This document shows, one piece after another, positions 1 through 42,642 of a DNA stretch of 42,642 nt. The translations under genes and the position numbers were made by a program. Under the pieces are notes generated by a model. It was not told the origin of the DNA. It worked only from the letters and a program-made list of their open reading frames with translations, and searched no databases. Within the stretch, counting starts at the first letter, position 1; every line of letters begins with the position of its first letter. This DNA comes from Streptomyces sp. SBT349. GTDB lineage: Bacteria; Actinomycetota; Actinomycetes; Streptomycetales; Streptomycetaceae. Location of the stretch: positions 1-42,642 of the forward strand of contig NZ_LAVK01000020.1 of NCBI RefSeq assembly GCF_001083795.1, given 5' to 3'.

Positions 1-24
1 GTCACCAAGAGCGAGGAGACCGCC

Positions 25-2655
25 GTGTCGTCCGTTGCCCCGTCCTCCCCCACCTCCCTCCAGGTCGCCGCGCCGGTCGCCGAGCACCACCGTGAACCCC
101 TCGGCATCGGCGAGCCGCGGCCCCGGCTGTCGTGGACGGTCCGCGCCGCGCGGCCCGGCTGGCGGCAGGCGGCCTACGCCGTCGAACTGCGCGACCCGGC
201 CGGGGCGGCGTGGCGCTCCGGCCGCCTCCCCGGCCCCGACTCCGTGCTGGTGCCCTGGCCCGCCGGCGCGCCCGCGCTCGCCTCCCGGGAACGGCGCGAG
301 GTGCGGGTCCGGGTCTGGGGCGAGGACGGCTCCGCCTCGGACTGGAGCCCGGCGCTGACCGTGGAGGCCGGGCTGCTGACCCCGGGGGACGTCACGGCCG
401 CCATGGTCGCGCCCGCCGTCCCGGCCGCCGCGCGGGAGCCGGACCGCCCGGTGCTGCTGCGGGGCGAGTTCACGCTGCCCGCCGCGCCGGTCACCGCCCG
501 GCTGTACGCGACGGCGCACGGCGTCCACGAGCTGGAGCTCAACGGGGTCCGCGTGGGCGACCAGGCGCTGGCCCCGGGCTGGACCAGCTATCACCACCGG
601 CTGCGGTACGCCACGTTCGACGTCACCGGTCTGCTGCGCCCCGGCCCCAACGCGCTCGGCGCCTGGCTCGCCGACGGCTGGTACCGGGGCCGCGTCGGGT
701 TCCAGGGCGGGGTGCGCGCCTTCTACGGCGACGAACTCGCGCTGCTCGCCCAGCTGGAAGCCGACTGCGCGGACGGGACCGAGGTGCGCTTCGGCACCGG
801 CGAACGGGACTGGGTCTGCCGTTACGGCCCGCTGCTGGCCGCGAGCCTGTACGACGGCGAGCGCCACGACGCCCGGCTGATGCCGGAGGGCTTCTCCCGG
901 CCGGGGTTCGACGCCGCCGCCTGGCATCCGGTCCGCGCCGTCGCGCGCGACAGGGCCACGCTCGTCGCCCCCACCGGGCCGCCCGTGCGCCGCACCGAGG
1001 AACGCCCGCCCGCCCGCGTCCTCACCTCGCCCTCCGGCCGCACGATCCTCGACTTCGGCCAGAACCTCGTCGGCCGCCTGCGGATCCGGCCCGAAGGCCC
1101 CGCCGGCGCCACCGTCACCCTGCGCCACGCCGAGGTGCTCCAGGACGGGGAGCTGTGCACCCGGCCGCTGCGGGACGCCGAGGCCACCGACCACTACACC
1201 CTGCGCGGCGGCGGACCCGAGGAGTGGGAGCCGCGGTTCACCTTCCACGGCTTCCGCTACGCGGAGGTCACCGGCTGGCCCGGCGCGCTCGGCCCCGGCG
1301 ACGTCACCGCGCGGGTCCTGCACACCGACCTGCGCCGCACCGGCTGGTTCGACTGCTCCGAGCCGCTGCTCAACCGGCTGCACGAGAACGTCGTGTGGAG
1401 CATGCGCGGCAACTTCCTCGACGTCCCGACCGACTGCCCGCAGCGCGACGAGCGGCTGGGCTGGACCGGCGACCTCCAGGTCTTCGCGCCCACGGCCTGC
1501 TTCCTCTACGACTGCGCCGGCATGCTGACCTCCTGGCTGGCGGACCTGGCCGCCGAGCAGTACGAGGACGGCACCGTGCCGTTCTTCGTGCCCACCCTGG
1601 ACGCCGAGGCGTGGCGGCCGGACTGGTCGCCGTCCTGGCCCGCGGCCGTGTGGGGCGACGCGGCCGTGCTCACCCCCTGGACGCTGTACGAGCGGTACGG
1701 CGACGCCGGGGTGCTGCGCGCGCAGTACGCCAGCGCCCGGGCGTGGGTGGAGCTGGTCGCCTCCCGGCTCGACGGGGACGGGCTGTGGCGGCACGACCGG
1801 CAGCTCGGGGACTGGCTGGACCCGGCCGCGCCCCCGGACGACCCCGGCCGCGCCCTGACCGACCCGGACCTGGTGGCCTCCGCCTACGCCGCCGCCTCGG
1901 CGGGGCGGCTGGCGGACATCGCCCGGGTGCTGGGCGAGGAGGAGGACGCGCGCCGGTACGCGGCGATGGCGGCGGCGCTCCGCGCCGCGTTCACCGCCGC
2001 CTATCTGACCCCGGCGGGCCGCCTGGCCTCCGACACGCAGACCGCCTACGCGCTGGCGCTGCGCTTCGGCCTGCTGCCGGCCTCCTCGCGGCGCGCGGCG
2101 GCGGCCCGGCTGGCGCGGCTGGTCGCCGGCGCGGACCACCGCATCGGCACCGGCTTCGCCGGCACACCCGTGGTGTGCGACGCCCTCGCAGACGGCGGCG
2201 AGGTGGCCACGGCGTACCGGCTGCTGCTCCAGCGAGCGTGCCCCTCCTGGCTCTACCCGGTGACCCGGGGCGCGACCACGATCTGGGAGCGCTGGGACAG
2301 CCTGCTGCCCGACGGCACGGTCAACCCCGGCGAGATGACGTCGTTCAACCACTACGCGCTCGGCGCCGTCGCCGACTGGCTGCACCGCACCGTCGCGGGG
2401 CTGGCCCCCGCCGCGCCCGGCTACCGGCGGCTGCGCGTCGCGCCGCGCCCCGGCGGCGGGCTCACGCACGCGCGGGCCCGGCACCTCACCCCCTACGGGC
2501 CGGCGGAGGCCGGGTGGCGCGTCGAAGCCGGGCGGCTGGAGGTGGAGGCGGTGGTGCCGCCGGGCGCGACGGCGGTGATCGACCTGCCCGGCTCGACCCC
2601 GGTCGAGGTGGCCGCCGGCACCCACCGCGTCGGCACCCCCTGGCCGCTCGGCTAG
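25..2655 (+). CDS. GH78 alpha-L-rhamnosidase, cytoplasmic
   Basis: An 876-residue protein expected to release terminal alpha-L-rhamnose from plant oligosaccharides by an inverting mechanism. It has the usual GH78 order: an N-terminal fibronectin-like domain (about 10-120), the rhamnosidase N domain with a sugar-binding jelly roll (about 140-310), the concanavalin-like domain, the (alpha/alpha)6 catalytic barrel (about 440-780) and a C-terminal beta-sandwich. The family acid region DCPQRDERLGWTGD lies around residue 470, and the base region is the TIWERWD stretch near 755. The GTG start follows GAGGAG at 13-18. There is no signal peptide, so it should act on imported oligosaccharides. The gene converges on the GH2 gene with a 24-base gap. 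Family assignment is firm; the exact linkage is unknown. Confidence 0.93.
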   Translation: MSSVAPSSPTSLQVAAPVAEHHREPLGIGEPRPRLSWTVRAARPGWRQAAYAVELRDPAGAAWRSGRLPGPDSVLVPWPAGAPALASRERREVRVRVWGEDGSASDWSPALTVEAGLLTPGDVTAAMVAPAVPAAAREPDRPVLLRGEFTLPAAPVTARLYATAHGVHELELNGVRVGDQALAPGWTSYHHRLRYATFDVTGLLRPGPNALGAWLADGWYRGRVGFQGGVRAFYGDELALLAQLEADCADGTEVRFGTGERDWVCRYGPLLAASLYDGERHDARLMPEGFSRPGFDAAAWHPVRAVARDRATLVAPTGPPVRRTEERPPARVLTSPSGRTILDFGQNLVGRLRIRPEGPAGATVTLRHAEVLQDGELCTRPLRDAEATDHYTLRGGGPEEWEPRFTFHGFRYAEVTGWPGALGPGDVTARVLHTDLRRTGWFDCSEPLLNRLHENVVWSMRGNFLDVPTDCPQRDERLGWTGDLQVFAPTACFLYDCAGMLTSWLADLAAEQYEDGTVPFFVPTLDAEAWRPDWSPSWPAAVWGDAAVLTPWTLYERYGDAGVLRAQYASARAWVELVASRLDGDGLWRHDRQLGDWLDPAAPPDDPGRALTDPDLVASAYAAASAGRLADIARVLGEEEDARRYAAMAAALRAAFTAAYLTPAGRLASDTQTAYALALRFGLLPASSRRAAAARLARLVAGADHRIGTGFAGTPVVCDALADGGEVATAYRLLLQRACPSWLYPVTRGATTIWERWDSLLPDGTVNPGEMTSFNHYALGAVADWLHRTVAGLAPAAPGYRRLRVAPRPGGGLTHARARHLTPYGPAEAGWRVEAGRLEVEAVVPPGATAVIDLPGSTPVEVAAGTHRVGTPWPLG

Positions 2656-2679
2656 GGGCGGCAGGGAGGTCAGGAGAGG

Positions 2680-5683
<3,004 letters not shown>

Positions 5684-6118
5684 CACGGCGCGTTCGCGCT
5701 CGCGCTGCGGGTGCCGGAGCGGGTGAGCGGGCCGGTGACGCTCACCGTGAACGGCCGGCGGCACGAGGTGCCGGACGGCGCCCGTTCCGCCACCGTGCGC
5801 CGGACGTGGCACGAGGACACCGTGCGCCTGGAACTGCCCCGCGCGCTGCGGGCGATACCCCTGCCCGACCGGCCGGAGGCGGTGGCGTTCCGCTACGGAC
5901 CCGAGGTCCTGGCCGGGCTGTGCGACGAGGGGCGCCGCCTGGTCGGGGACCCGGCCCGTCCGGAGACGCTGCTGGCCCCCGACGAGGAGCGCGACCCGTT
6001 CGCCTGGCGGGGCTCCTGGCGCGCCCGCGGCCAGGACCGGGGGCTGCGCTTCGTGCCGCTCCACGAGGTGGAGGAGGAGAGCTACGCGGTCTACTTCCCG
6101 GTCACGCCCCGGCGGTGA
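5684..6118 (+). pseudogene. 3' remnant of a GH127 (DUF1680) gene
   Basis: The frame encodes only the C-terminal sandwich of a GH127/DUF1680 protein. Homology starts at about 5684 with FALALRVPERV, continues through LTVNGRRHEV and the FRYGPEVLAGL motif, and ends with ESYAVYFPV, which matches the family's usual C-terminus. An in-frame TGA lies just upstream (5657-5659) and no ribosome binding site precedes the GTG at 5711. The (alpha/alpha)6 catalytic domain with its Glu-x-Cys and Cys-Cys zinc site is absent; full-length members are about 570-650 residues. The 3' end overlaps the convergent GH78 gene by 17 bases. I read it as a decayed third GH127-type gene. A short functional protein starting at 5711 is possible but unlikely. 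Confidence 0.75.
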
Positions 6119-8765
6119 ACCGCGCGTCGCCCGGCCCGGCCTCGTAGACGGCGCGGGCGCCCTCGACCCCGAGCGCCCGCGCGCCCGGCGGCGCCGGGTC
6201 CGGGGCGGCGCCGCCGGGCAGCGGCACCTCGACGCGGGCGGGCGCCCCCGGGGGAACGGTGACGTCGAGGAGGAGGCCGCCGCCCGGCGGGCGCCGCCAG
6301 GCGCTCCGGACCCGGCCGCGGGGGGTGTCGTACCAGGCGTCGACATGGGTGAGGTCTCCTACCGGGGTGGGCCGGATGACGATCCGGTCGAAGGCGACCG
6401 AGTCGTCGGCCTGGCGGATGCCGGCGAGCGAGGCGGTGAGCCACTCCTGGATCGCGCCGAGCATGAAGTGGTTCTGCGAGGAGCCGCGGGTGGGCCCGTC
6501 CCAGCGTTCGGTGAGCGCGGTCGCGCCGTGCGCGATCTGGTAGCCGTAGCTGGGGTTGTCGGTGCGGGTGACGAGGTCGTGGACGACGTCGTCACGGCCG
6601 TGGGCGGAGAGCGCCCGCAGCAGCGAGGGCAGGGCGATCTCGCCGACCGTGACGTGGTCGCCCTCGGCCCTGATGGCGGCGACGAGGTGGCCGAGCACGG
6701 CCGCGCGCTCGGCCGCCGGCACGACGCCCATGTCCAGGGCGAGGGCGTCGGCGGCCTGGCTGCCGGTGGCGTAGGTGTGCTCCCCCGGGTCGAAGAAGGC
6801 CCGGTGGAAGGCGTGGCCGACGCGGTCGGCGAGCGCCGCGTACTGACGGGCCTCGCCCTCCCGGCCCAGGACCGCGGCGATCCGGCCGATCGTCGTGGCG
6901 AGGCGGTGGTAGGCGTAGGTCGCGGTGACGGCCTTCGGCGTGGAGGTGTCGAAGGCCATCCAGTCGCCGAGGCCGTGGGAGAGCAGCTCGCCCTCGGCCC
7001 GGGTGGCCAGGTGGTCCAGATAGCGCCGCATGTGCGGGTAGTGGGCGCGCAGTGTGGCGGTGTCGCCGTACCTGCGGTGGAGGAGCCAGGGCGCCAGGAC
7101 GATCGCGCCGCCCCAGTTCGGGTCGTCGCGGAACTTGTCCGCGAAGACGGTGTACTCGGGCGCGATGCCCGGCACGAGTCCGGAGTCGGTCTGCGCGTCC
7201 GCCATGTCGCGCACCAGCTTGCGGTAGTACGCGGCGACGTCGTAGTTGTCGGCGACGGCCGGGAAGACGAGGTGGGTCTCCTCCAGCCAGCCGAGCTTCT
7301 CCCGGTGCGGGCAGTCGGTGAGGACGCTGTACATGTTGGACTGCACGGCGCGGTCGACGAGCCGGTGGATGCCGTTGACGAGCTCGTCGGAGCAACGGAA
7401 GCCGCCCGCGGGCGGGTTGGCGGCGCGCAGCACGTGGGCGCGGACGGTGCCGGTGGTGGCGGGCCGGGGAAGTCCCTCGACCTGGACGTAGCGGAAGCCG
7501 TGGTAGACGGTGACCGGGTGCCAGACCTCCGGGGTCTGCGGGTCGCCGCCGCGCAGCGTGTAGGTGTCGTAGCAGGGGCGGCCGGTGAAGCGCTGGTTGA
7601 CGGTGCCGTCCTCGTTCAGCAGCTCGGCGGGGCGCAGGGTCACGGTGGTGCCGGCGGGCCCGGCGACGCGCAGCTCCGGGCGGCCGGCGACGTTGACGCC
7701 GAAGTCGACGACGTGGACGCCGGGCCGCGGCTCGGTCACGGAGACGGCGGTCAGCTCCTCCACGACCTCGACCGGCGGGTGGGCGCGGGCGGTGAGCGTG
7801 ACGTCCGGGGCGGGCACGACCACCGCGGGGCGCCAGCCCGCCCGGACGGCGGCGCGGTCGGCCCCGTGGGCCCCGTCGGCGCTCGGCACGTCCCAGCCGG
7901 GCCGCTCGCGGCGGGCGTCGTACTCCTCGCCGCCGAACCAGTCGGAGAGGGTGACGGGGCCGGCCGCCGTGCGCCAGCTCTCGTCGGTGACGAGGGTGGT
8001 GAAGGAGCCGTCGTCGGCCTCCACGCGCAGCACCGCGAGGAGCCTCGGCAGGCCGTAGCTGACGTGCAGCTTCTGGTAGCGGCCCGGCACGTCGGGAACG
8101 TGGGCGATGCCGCCGGCCAGCTGGAAGCCGACGGTGTTGGCGCCCGCCCGCAGCGCGCCGGTGACGTCGTAGGTGGCGTACAGCAGCCGCTTGTCGTAGG
8201 CGGTGTAGCCGGGTTCGAGCTCGGCGGCGGCGACGCGGCGCCCGTTGACGGTGGGGTGGTAGACGCCCAGGGCGGTGGCGTACAGGCGGGCGCTGCGGAT
8301 GGGCGGCTTCAGGTGGAAGTCGCGGGCCAGCAGGGGCATCGCGCGGTCCGGGTCGTGTTCCGCGGTGGCGGGCGGGGCCCACTCGGGGGCGGTCACCCAG
8401 CGCGCGCCGCCCCAGTCGGCGGGCCGGAGCAGCCCCGTCTCCCACACGGCCGTCCGGCTCCAGGCGGACGCCACGTCGTTCTCGTCCCACACCCGGACCC
8501 GCCAGCAGGCCCGCCGGCCGGAGCCGAGCCGCCGGCCGGCGTAGGGCACCGCGACCCCGCGTTCGCCCGCCACCCGGCCGCTGTCCCACAGGTCGTGCTC
8601 GCCGCCGGCGAGTCGGCCGGGGGTGGACGCCACCTGGATCCGGTAGGCGCGCTGCCGTCCGGCGGCGAGCCGCCAGGAGAGGTCGGGGCGTTCGGCGTCG
8701 ATGCCGAGGGGGTCGGTGAGGTACCCGGTCCTGAGGTGGGTCGGCGCGGCGGGGGCCTCTGCCAT
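6102..8765 (-). CDS. GH78 alpha-L-rhamnosidase, cytoplasmic, second copy
   Basis: An 887-residue GH78 enzyme, full length and without a signal peptide. It carries the N-terminal fibronectin-like domain starting near THLRTGYLTDPLGID, the rhamnosidase N and concanavalin-like domains, the (alpha/alpha)6 barrel and a C-terminal sandwich. Its acid region reads DCPHREKLGWLEE and its base region ALTERWD. These differ from DCPQRDERLGWTGD and TIWERWD in the other GH78, so the two belong to different subgroups and probably prefer different linkages. The ATG at 8765 has GGAGA 8 bases upstream. It lies 24 bases after the DeoR gene on the same strand, so the two are probably co-transcribed and the enzyme should respond to that regulator. 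Confidence 0.92.
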   Translation of the reverse strand: MAEAPAAPTHLRTGYLTDPLGIDAERPDLSWRLAAGRQRAYRIQVASTPGRLAGGEHDLWDSGRVAGERGVAVPYAGRRLGSGRRACWRVRVWDENDVASAWSRTAVWETGLLRPADWGGARWVTAPEWAPPATAEHDPDRAMPLLARDFHLKPPIRSARLYATALGVYHPTVNGRRVAAAELEPGYTAYDKRLLYATYDVTGALRAGANTVGFQLAGGIAHVPDVPGRYQKLHVSYGLPRLLAVLRVEADDGSFTTLVTDESWRTAAGPVTLSDWFGGEEYDARRERPGWDVPSADGAHGADRAAVRAGWRPAVVVPAPDVTLTARAHPPVEVVEELTAVSVTEPRPGVHVVDFGVNVAGRPELRVAGPAGTTVTLRPAELLNEDGTVNQRFTGRPCYDTYTLRGGDPQTPEVWHPVTVYHGFRYVQVEGLPRPATTGTVRAHVLRAANPPAGGFRCSDELVNGIHRLVDRAVQSNMYSVLTDCPHREKLGWLEETHLVFPAVADNYDVAAYYRKLVRDMADAQTDSGLVPGIAPEYTVFADKFRDDPNWGGAIVLAPWLLHRRYGDTATLRAHYPHMRRYLDHLATRAEGELLSHGLGDWMAFDTSTPKAVTATYAYHRLATTIGRIAAVLGREGEARQYAALADRVGHAFHRAFFDPGEHTYATGSQAADALALDMGVVPAAERAAVLGHLVAAIRAEGDHVTVGEIALPSLLRALSAHGRDDVVHDLVTRTDNPSYGYQIAHGATALTERWDGPTRGSSQNHFMLGAIQEWLTASLAGIRQADDSVAFDRIVIRPTPVGDLTHVDAWYDTPRGRVRSAWRRPPGGGLLLDVTVPPGAPARVEVPLPGGAAPDPAPPGARALGVEGARAVYEAGPGDARFTAGA

Positions 8766-8789
8766 GTCAGGTCTCCTGTCTGCCCGTTG

Positions 8790-9548
8790 TCAGGCGATCA
8801 CCAGCTCGACTCCGCTCTCGCGGCACAGCCGGGGGTAGGGCGGCGGGGGCTCGACGTCCGTGACGAGCACGTCCACCTGGTCGAGGCGGGCGACGGAGAT
8901 CGTCTCGGTGCGGCCGAACTTGGTGTGGTCCATGACGACGATCACCGTCTCGGCGATCTCCAGCATCGCGCGGCGCACCTCGGCCTCCTCCAGGTCGAAG
9001 AAGGTCAGGCCGCGCTCCGGGGTGAGTCCGCCGCAGCCCAGGACGAGCTTGTTCACGTGCAGCTTGCGGATGGTCTCCGTGGCGAGCGCGCCGACCAGGC
9101 ACATCTCCGGGGCGATCACCCCGCCGGCGAGCAGCACCTTGGCCGAGGTGCCGGGCGCCTTGCGGAACTCCCCGGCCACGTGGATGGAGTTGGTGACGAC
9201 CACCAGGTCCCGGGTGCCGCGCAGCGCGCGGGCCACGCTGTGCGCCGTGGTGCCGGTGTCGATCGCGACGCTGTCGCCGTCCTGGATCAGCCCGGCGGCG
9301 CGGGTGGCGATGCGGAGCTTCTCCGCCGCGCGGGCGACCGCGCGGGTCTCGAACGGCGAGCGCTCCCGGCGCACGGCGCCGCCGTGCACCCGGCGCAGCA
9401 CGCCGTCCTGTTGCAGCTGCCCGAGGTCGCGGCGGACGGTCATCGCCGAGACGCCGAGGCACCGGGTGAGCTCGGCGACCTCCAGGCGTTCCCGCTCGTC
9501 CAGCATCCGCAGGATGACGTCCCTGCGCGTCCGTCCGCTCTCTCCCAT
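8790..9548 (-). CDS. DeoR-family transcriptional repressor
   Basis: A 252-residue regulator. Residues 5-57 form the DeoR winged helix-turn-helix (VSAMTVRRDLGQLQQDG). Residues 75-233 form the sugar-phosphate sensor domain, with the family motifs IDTGTTA, VTNSI, LAGG and VMDHTKFGR. DeoR members usually repress catabolic genes and are released by a phosphorylated sugar. The gene sits directly upstream of a GH78 rhamnosidase and is divergent from the GH127-like/GH28 operon. The shared intergenic DNA carries two perfect TGTTC-N4-GAACA palindromes, each at or just after a predicted start of transcription, so it probably controls both directions including itself. The effector is not deducible from sequence; an intermediate of rhamnose or galacturonate catabolism would fit. 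Confidence 0.9.
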   Translation of the reverse strand: MGESGRTRRDVILRMLDERERLEVAELTRCLGVSAMTVRRDLGQLQQDGVLRRVHGGAVRRERSPFETRAVARAAEKLRIATRAAGLIQDGDSVAIDTGTTAHSVARALRGTRDLVVVTNSIHVAGEFRKAPGTSAKVLLAGGVIAPEMCLVGALATETIRKLHVNKLVLGCGGLTPERGLTFFDLEEAEVRRAMLEIAETVIVVMDHTKFGRTETISVARLDQVDVLVTDVEPPPPYPRLCRESGVELVIA

Positions 9549-9575
9549 GCCCCTCCGCCTCGTCTCGACCCGGAT

Positions 9576-9589
9576 TGTTCGAGTGAACA
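9576..9589. promoter_or_regulatory. DeoR operator O1, TGTTC-N4-GAACA
   Basis: A perfect inverted repeat, TGTTC GAGT GAACA. It covers the expected transcription start of the minus-strand promoter (-10 at 9591-9596), where a bound repressor would block the DeoR-GH78 operon. The same arms recur at 9710-9723. Confidence 0.75.
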
Positions 9590-9590
9590 G

Positions 9591-9619
9591 AAGCTAGAGC
9601 GGTACCCGGTCCGCGTCAA
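9591..9619 (-). promoter_or_regulatory. Promoter of the DeoR-GH78 operon
   Basis: Read on the minus strand: -35 TTGACG (9619-9614), 17 bases, -10 TAGCTT (9596-9591). This is a good match to the principal actinomycete sigma factor. The expected start falls inside operator O1, which suggests autoregulation. Confidence 0.7.
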
Positions 9620-9668
9620 CCGCGCCGATCGCTCGCGAGATGAATATCCATCCAGCTGTCCGGCCTTG

Positions 9669-9697
9669 TTGACGGCGGCGACGGCCGCTCCTAGCCT
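9669..9697 (+). promoter_or_regulatory. Promoter of the GH127-like/GH28/acetyltransferase operon
   Basis: -35 TTGACG (9669-9674), 17 bases, -10 TAGCCT (9692-9697). It mirrors the opposing DeoR promoter in -35 hexamer and spacing. Transcription should begin near 9704, just before operator O2. Confidence 0.7.
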
Positions 9698-9709
9698 GTC
9701 CCGCATTCG

Positions 9710-9723
9710 TGTTCGTTCGAACA
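9710..9723. promoter_or_regulatory. DeoR operator O2, TGTTC-N4-GAACA
   Basis: A perfect inverted repeat, TGTTC GTTC GAACA, lying between the predicted transcription start and the GH127-like start codon at 9746. It has the same arms and spacing as O1, which lies 134 bases away. Confidence 0.75.
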
Positions 9724-9745
9724 TTGAGAACGGTGTGAGGGATCC

Positions 9746-11467
9746 ATGCCCGACATCCCGGCGACGTTGCTGCTGGAGGAACGCGCCGAGCAGGCGATGA
9801 ACGCGGTCACCGGACTCGCCGACCCCGAGCTCGGCCACGTCCCCTTCTTCAGCGCCGACCTCCTCGCCGAACCGGCCTCGCTCGTGCACGGCGACTACGA
9901 CTACGGCTCCAGCCACGGCCGCCTCACCGACGCCTGCGTCCTCGCCCGGCAGATGACCGGCGCGTCCTGGTGGCGCGAGACCGAGGAGCGTTACAAGGCC
10001 ACCCTGCTGGACCTGCTGGCCGAGGACGGACTGAGCTACCGGCGCACCCACCCCCGTGGCCACTGGGCGGCGCACGCCAACCTCATCGACCAGCGCGCCA
10101 CCCTCCTCGCGCTCACCACCTGGTACACGGACAGCGGCGACGAGCGGGCGCGGCGCGCCGCCGACCGGCTCGTCGCCGCCCTGCGGCGGATCGCCGTCAA
10201 GGAGCGCGACGCGTGGTACTACCCGGCCTCGGAGTGGACCCCGCGCGGCTGGCCCTCGGACAACGCGGTCCACCTCCGCCTGGCGCCCGACCCGGCCACG
10301 TTCTGCGGCCGGCTCGTCATGCCGCTGCTGCGCCACCACCAGGCGACGGGCAGCGCCGACGCCCTGGAACTGTGCGGCTGGTTCACCCGGCTCATCACCG
10401 AGCGGAGCGGCGTCTTCCTGCCCGACGGCAGCTTCAACCCGGCGCTCGCCTACCGCAGCGGCCACTTCCACACCCGGCTCGGCACGCTGGACGGCATCGC
10501 GCGGTACGCGGTCCACACCGGCGACCACGCCCTGACCGCGTTCGTGAAGAACGCCTTCGACTGGGCGCTGACGCAGGCCACCGCCTTCGGCTGGACCCCG
10601 GGCGACCTGGCCGACCAGCGCCACGAGCACGAGACCTGCTCGCTCGTCGACCTGATCGGCATCGGCACCACCCTGGCCCGCGCCGGGCACACCGGGTACT
10701 GGACGGTGGTGGAGCGCTTCCTGCGCAACCACCTCGCCGCCTCCCAGCTCACCGACACCGACTGGGTCCGCTCGGCGCCCGACCGCTCGCTGGACACGCC
10801 GGGCTGGGAGACCCACCACCGCGTCGGGGAACGGGTACGGGGCGCCTTCGCCGGCTACGGCGCGCCCAACGACTACGTGTGCGACGTGGCCCTCGGCCGC
10901 GGTCACACCAGCGACGTCCAGGCGTGCTGCGTCGGCTCGGGGGTGCGCGGCCTGTTCACGGGCTGGAACGCGGTGCTCACCGGCGACGAACGGCTCCTGC
11001 GCGTCAACCTGTTGCTCAACCGCGGCAGCGGCCTCGTCGACGTGCTCAGCCATCTGCCCCACGAGGGCCGGGTGGACCTCGACGTGCGCGCCGACTGCCG
11101 CGAGCTGCGGCTGCGCGTGCCGCCCTGGGCCGGCTGGGCCCACCTCGCCGTCGCCCGCCGCCCGGCCGCCGGCCCGCCCACCACCGCCTCCGGCCGGGAG
11201 CCGGGCCTGTGGGCGCCGGACGGCTACCTCCGGCTCGAACGCCCCCGGGCGGGCGAGCGGATCACCGTCACGTTCCCTCTCGCGGAGTCCACCACCGACG
11301 AAACCGCGGCCGGGCGCGTCTTCCGCGCCCGGTGGCGCGGCGACGACGTCGTCGGCATAGAACCGGAAGGCAGGTCACGTCCGATGTACAGTCCCCGCAC
11401 CCTGGAGCCGAAGGCGCCACGGCGCGCCCACACGCTGCACGTCCCGGACCGGGAGTGGTCATGGTGA
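9746..11467 (+). CDS. GH127-like (alpha/alpha)6-barrel glycosidase
   Basis: A 573-residue cytoplasmic protein distantly related to GH127/DUF1680. In characterised GH127 beta-L-arabinofuranosidases a zinc ion is held by a Glu-x-Cys pair and a later Cys-Cys pair, one cysteine being the nucleophile. Here E296-T-C298 (HETCS) and C394-C395 (QACCVG) reproduce that arrangement, so the catalytic centre looks intact. The C-terminal 150 residues form the expected sandwich (LRLRVPPWAGW). The region after CC lacks the usual CCPP proline pair, so it lies outside the core family and the substrate may differ. Candidates are beta-L-arabinofuranose or aceric acid, a known GH127 substrate in RG-II. GAGG at 9737-9740 sets the ATG. 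It is the first gene of a four-gene operon. Confidence 0.72.
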   Translation: MPDIPATLLLEERAEQAMNAVTGLADPELGHVPFFSADLLAEPASLVHGDYDYGSSHGRLTDACVLARQMTGASWWRETEERYKATLLDLLAEDGLSYRRTHPRGHWAAHANLIDQRATLLALTTWYTDSGDERARRAADRLVAALRRIAVKERDAWYYPASEWTPRGWPSDNAVHLRLAPDPATFCGRLVMPLLRHHQATGSADALELCGWFTRLITERSGVFLPDGSFNPALAYRSGHFHTRLGTLDGIARYAVHTGDHALTAFVKNAFDWALTQATAFGWTPGDLADQRHEHETCSLVDLIGIGTTLARAGHTGYWTVVERFLRNHLAASQLTDTDWVRSAPDRSLDTPGWETHHRVGERVRGAFAGYGAPNDYVCDVALGRGHTSDVQACCVGSGVRGLFTGWNAVLTGDERLLRVNLLLNRGSGLVDVLSHLPHEGRVDLDVRADCRELRLRVPPWAGWAHLAVARRPAAGPPTTASGREPGLWAPDGYLRLERPRAGERITVTFPLAESTTDETAAGRVFRARWRGDDVVGIEPEGRSRPMYSPRTLEPKAPRRAHTLHVPDREWSW

Positions 11468-12948
11468 GCCGCCAGGAGGGACCGCGGGAGCCCGGCGCCG
11501 CGGCCGGGCCCGCCCGCCGGGCCTTCGTGCTCGGCGCGGGCTCGACCGCCGCGCTCGCCCTCGGCGTCGGGTCGGCCGCCGGAGCCGGGTCGGCCGCCGG
11601 AGCGGACGCCGGAGCGCCGGGGCCGCGGCGGCCGAGCGACGCGCAGGCCGCGGGGATCCTCGCCGGGATACGCCCGCCCCGCTTCCCCCGCCGCACCGTG
11701 TCCATCACCGCCCACGGCGCCGTGGGCGACGGGACCACCGACTGCACGCAGGCCATCGCCCGCGCCATCGCCGCCTGCCACGCCGCCGGCGGCGGCCGCG
11801 TCCTCGTGCCCGCCGGCACGTTCCTCACCGGCGCGGTGCACCTGCGCGACACCATCGACCTGCACCTCGCCGAGGGCGCCACGCTGCGCTTCAGCCGGGA
11901 CCCGGCCGCGTACCTGCCGGTGGTCCACACCCGCTACGAGGGCGTGGAGTGCCTCAACTACTCCCCCTTCGTCTACGCCCACGGCTGCCGGAACATCGCG
12001 CTCACCGGCAGCGGGGTGATCGACGGGCAGGCCGACGACACCCACTGGTGGGACTGGACCAGGGGCCAGGACGGCGGGCCCTCGCCCGAGAGCGGGGACA
12101 AGACCGCGCTGCGCGCCTGGGCCGAGCAGGGCGTGCCCGTCGCGGAACGGGTCTTCGGCGCGGGCCACCACCTGCGGCCGAACATGATCCAGTTCTACGA
12201 CTGCCGCGACGTGCTCATCGAGGGCGTGACGGTCAAGGACTCGCCGATGTGGAACATCCACCCCGTGCTCTGCCGCAACGTCACCGTCCGGGGCGTCACG
12301 GTGGAGAGCCCCGACGGCCCCAACAACGACGGCTGCAACCCCGAGTCCTGCGCCTATGTCCTGATCAAGGACTGCGTCTTCAACACCGGCGACGACTGCA
12401 TCGCCTTCAAGGCCGGGCGTGACGCCGACGGCCGCCGGCTGAACGTCCCCTGCCACAGCGCGCTCGTCGAGGGCTGCGAGATGCGCGACGGCCACGGCGG
12501 CGTCACCATCGGCAGCGAGATGACCGGCGGCGTCCACAACATCCTCGCCCGCGACTGCCGGATGGACAGCCCGCAGCTCGACCGGGCGCTGCGCCTGAAG
12601 TCCAACCCGGTGCGCGGCGGCCACATCACCGACGTCGTGTTCACCGACATCACCGTGGGCACGGTCGGCGACGCCGTGATCGAGATCGCGCTCGACTACG
12701 AGAACGTCGACACCGGCGACCACTACCCGGACGTCCACGGCATCGCGGTGCACCACCTCACCGCCGAGTCGGGCACGCTCGCCTGGAACCTGCTGGGCAA
12801 CGACGCCAACCCCATCCGCGACGTGCTGCTGACCGACTGCGCCTTCGAGGGCATCGAGGAGGGGTACGTCACCGAGAACGTGGAGGGCCTGGTGCTGCGC
12901 GGGGTCACCGTCAACGGCGCGGACGTCGGTGACGGAGGAGGCGCGTGA
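11461..12948 (+). CDS. GH28 polygalacturonase-type hydrolase, Tat-exported
   Basis: A 495-residue right-handed beta-helix protein. An N-terminal twin-arginine signal (R19-R20-A-F-V-L, then an Ala/Gly-rich stretch to about residue 55) predicts export. All GH28 catalytic motifs are present: NND with D290, GDD with D311-D312, GHG with H345 and R378-L-K380. It should hydrolyse alpha-galacturonic linkages in homogalacturonan or rhamnogalacturonan. The ATG overlaps the stop of the GH127-like gene by 7 bases (ATGGTGA); a GTG three bases later is an equal alternative, with GGGAG at 11451-11455 serving either. It is translationally coupled to its neighbours and belongs to the DeoR-controlled operon. 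Endo or exo action cannot be decided from sequence. Confidence 0.9.
   Translation: MVSRQEGPREPGAAAGPARRAFVLGAGSTAALALGVGSAAGAGSAAGADAGAPGPRRPSDAQAAGILAGIRPPRFPRRTVSITAHGAVGDGTTDCTQAIARAIAACHAAGGGRVLVPAGTFLTGAVHLRDTIDLHLAEGATLRFSRDPAAYLPVVHTRYEGVECLNYSPFVYAHGCRNIALTGSGVIDGQADDTHWWDWTRGQDGGPSPESGDKTALRAWAEQGVPVAERVFGAGHHLRPNMIQFYDCRDVLIEGVTVKDSPMWNIHPVLCRNVTVRGVTVESPDGPNNDGCNPESCAYVLIKDCVFNTGDDCIAFKAGRDADGRRLNVPCHSALVEGCEMRDGHGGVTIGSEMTGGVHNILARDCRMDSPQLDRALRLKSNPVRGGHITDVVFTDITVGTVGDAVIEIALDYENVDTGDHYPDVHGIAVHHLTAESGTLAWNLLGNDANPIRDVLLTDCAFEGIEEGYVTENVEGLVLRGVTVNGADVGDGGGA
11714..11796 (+). repeat. Direct DNA repeat shared by the two GH28 genes, copy 1
   Basis: This 83-base stretch inside the first GH28 gene differs from 13048-13130 at only three positions. 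It encodes the conserved start of the beta-helix (GAVGDGTTDCT and the following helix). It marks the two genes as tandem duplicates, with recent conversion or strong constraint here. Confidence 0.85.
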
Positions 12949-14297
12949 ACGCCTCACCGGCCGACCTGGCCAGGCGACAGGCCGACGCCATCGCCGCGCG
13001 CGTGCGCCCGCCGCGCTTCCCCGACCGCGAGTTCCCGGTGACCGACCACGGCGCCGTGGGTGACGGGACCACCGACTGCACGCGGGCCATCGCCCGCGCC
13101 GTCGCCGCCTGCCACGCCGCCGGCGGCGGCCATGTCATCGTGCCCGAGGGCACCTGGGCCACCGGCGCGATCCGGCTGCTCTCCGGCGTGGACCTGCACC
13201 TGCGCGCCGGGGCCACGCTCGCCTTCAGCCGCGACCCGGCCGCGTACCTGCCGCCCGTCCTGACGCGGTTCCAGGGCGTGGAGACCTACGGCTACTCCCC
13301 GCTCGTGTACGCGCACGGCCAGCGGAACATCGCGGTCACCGGCGCCGGCGTGCTGGACGGCCGGGCGGACCCGGACCACTGGTGGCCCTGGTCGGGGCAG
13401 GAGGAGTTCGGCTGGCGGCCCGGCCTGCCGCAGCAGGAGGACGACTGGCCGCTGCTGTGGCGGCAGGCCGAGCGGGGCGACCCCGTCGAGGAGCGGGTCT
13501 ACGCCACCGGCCACCACTTCCGGCCCAACTTCCTGGAGACGTACCGCTGCGAGAACGTCCTCGTCGAGGGCGTCACCTTCGTGCGCTCCCCGATGTGGGT
13601 CATCCACCCGGTGCTCTGCCGCGGCGTCCTCGTGCAGGACGTCACCGTCGACAGCATCGGCCCCAACAACGACGGCTGCGACCCGGAGTCCTGCCGGGAC
13701 GTGGTCATCCGCGGCTGCGTCTTCAACGCGGGCGACGACTGCATCGCCGTCAAGTCGGGCCGGGAGGCCGACGGCCGCCGGGTGAACGTGCCCAGCGAGG
13801 ACATCCTCATCGAGGACTGCGTCATGCTCCACCGCTACGGGGCGATCACCCTGGGCAGCGACATGACCGGCGGCATCCGCAACGTGTTCGCGCGCCGCTG
13901 CCGCATCGGCGGCCCCGGCCTGTACTTCGGCCTCTACATCAAGACCAACTCCGTCCGCGGTGGCTTCGCCGAGAACATCCAGCTGGACGAGCTCACGGTG
14001 ACCCACCTCACCAAGGAGTTCCTCACCTGCGACTTCCACCGCGGCGAGGGTGACACCGGCGCGTACCCCCCGCGGGTGGCGAACATCGGCGTCCGCGACG
14101 TCACCGTCGGGAAGGCCCGGCGCGCCATCCTCGCCCAGGGTTACCCGCACGCCCCCATCCGCGACCTCCGGCTGGCCGACTGCTCCTTCGCCGAACTGGA
14201 CGAGGCCGACCGGCTGGAGCACGTCGAGGGGCTCATCCTGGACGACGTCACCCGGCCGGAACCGACCCCCGAGGACGCCCCTCATGACGCCACCTGA
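12945..14297 (+). CDS. GH28-family protein with altered active site, cytoplasmic
   Basis: A 450-residue paralogue of the preceding gene, without a signal peptide. The acidic triad is kept (D243 in PNNDG; D264-D265 in AGDD). The GHG histidine is replaced by Y298 (HRYGAITLGS) and the RIK arginine by Y331 (LYIKTN). In polygalacturonases the His is near the catalytic centre and the Arg/Lys pair binds the carboxylate of the sugar, so this enzyme may act on another residue or leaving group. GTG 12945 overlaps the upstream stop as GTGA. Export of the first copy and retention of this one suggests a division of labour: outside cleavage, then inside trimming. Family firm, activity open. Confidence 0.85.
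   Translation: MNASPADLARRQADAIAARVRPPRFPDREFPVTDHGAVGDGTTDCTRAIARAVAACHAAGGGHVIVPEGTWATGAIRLLSGVDLHLRAGATLAFSRDPAAYLPPVLTRFQGVETYGYSPLVYAHGQRNIAVTGAGVLDGRADPDHWWPWSGQEEFGWRPGLPQQEDDWPLLWRQAERGDPVEERVYATGHHFRPNFLETYRCENVLVEGVTFVRSPMWVIHPVLCRGVLVQDVTVDSIGPNNDGCDPESCRDVVIRGCVFNAGDDCIAVKSGREADGRRVNVPSEDILIEDCVMLHRYGAITLGSDMTGGIRNVFARRCRIGGPGLYFGLYIKTNSVRGGFAENIQLDELTVTHLTKEFLTCDFHRGEGDTGAYPPRVANIGVRDVTVGKARRAILAQGYPHAPIRDLRLADCSFAELDEADRLEHVEGLILDDVTRPEPTPEDAPHDAT
13048..13130 (+). repeat. Direct DNA repeat shared by the two GH28 genes, copy 2
   Basis: Matches 11714-11796 at 80 of 83 positions, in the equivalent place of the second GH28 gene. Confidence 0.85.
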
Positions 14298-16020
14298 CAC
14301 CCCAGGCCCCGACCCCGCCCCCGTTGCGCCCGACCTCGCGGCGCCCGGGACCACGCCGGGGCGCCACGACTGGTGCCCCTGGTTGTACTTCGGCTCCGCC
14401 ACCGACGCCGAGCGCGGCGCGCAGCGCGCCTGGCAGCGAGGGCTGACCGAGCGGCTGGCCGCGCGGGGCGGCGAGACGGAACTCACCGGGGACGTCTACC
14501 TGTCCCCCTGGGCCGGGGTCCTCACCGACCGGCTGACCATGGGGGAACGCTCCTACGTCGCCGCCCACGCCTACGTCACCGACGAGGTGACGATGGGCCG
14601 CGACTGCACGGTCAACCCCTACACGGTCGTGCGCGGCCGGGTGCGCATGGGCGACGGGGTACGCGTCGGGGCGCACAGCTCCGTGCTGGGCTTCAACCAC
14701 TCGGCCGCCCCCGACCGGCCCGTCCACAAGCAGCCGCTCGTCTCGCGGGGGATCGAGATCGGCGACGACGTGTGGATCGGCTCGCACGCCGTCGTCCTGG
14801 ACGGGGTCTCCATCGGCGCGCACTGCGTGATCGGCGCGGGCGCGGTGGTCACGCGCGACCTGCCCGAGTGGTCGGTCGCCGCCGGCAACCCGGCGCGGGT
14901 GCTGCGCGACCGCAGGGACCCCCCGGCGGCGCGCGCCGCCGGGGCGGCGGCGGGGCCGCGCTGCCTGGAGGCGCGGCTGGAGGGATTCGCCGCGCGCGCC
15001 CGCGAGCAGGCGCCGCGGGTGCTGGCCCGCTGCCTGGGCGAGGCACCCGACGGCAGCCCGGCGTACACCGACCGGCCGGGCGCGCCCCGCACCGTCCGGG
15101 CGGACTGCGACGCCGTCGAGATCGCGCACCTGCTGCTCGGCGGCCGGCCGCCCGGCATCGGCGCCGAGGACCTGGTCGCCCGGCTGCGCGGGGCGCAGGA
15201 CCCGGCGACCGGACTCGTCCCCGAGCACGGGGCCGGGCCGCCGACGCTGGACGACGACAGCGCGATGTACCACATCCTGTGCGTCGGCTACGCGCTCACG
15301 CTGCTCGGCTCCGGCTTCGAGCACCCCGTGCGGGCGGTCCACGAGCTGAGCCCGACGGAGCTCACGGCCCGGCTGGAGGCGTTGCCGTGGGAACGCGCGG
15401 CCTGGCGCTCGGGCCACTGGGTGGACGGCGTCGGCACGGGAATCCTGGTGAACCTGGAGGGCTTCGGCCTGCGCGCGCCGGCCGCCGACACCCTCTTCGG
15501 CTGGCTGCTCACCCATGCCGACCCCTGGCACGGCCTGTGGGGCAGCCCCGGCGCGGAGGACCGCTGGCTCCAGCCGGTCAACGGCCTCTACCGGCTCTCG
15601 CGCGGCACCTTCGCCCAGTTCGGGCTCGGGCTGCCGTACCCGGAGCGAGCCGTGGACACCGTCCTCACCCACAGCGCGGACGCCGCGTTCTTCGGGGCGG
15701 GCCGGGGCAACGCGTGCAACGTCCTCGACGTCATCCACCCGCTCTGGTCGTGCGCCCGGCAGACCACGCACCGGCTGGAGGAGGGCCGCCGGTGGGCCCG
15801 CCGGCAGCTCGACCGCCTGCTCGACGGCTGGCGGGACGGGGAGGGCTTCGCCTTCGCGCTGGTGCCCGGCGCCGGGCCGCGCCATCAACCGGGCCTCCAG
15901 GGCACCGAGATGTGGCTGGCCATCGCCTGGCTGCTGGCCGACCACCTCGGGGTGAGCGAGGCCCTCGGCTACCGCCCGGCGGGCGTCCACCGCCCCGGCC
16001 CGGCCCGCCTCGGCCTGTAG
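14284..16020 (+). CDS. Left-handed beta-helix acetyltransferase fused to a helical domain
   Basis: A 578-residue protein. Residues about 70-210 are a hexapeptide-repeat acyltransferase like maltose/galactoside O-acetyltransferases (VTMGRDCTVNPYTVV, IEIGDDVWIGSHAVV, IGAGAVVTRDLPEWSV, AAGNPARVL), with a candidate catalytic histidine at H139 in the loop GFNHSAAPDRPVH. Residues about 230-560 are a separate helical domain resembling an alpha-toroid (repeats around DDDSAMYHILCVGYAL, WHGLWGSPG, GTEMWLAIAWLLADHL) that I do not recognise. Ordinary sugar acetyltransferases end near 200 residues, so the fusion is unusual. ATG 14284 overlaps the GH28 stop by 14 bases, with GAGGA at 14271-14275. It may add or remove acetyl groups on pectic sugars; the toroid may bind the glycan. 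No signal peptide. Confidence 0.75.
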   Translation: MTPPDTPGPDPAPVAPDLAAPGTTPGRHDWCPWLYFGSATDAERGAQRAWQRGLTERLAARGGETELTGDVYLSPWAGVLTDRLTMGERSYVAAHAYVTDEVTMGRDCTVNPYTVVRGRVRMGDGVRVGAHSSVLGFNHSAAPDRPVHKQPLVSRGIEIGDDVWIGSHAVVLDGVSIGAHCVIGAGAVVTRDLPEWSVAAGNPARVLRDRRDPPAARAAGAAAGPRCLEARLEGFAARAREQAPRVLARCLGEAPDGSPAYTDRPGAPRTVRADCDAVEIAHLLLGGRPPGIGAEDLVARLRGAQDPATGLVPEHGAGPPTLDDDSAMYHILCVGYALTLLGSGFEHPVRAVHELSPTELTARLEALPWERAAWRSGHWVDGVGTGILVNLEGFGLRAPAADTLFGWLLTHADPWHGLWGSPGAEDRWLQPVNGLYRLSRGTFAQFGLGLPYPERAVDTVLTHSADAAFFGAGRGNACNVLDVIHPLWSCARQTTHRLEEGRRWARRQLDRLLDGWRDGEGFAFALVPGAGPRHQPGLQGTEMWLAIAWLLADHLGVSEALGYRPAGVHRPGPARLGL

Positions 16021-16039
16021 GGTCCGGCCTTCGGGACCC
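16020..16039. terminator. Short hairpin after the acetyltransferase gene
   Basis: GGGTCC (16020-16025) pairs with GGACCC (16034-16039) around an 8-base loop, between two convergent genes. The stem is short and no T-run follows, so it is a weak candidate terminator. Confidence 0.35.
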
Positions 16040-16066
16040 GGCCGCGCGCCGCCCCGGTGGCGGGGG

Positions 16067-18118
16067 TCAGCCCTCCGCCGCCGGGGCGGCGCGCAGGCGC
16101 AGGGCGTTGGCGAGCACCTGGGCCGTCACCCAGGACGGGTTCCAGGTGTTGCTGGTGCCCCGCGCCTGCCAGTGGGTGGGGAAGAAGCCCTCGGCCTGCT
16201 CGCCGGGGCCGTCGAAGTCCCACTCCCCCGGCCGGGCGCAGATGCCCTGGCCCATCGCGTGGATCATCGTGTCGGCCAGCGCGGTGTACTCCGGGCGCCC
16301 GGCGAGCTCGCCGAAGCGGGCCAGCTCGTGGACCGGGAAGAACACGTCCACGTGGTGGTTCTGCACGCTGACGGCCGGCCACCCGGTGGCGTCGAAGCCG
16401 CGCTCGCGCAGCGGGGAGCCGGGCGGGTAGGCGGGATTCCACTGGTAGACCCAGGTGAGCAGCCAGTCGGCCGCCGCCGCGGCCCACGCGCGGTAACGGC
16501 TCTCGCCGGTGAGCAGCAGCAGTTCGTAGGCGCTCAGGAAGAACGCGATGCCCCCCTCCTTGTCCTCGCACGCCGCGTCCAGGGTGGCGTGCGCGAAGGG
16601 CGTGGCGAAGTCGTCGGCGTGGGCCCGCTGGTAGCGCCCCAGCAGCTCGGCGGCGGTGGCCAGGAGCGCCGGTGAGGGCGTCACCCGCTGGGCCCGCAGC
16701 AGCGCCAGGACGCACGGCAGCCCCGCGGCGCCCGGCGGCTCGGGCAGCGGCGCCCCGTCCGCCGAAGCCCAGCCGAGCGGCACCAGGCCGTCGGGGAGCA
16801 GGCCGCGGCACACGGCGTCGAGCCCCTGGTCCAGGGCGGTGACCCAGGATTCCGGCACGGCGCGGCCGTGCTCGCGCAGCAGCGCGATCACGTCGGCCAG
16901 GTCGCCCAGCGTGTCGCCGAACGCGCGCGCGGAGACGAAGGGGCGGCCCCCGCGCTCGAACCCGGTCCAGCGGCGCTCCCCGAGGTGATAGAAGCTCAGC
17001 CGCAGGCCGGGCGGCGCCCCCCGGGCGCTGCCGTCGAGGTAGAAGTCGACCGCGCGCCGGCAGCGCTCCAGCCGCCACTCCTCGCCGCGTTCGAGGCCGA
17101 GCCGCGCGTCGCACCACGCCAGCCGCAGGCACTGGCCGGTCCAGCCGTACATGAAGCCCGGCGCGTGGCCGGGCCCGGGGAACTTCACGTACCCGGCGGC
17201 GCCCGCCGCCTCGCGCCAACGGCGGTCCAGGGCCGCGGTCTTCAGCTCGACGATTCCGTCCAGGGACAGCGGCCGGGCGCCGGAGGGCGCGTACCGCCGC
17301 AGCCCGTGGTGGACCAGGTCGCGGAAGCCGTGGCCGGGGCGCTCGGGCCGCCCCCAGCGCAGGGCGTGCCGGAGCGTCAGGGCGGCGCCGGGGGCGAGGT
17401 CGCGGTAGCCGCCGTGGTGGGGCGCGGTGGTCGCCTTGTGCGTGTAGGCCACGTCCGGCCGGCCGTCGAACATCACCGGGCCGCTCAGGGCGAGCAGGGC
17501 CGTCCCCTCCCGCGCGACCGCGCCCAGGGAACCCTCGCCGGGGTCGCGCGCGTACAGCGTCAGGAAACGGTCGCCGCCGGGACCGTGCCACTCCGCGTGG
17601 ACGCCGGGGACGGGCAGCCGGTGCTCCTCGACGACGAGCCCGCCGCCCCGCGGGCCCACGCCGAGCCGGGGCACGGTGCGGTCCGGATCGGCGGAGGGGT
17701 TGCCGCGGTAGAGGACTCCCGGGAGGGTCACCGAGGCGGCCGTGGCGTCCGGGAGGGGAAGCGCCAGGCCGACGACGACGTCCCGCAGCGGGCGCTCGCC
17801 CGCGTTGCGCCAGGTCACCTCCGTGTGCAGCGCGCCCTCGCCGAAGGCGAACGTGGCCTCGGCCTCCAGCGGGCCGACGGCGCAGCGCGCGGTGAGCCCG
17901 GCGCCGGAGCGGTGGACGGTGGTCCCGCCGGCGCCGGGGAACGCCGGGCGCCAGGGCCGTCCGACGGAGACGGCCAGCAGGTCCCCCAGGCCGGCGGTGA
18001 GGTAGCGGCCGTCGTCGCGGGACAGGCTCAGCCGCGCGTCCGGGCCCCCGGCCTCGATCTCCAGGACCATTCCCTCGCTCTCGACGCGCAGCGTGCGCGC
18101 CGCCCCGGATGCGTTCAT
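16067..18118 (-). CDS. Unrecognised protein: beta-sandwich plus (alpha/alpha) barrel
   Basis: A 683-residue protein without a signal peptide that I cannot place in a named family. The first 300 residues are rich in beta strands and look like the supersandwich found in front of many helical-barrel glycosidases and lyases. The remainder is helical, with repeating aromatic motifs (FMYGWTGQCLRLAW, GWPAVSVQNHHVDVFFPVHE, NTWNPSWVTAQVLANAL) typical of (alpha/alpha)6 carbohydrate enzymes. Histidine/aspartate-rich NHHVDVF is a possible active-site segment. Start: ATG 18118 with AAGGGG just upstream. It is divergent from a sugar-binding protein across an intergenic region carrying a predicted GntR site, so it probably belongs to the same regulon. 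A new glycosidase or lyase is a reasonable guess, not a demonstrated one. Confidence 0.6.
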   Translation of the reverse strand: MNASGAARTLRVESEGMVLEIEAGGPDARLSLSRDDGRYLTAGLGDLLAVSVGRPWRPAFPGAGGTTVHRSGAGLTARCAVGPLEAEATFAFGEGALHTEVTWRNAGERPLRDVVVGLALPLPDATAASVTLPGVLYRGNPSADPDRTVPRLGVGPRGGGLVVEEHRLPVPGVHAEWHGPGGDRFLTLYARDPGEGSLGAVAREGTALLALSGPVMFDGRPDVAYTHKATTAPHHGGYRDLAPGAALTLRHALRWGRPERPGHGFRDLVHHGLRRYAPSGARPLSLDGIVELKTAALDRRWREAAGAAGYVKFPGPGHAPGFMYGWTGQCLRLAWCDARLGLERGEEWRLERCRRAVDFYLDGSARGAPPGLRLSFYHLGERRWTGFERGGRPFVSARAFGDTLGDLADVIALLREHGRAVPESWVTALDQGLDAVCRGLLPDGLVPLGWASADGAPLPEPPGAAGLPCVLALLRAQRVTPSPALLATAAELLGRYQRAHADDFATPFAHATLDAACEDKEGGIAFFLSAYELLLLTGESRYRAWAAAAADWLLTWVYQWNPAYPPGSPLRERGFDATGWPAVSVQNHHVDVFFPVHELARFGELAGRPEYTALADTMIHAMGQGICARPGEWDFDGPGEQAEGFFPTHWQARGTSNTWNPSWVTAQVLANALRLRAAPAAEG

Positions 18119-18176
18119 GGCTCCCCTTTCGTCCGGCGGCGCGGACTCGTGCCACGCACTGGGCGCTGCACGAGTG

Positions 18177-18207
18177 TTGACGCCCCTGCCGCTCCACCCC
18201 GGATAAT
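18177..18207 (+). promoter_or_regulatory. Candidate promoter of the sugar-binding-protein gene
   Basis: -35 TTGACG (18177-18182) and -10 GATAAT (18202-18207) with a 19-base spacer, slightly longer than ideal. The -35 hexamer is the same as in the other promoters of this window. The predicted GntR site begins at the last base of the -10. Confidence 0.5.
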
Positions 18208-18227
18208 GGCATTCATATGGTATGCCA
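18207..18227. promoter_or_regulatory. Predicted GntR operator, site A
   Basis: TGGCAT and ATGCCA arms separated by 9 bases. The right half contains TGGTATGCCA (18218-18227), which matches YGGYATRCCA, the pattern seen twice beside the GntR gene 12.6 kb away. The site lies between the divergent genes at 18118 and 18279 and overlaps the expected transcription start of the latter. Confidence 0.6.
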
Positions 18228-18278
18228 CCTCGTGCACAACTGGGCGTCTCAATCTCCGGCAGAAGGAGCAGTGTGACC

Positions 18279-19766
18279 ATGAGTGAGGGCTCGAAGGCCG
18301 AACGGAAGGCCCGACCGCTGTCCCGCAGGACGTTCGTCGGGGCGGGCGCCCTGGCGGGTGCCGCCGGCGCCGGCGCGTCGCTCCTGACCCCGGGCGCGGC
18401 CGGGGCAGCGGCCGTTCCCCGCGCACCCAGCCGGTATGCCACCCGCTCCGGAGCGGCCTGCACCCCGGTCCCCAACCGCTACGACGAGCCGTTCGAGGTC
18501 TGCGACGACGAGCTGTTCGTCTTCGTCGCCAACTACAAGCCGTTCGAGATCGCCGGCTTCTTCGACACCGTCATCGGGAACGGGCTGGCCGCCGCGTTCC
18601 CCGACGTCCCGCTGAAGGTCGCCGTCTGGGACCAGCCGGTCCGCTACGAGGACCTCCAGGCGGCCGGCGTGGTCCCCGACATCATCATCGACGACCCGCG
18701 CCGGCGGATCGACCGCGACCTGGAGCCGCGCGGCTGGCTGAGCGACCTCACCGGCGACCTGGCGAGCGCCGGCATCGACCTCGGCACCCTCAACCCGGCG
18801 GCGGTGGAGCTGATCAGGTCCCGCTCGGACGGCGGCGTCTACGGGGTACCGCTGCTGGTCGACGACTTCGTGCTGCTCCACAACAAGAAGATCTTCGACC
18901 GCTTCGACGTGCCGTACCCGACCAACGGCATGACCTACGACCGCGCGTTCCGGCTGGCCGAGCGGCTGACCAGGGAGGTGGACCTGGTCGCCTACAAGGG
19001 CTACCTCCAGCACCCGGACAACTACCTGGACTTCAACCAGCTCGGGCTCTACCCGTTCCTGGCGACCGGCAGCGAGAACCCCGCGCCGGAGGACATCCGG
19101 GTGGACATCACCTCGGCGGGCTGGCAACGGCTGGGCGCCAGCATGGAGCGCTTCCTGCTCATCCCGCGGAACATCTTCACGTCCGTGGACGACTTCTTCC
19201 AGACCGGCCATGTGGCCATGGCCGTCGACACCCTCTGGAAGTTCAACGCCTACGCGCTGAACGAGATGTACATCGACCCCGCGGACCTGGAGCAGTGGCG
19301 GGGTCTGGCGGAGAACGTCGACCTCGCCGTCACCTCCGTGCCCGTCCTGGGCGGGGGCGAGGAGTCCACGTACCAGCCCAACACCCTCGCGGCCTACCTG
19401 CCGCCGCAGTCGGCCAAGCGGCGGCAGGCGCTCGACGTCCTGAAGTGGCTCGTCTCCGAGGAGGCGCAGGTCACGCTCTCCTCCTACGGCATCAAGCCCG
19501 CGCTGCGCTCCGACGCCGTCGTCGACGCCTTCGGCAGCGCCTCCCCGGCGCTGGCCGGCATCGACACCTCCGGCGTCTTCTGGGGCGACAACGCGGCGGT
19601 GAGCGGCTACGAGCAGACCGAGTACTGGGATCTCCCGCTGTACATGGTCTTCCGCCAGCACGTGCTCAAGGACGGGCTGTCCGTCGCCTCCGCGCTCACC
19701 GTCACGGAGACCGAGGACATCCCGAACTACATCCGCGCCCAGGCGGAGGCCGGCTTCGACTGGTGA
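18279..19766 (+). CDS. Tat-exported sugar-binding protein, ABC family 1
   Basis: A 495-residue extracellular solute-binding protein of the carbohydrate (family 1) type. The signal peptide carries a twin-arginine motif (S15-R16-R17-T-F-V) and ends near residue 45. There is no clear lipobox, so membrane anchoring is uncertain. The family pattern is visible in the VYGVPLLVDDFVLLHNKKIF segment, the FFQTGHVAMAVD motif and the C-terminal ALDVLKWLVSEEAQ. No family-1 (CUT1) permease genes lie nearby, so it must use a distant or shared permease, or act as a scavenging binder. AAGGAG at 18263-18268 serves ATG 18279; GTG 18273 is an alternative. A predicted GntR site overlaps its promoter. The gene is monocistronic, followed by a strong hairpin. 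Confidence 0.82.
   Translation: MSEGSKAERKARPLSRRTFVGAGALAGAAGAGASLLTPGAAGAAAVPRAPSRYATRSGAACTPVPNRYDEPFEVCDDELFVFVANYKPFEIAGFFDTVIGNGLAAAFPDVPLKVAVWDQPVRYEDLQAAGVVPDIIIDDPRRRIDRDLEPRGWLSDLTGDLASAGIDLGTLNPAAVELIRSRSDGGVYGVPLLVDDFVLLHNKKIFDRFDVPYPTNGMTYDRAFRLAERLTREVDLVAYKGYLQHPDNYLDFNQLGLYPFLATGSENPAPEDIRVDITSAGWQRLGASMERFLLIPRNIFTSVDDFFQTGHVAMAVDTLWKFNAYALNEMYIDPADLEQWRGLAENVDLAVTSVPVLGGGEESTYQPNTLAAYLPPQSAKRRQALDVLKWLVSEEAQVTLSSYGIKPALRSDAVVDAFGSASPALAGIDTSGVFWGDNAAVSGYEQTEYWDLPLYMVFRQHVLKDGLSVASALTVTETEDIPNYIRAQAEAGFDW
18432..18441. promoter_or_regulatory. Internal YGGYATRCCA match
   Basis: CGGTATGCCA inside the sugar-binding-protein gene, identical to the GntR site at 30794-30803 and 205 bases downstream of site A. 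It could be a roadblock or looping site, but chance within coding DNA is possible. Confidence 0.3.
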
Positions 19767-19774
19767 GGGCGGGG

Positions 19775-19815
19775 CCGCCGGGCGCCGCGCGGCTCAGGCC
19801 GCGGGCGCCCGGCGG
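19775..19815. terminator. Strong bidirectional hairpin between convergent genes
   Basis: A perfect 12-base stem, 19775-19786 with 19804-19815, continues after a one-base bulge into six more pairs (19788-19793 with 19798-19803) closed by the loop TCAG. There is no T-run, as is common for actinomycete terminators. It separates the sugar-binding-protein gene from the end of the nine-gene minus-strand operon. The stop codon of the last minus-strand gene lies at its apex (19794-19796). Confidence 0.75.
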
Positions 19816-21017
19816 ATCCGCACCGCGTGGTAGGGCAGCGCGGGAAGCGCCACGTCGAAACGGTCGGCCGACACGGTCACCGGCGCGCCGACCGTCATGT
19901 TCCAGACGTCGATCACCTCGACCCGCCAGGTGCCCTCGCCCATCCGGAAGTGGCGCACCGGATACCGGTGCGGGCCGAGGTACTGGAGGCAGTACGCGCC
20001 CGGCACCTCGACCGTCGAGGCGTCGTAGTACCCGGGCTCGTGCCGCAGGCCGGGGGGCGCGTCGGCGAGGATCTCCCGCAGGAAGGCGAGGCGCGCGGGC
20101 GCCTCGCCGCGCGGCGCGCCGCCGTGCGTCCGCCAGGGCCGCGCCCCGTAGGACTCGCCGTGGGTGGCGTGGCCGCCCTGGCACACCGCCTCCCAGATCC
20201 GGGAGACGAGCTCGGGCGCCGGCAGGCTCAGCTCGGGCTCCTGGGCGTCCCCCTCGGCGCCGCAGTCGTCCAGGATGACCGGCTTGCCCAGGTCCGCCAC
20301 CAGTCCGGCGACGGCCCGCGGCTCCTCGTGCCGCACGCTGGCGTGGGTGATCCAGGGGGCGCCGAAGTCGGTCTCCGGGCCGCCGTGGACGGTCAACGGG
20401 TGCCGGCCGTGATCGAACTCCAGGACGGTGGCCTGGAGTTCGGCGTCGTGGGGCGCGCGCCACCAGACGTTGCGGAACGCCGCGAGCCGGGAGACGGTCT
20501 CGGCGACGTCCCGCCCGTGCAGCGGCACCTCGGCCTCGATGCCACGCGCGAGCAGGCCGGTGACCTGCCGCTCCAGCCGGGCGAGCGGCGTCCCGGCCGG
20601 GCAGCGCAGACGGACCCGGTTGAACGGCCCGGCCGCCAGCGCCCGCAGGGTGGGCTCGGTGACCTCCGCCACGGTGGTGCTCAGGGGGTGGAAGGGAAGG
20701 CCGTCCGCGTACCGGAAGCCGAGCCCGCCGACCCGCACCGGGCCGTGGTTGCCCGGCCGGGCGGCGGTGCACAGGAAGGCGCCCTCCGCGCCGGCGCCGC
20801 GGTAGCGCCACACGCCCTCCTCGTCCGGCATGAAGCGGACCGCGCGGCGGCCGGAGTCGTCGGTGAAGCCGGCGGCGGTGAACCGGCGGTCGCCGTGGAC
20901 GAAGACGACCTCCGGGCCCGTTCCCGGCCCGGCCGGCGGGCCGGGGAGAGGGAGCTCCAGGACGCCCCAGCGCTCGACCTCCCGCGACGAGCGCGGCGGG
21001 TTCGCGGTGTCGTTCAC
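19794..21017 (-). CDS. DUF5060/DUF5605-type protein, probably inactive
   Basis: A 407-residue paralogue of the gene just upstream. It keeps the N-terminal DUF5060-like sandwich (VERWGVLELPL, then FMPDEEGVWRYRG), a shortened TIM-barrel region and the C-terminal DUF5605-like sandwich (VEVIDVWNMTVG). The barrel lacks the catalytic residues of its neighbour: the acid/base motif IANEYDF is replaced by RAPHDAEL and the nucleophile motif IDEIGYEG by LDDCGAEG. It is also 64 residues shorter. I predict a binding-only pseudoenzyme or a decaying copy. GTG 21017 overlaps the upstream stop as GTGA with GGAGG 5 bases before it, and the frame is uninterrupted, so it is still translated. Last gene of the operon; its stop lies in a terminator hairpin. 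Confidence 0.72.
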   Translation of the reverse strand: MNDTANPPRSSREVERWGVLELPLPGPPAGPGTGPEVVFVHGDRRFTAAGFTDDSGRRAVRFMPDEEGVWRYRGAGAEGAFLCTAARPGNHGPVRVGGLGFRYADGLPFHPLSTTVAEVTEPTLRALAAGPFNRVRLRCPAGTPLARLERQVTGLLARGIEAEVPLHGRDVAETVSRLAAFRNVWWRAPHDAELQATVLEFDHGRHPLTVHGGPETDFGAPWITHASVRHEEPRAVAGLVADLGKPVILDDCGAEGDAQEPELSLPAPELVSRIWEAVCQGGHATHGESYGARPWRTHGGAPRGEAPARLAFLREILADAPPGLRHEPGYYDASTVEVPGAYCLQYLGPHRYPVRHFRMGEGTWRVEVIDVWNMTVGAPVTVSADRFDVALPALPYHAVRIRRAPAA

Positions 21018-22429
21018 TCCGCCCTCCGGATCCTCAGGGCCATGTCCGGCCGGCCGTTCAACGCCACCCGGAGGTGGTCGCGGTGGGTGCCCTCCAGGGC
21101 GGTGACGGTCATGTCCCAGGTGTCGACCAGGTCGACGCGGTAGGCGGCGCCCGGCGGCAGCGGGACGTCCCGGTGGGCGGGCCGGCGGTCGCCGAAGAAC
21201 TCCAGCCAGTACTCGCCCCGCCGCCGCGCCGCGGGGAGGTCGGCGGGCCCCTCCTCCAGCAGCCGGCGCAGGAACGCGACACGCGGCACGCTCTCGCCGC
21301 GCAGCCGGCCGCCCCGGGAGATCCAGGTGGCGCCGCCGAGGTCGGCGTCCGGGTAGCACTCGCCGTGCCCCACGTACCCGCCGGCCACCGCCGCGTGCCA
21401 GAACTGGCGGGTCAGCGCGCGGGCGGTGAGGTTCCCCCAGCGCCGGTCGGCCAGGCCCTCGTAGCCGATCTCGTCGATGACCACCGGCTTGGGGCAGCGT
21501 GCCATCCACCGGCCGGTCAGCCGGGCGTCCCAGTGCTGGATGCTCTGGTGGGTGATCCAGGGCCGGGCGAAGTCGTAGATCCGCTCGTAGGCGTACATCC
21601 GCGTGCCGTTGTGGATGGACCGCGGGCGCTGGTAGGGGTCGTTCCGCTGGACGAACCGGCCCAGCAGGTCCCAGTCCTCCACGGTCTTGGCGCGGTTGAA
21701 GTCGTACTCGTTGGCGATGGACCACCACACGTTCCGGTAGGCGGACAGCCGCGCCAGCGTGTGGCGCAGCAGGAAGAGGTCCTGCTCGCGGCTCATGTCG
21801 TCGACCCCCCAGTGCCCCTCGTCGTAGGGGTGGAAGAGGATGACGTCCGCCACGATGCCCAGCGCGAGCAGGTCGCGCACCCGCCGCTCGAAACGGGCGA
21901 AGAACCGGGGCTCGATGCGGGTGCGATCGAGCGCGCCGGGGGTGTCACCGGGGAAGGCGAGCAGCGGCGGCCTCATGTGCCGGGTGGGCAGCAGGCACAT
22001 GCGGACCTTGGTGAACGGCGAGGCCGCCAGGGAGCGGAGGGTCAGCTCCTCGGCGGCCTCGTCCCCGTCGTGCGTCCAGTGGTAGCAGGTGGTGCCCAGG
22101 GGGAGGTAGCGCGTGCCGTCGGCGTACGCGAACCCGGTGCCGGCCACCCGCACCGGGCCGTGGTTGCCCACTCCCGGCGGGACGCATTCGAACGTGCCCT
22201 GCCTGCCGTCGAGTTCGGGCACGTCGGAGCGGGTGACGTAGTGCCAGGTGCCCTCCCGGTCCGGCATGAACCTGATCCGGTGGCGGCCGTCGCCGTCGTA
22301 GAAGCCGTCGGCCTCCACGACCCGGTTGCGGTACTGGAACAGGGCGCTCAGCCGCACGTCGGTGTACGGGTTGCCGTGCGCCGGCCCGTCGAGGTCGAGT
22401 TCGAAGACCCCCCACCGCTCCACGGTCAC
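21014..22429 (-). CDS. DUF5060/DUF5605-family TIM-barrel glycosidase
   Basis: A 471-residue putative glycosidase, cytoplasmic. Residues 1-90 are a DUF5060-like sandwich (VERWGVFELDL; FMPDREGTWHYV), about 110-390 a TIM barrel of the DUF4038 type, and the C-terminus a DUF5605-like sandwich (VDLVDTWDMTV). Two carboxylates sit where retaining barrels carry them: E241 in WWSIANEYDF as acid/base and E320 in KPVVIDEIGYEG as nucleophile. The DUF4038 superfamily includes GH140 apiosidases, but this protein lacks the GH140 C-terminal domain, so apiose is only one possibility. GTG 22429 overlaps the preceding stop as GTGA, and GGGGGAG lies 8 bases upstream. Position after an importer operon suggests action on internalised oligosaccharides. 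Confidence 0.75.
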   Translation of the reverse strand: MTVERWGVFELDLDGPAHGNPYTDVRLSALFQYRNRVVEADGFYDGDGRHRIRFMPDREGTWHYVTRSDVPELDGRQGTFECVPPGVGNHGPVRVAGTGFAYADGTRYLPLGTTCYHWTHDGDEAAEELTLRSLAASPFTKVRMCLLPTRHMRPPLLAFPGDTPGALDRTRIEPRFFARFERRVRDLLALGIVADVILFHPYDEGHWGVDDMSREQDLFLLRHTLARLSAYRNVWWSIANEYDFNRAKTVEDWDLLGRFVQRNDPYQRPRSIHNGTRMYAYERIYDFARPWITHQSIQHWDARLTGRWMARCPKPVVIDEIGYEGLADRRWGNLTARALTRQFWHAAVAGGYVGHGECYPDADLGGATWISRGGRLRGESVPRVAFLRRLLEEGPADLPAARRRGEYWLEFFGDRRPAHRDVPLPPGAAYRVDLVDTWDMTVTALEGTHRDHLRVALNGRPDMALRIRRAE

Positions 22430-23520
22430 GGGCCGGTCTCCCCCGGCGCGGGCGCCGCCCTGACCCAGTCCTCGTGAAGGCGCACGTACTTGATCGTCTT
22501 GCGCAGGAAGGAGTAGGCGAGGTGCAGCGCTCCGTCGCGGGTCTGGACGACGCTGGGGTAGGAGTAGCCCAGTTCGTTGTCCCGGTACTCCTCGTCGGCG
22601 GTCTGGACGTCGCGGCGGTGGGGCCAGGTGCGCCCGCCGTCCTCGGACAGCGCGAGCGTCAGCGGGGTGCGCAGCGCCTTCTTGCGCCGCCCGGCGCCCT
22701 CGCCGACCCAGCGGAACTGGTCGCGCTCCAGCGAGGCGTCGTTGTAGAGAAGGGCGAGGGTGCCGCCGGTCAGCCGGGTGAGCTGGACGGCGGAGTTGTT
22801 GTTGGGCAGCTCGGTCCTGGTCGGCGGCTGCCAGGTCCGGCCCAGGTCGAAGGACTCCGAGGCGTGGATCCGGTCGGCGGCGCGGCTGCGGAACATCGCG
22901 AACAGGCTCCCGTCGTCCCGTCGCACGGCGGTCATCTGCACCAGGTGGCCGCTGCCCGGCAGGTCGTGCTCGCGCCACGTCCCGCCGCCGTCCTGGCTGA
23001 TCATGACGGTGCTGTGCTCACCGCCCGGGCGGCACCAGTAGGCGGGCAGCATCCAGGAGCCGTCGGGGAGCAGCAGCGGGGGGTTGCGCACGAAGATGCC
23101 GGGCCCCTCGAAGAGGACGCGCGGCTCGCTCCAGGTCCGGCCGCGGTCCGGCGAGGTGCGCACGACCAGCCGCGCGGTCTTCTGGTCGTGCGGGGTGTTG
23201 GAGGGGTGGAAGAGCCACACGGTGCCCTCGGCGTCCTGGGCGAGGACCGGGTTCTGCTCCGAGCGCTCCGGGTCCTGGGCCAGCCGCAGCGGCGCCGACC
23301 AGCGCTGCCCGCCCCGGCTCAGCCGGGAGAGGACGACGTCGGTGCCCGCGTCGCCCTCCTCGGGGCCGTTGAACCACGCGCACAGCAGGTCCCCGTCGTC
23401 CAGTTCCAGCAGGTTCGCCGCGTGGCTGTCGCCCGGGTGGCGGACGGGCAGCAGCGCCTCCCGCAGCGCCGGGTCCCGCTGCGAGGTGCGGACCACGCCG
23501 TCGAAGCGCGGATCGTTCAC
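22426..23520 (-). CDS. Sialidase-like six-bladed beta-propeller (BNR repeats)
   Basis: A 364-residue protein of the BNR/sialidase superfamily without a signal peptide. Four Asp-box motifs are visible: SPDRGRTW, SQDGGGTW, SFDLGRTW and SEDGGRTW. The C-terminal YSYPSVVQTRDGALHLAYS is the usual last blade of this family. Members include sialidases, Kdn and Kdo-type hydrolases, rhamnogalacturonan-active propellers and lyases, so sialic acid should not be assumed. In a pectin-type locus beside a keto-acid lyase homologue, a 3-deoxy-2-keto sugar acid such as Kdo or Dha of RG-II is an attractive target (inference). GTG 23520 overlaps the ATPase stop as GTGA. Confidence 0.8.
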   Translation of the reverse strand: MNDPRFDGVVRTSQRDPALREALLPVRHPGDSHAANLLELDDGDLLCAWFNGPEEGDAGTDVVLSRLSRGGQRWSAPLRLAQDPERSEQNPVLAQDAEGTVWLFHPSNTPHDQKTARLVVRTSPDRGRTWSEPRVLFEGPGIFVRNPPLLLPDGSWMLPAYWCRPGGEHSTVMISQDGGGTWREHDLPGSGHLVQMTAVRRDDGSLFAMFRSRAADRIHASESFDLGRTWQPPTRTELPNNNSAVQLTRLTGGTLALLYNDASLERDQFRWVGEGAGRRKKALRTPLTLALSEDGGRTWPHRRDVQTADEEYRDNELGYSYPSVVQTRDGALHLAYSFLRKTIKYVRLHEDWVRAAPAPGETGP

Positions 23521-24560
23521 GAGCCGACCCCTCTCAGTTCGAGCTCCTCGGCGAAGTGGCAGGCCGCCGTGCGGCCGGGGCGGATCTCGCGCAGCGCCGG
23601 GACCTCGGTGGCGCACCGGTCGCGGGCGTGGAAGCAGCGCGGGTGGAAGGGGCAGCCGAACGGCACCCGGGAGGGGTCGGCGACCTCGCCGCGCAGCACG
23701 ATCCGCTCCCGGCGGCGGGCCGCCGGGTCCGGGTCGGGGACGGCGGACAGCAGCGCCTCGGTGTAGGGGTGGAGCGGGCCGCCGTACAGCTCGTCCGTGG
23801 CGCCGGTCTCCACCACCCGGCCGACGTACATGACCACGACCTCGTCGGCCATGTACTCCACCACGCCGAGGTCGTGGGAGATGAAGAGGTAGGTCAGCTC
23901 CTCCTCGTCCTGGAGGTCCTTCAGCAGGTTGAGGATCTGCGCGCGCACCGACACGTCCAGGGCGCTGACCGCCTCGTCGGCGACCACCAGCCGCGGCGAG
24001 AGCGCCAACGCCCGCGCGATGCCGACGCGCTGGCGCTGGCCGCCGCTGAACGCGTTGGGGTAACGGCGCATGTGCTCGGGGCGCAGGCCCACCCGGCGCA
24101 GCAGCTCCGCGACCTGCTCCTCCAGCTCCTCCCGGCCGAGGGAGCGGTTGACCCGCAGCGGCTCGCCGACGATCTGGAGCAGGGTCATCCGGGGGTTCAG
24201 CGAGGCGAACGGGTCCTGGAAGACCATGCGGATCTTGCTGCGGTACGGCTTGAGGGCCGCCTCGTCGAGCGCGGCCAGGTCCACGGTGGTGCCGTCGGCG
24301 GGGTCGCGGAAGAGGATCTCGCCCGCGGTCGGCTCGTACACCCGGAGCAGGCAGCGGCCCAGGGTGGACTTGCCGCAGCCGGACTCCCCGACCAGGGCGA
24401 CGGTGCGCCCGCCGGGGACGCGCAGGTCGACGCCGTCGACGGCCCGCACGTGTCCGGCGACGCGCCCCAGGAGGCCGCGTCTGAGGGGGAAGTGCTTGGT
24501 CAGCCCGCGCGTCTCCAGCAGCGCGACGTCCTCGCGCGGGGCGGCGGTGGTGCGGGTCAC
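23517..24560 (-). CDS. Peptide-type ABC importer ATPase, DppF/OppF-like
   Basis: A 347-residue ATP-binding subunit of the importer encoded upstream. It shows Walker A GESGCGKST, the signature FSGGQRQRVGIARAL, Walker B LVVADEAVSALD, the switch histidine in ISHDLGVVEYMAD and the C-terminal oligopeptide/dipeptide extension with a cysteine-containing FGCPFHPRC. The GTG start forms a GTGA overlap with the partner ATPase. This transporter class also imports oligosaccharides in many bacteria, and the surrounding glycosidases favour that here. The C-terminal cysteines (CPFHPRCF, RCATEV) are those that bind an iron-sulfur cluster in some DppF/OppF proteins. Confidence 0.93.
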   Translation of the reverse strand: MTRTTAAPREDVALLETRGLTKHFPLRRGLLGRVAGHVRAVDGVDLRVPGGRTVALVGESGCGKSTLGRCLLRVYEPTAGEILFRDPADGTTVDLAALDEAALKPYRSKIRMVFQDPFASLNPRMTLLQIVGEPLRVNRSLGREELEEQVAELLRRVGLRPEHMRRYPNAFSGGQRQRVGIARALALSPRLVVADEAVSALDVSVRAQILNLLKDLQDEEELTYLFISHDLGVVEYMADEVVVMYVGRVVETGATDELYGGPLHPYTEALLSAVPDPDPAARRRERIVLRGEVADPSRVPFGCPFHPRCFHARDRCATEVPALREIRPGRTAACHFAEELELRGVGS

Positions 24561-25588
24561 GGGTCCATCCTTTCCCGGCGGGGGGCTGACGCGCCCTCGG
24601 CCTCGTAGAGCAGGCAGCGCACCTCGCGGTCCGGCTCGGGGCCGACCACGGGCGGGGGCACCGTCACGTCGCAGCGCCCGGCCATGAACTCCTCGCAGCG
24701 CGAGTGGAACGGGCAGCCGGACGGCCGGTGGTAGGCGTGGGGCACCATCCCGCGGACGGGTCGGAGGCGTTCGCGCGCCCCGGAGCCCAGCTTGGGGATC
24801 GAGCGCAGCAGCGCCTTGGTGTACGGGTGGCGGGGGGAGCGGAAGACGGACATGACGTCGCCGCGCTCGACGACGGTGCCCAGGTACATCACGGCCACGC
24901 GGTCCGCCATCTGCGCCGCCACCCCCAGGTCGTGGGTGATCAGCATGACCGCCATGCCGAAGTCGTCCTGGAGGGAGCGCAGGAGTTCCAGGATGCGGGC
25001 CTGGGTGGTGACGTCCAGGGCGGTGGTCGGCTCGTCGGCGATGAGCAGTTCGGGGTTGCAGGCCAGGGCCATGGCGATCATCGCCCGCTGGAGCATGCCC
25101 CCGCTCATCTGGAAGGGGTACTGGTCGACGCGGCGCCGGGGGTCCGGGATCTCCACCCGGCCGAGCAGGTCGATGGTGCGCCTGCGGGCCTCGGCCTTGG
25201 TGACCCGCTCGTGGAGCAGGATGGCCTCGCCGATCTGGTTGCCGAGGGTGTGCATCGGGCTCATCGACGTCATCGGCTCCTGGAAGACCATGGCGATGCG
25301 CTTGCCCCGCACGGCGCGGACGGCCCGTTCGTCGGCGGGCACGAGGTCGATCATGCCGTCCGGGGGCTGCCTGACCCAGATCTCACCCCCGGTGATCCGC
25401 CCCGGCCGGTCGACGAGGCGGAGGATCGAGCGGGCCATCACGCTCTTGCCGCACCCCGACTCGCCCACCACGGCCAGGGTCTCCCCCCGGGCGATCTCCA
25501 GGTCCACGCCGTCCACGGCCTTGACCACGCCGTCGTCCAGGGTGAAGTGCGTGCGCAGGCCCCTCACCCGCAGGACGGTCTCGCTCAC
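24557..25588 (-). CDS. Peptide-type ABC importer ATPase, DppD/OppD-like
   Basis: A 343-residue ATP-binding subunit with Walker A GESGCGKSV, signature MSGGMLQRAMIAMAL, Walker B LLIADEPTTALD, the switch histidine in ITHDLGVAAQMAD and the C-terminal oligopeptide-transporter extension (SGCPFHSRC). It would pair with the DppF-like subunit to drive the two permeases. The start is GTG 25588 with GAAGGAG 5 bases upstream; it lies 31 bases after the DppC-like gene. Confidence 0.93.
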   Translation of the reverse strand: MSETVLRVRGLRTHFTLDDGVVKAVDGVDLEIARGETLAVVGESGCGKSVMARSILRLVDRPGRITGGEIWVRQPPDGMIDLVPADERAVRAVRGKRIAMVFQEPMTSMSPMHTLGNQIGEAILLHERVTKAEARRRTIDLLGRVEIPDPRRRVDQYPFQMSGGMLQRAMIAMALACNPELLIADEPTTALDVTTQARILELLRSLQDDFGMAVMLITHDLGVAAQMADRVAVMYLGTVVERGDVMSVFRSPRHPYTKALLRSIPKLGSGARERLRPVRGMVPHAYHRPSGCPFHSRCEEFMAGRCDVTVPPPVVGPEPDREVRCLLYEAEGASAPRRERMDP

Positions 25589-25619
25589 GGCAACTCCTTC
25601 GGCTCGGTGCGGGGCGGTC

Positions 25620-26798
25620 TCACTTGTACGGATCCGCGGAGTCGCGCAGCCCGTCGCCCACGAAGTTCATGGCCAGGACGGTGACGAACACCGCGAGACC
25701 GGGGAGCATCAGCCACGGCGCGGTCTCGATGGTCCGCACGTTCTGCGCCTCCTGGAGCAGGACCCCCCAGCTGACCGCCGGGGACTGGAGGCCGAGGCCG
25801 AGGAAGCTCATGGCGGTCTCGCCGAGGATCATCGCGGGCACGGCCATGCTCAGCGAGGCGATCACATGGCTGGACATGGAGGGCACCATGTGGCGGAAGA
25901 TGATCCGGCGTCTGCCGCACCCGTCGAGCCGGGCCGCGATCACGAAGTCGTCCTCGCGCAGGGACAGGAAGCGCCCGCGCACCACCCGGGCCAGGCCCGT
26001 CCAGCCGATCACCGACAGGATCGTGGTGATGGCGAAGTACCGCATCAGCGGCCCCCAGTCGGGGGGCACGGCCGCCGAGAGCGCCAGCCACAGGGGCAGT
26101 GTCGGGACCGCCATGAGGAACTCGATGAGGCGTTGGATCGCGGTGTCGGGGGCCCCGCCGAAGTAGCCGGAGATGCCGCCGAAGAACAGTCCGAGCACGA
26201 AGCTCACGACCACCCCGATGAGCCCGATGGACAGCGAGACCCGCGCCCCGTGGATGATGCGCGACAGCAGGTCCCGCCCGGATCTGTCCGCGCCGAGGAA
26301 GTAGGCCCGCTGGTCGGCGTCCACGGGGCCGAAGAGGTGGCGGTCCATCGGGATGATGCCCCACATCTCGTACGACTCCCCGCGCGGGAGGAGCCGGAGC
26401 GGGATCCTCTCCGAGGTGTCGACGGTGTGCACCTGCTCGAACGTCTCCGGGTCCCGCCGGGTCTCGAACCCGTGGACGTAGAGGTCGATTCCCCCGGTGA
26501 GGCTGAAGTCCACCTGGATCGTCTGCGGCGGGGCGTAGGTGAGCTCCTCGTCGGTGGCGCTCGCGGAGGCGGGCGCCAGGAACTCCGCGAAGACGACGAC
26601 GAGGTAGACGCCCAGGACCACGACCGCGCCGCCGACCGCCAGCTTGTGCTTGCGGAACTTCCGCCAGACCAGGCGCCACTGCGAGGCGCGGCCCAGTTCG
26701 AGGTCGGCGCCGGCCTCCCCCACCGGCGGCTCCTCGGGCGAGGCGCCGCCGGTCTCCCGCCGGCCCTTCCTGGCCAGCGCACGGGGCCATGACAGCAT
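25620..26798 (-). CDS. ABC importer permease, DppC/OppC-like, long loop
   Basis: A 392-residue inner-membrane permease. A charged cytoplasmic N-terminus of about 50 residues is followed by membrane segment 1 (LAVGGAVVVLGVYLVVVF), then the conserved GADRSGRDLLSR motif, four or five further segments and the EAA loop (DDFVIAARLDGCGRRRIIFRH). Between segment 1 and the GAD motif lies an extracytoplasmic insertion of about 100 residues, where ordinary DppC proteins have about 30; this is why the protein exceeds the usual 300 residues. The insertion may form a docking surface for the large binding protein of this operon. Six bases separate it from the upstream permease. Confidence 0.9.
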   Translation of the reverse strand: MLSWPRALARKGRRETGGASPEEPPVGEAGADLELGRASQWRLVWRKFRKHKLAVGGAVVVLGVYLVVVFAEFLAPASASATDEELTYAPPQTIQVDFSLTGGIDLYVHGFETRRDPETFEQVHTVDTSERIPLRLLPRGESYEMWGIIPMDRHLFGPVDADQRAYFLGADRSGRDLLSRIIHGARVSLSIGLIGVVVSFVLGLFFGGISGYFGGAPDTAIQRLIEFLMAVPTLPLWLALSAAVPPDWGPLMRYFAITTILSVIGWTGLARVVRGRFLSLREDDFVIAARLDGCGRRRIIFRHMVPSMSSHVIASLSMAVPAMILGETAMSFLGLGLQSPAVSWGVLLQEAQNVRTIETAPWLMLPGLAVFVTVLAMNFVGDGLRDSADPYK

Positions 26799-26804
26799 GC
26801 GCGC

Positions 26805-27806
26805 TCACTTCCCCTCGTAGCGGTACCGGATGCGGGGGTCCCACCAGGCCAGCATCAGGTCGCTGATGAGCGTGCCGACGACGGTGAGGGTGCTGAGGAT
26901 CAGCACGAAGCTGCCCACCAGGTACATGTCCTGGTTCTCCACCCCGCCGAGCAGCAGTGGTCCCGTCGTGGGCAGGCTCATGACGATCGAGATGATCGTC
27001 TCGCCGCTGATCAGGCCGGGCAGCAGCCAGCCCACGGTGCTGAAGAACGGGCTGAGCGACATCCGCACGGGGTACTTCAGCAGCAGCTTCCACTCGGGCA
27101 GGCCCTTGGCGCGGGCGGCGACCACGTAGGGCTTGTACAGCTCGTCCAGCAGGTTCGCCCGCGTGATCCTGATCAGTCCGGCCGTCCCGGACATGCCGAT
27201 GATGAGCACCGGCAGCCACATGTGGGAGGCCAGGTCGAGCAGCTTGCCCAGGTTCCACGCCGCGTCCTGGTACTCCGGTGAGAACAGTCCCCCCGGACTC
27301 TGGCCGAAGTACCGCATCCCCACGTACATGAAGAGCAGGGCGAGCATGAACTCGGGGACGGCCATGCCGACGAAGCCGAAGAACGTGGCGAGGTAGTCCC
27401 CTGCCGAGTACTGGCGCACCGCGGAGAGGATGCCGATCGGGAAGGCGATCGCCCACACGAACAGCAGGGTGCTGACCGACAGGAAGAACGACAGGCCGAC
27501 CCGGTCCCAGATCAGGTCGGAGACCGGTCTGCCGTTCCAGGCGAAGGCCTGGCCGAAGTCACCGTGCAGGACGATGTTGGTGATCCACTTCCAGTACTGG
27601 GCGAAGAAGGGCTGGTCGAGTCCGTATCTCGCCCGGAGCGCCGCCAGTTCGCCGTCGCTCATCAGCTCGCCCCGCGCCTCGGCCTGCGCCTCCAGCGTGG
27701 AGACGTAGTCGCCGGGTGGCAGGCTGACGACGAAGAAGGAGACCAGCGAGATCGCGAACAGGGTCACGACCATCAGCAGCAGGCGCCGGACGAGGAACGT
27801 CAGCAT
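26805..27806 (-). CDS. ABC importer permease, DppB/OppB-like
   Basis: A 333-residue permease with the classic N-terminus MLTFLVRRLLLMVVTLFAISLVSF -type membrane segment, the LRARYGLDQPFFAQYWKW motif, the GDFGQAF motif and an EAA loop (ELYKPYVVAARAKGLPE). It ends with the family's WWDPRIRYR. With the DppC-like protein it forms the membrane channel. GGGGAGA immediately precedes the ATG at 27806, and the binding-protein gene ends 18 bases upstream. Confidence 0.93.
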   Translation of the reverse strand: MLTFLVRRLLLMVVTLFAISLVSFFVVSLPPGDYVSTLEAQAEARGELMSDGELAALRARYGLDQPFFAQYWKWITNIVLHGDFGQAFAWNGRPVSDLIWDRVGLSFFLSVSTLLFVWAIAFPIGILSAVRQYSAGDYLATFFGFVGMAVPEFMLALLFMYVGMRYFGQSPGGLFSPEYQDAAWNLGKLLDLASHMWLPVLIIGMSGTAGLIRITRANLLDELYKPYVVAARAKGLPEWKLLLKYPVRMSLSPFFSTVGWLLPGLISGETIISIVMSLPTTGPLLLGGVENQDMYLVGSFVLILSTLTVVGTLISDLMLAWWDPRIRYRYEGK

Positions 27807-27824
27807 GTTCTCTCCCCGCCTCCG

Positions 27825-29819
27825 TCACGCCTCGTCGGAGATGAAGTACTGCTCGGGGTTGGTCGGGCCGGGGGCCTGGTAGGCCACGGCGCCGGTGAAG
27901 GAGTCCGGCACGTTGTGGAAGCTCGTCTTCACTACCCCGTACTCGGTCGGCGGGGTGGAGATCCCGATGTAGTAGAACTCTTCCTTCGTGATCTCCAGGA
28001 TCTGCCGGGCGAGGCTGGTCGCCTCCTCCGGGTCGAAGGTCAGGCGCATCTCGTCGAAGAGCTCCAGCTGCCGCCTGACCCGCTCGGGCGGCTCCGAGCC
28101 GTCGCGGCCCGAGCGGGTGTACCACTTGGCCCACTCGGAGGCGAAACGCGAGGAGCCGCGCGGGTTGGAGGGCAGGTAGTAGTGGTTGCCGCCGGCGCCG
28201 GTGCGGATGTCGAACGGGCCGCCGGTCCAGGTGGCCAGCTCGGACTCGCCCGCCTCGACCCGTTCCCAGTAGAGCGTCTCGGCCATCCGCTGGATGGTCA
28301 CCTCGACGCCCACCTCCCGCCAGTCGGAGCGGATCAGGTCCAGCGCGTCGACCTGGTCGGCGTAGTCGGAGACCACGAGCACGTTCAACGAGAGGGACCC
28401 GCCGTCCGCGCGCCGCCGGATGCCGCCGCCGTCGCGCTCGGTGAAGCCGGCCCGGTCCAGGTACTCGTTCGCCAGGTCCACGTCGTAGGCCGTGTACTGC
28501 TCGCCGAGCTCCGCGTCGTGCAGGTCGCTGCCGGGGATGGGCGCGCACTGCCAGGGCTGGCCCTGCCCCCCGTAGATGGTGTCGATGATCTTCTGCCGGT
28601 CGATCGCGTGGGACAGGCCGATCCGGACGTCCTTGTCGGCGAGGATCGCGCGCAGACCCGCGTCGGGGTGGGTCCGGTTGAAGCCGATGATCATCGTGTT
28701 GACCGTCTCGGGGACGAGGTCGACCAGCTCGTAGCCGCCCTCGTCCTGGCTGTCGGCGATCACCGGCTTGTTGCGGATGGTGCCGAAGTGGTAAAGCTGC
28801 ATGTCCAGGTCGCCGTTGGAGACCTTGAGCACCTCGACCTCGACGTCCTCCACCACCTCGCACACCATCTTGTCGATGTAGGGCAGCTGGCTGCCGTCGG
28901 GATCGACCTTCCAGTAGTACGGATTGCGCTCGGCGACCACGGAGGAGCCCTCGCCGACCTGGTTCCTCGCCAGCCAGCCGTTGAGCGTGGGGAGTTCGGG
29001 GTTCGACCACGGCTCGACCTGGACCGCGATGTAGTCGACCCACCGGTTGAACCCGGCGTCCTGGGCCACGCGCTCCGCGTTCTCGTTGTACTTGGCGTGG
29101 ATCTGCTTCAGGTAGTGCTTGGGCAGGCACATCACCGCGCCCGAGGTGCCGGCGATCTGCTCCAGGAAGCCCGCCTTGGGCTCCTCGTAGACGTAGCGCA
29201 CGGTGTGCTCGTCCACCTTCTCGAAGCGCGCCGGCTGCCCGGAGCGGGAGAGCCACAGCTCGTAGATCGAGTCCGGGTGGAGCTCGGGGTAGACGTTGTA
29301 GTCGTTGAAGGCGAAGTCGAAGTCGTCCGCGGTGACGGGCTCGCCGTCGGACCACCTCAGGCCCCGGCGCAGGGTGAAGACGTACTCCCGGCCGCCGTCG
29401 ACCACCTCGAAGCCCTCGCAGACGTTCGGCAGGATCTCGGTGGCGGCCGACCCCTCCCAGTGCGGCGCCCAGCGCACCAGCGGCTCGTAGCCGAGGGTGC
29501 GGCGCAGCCAGGGCAGGTCCTCCTGGGTGAGCATCGCCGAGTGCCAGGTGCCGCCGTAGACGCCGGTCCGCTCCAGCGGCTGGACGACCAGCGGGCTGGC
29601 GGGCAGGCGTTCCTCCACCGGGGGCAGCTCGCCGCGCTCGACCCGCTCGCGCAGCGAGGGCGCCTCCTTCCCCTTCGGCCCGGAGCTGCTGTCCTCGCCC
29701 GCGGGATCGGTGTCGAAGAAGCCGCAGCCGGACGCGGTGGCGACCACGAACAGCCCGACACCGCCGCGCAGCAGGTCCCGTCTGTGCAGGGCCCGGCCTG
29801 ATATCCGTTCAGGTGTCAT
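27825..29819 (-). CDS. Family-5 solute-binding lipoprotein of the ABC importer
   Basis: A 664-residue SBP_bac_5 protein that captures the substrate for the adjacent permeases. The N-terminus has a twin-arginine motif (R13-R14-D-L-L) and ends at a lipobox-like ATASGC with C32, so it is probably a Tat-exported lipoprotein. The family-typical DGEPVTADDFDFAF segment is present. It is about 120 residues longer than peptide-binding DppA/OppA, and large members of this family commonly bind oligosaccharides (inference). I choose ATG 29819, which overlaps the lyase gene by 11 bases, because AAGGAG lies 7 bases upstream; the frame is open further upstream. Confidence 0.88.
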   Translation of the reverse strand: MTPERISGRALHRRDLLRGGVGLFVVATASGCGFFDTDPAGEDSSSGPKGKEAPSLRERVERGELPPVEERLPASPLVVQPLERTGVYGGTWHSAMLTQEDLPWLRRTLGYEPLVRWAPHWEGSAATEILPNVCEGFEVVDGGREYVFTLRRGLRWSDGEPVTADDFDFAFNDYNVYPELHPDSIYELWLSRSGQPARFEKVDEHTVRYVYEEPKAGFLEQIAGTSGAVMCLPKHYLKQIHAKYNENAERVAQDAGFNRWVDYIAVQVEPWSNPELPTLNGWLARNQVGEGSSVVAERNPYYWKVDPDGSQLPYIDKMVCEVVEDVEVEVLKVSNGDLDMQLYHFGTIRNKPVIADSQDEGGYELVDLVPETVNTMIIGFNRTHPDAGLRAILADKDVRIGLSHAIDRQKIIDTIYGGQGQPWQCAPIPGSDLHDAELGEQYTAYDVDLANEYLDRAGFTERDGGGIRRRADGGSLSLNVLVVSDYADQVDALDLIRSDWREVGVEVTIQRMAETLYWERVEAGESELATWTGGPFDIRTGAGGNHYYLPSNPRGSSRFASEWAKWYTRSGRDGSEPPERVRRQLELFDEMRLTFDPEEATSLARQILEITKEEFYYIGISTPPTEYGVVKTSFHNVPDSFTGAVAYQAPGPTNPEQYFISDEA

Positions 29820-30771
29820 CTCCACGCTCCTTCGCGGGAACCGCCGACTCCAGCTCACGGACCATCGGCACCACCGTCGAGGAGAGGCGCCGCCGCTCCT
29901 CGGCGTCGAGGAGCGCCAAGGGCTCCGCGGCGTGGTCGGCGTCGATGTGGCCGAGTTCGGCGAGGACGAACTTGTAGGTGCTGACGGCCGTGGAGAGGGT
30001 CGGCGCCCGGCGTGCCAGGCGCATCGCCTCCAGGAGGTCGTCGAGCTGGTCCTGCATCAGCCGGGCCCGCTCCCAGTCGCCGGCCCGCGCGGCGTCGTAC
30101 AGGGCCACGAGGTGCCGGGGGGTCAGGTTGGCCAGCGAGGAGGTGACCCCGGAGGCGCCCACGAACAGGGAGATGTCGCTCACGGCGCTGCCGCCGGTGA
30201 AGCACCGCAGCGGCGAGCCGGCAGCGGCGGCGCGGCGCACCAGCCGCCGGAACCAGGCCATGTCGCCGTCGCTGTCCTTGATGCCGGCGAGCACCCCCTC
30301 CCGGGCCAGCGACACCACGCAGTCCGCCGTCAGCGCGAGCTTGGTCAGCCGCGGCATGTGGTAGGCGAGGATCGGGAAGCCGACGGCCTCGGCGACCCGG
30401 CGGTAGTGGTCGCGATGCTCCTCGCGGGTGAACTCGGCGAAGTAGGGCGCGATGACGGAGACCTGGTCCGCGCCGGCCTCCACCGCGGCCCGCGCGTGGC
30501 GGACGGTGAGCCGGGTCGCGGTGTCGCCCACGTGGGCCACCACGGGCGCGCGGCCCGCGGCGGCCCCGGCCGCGACCCGGACGGCGACGGCGCGCTCACC
30601 CGCGTCCAGGGCGTGGAACTCGCCGGTGGTGCCGTTCATCCAGAGCCCGTGGACACCGGAGTCGAACAGGTGCCGCAGGTGGCATTCCAGCGAGCGGGTG
30701 TCGACCGCCCCGTCCGGGCTCATGGGCAGGATGACAGGGGCGATGACGCCATGAAGATTCCGGAACGGCAT
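29809..30771 (-). CDS. DapA/NanA-superfamily lyase or dehydratase
   Basis: A 320-residue (beta/alpha)8 class I enzyme that forms a Schiff base with a 2-keto acid. The lysine is K165 (AGIKDSDGD) and the tyrosine Y137 (AYHMP), the same numbers as in E. coli NanA; the NGTTGE carboxylate-binding loop is at 46-51. The NanA residues that bind the sialic acid tail (GYDE region) are replaced by GGSAVSD, so it is probably not a sialic acid lyase. Cleavage or dehydration of another 2-keto-3-deoxy acid (from galacturonate, L-rhamnose, Kdo or Dha) is likelier. ATG 30771 is preferred with GGGG 5 bases upstream; GTG 30777 is an alternative. It heads the nine-gene importer operon behind a predicted GntR site. 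Confidence 0.82.
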   Translation of the reverse strand: MPFRNLHGVIAPVILPMSPDGAVDTRSLECHLRHLFDSGVHGLWMNGTTGEFHALDAGERAVAVRVAAGAAAGRAPVVAHVGDTATRLTVRHARAAVEAGADQVSVIAPYFAEFTREEHRDHYRRVAEAVGFPILAYHMPRLTKLALTADCVVSLAREGVLAGIKDSDGDMAWFRRLVRRAAAAGSPLRCFTGGSAVSDISLFVGASGVTSSLANLTPRHLVALYDAARAGDWERARLMQDQLDDLLEAMRLARRAPTLSTAVSTYKFVLAELGHIDADHAAEPLALLDAEERRRLSSTVVPMVRELESAVPAKERGDDT

Positions 30772-30793
30772 AGGCACCCCAGAGGCATGTCAG

Positions 30794-30803
30794 CGGTATG
30801 CCA
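30794..30803. promoter_or_regulatory. Predicted GntR operator, site B
   Basis: CGGTATGCCA, close to the FadR-type palindrome TGGTATACCA. It lies directly downstream of the predicted -10 of the importer operon, where binding would block initiation. Confidence 0.6.
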
Positions 30804-30805
30804 TG

Positions 30806-30834
30806 AGTGTGCAGGGCGGGTAATATAGCGTCAA
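30806..30834 (-). promoter_or_regulatory. Promoter of the nine-gene importer operon
   Basis: Read on the minus strand: -35 TTGACG (30834-30829), 17 bases, -10 CACACT (30811-30806). Transcription should start near 30799, inside site B. The 205 bases between the lyase and the GntR gene hold this promoter and sites B and C; I see no clear GntR promoter boxes. Confidence 0.55.
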
Positions 30835-30898
30835 CCCTCGTGCCACCGGATTCTGCTCGGCGGCGGGACAGGAGCGGGGCAGACGACCGATCGACCAG

Positions 30899-30908
30899 CG
30901 GCATACCA
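30899..30908. promoter_or_regulatory. Predicted GntR operator, site C
   Basis: CGGCATACCA, the reverse-orientation form of the motif at site B, located 68 bases before the GntR start codon. It is the natural autoregulatory site. Confidence 0.55.
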
Positions 30909-30976
30909 TGAGCCCCAGCCGGAGGGGGCCGGGCCGAGCGCCCGGACACCCCGTCGTGGAGCGCCAGGGAGGCGGC

Positions 30977-31708
30977 ATGATCTCACCGAGAACGACATCG
31001 GCCCAGCAGGGGTCGGCGGCCTCGTCCGCGGCGCCCGCCGCCGAGAGCCTGGAGAACCACGCGCGCAGGGCCCTGGTGGAGTGGCTGACGAAGGAGCGGC
31101 CCGCCCCGGGCCAGCCCGTGCCGGTGCGCGAGTTCGCCCGGCGGCTCGGCATGAGCCGCACCCCCGTCCGCAGCGCGGTGGGACGCCTGTACGAGCGGGG
31201 CCTGCTGGCGTACGACGCCACCGCCGGCTTCACGGTGGCGATCCCCTCGCTCTCCAGCATCTACGAGCTCTTCGAGCTGAGGCTGATGCTGGAGTCGCAC
31301 AGCCTGCGGCTCTTCGCGGAGCGCACCGACCGGGAGCCTCCCGCGCGGCTGCGTGAACTGGTCGACGAGGCCGAGGAGTTGTCCCGGCTGTCGCTGCGCG
31401 ACCCGGAGCGGTACATCGAGTTCCGGGAGAACGACGGCGCCTTCCACCGCGCCCTGGTCGAGCTGGGCGGCCTGCCCATGATGCTGGACCTTCACGACGA
31501 CCTGCACCTGAGCATCCACGTCACGCGCACCGGCATGGAGGCCCCCATCACCGCCTCCCGCCTGAACGCCGCCGTCTCCGAGCACCGCGCGATCGTGGAC
31601 GCGCTGGAGAGTGGTGACCGGCTCGGCGCCCGGGAGCTGCTGGAGGCGCACATCCTCCGGGTGCGCGACCAGACCATCGCCTTCCTCGCCCGACCCAGGA
31701 TGGAGTGA
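30977..31708 (+). CDS. GntR-family regulator with FCD domain
   Basis: A 243-residue regulator. Residues about 25-95 form the GntR winged helix (VREFARRLGMSRTPVRSAVGRL, then GLLAYDATAGFTV). Residues about 100-230 form the all-helical FCD ligand domain (ELRLMLES; NDGAFHRALVELGG; VSEHRAIVDALESGD; AHILRVRDQ) that in relatives binds small acids through a metal site. The start is ATG 30977 because AGGGAGG lies at 30966-30972; the frame continues upstream to 30908. It is divergent from the importer operon and immediately followed by a GH127 gene. YGGYATRCCA sites next to it and before the sugar-binding protein at 18.2 kb mark a likely regulon. A keto-acid product of pectin breakdown would be a plausible inducer. 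Confidence 0.9.
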   Translation: MISPRTTSAQQGSAASSAAPAAESLENHARRALVEWLTKERPAPGQPVPVREFARRLGMSRTPVRSAVGRLYERGLLAYDATAGFTVAIPSLSSIYELFELRLMLESHSLRLFAERTDREPPARLRELVDEAEELSRLSLRDPERYIEFRENDGAFHRALVELGGLPMMLDLHDDLHLSIHVTRTGMEAPITASRLNAAVSEHRAIVDALESGDRLGARELLEAHILRVRDQTIAFLARPRME

Positions 31709-31715
31709 ACGCCCC

Positions 31716-33653
31716 ATGGACGGACCCGCTCTCCCCTCCCCCACCGCCCTGACGACCCACCGGCCGCCGAGGCCGTCCCACCTGCGGCTGACCGGCGGTC
31801 CCTGGCTGCGCTGGCAGCGGGTCAACCGCGAGGTGAGCCTGCCGCTGGCGCTGGAGTGGCTGGAGAAGGCCGGCAACCTGCGCAACCTGCGGATCGCCGC
31901 GGGCGAGGCGGAGGGCGAGTACCGCGGCCCGGTGTACATGGACTCGGACGTCCACAAGATCCTCGAATCGGCCGCCTGGGAGCTGGGCCACGGCCCGGAC
32001 GCCGCCCTGTCGGACTTCCTCGCGCGCACCGCGGGCCTGCTGGAACGGGCTCAGGAGGAGGGCGGCTACCTCGACTCCCACTACCAGGTGGCCCAGCCGG
32101 ACGGGCGCTGGACCCGGCTGGTGGACAGCCACGAGACGTACTGCGCGGGGCACCTGATGCAGGCGGCGGTGGCCGCGCACCGCGCCGGCGCGGACCCGGA
32201 CGGGCGGCTGCTGGCGGTGGCCCGGCGCTTCGCCGACCTCCTGGCCGACACCTTCCTCCCCGGCCCGGGGCCCGGGCTGGACGGCCACCCGGAGGCGGAG
32301 ACCGCGCTGGTGGAGCTGTACCGGGTGACGGGCGAACGGCGGTACCTGGAGCTGGCCTCCGCGTTCGTCGATCGCCGGGGCCACGGCCTGGTCGGCCGGC
32401 ACAAGCACGGCTCGGCCCACCGGCAGGACCACCTGCCGGTGCGCGAGGCACCGACGCTGACCGGGCACGCGGTGCGCGGCCTCTACCTGGAGGCGGGGGT
32501 CGTCGACGTCGCGGCGGAGACGGGCGACGCGGCGCTGCTCGCGGCCTCCGCCGCCCGCTGGGCGGACATGGCGGCCACGAGGACGGCGCTGACCGGCGGG
32601 CTCGGCTCGCGGCAGGTGGGCGAGGTCTTCGGGGAGCGCTACGAACTCCCGCCCGACCTGGCCTACAACGAGACCTGCGCGTCGGCCGCGAGCGTCCAGT
32701 GGAGCTGGCGGCTGCTGCTGGCCACCGGGGAGGCCCGGTACGCCGACTTGATCGAGCGCACGCTGTACAACGCCTTCGGCGCGGCTCGTTCCGCCGACGG
32801 CCGGCGGTACTACAAGGGCAACCCGCTGCAACGCCGGGCGGACCACGCGGAGGCGGTCGGCGATCCGCGCTGCCGCGACGAGTGGTTCTTCTCGGCCTGC
32901 TGCCCGCCGGCCGTCACGCGCCTGGTCGGCTCGCTCGAACACTACGCGGTGACGGTCTCCCAGGACGCCGGTCAACCCGCCCTCCACCTCCACCAGTTCG
33001 CGCCCCTGGAGCTGTCCTGCCCGCTGGCCGGCGGCGGCCTCGGGCTGCGCGTGGAGACCGGCTACCCCTGGGAGGGCGGCGTCGCGGTCACCGTCACGCA
33101 GGCGCCCCCCGAGCCGTGGGCGCTCGCCCTGCGGATACCCCCGTGGAGCGCGCGGACCTCGCTGGAGGTGAACGGCGAGCGCCGCCCCGTCGAACGCGAC
33201 GAGCGGGGCTACGCCGTGCTGCGCCGCCTCTGGCGCCCCGGCGACACGGTCACGCTCCACCTGGACGTGGCGCCCAGGCTGACCGTGCCGCACCCGCGGG
33301 TGGACGCCGTCCGCGGGTGCGTGGCGGTCGAGCGCGGGCCGCTGGTCTACTGCTTCGAGCAGGTCGACCAGGAGGCGGGCACCGAGGTGGACGACCTGGC
33401 GCTGCCGCCCGGCGTCACGTTCACGGAGCACGCGCGCGAGGACCTCGACGGGGCCGGACGCACCGTGGTGCTGCGGGCCGAGGCGGTGGCCGTCACGGGC
33501 GAGCACGAGGCGGGGCTGCCGTACCGCAGGCACGGCGGGCCGCATGCGGCTGACCTCAGGCGGCCGACGGCCGTCACCGCGGTGCCCTACTTCCAGTGGG
33601 ACAACCGCGGCGACGGCGCGATGCGGATCTGGGTGCCGCTGCTCAGCGGTTGA
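31716..33653 (+). CDS. GH127 beta-L-arabinofuranosidase-type enzyme
   Basis: A 645-residue cytoplasmic enzyme with a complete GH127 pattern: PVYMDSDVHK, DSHETYCAGHLMQAAVA, the zinc/nucleophile residues E319-T-C321 (YNETCAS) and C395-C396 (FFSACCPP), GPLVYCFEQ and the C-terminal VTAVPYFQWDNRG. The spacing between the two cysteine motifs (74 residues) agrees with characterised beta-L-arabinofuranosidases. It should act by a cysteine-based retaining mechanism on beta-L-Araf; aceric acid hydrolases of RG-II loci are in the same family. It begins 8 bases after the GntR stop, so the two are co-transcribed. Its 3' end overlaps the convergent pectate-lyase-like gene by 11 bases. Confidence 0.92.
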   Translation: MDGPALPSPTALTTHRPPRPSHLRLTGGPWLRWQRVNREVSLPLALEWLEKAGNLRNLRIAAGEAEGEYRGPVYMDSDVHKILESAAWELGHGPDAALSDFLARTAGLLERAQEEGGYLDSHYQVAQPDGRWTRLVDSHETYCAGHLMQAAVAAHRAGADPDGRLLAVARRFADLLADTFLPGPGPGLDGHPEAETALVELYRVTGERRYLELASAFVDRRGHGLVGRHKHGSAHRQDHLPVREAPTLTGHAVRGLYLEAGVVDVAAETGDAALLAASAARWADMAATRTALTGGLGSRQVGEVFGERYELPPDLAYNETCASAASVQWSWRLLLATGEARYADLIERTLYNAFGAARSADGRRYYKGNPLQRRADHAEAVGDPRCRDEWFFSACCPPAVTRLVGSLEHYAVTVSQDAGQPALHLHQFAPLELSCPLAGGGLGLRVETGYPWEGGVAVTVTQAPPEPWALALRIPPWSARTSLEVNGERRPVERDERGYAVLRRLWRPGDTVTLHLDVAPRLTVPHPRVDAVRGCVAVERGPLVYCFEQVDQEAGTEVDDLALPPGVTFTEHAREDLDGAGRTVVLRAEAVAVTGEHEAGLPYRRHGGPHAADLRRPTAVTAVPYFQWDNRGDGAMRIWVPLLSG

Positions 33654-35928
33654 TCCGCACCTGGCTGAACGTGGCCGTCGTGTAGTTGGCGGTCAGGTTC
33701 GCCTCCTTGTTGGCGTCCACCACGAGCCCCGCGTAGAGGTCGGGGCCGATGGAGATCCGCTCGTAGCCCACGCGGGTCCACTGGAGGGAGTCGGGTGAGA
33801 TCTCCGCGGTGAACTCGTCGCCGCGCAGGGTCACCCGCAGCCAGTAGGGCTGGTCCTGAAGGACCTCGCCCTCCTCCCAGGGGTAGGTGCCCACGCTCAT
33901 CTCCTCGCCGGTCGAGGCGATGCGCTTGCAGACGCCGACCAGCCCGTCCGCCGAGACGGCGACGCCCATCAGGCAGAAGGCGGAGTCCTCGGTGAGGTTC
34001 TCCCGGATCATGATGCCGCCCAGCACGTCCGCGTAGACGGGGCTCACGGAGTCGACCCGGGCGATGATCTCCACCACCTCGTCGTCCGGGGCCTCGATCG
34101 GCTGGTAGACGTAGTGGAAGGAGTCCCGCCGGCCACGGATGCGGCCGGAGCCGCGCACCGTGAACTCCCCGTCGACCAGCGCCGCCGCGCCCGGGATGGG
34201 CACGTCGCCGATGTCCACGGCCGTCCAGGGCCCCAGGTCGGTGACGCGGTTGACGTGCACCGGCACCCCGCTGGAGGTGGTGGCGGTGCCGGTGCCGTCG
34301 GTGGCCAGGACCGTCAGGTAGTGCGTGCCCTCCGGCGCGTCCGGCCACGTCAGCCGGTACGGGGCGGCGGTGCTCTCGCCGAGCTTCTCCGCGCCGGCCC
34401 AGAACTCCACCCGCGCGATGCCGGCGCCCTCGTGCGCCGTCGCCTCGGCCGCGATCACCACCTCGTGGCTGCCGGACTCCGTCGTGAGGACCGTGTGCGC
34501 CGCCGGGGAGGTGATCGAGGCGGCCGGGTTGGGTGCGCCGGCGGGGCCCAGTGAGTTGAGGTAGAGCTCCAGGTGGGTGTAGCCGGTGGCCGGGTCGACC
34601 GTCGCCGCGTCGGCCGGGTCCCGCGGGTCCAGGCCGTGCGCCCGCTCCCGGTCGTCGGGGATCCCGTCGTGGTCCCGGTCGGCGGGCGGGGGCACCGCAG
34701 CCAGGGTGACCAGTCCCCCCACCTCCGTCTGGGAGTTGATCATCCGGCCCGTCCCGGCGCGCACGTCCGCGACGAGCCGGGCGTCCACGGCGTCGCGGCG
34801 CGGCAGGGTCGCGCCCGCGCCGTCGAGCACCGCCGCGTACGCCTCCTGCGGGGTCTGCCGCTCGATCTCGTCGGGGAAGGCGACGGGCTCGTCCAGCAGC
34901 GTGACCCCGCCGACGGGGATGTCCACGCCGAGCGCGTTGTCCGCGGTGATGTCGGGATGCCCCTCGATGACGTTGCCGGCGACGTGCCAGGCGCCGCCAC
35001 GCCCGGGGGCGACGAGGACGGGGGCGATCTCGGCGAGGGTGTCGGGGCCGGGCTTGTAGTAGTTGTCGGCGATGTTGACGCCGACGGCCCACTCCCCGCC
35101 GTAGCACGAGGTGTAGCCGTAGTTGTAGACCACGTTGTTGCGCAGGTCGGCCCGCAGGTCCACGTCCTCGACGAAGCTGAAGCGGGGGTTGCGGCCGCCG
35201 TTGTGGATCAGCAGGTTGTGGTGGAACGTGACGTTGTCGCCGCCCCACAGCCCGCCGTAGCCGTGCCGGCCCTTCTCGTGCGCGGACATCGTGAGCCCCT
35301 CGGCGACGATGCACCACTGCACGGTGACGTTGCGGTTCCCGTAGGTGGAACAGGTCTCGTCCACGCCCCAGCTGAAGGAGCAGTGGTCGATCACGACGTC
35401 CCGGCGCCCCTCCATCTTGAAGGTGTCGATGGGGGTGCCGAGGGCGTCGGTGCCCCGGAAGCGCAGGTGGCGCAGGATGACGTTGTCCGCCTTGATCTCC
35501 GTCTCGTTGCCCGCGACGCAGATGCCGCCGCCGGGGGCGGTCTGCCCGGCGATGGTGAGGTTGGACCCGGTGATGTCCAGGCCGCCCTCCAGGTGGATCG
35601 TCCCGGAGACCCGGAAGACCACGGTGCGATCGCCCGCGGAGACCGCCTCGCGCAGCGAGCCGGGCCCGGAGTCGGCGAGGGTGGTCACCTCGTACACCGA
35701 GCCCCCGCGGCCTCCGGTGGCATGCCGGCCGCCGCCCTGGGCGCCGGGGAACGCGGGCACGTCCGCTGCGGCGGCGTCCGCGCCGCCGGCGTCCGCCTCC
35801 CCGCGGGGCACCGCGCCGCGGGCCACGCCGCCGAAAGCGGCGGAGCCCACCAGGGTGCCGGCCGCGGTCACGAAGGCACGCCGTCCGAAGGTCATGTGCC
35901 GTGCGGCCCTTCCGTTGGTGTCGGTCAC
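33643..35928 (-). CDS. Multidomain pectate-lyase-like protein, Tat-exported
   Basis: A 761-residue secreted protein. A twin-arginine signal (R16-R17-A-F-V) is followed by a PL1/pectate-lyase-like beta-helix (about 55-380: FPGAQGGGRHATGG, VFRVSGTI, VIDHCSFSW, ADLRNNVVYNYG). Next come a calcium-type acidic linker (DRDHDGIPDD, about 416), an Ig-like domain (about 460-550) and a C-terminal concanavalin-like domain (about 555-761) that may bind carbohydrate. It should beta-eliminate polygalacturonate; lytic activity is inferred from fold only. I prefer GTG 35928, 8 bases after GAGGAG; GTG 35937 overlaps that binding site. Last gene of the CoA-transferase-to-lyase operon, 42 bases after GH95. Confidence 0.85.
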   Translation of the reverse strand: MTDTNGRAARHMTFGRRAFVTAAGTLVGSAAFGGVARGAVPRGEADAGGADAAAADVPAFPGAQGGGRHATGGRGGSVYEVTTLADSGPGSLREAVSAGDRTVVFRVSGTIHLEGGLDITGSNLTIAGQTAPGGGICVAGNETEIKADNVILRHLRFRGTDALGTPIDTFKMEGRRDVVIDHCSFSWGVDETCSTYGNRNVTVQWCIVAEGLTMSAHEKGRHGYGGLWGGDNVTFHHNLLIHNGGRNPRFSFVEDVDLRADLRNNVVYNYGYTSCYGGEWAVGVNIADNYYKPGPDTLAEIAPVLVAPGRGGAWHVAGNVIEGHPDITADNALGVDIPVGGVTLLDEPVAFPDEIERQTPQEAYAAVLDGAGATLPRRDAVDARLVADVRAGTGRMINSQTEVGGLVTLAAVPPPADRDHDGIPDDRERAHGLDPRDPADAATVDPATGYTHLELYLNSLGPAGAPNPAASITSPAAHTVLTTESGSHEVVIAAEATAHEGAGIARVEFWAGAEKLGESTAAPYRLTWPDAPEGTHYLTVLATDGTGTATTSSGVPVHVNRVTDLGPWTAVDIGDVPIPGAAALVDGEFTVRGSGRIRGRRDSFHYVYQPIEAPDDEVVEIIARVDSVSPVYADVLGGIMIRENLTEDSAFCLMGVAVSADGLVGVCKRIASTGEEMSVGTYPWEEGEVLQDQPYWLRVTLRGDEFTAEISPDSLQWTRVGYERISIGPDLYAGLVVDANKEANLTANYTTATFSQVRINR

Positions 35929-35970
35929 GTTCGTCACTCCTCTTTCGGTGGGGACGGCCCGGGGCCTTCG

Positions 35971-38403
35971 CTACGCCGGGTGGAGCACGTACGTGCCCCC
36001 GGGCCGGGTGCCGAAGGCGACCACGTGGTCCTCCGGCCGGTCGGGCTCGGCACCCGTGACGTCCACACGCCCCGGCGTGCGGACGCGGACGGGGTTGCCC
36101 AGCCGGGAGCGCACGACGGCCCGCGTCACGCCGGACGAGGCCCACTCCAGGTCGATCTCGAAGCCGCCGCGCGCCACCAGCCCGCGGAAGGAGCCGGCGG
36201 GCCAGGCGGCGGGGAGGGCGGGGAGCAGCTCCACCTCGCCCGCGTGGCTCTGCATCAGCATCTCGGTGATCCCCGACACGCCGCCGAAGTTGCCGTCGAT
36301 CTGGAACGGCGGGTGCAGGTCGAAGAGGTTGGGCGCGGTGCGGGCCGGGGTGAGCAGCTCGGTGAGCCGCTCGTAGGCGCGCACGGGGTCCAGCAGCCGC
36401 GCCCACATGTTGATCTTCCAGGCGAGCGACCACCCCGTGCCGGCGGCGCCGCGCAGCTCCAGGGTCTTCACGGCGGCGGCGGCGAGCTCGGGGGTGCCCC
36501 GGGGGGTGATCTGCGCGCTGGGGAACACCCCGTACAGGTGGGAGACGTGCCGGTTCTTGACGAGCGCGGCCTCCTCCCAGTCCACCAGCCACTCCTGGAG
36601 CTGGCCGAGGTAGCCGATCTGCATCGGCGCCAGCCGGCCGCGGACCTCGCCGACCCGCTCGGCGAGGCCGCGGTCCCGGTCGAGCACGTCGCTGGCCTGC
36701 CGGAACGCGTCGAAGAGGTCACGCAGCAGTTGCATGTCCATGGTCGGCCCGGCGCAGATGCTGACGCTCTCGCCCTCGTCCTGGTGGTGGGTGACCTCCG
36801 GCGAGTGCGAGGGGTTGGTGACCAGCCAGCCGGTCCGCGCGTCCTCGACCAGGGTGTCGAGGAAGAACCGCACCGCGCCCCTCATCACCGGGAAATTGCG
36901 GGCGAGGGATCCGGTGTCCCCGGTGAAGAGGTAGTGGTCCCACAGCATCAGGCTGACCCAGGCGCCGCCGGTGGGCCACATGCCGTACTGGGCGTAGTCC
37001 ACGGGCGCGGTGCCGCGCCAGCCGTCGGTGTTGTGGTGGAGCACCCAGCCGGGGGCGTCGTAGAGCGCCCTGGCGGTGCGCGCGCCGGACTCGGCCAGCT
37101 CGTGGATCATGTCCACCGCCGGGTCCCAGCACTCGGCGAGGTTCGCGGGCCCGGCCGGCCAGTAGTTCATCTCGAAGTTGATGTTGACGGTGTACTTGGA
37201 CTCCCAGGCCGGGTTCATGCTGTCGTTCCACAGGCCCTGGAGGTTGGCGGGCTGGCCGGGGGCGCGGGAGCAGGAGGCCAGCAGGTAGCGGCCGTACTGG
37301 AAGTACAGCGCGGCGAGTTGCGGGTCGCCGCCGTCCGCGAAGAGCCCGATCCGCTCGTCCGTGGGCAGGGTCACGCGGTCGGAGGTGCCCAGATCGATGT
37401 CGACGCGGGTGAACAGCCGCCGGTGGTCGGCCACATGGCGTTCCCGCAGCCGGGCGTAGGGCTTCCCCGCGGCCGGCTCCAGGTGGCGGCGGGCGCGGGC
37501 GACCGGGTCGGCGCCGACGTCCAGGTAGCTGCGGTAGCTGGTGGCCAGGGAGATGACCAGGGTGACCGCGTCGGACTCCGCCACGGTCAGGGCACCTTCG
37601 GCGCCGGTGCTCACCCGCCCGCCCTCGGCGACCGCGCGGGCGACGGCGCGGAAACGCACCGAGCCGGGGAGTCCGAACCAGTCCCCGCTGATCCCGTCCA
37701 GCGCGATCGTGCTCGCGTCGACGGCCGAGCCGGTGGCCCGCTGGGGGGTGGTGAACCGGGCCGTGAAGCCGACGGCCCCCGGGGCGTCCGCGGTCAGCCG
37801 CGCGACGAGGACCTGGTCGGGGGCGCTGGCGAAGACCTCCCGGGTGTGGCGCACGCCGCCGCGGGTGTAGCGGACGCGGGTGATGGCGGTCTCCAGGTCG
37901 AGCTCGCGCTCGTAGTCGCCGACCTCGCCGGCCCCGGCGAGGGCGAGTTCGAGGTCGCCGAGCACCTGGTATGCCGCCTGCTCGGAGGGGGTGCCGAGGA
38001 AGTGGGCGTCGGCGAGGACCTGCGCCTGGTGCCACTTCTCCTCCACCACCAGGCGGCGGATCTCCTCCAGGTACTCCCCGGCGTCGGGCCGGGCGTAGTC
38101 GTGCGGGCCGCCGGCCCACAGGCTGTCCTCGTTGAGTTGCAGGCGTTCGGTGCCGGTGCCGCCGAAGACCATGGCGCCGAGGCGGCCGTTGCCGACGGGG
38201 AGCGCCTGGAGCCACTCCCCGGCCGGGGCGGTGTACCACAGCCGCAGGGGGTTGGGGCCGTGTCCGCCGGCCCCGGGCGCTCCCCCGGGTGTCGCCCCGT
38301 CGGGGGCGTGCTCGGCGGCCCCGGCGGTCCGGGCGGACAGGGCGGTGGCCGCAGCGCCGGCTCCGGCGGTGGCCAGGACATGGCGTCGGGAGAACTCAGG
38401 CAT
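35971..38403 (-). CDS. GH95 enzyme, Tat-exported; L-galactosidase-like residue
   Basis: An 810-residue inverting glycosidase with a twin-arginine signal (S5-R6-R7-H-V-L). The GH95 architecture is complete: N-terminal sandwich (PVGNGRLGAMVFGG; LNEDSLWAGGP), (alpha/alpha)6 barrel and C-terminal sandwich. Catalytic residues match: N407 and N409 (NINFEMNYW), acid E536 (PSHSPE) and D703 (QIDGNFGG). Two residues before N407 is T405, where 1,2-alpha-L-fucosidases have histidine (H419 in the Bifidobacterium enzyme). In a studied Bacteroides GH95, threonine there goes with alpha-L-galactose, so I favour an alpha-L-galactosidase (recalled residue mapping). ATG 38403 has GGAG 8 bases upstream. The 66-base gap before it holds nothing recognisable. 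Confidence 0.88.
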   Translation of the reverse strand: MPEFSRRHVLATAGAGAAATALSARTAGAAEHAPDGATPGGAPGAGGHGPNPLRLWYTAPAGEWLQALPVGNGRLGAMVFGGTGTERLQLNEDSLWAGGPHDYARPDAGEYLEEIRRLVVEEKWHQAQVLADAHFLGTPSEQAAYQVLGDLELALAGAGEVGDYERELDLETAITRVRYTRGGVRHTREVFASAPDQVLVARLTADAPGAVGFTARFTTPQRATGSAVDASTIALDGISGDWFGLPGSVRFRAVARAVAEGGRVSTGAEGALTVAESDAVTLVISLATSYRSYLDVGADPVARARRHLEPAAGKPYARLRERHVADHRRLFTRVDIDLGTSDRVTLPTDERIGLFADGGDPQLAALYFQYGRYLLASCSRAPGQPANLQGLWNDSMNPAWESKYTVNINFEMNYWPAGPANLAECWDPAVDMIHELAESGARTARALYDAPGWVLHHNTDGWRGTAPVDYAQYGMWPTGGAWVSLMLWDHYLFTGDTGSLARNFPVMRGAVRFFLDTLVEDARTGWLVTNPSHSPEVTHHQDEGESVSICAGPTMDMQLLRDLFDAFRQASDVLDRDRGLAERVGEVRGRLAPMQIGYLGQLQEWLVDWEEAALVKNRHVSHLYGVFPSAQITPRGTPELAAAAVKTLELRGAAGTGWSLAWKINMWARLLDPVRAYERLTELLTPARTAPNLFDLHPPFQIDGNFGGVSGITEMLMQSHAGEVELLPALPAAWPAGSFRGLVARGGFEIDLEWASSGVTRAVVRSRLGNPVRVRTPGRVDVTGAEPDRPEDHVVAFGTRPGGTYVLHPA

Positions 38404-38469
38404 GGGTCGGCTCCGGTCGTGTCTCGGGGACGGCGCGGTCGACGGCGGTCGGCGGCGCCGGGTCCGTGG

Positions 38470-39666
38470 TCATCGGCGTCTTCCCGCACGGTGGCGGGCG
38501 TCGAGCTCGTCCAGCAGCGCCCGGTGCGGTCGGCCCTCGGCCAGCCCCTCGCGCAGCAGCTCCGAGGCGGCCTGCTGGAACGAGGGGTAGCCGGGCCAGC
38601 GCGGGCGCACCCAGGCGCGCTCCACGGTGGCGAGGGTGGAGCGGTAGAAGCCGCCCCACTGGTCGTTGGTCCAGGGGTCGGTCCAGGCCGACCGGGCGGC
38701 GGGCTGTCCGCCGGTGACGGGGAACAGCCCGCGCTGCACCGGGTCGGCGAGCAGCCGCCGGAGGTGGTCGCGGACCGCGGAGCGCGCGGCGGCGTCGCCC
38801 GTCCGCCGGCTGGAGACCGCGAGCCCGGTGCCGCCGAGCACGCTGCCCGGGGGGTCGCCGGGCAGCCAGGCGGGCGGGGCGGAGAACGCCAGCGGGTAGG
38901 GGCCCGAGCGCGTGTAGGTCACATAGCCGTGCACCAGCGGGCAGTACCCCGGTCCCTGCCCGGCGGCCATCGCCCGCAGCACGGCGACCGGGTCGGCGGA
39001 GCCCAGCCCCGGCGGGGTCCTGGCGGCGAGCACCGCCATGGTCTCCAGGGCGGCGAGCCCCTGTTCGCGCGGGAACGGGCTGTCCTCCTCCCCGTCCCGG
39101 GCGGGCTCCCCGCCCTGGGCCAGGCAGAGCGAGAGGAAGGTGAGGAAGGCGTGCGGCCCGCCCAGGCAGAGGGTGACCGGCACCTCGCGTGGCAGCGCGC
39201 ACACCTCTTCCCAGGTGCGGGGCAGGTCCCGCTCCCCCATCAGGTCCGGGCGGACGGCGGCGACCTGGGCGGCGGCGTCCAGCGGCAGCGCCCAGGTGCG
39301 GTCGTCCAGGACGTAGCTGTCGAAGCTGGGGCCGACGCTGCGCTCGCGCCAGGCCGCCAGCTCGGTGGGGCCGAAGAGCACCTCCATCGCCACGAGGCAG
39401 CCCGCCTCGACCGCGCCGCCGAGCCCGGAGTGGTCGACGACGAGGAGGTCGTAGTCGGCGGCCAGCGCGGCGATCGGCGTCGACTCGAACCCGGACAGCG
39501 GCTGCCGGTCCCAGCGCAGCGGGCGGCCGACCGTCTCGCATCCGGGCGGCACCGAGGCATCGATCCGGCTCAGCTCCTCCAGCGGGCCGTAGCCGCGCGG
39601 GTGGTCCCACGTGAGGCCGCGCAGTTCGCCGACCGCCGTGGGCGGCGCCATCGCCGGGGCCGTCAT
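38470..39666 (-). CDS. Solute-binding-protein homologue without export signal
   Basis: A 398-residue protein with the family-1 sugar-binding-protein fold pattern (LLVVDHSGLGG; WALPLDAAAQVAAVRPDLM; RTWEEVCAL; GTGLAVSS; and a C-terminal WPGYPSFQQAASELLREGL). It starts MTAPAMAPPTAVGELRG with no signal peptide, twin arginine or lipobox, so it is predicted to stay in the cytoplasm. The start is fixed by an ATGA overlap with the CoA-transferase homologue and GGGGAGG just upstream. The pair therefore seems to work together. A cytoplasmic binding-protein fold may serve as a sensor, carrier or enzyme subunit; I do not know its function. Loss of a signal by mis-sited start is unlikely because the upstream frame encodes only arginine-rich residues. 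Confidence 0.65.
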   Translation of the reverse strand: MTAPAMAPPTAVGELRGLTWDHPRGYGPLEELSRIDASVPPGCETVGRPLRWDRQPLSGFESTPIAALAADYDLLVVDHSGLGGAVEAGCLVAMEVLFGPTELAAWRERSVGPSFDSYVLDDRTWALPLDAAAQVAAVRPDLMGERDLPRTWEEVCALPREVPVTLCLGGPHAFLTFLSLCLAQGGEPARDGEEDSPFPREQGLAALETMAVLAARTPPGLGSADPVAVLRAMAAGQGPGYCPLVHGYVTYTRSGPYPLAFSAPPAWLPGDPPGSVLGGTGLAVSSRRTGDAAARSAVRDHLRRLLADPVQRGLFPVTGGQPAARSAWTDPWTNDQWGGFYRSTLATVERAWVRPRWPGYPSFQQAASELLREGLAEGRPHRALLDELDARHRAGRRR

Positions 39667-40562
39667 GACGCCTCCCCGCGGACGCCGAGGGAGTCCTCGG
39701 CGAGCAGCGGCCACATCCGGTGCCCGGGTCCGCCGGGGCCCGCCCGGGAGCCTTCGCGCCGGGCCCGCGGGGCGGTGCCGTTCCCGGGGTCAGGGGAGGC
39801 GGGCGCGGCCTCGACGCCGTGCCGCGCGAACGTCTCCAGCCACTCGGCGGTGGTGCGGCGCGGCAGCCGCAGCCGGACCAGCGCGGTGATCTCCTCCCGG
39901 CAGTTGTGGCCCTTGGCCTCCCGGCCGCCCAGTTCGGGCAGGTCGAGGGCGTCGCCGAGCGGGTCGAGCGGCGGCATGGCCAGGGCGAGATGGCCGTCCT
40001 TGGTGGCGAACACCCGCCGCGGGGCGCGGACCCGGGTGTGGCCGGGCGCCCCCGCCGCTCGCGCCGGGTGCCCGGCGGTCACCGAGACGAGCCGGCCCTC
40101 GCCGGTGCGCTCCCGGTGCAGCAGGGCGCCCAGCGTCCCCTCCATGGCCGAGTCGGCGGCGAGCGTCTCGTCGGCCTGCGGCCCGGTGGCGCCCCGTTCG
40201 CAGACCGCGACATAGACGAGGCCGGGGTTGGCCCGGCGGATCGTCGTGTGGTCCACGCCGAGCCGCTCGGCCACACCGGGCGGGTAGTCCTGGAGGAGGA
40301 CGTCCGCGTCGCGGGCCAGGGCGAGCACCACCGACCGCCCCCGGGCGGTGGCGAGGTTCACCGTGAGGGACAGTCCGTCGCGGGCGGGCGGGGGAAGGGC
40401 CGCGGCGGGTCCGGTGGCCCGCGCCCGGCCCTCCCCGGCGTGGTCCGGCCGCTGCTCCACCGTGACCACGTCGGCGCCGAGGTCGCCCAGGCGCCTGGCC
40501 GTCCGCGGCCCGGCCCTGGTGACCGACAGGTCGACCACCCGGTAGCCGTCCAGAATTCCCAT
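39663..40562 (-). CDS. Shortened class III CoA-transferase homologue (CaiB/BaiF)
   Basis: A 299-residue CaiB/BaiF-type protein; normal members are about 400. The N-terminal CoA-binding Rossmann region is kept (RVVDLSVTRAGPRTARRLGDLGADVVTVE -like start, then RSVVLALARDADVLLQDYPPG and GLVYVAVCERGATGP). After GATGP the usual segment with the catalytic aspartate (a YD...Q pattern) appears to be missing, and the sequence jumps to EGTLGALLHRERTGEG. CoA transfer by the standard mechanism is therefore doubtful. GGAGGG precedes ATG 40562. It is first in a four-gene operon with a binding-protein homologue, GH95 and the lyase. Upstream lies an 8-base tandem repeat. Confidence 0.75.
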   Translation of the reverse strand: MGILDGYRVVDLSVTRAGPRTARRLGDLGADVVTVEQRPDHAGEGRARATGPAAALPPPARDGLSLTVNLATARGRSVVLALARDADVLLQDYPPGVAERLGVDHTTIRRANPGLVYVAVCERGATGPQADETLAADSAMEGTLGALLHRERTGEGRLVSVTAGHPARAAGAPGHTRVRAPRRVFATKDGHLALAMPPLDPLGDALDLPELGGREAKGHNCREEITALVRLRLPRRTTAEWLETFARHGVEAAPASPDPGNGTAPRARREGSRAGPGGPGHRMWPLLAEDSLGVRGEAS

Positions 40563-40580
40563 GGTGCTTCCCTCCGTTGT

Positions 40581-40628
40581 CCCGTTGTCCCGATATCCCG
40601 ATATCCCGATATCCCGATGTCCCGATGT
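40581..40628. repeat. 8-base tandem repeat, six units
   Basis: Six consecutive 8-base units: CCCGTTGT, three of CCCGATAT, then two of CCCGATGT. The array begins 18 bases before the CoA-transferase start codon and fills much of the 119-base gap to the beta-helix gene. Such arrays change length by slippage and here would alter the 5' leader or promoter of the downstream operon. Confidence 0.85.
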
Positions 40629-40681
40629 TCGTCGTCCGCCCGCGGTGGGCCGGTGGCCGTTCCGGCCCGTTCAGGCGGCCG

Positions 40682-42544
40682 TCAGTCCGTCGCCTCGGGC
40701 ACCGGGTAGGGGAAGGAGTCGTCGACGCCGATCCGGTCGTACTCCATCCGCGAGGTGTCGAAGCCCTCCTGCCAGTTGGCGTTCTCCACCGTGTTGCACT
40801 GGTAGCTCTGGTACTTGTCGTCGGTGACCTCGCCGACCTCGATGTCGGCGAAGCTGAATCCGCAGCCGCCGGCGTCCATGTGCACGCCGCGGGTGCCGCT
40901 GTCGGGCATCGAGTCGTCCGGGATGACGTCGCCGATGACGACCTGCCGCACGTGGTTGTCGATCGGGTGCGGCTCGGCGTTGTCGACGCCGTAGGTGTAG
41001 AAGGCGCCCATGTCGCCGCTGTCCAGCCCGACTTCCTCGATGCGCAGGTACTCGAAGACGTTGTCGCGGGCGTAGTTGTCCTCGGCGGCGACCTCGGGGC
41101 GCACCTCCAGGCTCACCCCGTAGCGGGCGCTGTGCTCGATCAGGCTGTGGCTGACCACGTTCCGGCCGGTGTTCATCAGCTCCACGCCGGAGGCGTCCCC
41201 GGGCACCAACTCGCCGTAGTGGGTGATGTAGTTGTTGGTGAACAGGTGGCCGTAGGAGGTGTCGCCCTCGCCCGGGTAGGGGCCCTCGACCTTGATGCCG
41301 TCGGCGCCGATGTTCTCCAGCAGGCTGCTCTCGACGGTCAGTCCCTCGTTGGCGAAGAGGGCGTAGACGGCGTGGTAGCCCGTGTCGGAGATGCGCATCC
41401 GCGACAGGGTGATGTCCCGGCTGTTGGTGACCGTCACCGCGCCGAAGCGGTTGCGGGGCATCTCGATCTGCCGGTCGTACTCCGGGTACTCGTGGGCGTA
41501 GCCGGAGTCGCCCTCGCTGATCCAGCCGAAGCGGTACCAGTCGACGAAGTCGCTGTACTGGAGGGCGAGTCCGTCGAAGGTGATGTTCTCCACGCGGTGC
41601 TCGGGGCTGCTGCCCGCCAGCTCGATGAGCGTGTCCGCGACCGGCGCCATGATCTCGGCGTCCTCGATGTCGCCGCGCGGCTTGTAGTAGAGCTGGCCCG
41701 CGTCGTAGTCGAGGTAGTACTCGCCGGCCTGGTCCAGGAAGTCCAGGGAGTTCTGGAGGAAGTACCGTGATCCGCTCCGGCTGTTGATCAGCGCGTAGCG
41801 CGTCCAGTGCTCCATGGTCAGCTGGTTGTCGTCCCAGGAGGGGTTCTGGATCGGCACGGTGTCCGTGAACCAGCTCCAGCTGCCGCCCGACCAGATGAAG
41901 ACCTCGGCGTCGTCGAGGTCCCAGGTCGGGTCCCACTCACCGGGGTTGGAGTACAACCACTGGTGCACGGCCTCCTTTTCCGGCTCCTTCAGCACGGAGA
42001 ACAGGTAGGGCGCCCACTCCTCGTCCGTGGCGCGGTTGGGGTAACGGGCGGTGGTGGCCCGCCGGCCGTCCTCGAAGAGAGTGTGGAACGGGTTGTCCGT
42101 GCCGACCTCGGCGCGGTAGATGCCGTCCTGGTACTCCTCCCAGTCGGTGACCCGCTCGGCGCCGACGACACGCGCCTCGCCGGGGCCGTCGTAGCTGCGG
42201 TAGACGACCTGGTGGCCGCGCGTTCCCGAGTCGTTCTCGTCGAACTCCAGGGCCTGGTCCACCTGGTAGTCGCCGGCCCGCAGGTTCACCACGATGTCGC
42301 AGCGCATCCGCCGGGTCAGGCCCTCCTCGCGCAGGTGGTCGCGGGCGTGCTCGATCGTCTGCCAGGCGTCGTCCTTGTCGCCCTCGGCCCGGTCGCTGCC
42401 GTCCGGGGAGACGAAGAACTGCCGGGGCTCGCACGCCTCGGCGGCGGTGCTGGCGTCCCCGGGCAGCGCCGCGCCGGCGACCAGCAGCAGGGTGCTCGCC
42501 GCCAGCGCCGGAAGGCTCCGGTTGCGTCTACGGGTTCTGGACAA
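40682..42544 (-). CDS. GH141-like right-handed beta-helix protein, secreted
   Basis: A 620-residue exported protein. A Sec-type signal (basic SRTRRRN, hydrophobic LPALAASTLLLVAGAAL, cleavage near ASTAAEA) is followed by the opening FFVSPDGSD, DENDSG and TARYPN motifs seen in GH141, then parallel beta-helix repeats (ITLSRMRISDTGYHAVY, LLENIGADGIKV, GVELMNTGRNVVSHS). The founding GH141 member is an alpha-L-fucosidase acting on RG-II; fucose or another residue is possible here. I choose TTG 42544 with AAGGAG 8 bases upstream, although the frame is open to 42607. Same strand as the CoA-transferase operon, 119 bases apart, perhaps co-transcribed. Bases 42545-42642 upstream show no clear promoter. 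Confidence 0.7.
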   Translation of the reverse strand: MSRTRRRNRSLPALAASTLLLVAGAALPGDASTAAEACEPRQFFVSPDGSDRAEGDKDDAWQTIEHARDHLREEGLTRRMRCDIVVNLRAGDYQVDQALEFDENDSGTRGHQVVYRSYDGPGEARVVGAERVTDWEEYQDGIYRAEVGTDNPFHTLFEDGRRATTARYPNRATDEEWAPYLFSVLKEPEKEAVHQWLYSNPGEWDPTWDLDDAEVFIWSGGSWSWFTDTVPIQNPSWDDNQLTMEHWTRYALINSRSGSRYFLQNSLDFLDQAGEYYLDYDAGQLYYKPRGDIEDAEIMAPVADTLIELAGSSPEHRVENITFDGLALQYSDFVDWYRFGWISEGDSGYAHEYPEYDRQIEMPRNRFGAVTVTNSRDITLSRMRISDTGYHAVYALFANEGLTVESSLLENIGADGIKVEGPYPGEGDTSYGHLFTNNYITHYGELVPGDASGVELMNTGRNVVSHSLIEHSARYGVSLEVRPEVAAEDNYARDNVFEYLRIEEVGLDSGDMGAFYTYGVDNAEPHPIDNHVRQVVIGDVIPDDSMPDSGTRGVHMDAGGCGFSFADIEVGEVTDDKYQSYQCNTVENANWQEGFDTSRMEYDRIGVDDSFPYPVPEATD

Positions 42545-42642
42545 AACGGGATCTCCTTGTGTCTCGGAACGGCGGCTCGTCCGGTCCGGGGAACGGGGGG
42601 TGTCCATGCGGCTCCGAGGGTGCGGGAGCCGGGGCCGGTATC

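Follow-up and report, generated by a model that had tools for sequence, protein, structure and literature searches.

An import-based gene locus of a Streptomyces with a probable role in rhamnogalacturonan II utilisation

Introduction

Rhamnogalacturonan II (RG-II) is the most complex of the plant pectins; apiose is typical of it, and Dha is among its most unusual sugars. The closest described systems are the RG-II loci of Bacteroides thetaiotaomicron, reportedly worked out by Ndeh and colleagues in 2017, and the modules for D-threonate (DtnK/PdxA2) and D-apionate (OiaK/OiaX), which are said to have been described by Zhang and co-workers in 2016 and by Carter and co-workers in 2018, respectively. 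According to an excerpt of one source, RG-II breakdown has been resolved enzyme by enzyme in this gut species (PMC12282258), and an excerpt of another states that standards of Dha and aceric acid are lacking and that an RG-II glycoform library is awaited by the plant field (PMC12168206). The present analysis concerns the window, i.e., the whole stretch of 42,642 nucleotides, which constitutes one entire contig of the draft genome of Streptomyces sp. SBT349 and whose 27 open reading frames were scanned with Pfam. Judged by gene association, it quite probably represents an import-based RG-II utilisation locus.

Gene content of the window

The features of the window are compiled in Table 1, where export signals were read by eye; many family scores in this analysis lie below curated NCBIfam cut-offs. 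The sequence-only reading of this DNA had named two GH78, one GH2, two GH28 and a GH95 gene, a PL1-like lyase, a GH141-like protein, a sialidase-fold propeller, a keto-acid lyase homologue, an oligosaccharide-capable importer and two regulators. The family scans agree, identifying the lyase as PelZ-like with a Big_7 domain, the propeller as BNR_2, the keto-acid lyase homologue as a member of the DHDPS family, the importer as OppBCDF with SBP5, and the regulators as DeoR and GntR/FCD types. Overlooked at that time were the DUF5060 pair, U802, the hexapeptide-repeat protein, the SBP_bac_1/8 protein and the SBP-like/CoA-transferase pair.

Table 1. Features of the window, with the evidence for each assignment
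Feature	Position	Strand	Evidence
GH78 alpha-L-rhamnosidase (GH78a)	1..2655	+	PF17389 420 bits; no signal peptide seen
GH2 beta-galactosidase, LacZ type	2680..5577	-	PF02836 328 bits; no signal seen
GH127-type 3' remnant	5711..6118	+	91% to MP131-18 GH127 residues 493-627
Second GH78 (GH78b)	6102..8765	-	PF17389 321 bits; no signal seen
DeoR-type repressor	8790..9548	-	PF00455 160 bits
197-bp gap between DeoR gene and 573-aa gene	9549..9745	.	synteny with S. hoynatensis (L192)
GH127L573, 573-aa remote GH127-like protein	9746..11467	+	sub-threshold GH127 matches; no signal seen
GH28 (first)	11461..12948	+	PF00295 102 bits; Tat signal by eye
GH28 (second)	12945..14297	+	PF00295 60 bits; no signal seen
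Hexapeptide-repeat acetyltransferase-like protein, C-terminal part without assignment	14284..16020	+	PF00132 68 bits
U802, 683 aa	16067..18118	-	no Pfam/NCBIfam family; beta-rich N-terminal part and (alpha/alpha)6 toroid
SBP_bac_1/8 solute-binding protein	18279..19766	+	PF13416 38 bits, cut-off 27; Tat signal by eye
DUF5060b, putative apiosidase-like pseudoenzyme	19794..21017	-	PF18310, PF16586
DUF5060a, putative apiosidase-like GH-A enzyme	21014..22429	-	PF13204, PF16586, PF18310 (DUF5060/Apiosidase/DUF5605)
BNR2, sialidase-fold protein	22426..23520	-	PF13088 221 bits; no signal seen
OppF, OppD, OppC, OppB importer genes	23517..27806	-	family scans
SBP5 solute-binding lipoprotein	27825..29819	-	PF00496 199 bits; Tat signal and lipobox by eye
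DHDPS-family aldolase	29809..30771	-	PF00701 178 bits; best PDB 5c54
GntR/FCD regulator	30908..31708	+	PF07729 76 bits
GH127	31716..33653	+	PF07944 265 bits, cut-off 24.9; no signal seen
PelZ-like pectate lyase with Big_7	33643..35937	-	NF041900 141 bits (below cut-off 840), PF17957; Tat signal by eye
GH95	35971..38403	-	PF22124 551 bits
414-aa protein, SBP-like by eye	38470..39714	-	no family match
Short CoA-transferase III	39663..40562	-	PF02515 125 bits
GH141-like parallel beta-helix protein	40682..42607	-	PF21231 (GH141_M) 32.3 bits, cut-off 27; signal peptide by eye

The start of the GH78a gene coincides with the contig edge. GH78, GH2, GH28, GH95, GH127 and GH141 are thus all present in the window, GH141 only remotely so (by insertion domain and beta-helix; match to 5mqp, BT_1002, E 1e-12). 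This combination, which had been advanced as an argument for RG-II, lacks specificity. GH95 matches 7kmq (767 bits) and 4ufc (624 bits) in the PDB, its Tat signal scoring below the PF10518 cut-off (19.8 bits; cut-off 22.7), and the GH2 protein stays below the cut-offs of both NF007666 (780 bits; cut-off 1284) and NF052611 (773 bits; cut-off 999). For both GH28 proteins the best NCBIfam model is NF049892, the BT4155 alpha-galacturonidase (327 bits for the first and 305 bits for the second; cut-off 800); the pair resembles this enzyme of a different (RG-I) locus rather than BT1018, which speaks against an RG-II role. This GH28 pair, the PelZ-like lyase and the LacZ-type GH2 would be in line with a locus for rhamnogalacturonan I or homogalacturonan, where ordinary pectin is degraded by GH28, GH78, GH2 and PelZ and the remaining genes are decoration; however, neither GH105 nor an RG-lyase family was among those listed by Pfam for the 27 ORFs of the window.

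With respect to the two GH127-type genes claimed before, the one at 31716 is borne out by Pfam, whereas the 573-aa protein matches the family only below the cut-offs (18.9 bits for PF07944, cut-off 24.9, and 19.1 bits, cut-off 24.2); an ETC...CC motif is readable in its sequence, and relatives at 56-69% identity occur in loci of Paenibacillus, Kribbella and Nonomuraea. A reading of the window GH127 as an aceric acid hydrolase may hold but is not favoured, as its best NCBIfam score (NF049879, 381.9 bits) is far below the cut-off of 950 and as the beta-L-arabinofuranosidase 4qjy scores higher (388 bits) than 5mqo (BT1003; 300 bits). GH127 is present in nine of the 30 core loci described below, whose flanks end within 10 kb. 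The claimed GH127 remnant was confirmed by its counterpart in Streptomyces sp. MP131-18, a 627-aa GH127 protein (PF07944 289 bits), in comparison to which about 1.39 kb are missing from the window in a single clean gap at about 5690 that may reflect a deletion or an assembly collapse.

Conserved core and synteny

Of the 80 loci fetched, 30 have OppBCDF and BNR2 in a single run; these 30 are all actinobacterial and represent ten named genera. DUF5060a is present in 29, SBP5 in 28 and U802 in 27 of these 30 core loci, where gene contexts were obtained by tblastn and the sequence of a locus frequently stops less than 10 kb from BNR2, so that a count is a lower bound wherever a gene is absent. The conserved core consists of the OppBCDF importer, BNR2, DUF5060a and U802. 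Gene lists of the relatives come from a GC-frame heuristic and contain several spurious ORFs, such as a 996-aa plus-strand ORF in MP131-18 that overlies kinase and transketolase genes.

In MP131-18 the entire gene order of the window is kept at 80-97% identity per gene, one of the two pieces of the first GH28 being at 75%, and it is partially kept in other genera; the genes of the window are therefore grouped beyond chance. Immediately left of GH78a, MP131-18 carries a GH29 gene and a set of isomerase, FGGY kinase and split transketolase, which presumably fits the apulose route for apiose. The isomerase of this presumed set is found in the window's own genome at 95% identity on another contig (G000:C226); since one Nonomuraea has the set together with OiaX, it need not represent an apiose route. 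In S. hoynatensis (L192), OiaX and OiaK lie between the same neighbours where the window has its 197-bp gap, and in NBC_01669 (L195) they reside between GH78b and the 573-aa gene, DeoR not being among the matches listed.

Apionate and GH138-type genes in carriers and relatives

An OiaX-type RuBisCO-like gene (E ≤ 1e-80) occurs in 25 of 30 carrier genomes compared to one of 100 relatives, and in Kribbella, Occultella, S. hoynatensis and NBC_01669 the locus itself contains D-apionate genes; there was no OiaX match in the window's own genome or in MP131-18. Full-length GH138-type matches above 800 bits, none of which reaches the curated cut-off of 1300 bits, were obtained in 15 of 34 carriers but in none of 100 relatives, where the best match has 31 bits. 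A full-length GH138 is lacking in all Streptomyces, Nonomuraea and Kribbella carriers searched, the own genome yielding only a 21.5-bit fragment and MP131-18 nothing. Fisher's exact tests used 97 of the 100 relatives, without G008, G097 and the own genome. PdxA is found in 28/34 carriers vs. 7/97 relatives (p 2e-16; Streptomyces alone 7/8 vs. 6/59, p 1e-5). Amongst actinobacterial carriers, OiaX is found in 17/22 vs. 1/97 relatives (p 3e-15; Streptomyces alone 4/7 vs. 0/59, p 5e-5) and GH138 in 7/26 vs. 0/97 (p 9e-6), all these p values being uncorrected for kinship and carriers of other genera being compared with mainly Streptomyces relatives. Because the carriers are related to each other, these counts overstate independence.

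A locus of about 65 kb in Paenibacillus V4I3 contains BNR2, two DUF5060a genes, U802 (46%), a relative of the 573-aa protein (56%), GH95, GH78 and GH2 as well as GH138 (1017 bits), a GH137 part (178 bits, E 2e-52), GH106 and OiaX/OiaK (457 and 500 bits with their best models, both below the cut-off of 700). GH106, reported earlier as not seen, is indeed absent from the window but present elsewhere in the own genome (G000:C133), with no match in MP131-18; GH137, GH138, GH139, GH142 and GH143, likewise listed as missing, are not named in the window by Pfam or NCBIfam.

The association with apionate genes, GH138-type genes and the one Paenibacillus locus thus lends support to the earlier proposal of a Gram-positive RG-II locus built on ABC import. 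Apionate genes inside sister loci, the GH138-type association and the apiosidase-like DUF5060a also speak against a locus for ordinary pectin, which we regard as improbable. Highly improbable is the utilisation of another apiose glycan, be it the apiogalacturonan that occurs in aquatic plants or a flavonoid bearing apiose: the apionate association by itself would fit, and apiogalacturonan might require no more than GH28 and DUF5060a, but GH95, the GH141-like protein, GH127, BNR2 and the GH138/GH137 association would be left without an evident role.

For the preferred reading, RG-II utilisation, we infer enzyme substrates and oligosaccharide import from gene families, synteny and the association with apionate and GH138-type genes. 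The exported PelZ-like lyase, one GH28, GH95 and the GH141-like protein would cleave the backbone and remove outer sugars, and SBP5-OppBCDF, perhaps together with the second SBP, would import oligosaccharides. Breakdown would be completed by cytoplasmic exo-enzymes, namely the two GH78 (Rha), GH2 (Gal), GH28 (GalA), GH127 and its 573-aa relative (beta-L-Araf or aceric acid), DUF5060a (apiose), BNR2 (a 2-keto-3-deoxy acid, Dha or Kdo) and U802, for which no linkage is proposed, and the DHDPS-family lyase might split the released keto-acid into pyruvate and an aldehyde.

The DUF5060 pair and U802

DUF5060a exceeds the cut-off of PF13204 (Apiosidase-like; 48.9 bits, cut-off 26.5), and NE and E, i.e., both acidic residues, are conserved in each of the 39 distinct rows; the single relative with a solved structure that was found, 4n0r, is titled putative glycoside hydrolase. 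DUF5060b has neither the N-E dyad nor the second Glu, and the same holds for the 19 DUF5060b rows compared, which remain from 23 after removal of L025, L044, L045 and L047 as length variants of the DUF5060a gene and which do not include the Nonomuraea b genes. As far as residues can tell, DUF5060a is a candidate apiosidase-like GH-A enzyme with both carboxylates, and DUF5060b a putatively catalytically dead paralogue and conserved partner of it. U802 has no Pfam or NCBIfam family match; its structure model (pLDDT 80) contains a toroid like those of GH76 enzymes and of 2-epimerases, with Z values of up to 19.4, which makes it a candidate for a new glycosidase family.

BNR2, the aldolase and a possible keto-acid sugar

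The model of BNR2 (pLDDT 95) superimposes on the Micromonospora viridifaciens sialidase with Z 39.3, an rmsd of 2.3 over 311 aligned residues and about 22% identity, and BNR2 matches GH33 sialidases by profile (E 2e-15). Sialidases bind the carboxylate by a three-arginine site and carry a RIP motif. In an alignment of 53 sequences, R210, R212, R283 and Y320 of BNR2 are invariant, and an invariant His32 aligns where the RIP-motif Arg is expected. BNR2 is regarded as a candidate ketosidase for Dha or, alternatively, Kdo.

Outside the core, BNR2 relatives adjoin genes for DUF1537 kinases, PdxA, an aldolase and Fe-ADH, which hypothetically provide the chemistry expected for Dha. PdxA-type genes and DUF1537 kinases each occur in 24 of the 31 non-core loci, which amounts to far fewer than 24 independent cases since eight of the 31 are from Burkholderia, Paraburkholderia or Trinickia and several from Vreelandella. 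PdxA is common in Pseudomonadota. The Paenibacillus V4I3 PdxA passes TIGR00557 (348 bits; cut-off 290) and reaches 347 bits with the D-threonate 4-phosphate dehydrogenase model (cut-off 583). Fe-ADH was not found by tblastn in 14 actinobacterial PdxA stretches, a set that excludes the second stretch of MP131-18, nor in the gene lists of L147, L152, L158 and L159, which leaves the reductase step without a candidate near actinobacterial PdxA genes. A KdgT-type 2-keto-3-deoxygluconate permease gene adjoins PdxA in MP131-18 (L147).

For the window itself the Dha reading is weaker, because DHDPS is present in only 12 of the 30 core loci and is not orthologous to the PdxA-cassette aldolases: orthology was rejected by a tree in which the core DHDPS genes form a clade of their own, the window DHDPS being 20-33% identical to the others in it. 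This is partly offset by the co-occurrence of DHDPS and PdxA, the latter being present in each of the 13 genomes whose locus has DHDPS, the own genome included, and absent from six of 13 without it (Fisher p 0.015 without kinship correction; in L038 and L048, whose sequence stops at or close to SBP5/OppB, the absence of DHDPS may be an edge effect).

Alternatively, BNR2 and the aldolase might act on Kdo of side chain C or on a sialic-acid-like sugar. The best PDB matches of the window DHDPS, 5c54/5c55, are titled dihydrodipicolinate synthase/N-acetylneuraminate lyase, and its position outside the clade of cassette aldolases, the sialidases as nearest folds to BNR2, a GH78 that would suit Rha-Kdo, and Nonomuraea and Kribbella loci that retain BNR2 while DHDPS is missing within the flanks covered are all consistent with this. 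We nevertheless consider it somewhat unlikely: Kdo cleavage would yield arabinose, requiring neither the PdxA nor the DUF1537 kinase found beside BNR2 relatives, and an invariant His aligns with the RIP Arg of sialidases. A nan-like sialic-acid locus of BNR2, DHDPS lyase and GntR was rejected on the grounds that BNR2 relatives are co-located with PdxA, DUF1537 kinase and pectin enzymes.

In BT1020, GH142 and GH143 are fused. GH143/BT1020 was not among the best 60 of 108 profile matches of BNR2 or the 50 structure entries listed for its model, and a relationship of U717, which adjoins BNR2 in Paenibacillus, to GH142 was discarded, as a PDB search gave only weak matches to YgjK, presumably a GH63 enzyme.

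No published Dha pathway was found in searches of an open-licence library. It is a tentative but plausible proposal that the relatives harbour an undescribed Dha route, that U802 and the 573-aa protein found new RG-II glycosidase families, and that a dead apiosidase partners a live one.

Comparison with known systems

If true, Actinobacteria and Paenibacillus would possess a second, import-based solution to RG-II, implying RG-II use outside the gut as well as new enzymes, and the genes beside BNR2 relatives would reduce the Dha pathway to a few directly testable reactions. To our knowledge, the RG-II families of Bacteroides do not include BNR2, the DUF5060 pair, U802 or the 573-aa protein. Like the B. 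thetaiotaomicron RG-II loci, the window contains GH78, GH2, GH28, GH95, GH127, GH141-like and apiosidase-like proteins, to which its relatives add GH106, GH137- and GH138-type genes; unlike them, it has Opp-type ABC import with no SusCD seen and mostly signal-less exo-enzymes, and GH138 was not found in its own genome.

With GH33 sialidases (1w8o/1eus from M. viridifaciens) BNR2 shares the propeller fold (Z 39), but it lacks a signal peptide, has the invariant His at the expected position of the RIP Arg, and its relatives have sugar-acid enzymes as genomic partners. DUF5060a resembles the GH140 apiosidase BT1012 in exceeding the Pfam Apiosidase-like cut-off and differs from it by its DUF5060 and DUF5605 domains and by the adjoining, conserved and putatively dead paralogue. 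Finally, the D-threonate and D-apionate modules supply the best NCBIfam models for the kinase and RuBisCO-like genes of V4I3, with scores for OiaX, OiaK and D-threonate kinase that do not reach the model cut-offs; in contrast to those modules, the genes described here are accompanied either by BNR2, DHDPS and Fe-ADH or by RG-II glycosidases.

Gene content of the window

The window is contig C122 in full, one of the 691 contigs of an 8.06-Mb draft genome. Family scans of the window bore out in the main the gene list of the sequence-only reading, with some items weaker than claimed; chiefly overlooked were two paired DUF5060/DUF5605 genes, and the first (DUF5060a) lies over the Pfam cut-off for the Apiosidase-like domain (48.9 bits vs 26.5). 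By eye, signal sequences could be read in PelZ, one GH28, GH95, the GH141-like gene and both solute-binding proteins (SBPs), and since the same reading yielded none in the remaining enzymes of the window, most of the sugars should be taken off in the cytoplasm, following import.

All 39 distinct DUF5060a sequences compared preserve an N-E dyad and a second Glu. In a comparison of 19 sequences of its neighbour DUF5060b from several genera, from which four length variants of the DUF5060a gene were left out, the dyad is lost in all 19 (two still have an E at that alignment position), and in 19/19 another residue or a gap stands for the second Glu; an apiosidase-like pseudoenzyme here adjoins an intact paralogue. 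Because the catalytically dead partner is retained across genera, this suggests that it is part of a complex, or has a binding or regulatory role.

Searches against Pfam, NCBIfam and PDB sequences returned nothing for the 683-aa protein U802. Its predicted structure (pLDDT 80, built from 684 residues, i.e. from one residue upstream of the likely start) combines an N-terminal beta-rich part with an (alpha/alpha)6 toroid resembling GH76 and 2-epimerases (Z 15.7-19.4 at 6-15% identity among the matches listed). A counterpart exists in Paenibacillus sp. V4I3 (46%), and the simplest guess is a new glycosidase family.

Locations of features in the window and in compared loci
Feature	Location	Strand	Remark
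GH78a (first GH78)	window 1-2655	+	
GH127 gap	window ~5690		clean, ~1.39 kb relative to Streptomyces sp. MP131-18; only the ends of the gene remain, 3-bp overlap at the junction; either a real deletion or an assembly collapse
573-aa gene (remote GH127-like)	window 9746-11467	+	
Hexapeptide acetyltransferase-like protein	window 14284-16020		~360-aa C-terminal part without family; recurs in loci of Streptomyces and Streptosporangium; an unexpected member of a catabolic cluster
U802	window 16067-18118	-	
DUF5060b	window 19794-21017	-	
DUF5060a	window 21014-22429	-	
BNR2 (sialidase-fold propeller)	window 22426-23520	-	
DHDPS (aldolase homologue)	window 29809-30771	-	
Signal-less SBP-like protein with CaiB-type CoA-transferase	window 38470-40562		pair also at L187:146-4545, L121/L190 and L208
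Second GH127, own genome	C194:8450-10432 (L016)		47% to the window's GH127
GH106, own genome	C133:41189-42157		at contig end
U717	L113:10747-12900		in 17/19 Paenibacillus BNR2 loci; weak NCBIfam matches only
U666	L188:1637-3637		downstream of GH141 in MP131-18 and Nonomuraea (71%); no match in Pfam or NCBIfam
KdgT-type 2-keto-3-deoxygluconate permease	L147:12352-13539		MP131-18; next to PdxA, 300 kb from the locus

The pair of SBP-like protein and CoA-transferase is present in two copies in MP131-18 and also lies close to GH95/GH141 in Nonomuraea; as a guess, it may activate an RG-II acid (aceric acid?) as CoA ester.

Conservation of the locus

The locus is a conserved unit. The whole window is collinear with Streptomyces sp. 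MP131-18, and when 84,980 genomes were scanned with an alignment of BNR2 and the best 80 of 321 loci were used, BNR2 and the OppBCDF importer stood in one run in 30 of the 80, all of them actinobacterial, with a solute-binding gene between the two in Kribbella and two others. Within these 30 core loci and flanks of up to 10 kb, DUF5060a occurs in 29, SBP5 in 28, U802 in 27, PelZ in 18, DHDPS in 12, GntR in 11 and GH127 in nine. The core is found in Streptomyces, Streptosporangium, Actinopolymorpha, Auraticoccus, Microlunatus, Desertihabitans, Nonomuraea, Kribbella, Occultella and Candidatus Ruania as well as in one MAG, and amongst 100 relatives DUF5060a is rare (4/100 at E<=1e-60, counting the own genome).

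Candidate genes for apiose and D-apionate

Two genes of the V4I3 locus, one RuBisCO-like and one for a DUF1537 kinase, have as their best NCBIfam models those of D-apionate catabolism, OiaX (457 bits) and OiaK (500 bits), respectively, both below the cut-off of 700. At E<=1e-80, an OiaX-type gene is present in 25 of 30 carrier genomes (17/22 actinobacteria, 8/8 Paenibacillus) vs one of the 100 relatives; Actinopolymorpha, with a weak match, would make it 26 of the 30. The sole relative with such a gene, G077 of the same class, also has PdxA and no DUF5060a match. The gene lies within the locus in Kribbella (6/9 loci), Occultella, Streptomyces NBC_01669 and S. hoynatensis, where the 573-aa gene and DeoR flank OiaX and OiaK; the interval at exactly this position in the window measures 197 bp.

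Genome searches found no OiaX in the own genome or MP131-18. Left of GH78a, just beyond the left end of the window, MP131-18 encodes GH29, a xylose-isomerase-like TIM barrel, an FGGY kinase, a split transketolase and a SorC/DeoR-type regulator, and contig C226 of the own genome carries the isomerase (95%) and GH29 (92%). We take the isomerase, kinase and transketolase to match the apulose route for D-apiose. This is likely and no firmer, because no NCBIfam model assigns the set to that route and Nonomuraea cypriaca has both this and the OiaX-type set.

BNR2 relatives and a possible Dha route

Relatives of BNR2 with 39-46% identity occur in 31 loci outside the core, in Pseudomonadota, Bacillota, one Treponema and two Streptomyces. 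Within about 10 kb, with reference families assigned by Pfam, PdxA-type and DUF1537-type kinase genes are each found in 24/31, DHDPS-family genes in 21/31, Fe-ADH in 16/31, YhcH-type genes in 5/31, and OiaX with OiaK in two (Vreelandella). In Paenibacillus agaridevorans (L060), DHDPS, Fe-ADH, BNR2, kinase, PdxA and DUF5060a lie within 15 kb. The best model for the V4I3 kinase is D-threonate kinase (338 bits, below the cut-off of 450); its PdxA exceeds the TIGR00557 cut-off (348 vs 290), with D-threonate 4-phosphate dehydrogenase as third model (347 bits vs a cut-off of 583), just behind two PdxA models, TIGR00557 among them.

Dha, a C7 diacid of the 2-keto-3-deoxy type, would be split by a pyruvate aldolase into pyruvate and a C4 aldehyde-acid; were the aldehyde reduced, the two remaining centres would, by our own working from the lyxo configuration, be those of D-threonate, which a DUF1537 kinase and PdxA2 would take to dihydroxyacetone phosphate, as Zhang reportedly described for these two enzymes in 2016. 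PdxA is present in 28 of 34 carriers vs 8 of 100 relatives, the own genome being counted (7/8 vs 6/59 within Streptomyces), and in 13/13 genomes with DHDPS in the locus vs 7/13 without. It adjoins the locus in Streptosporangium and Occultella, and in MP131-18 is accompanied by a DUF1537-type kinase and a KdgT-type 2-keto-3-deoxy-acid permease.

The predicted structure of BNR2 (pLDDT 95) matches that of the sialidase of M. viridifaciens (311 residues aligned at rmsd 2.3, Z 39.3); in the BNR2 alignment, an invariant His apparently stands in place of what we take to be the Arg of the sialidase RIP motif. Dha is the substrate that we tentatively favour for the BNR2 family, at slightly less than even confidence. 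For the window itself we are less sure. Against the Dha reading stand this Arg change and the following: the window's DHDPS falls outside the clade of the cassette aldolases, DHDPS is missing in Nonomuraea and Kribbella loci that retain BNR2 (flanks <=10 kb), no Fe-ADH was found beside the actinobacterial PdxA genes examined, and PdxA is absent in 5/5 Kribbella tested. No published account of the route was found in open-licence literature; it is a testable idea. In the halophilic Vreelandella (L093, L100), where the BNR2-PdxA-kinase-DHDPS cassette occurs with OiaX/OiaK, it might be linked to Dha-bearing green algae, e.g. Tetraselmis.

RG-II-specific glycosidases

The argument for rhamnogalacturonan II (RG-II) from the window's own gene list stands as a fit to this substrate and fails as to specificity for it. 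Full-length GH138-type genes, by the model that presumably represents BT0997, are absent from all Streptomyces, Nonomuraea and Kribbella carriers searched, the own genome among them, which counts against the RG-II reading; GH106 has no match in MP131-18. V4I3 carries GH106, a full-length GH138-type alpha-galacturonidase (1017 bits, below the cut-off of 1300) and a protein that matches the GH137 portion of a beta-glucuronidase/beta-L-arabinofuranosidase model (178 bits, E 2e-52); this last model presumably represents BT0996. Matches to GH138 of more than 800 bits, none above cut-off, occur in 15 of 34 carriers (8/8 Paenibacillus, 7/26 actinobacteria) vs 0 of 100 relatives, and the gene is present in 14/19 Paenibacillus BNR2 loci and within about 10 kb of BNR2 in two Microlunatus. 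The apionate genes and the GH138-, GH137- and GH106-type genes of relatives speak, by association, for the proposal of the sequence-only reading, and the window is most likely an import-based RG-II locus in which ABC import replaces SusCD.
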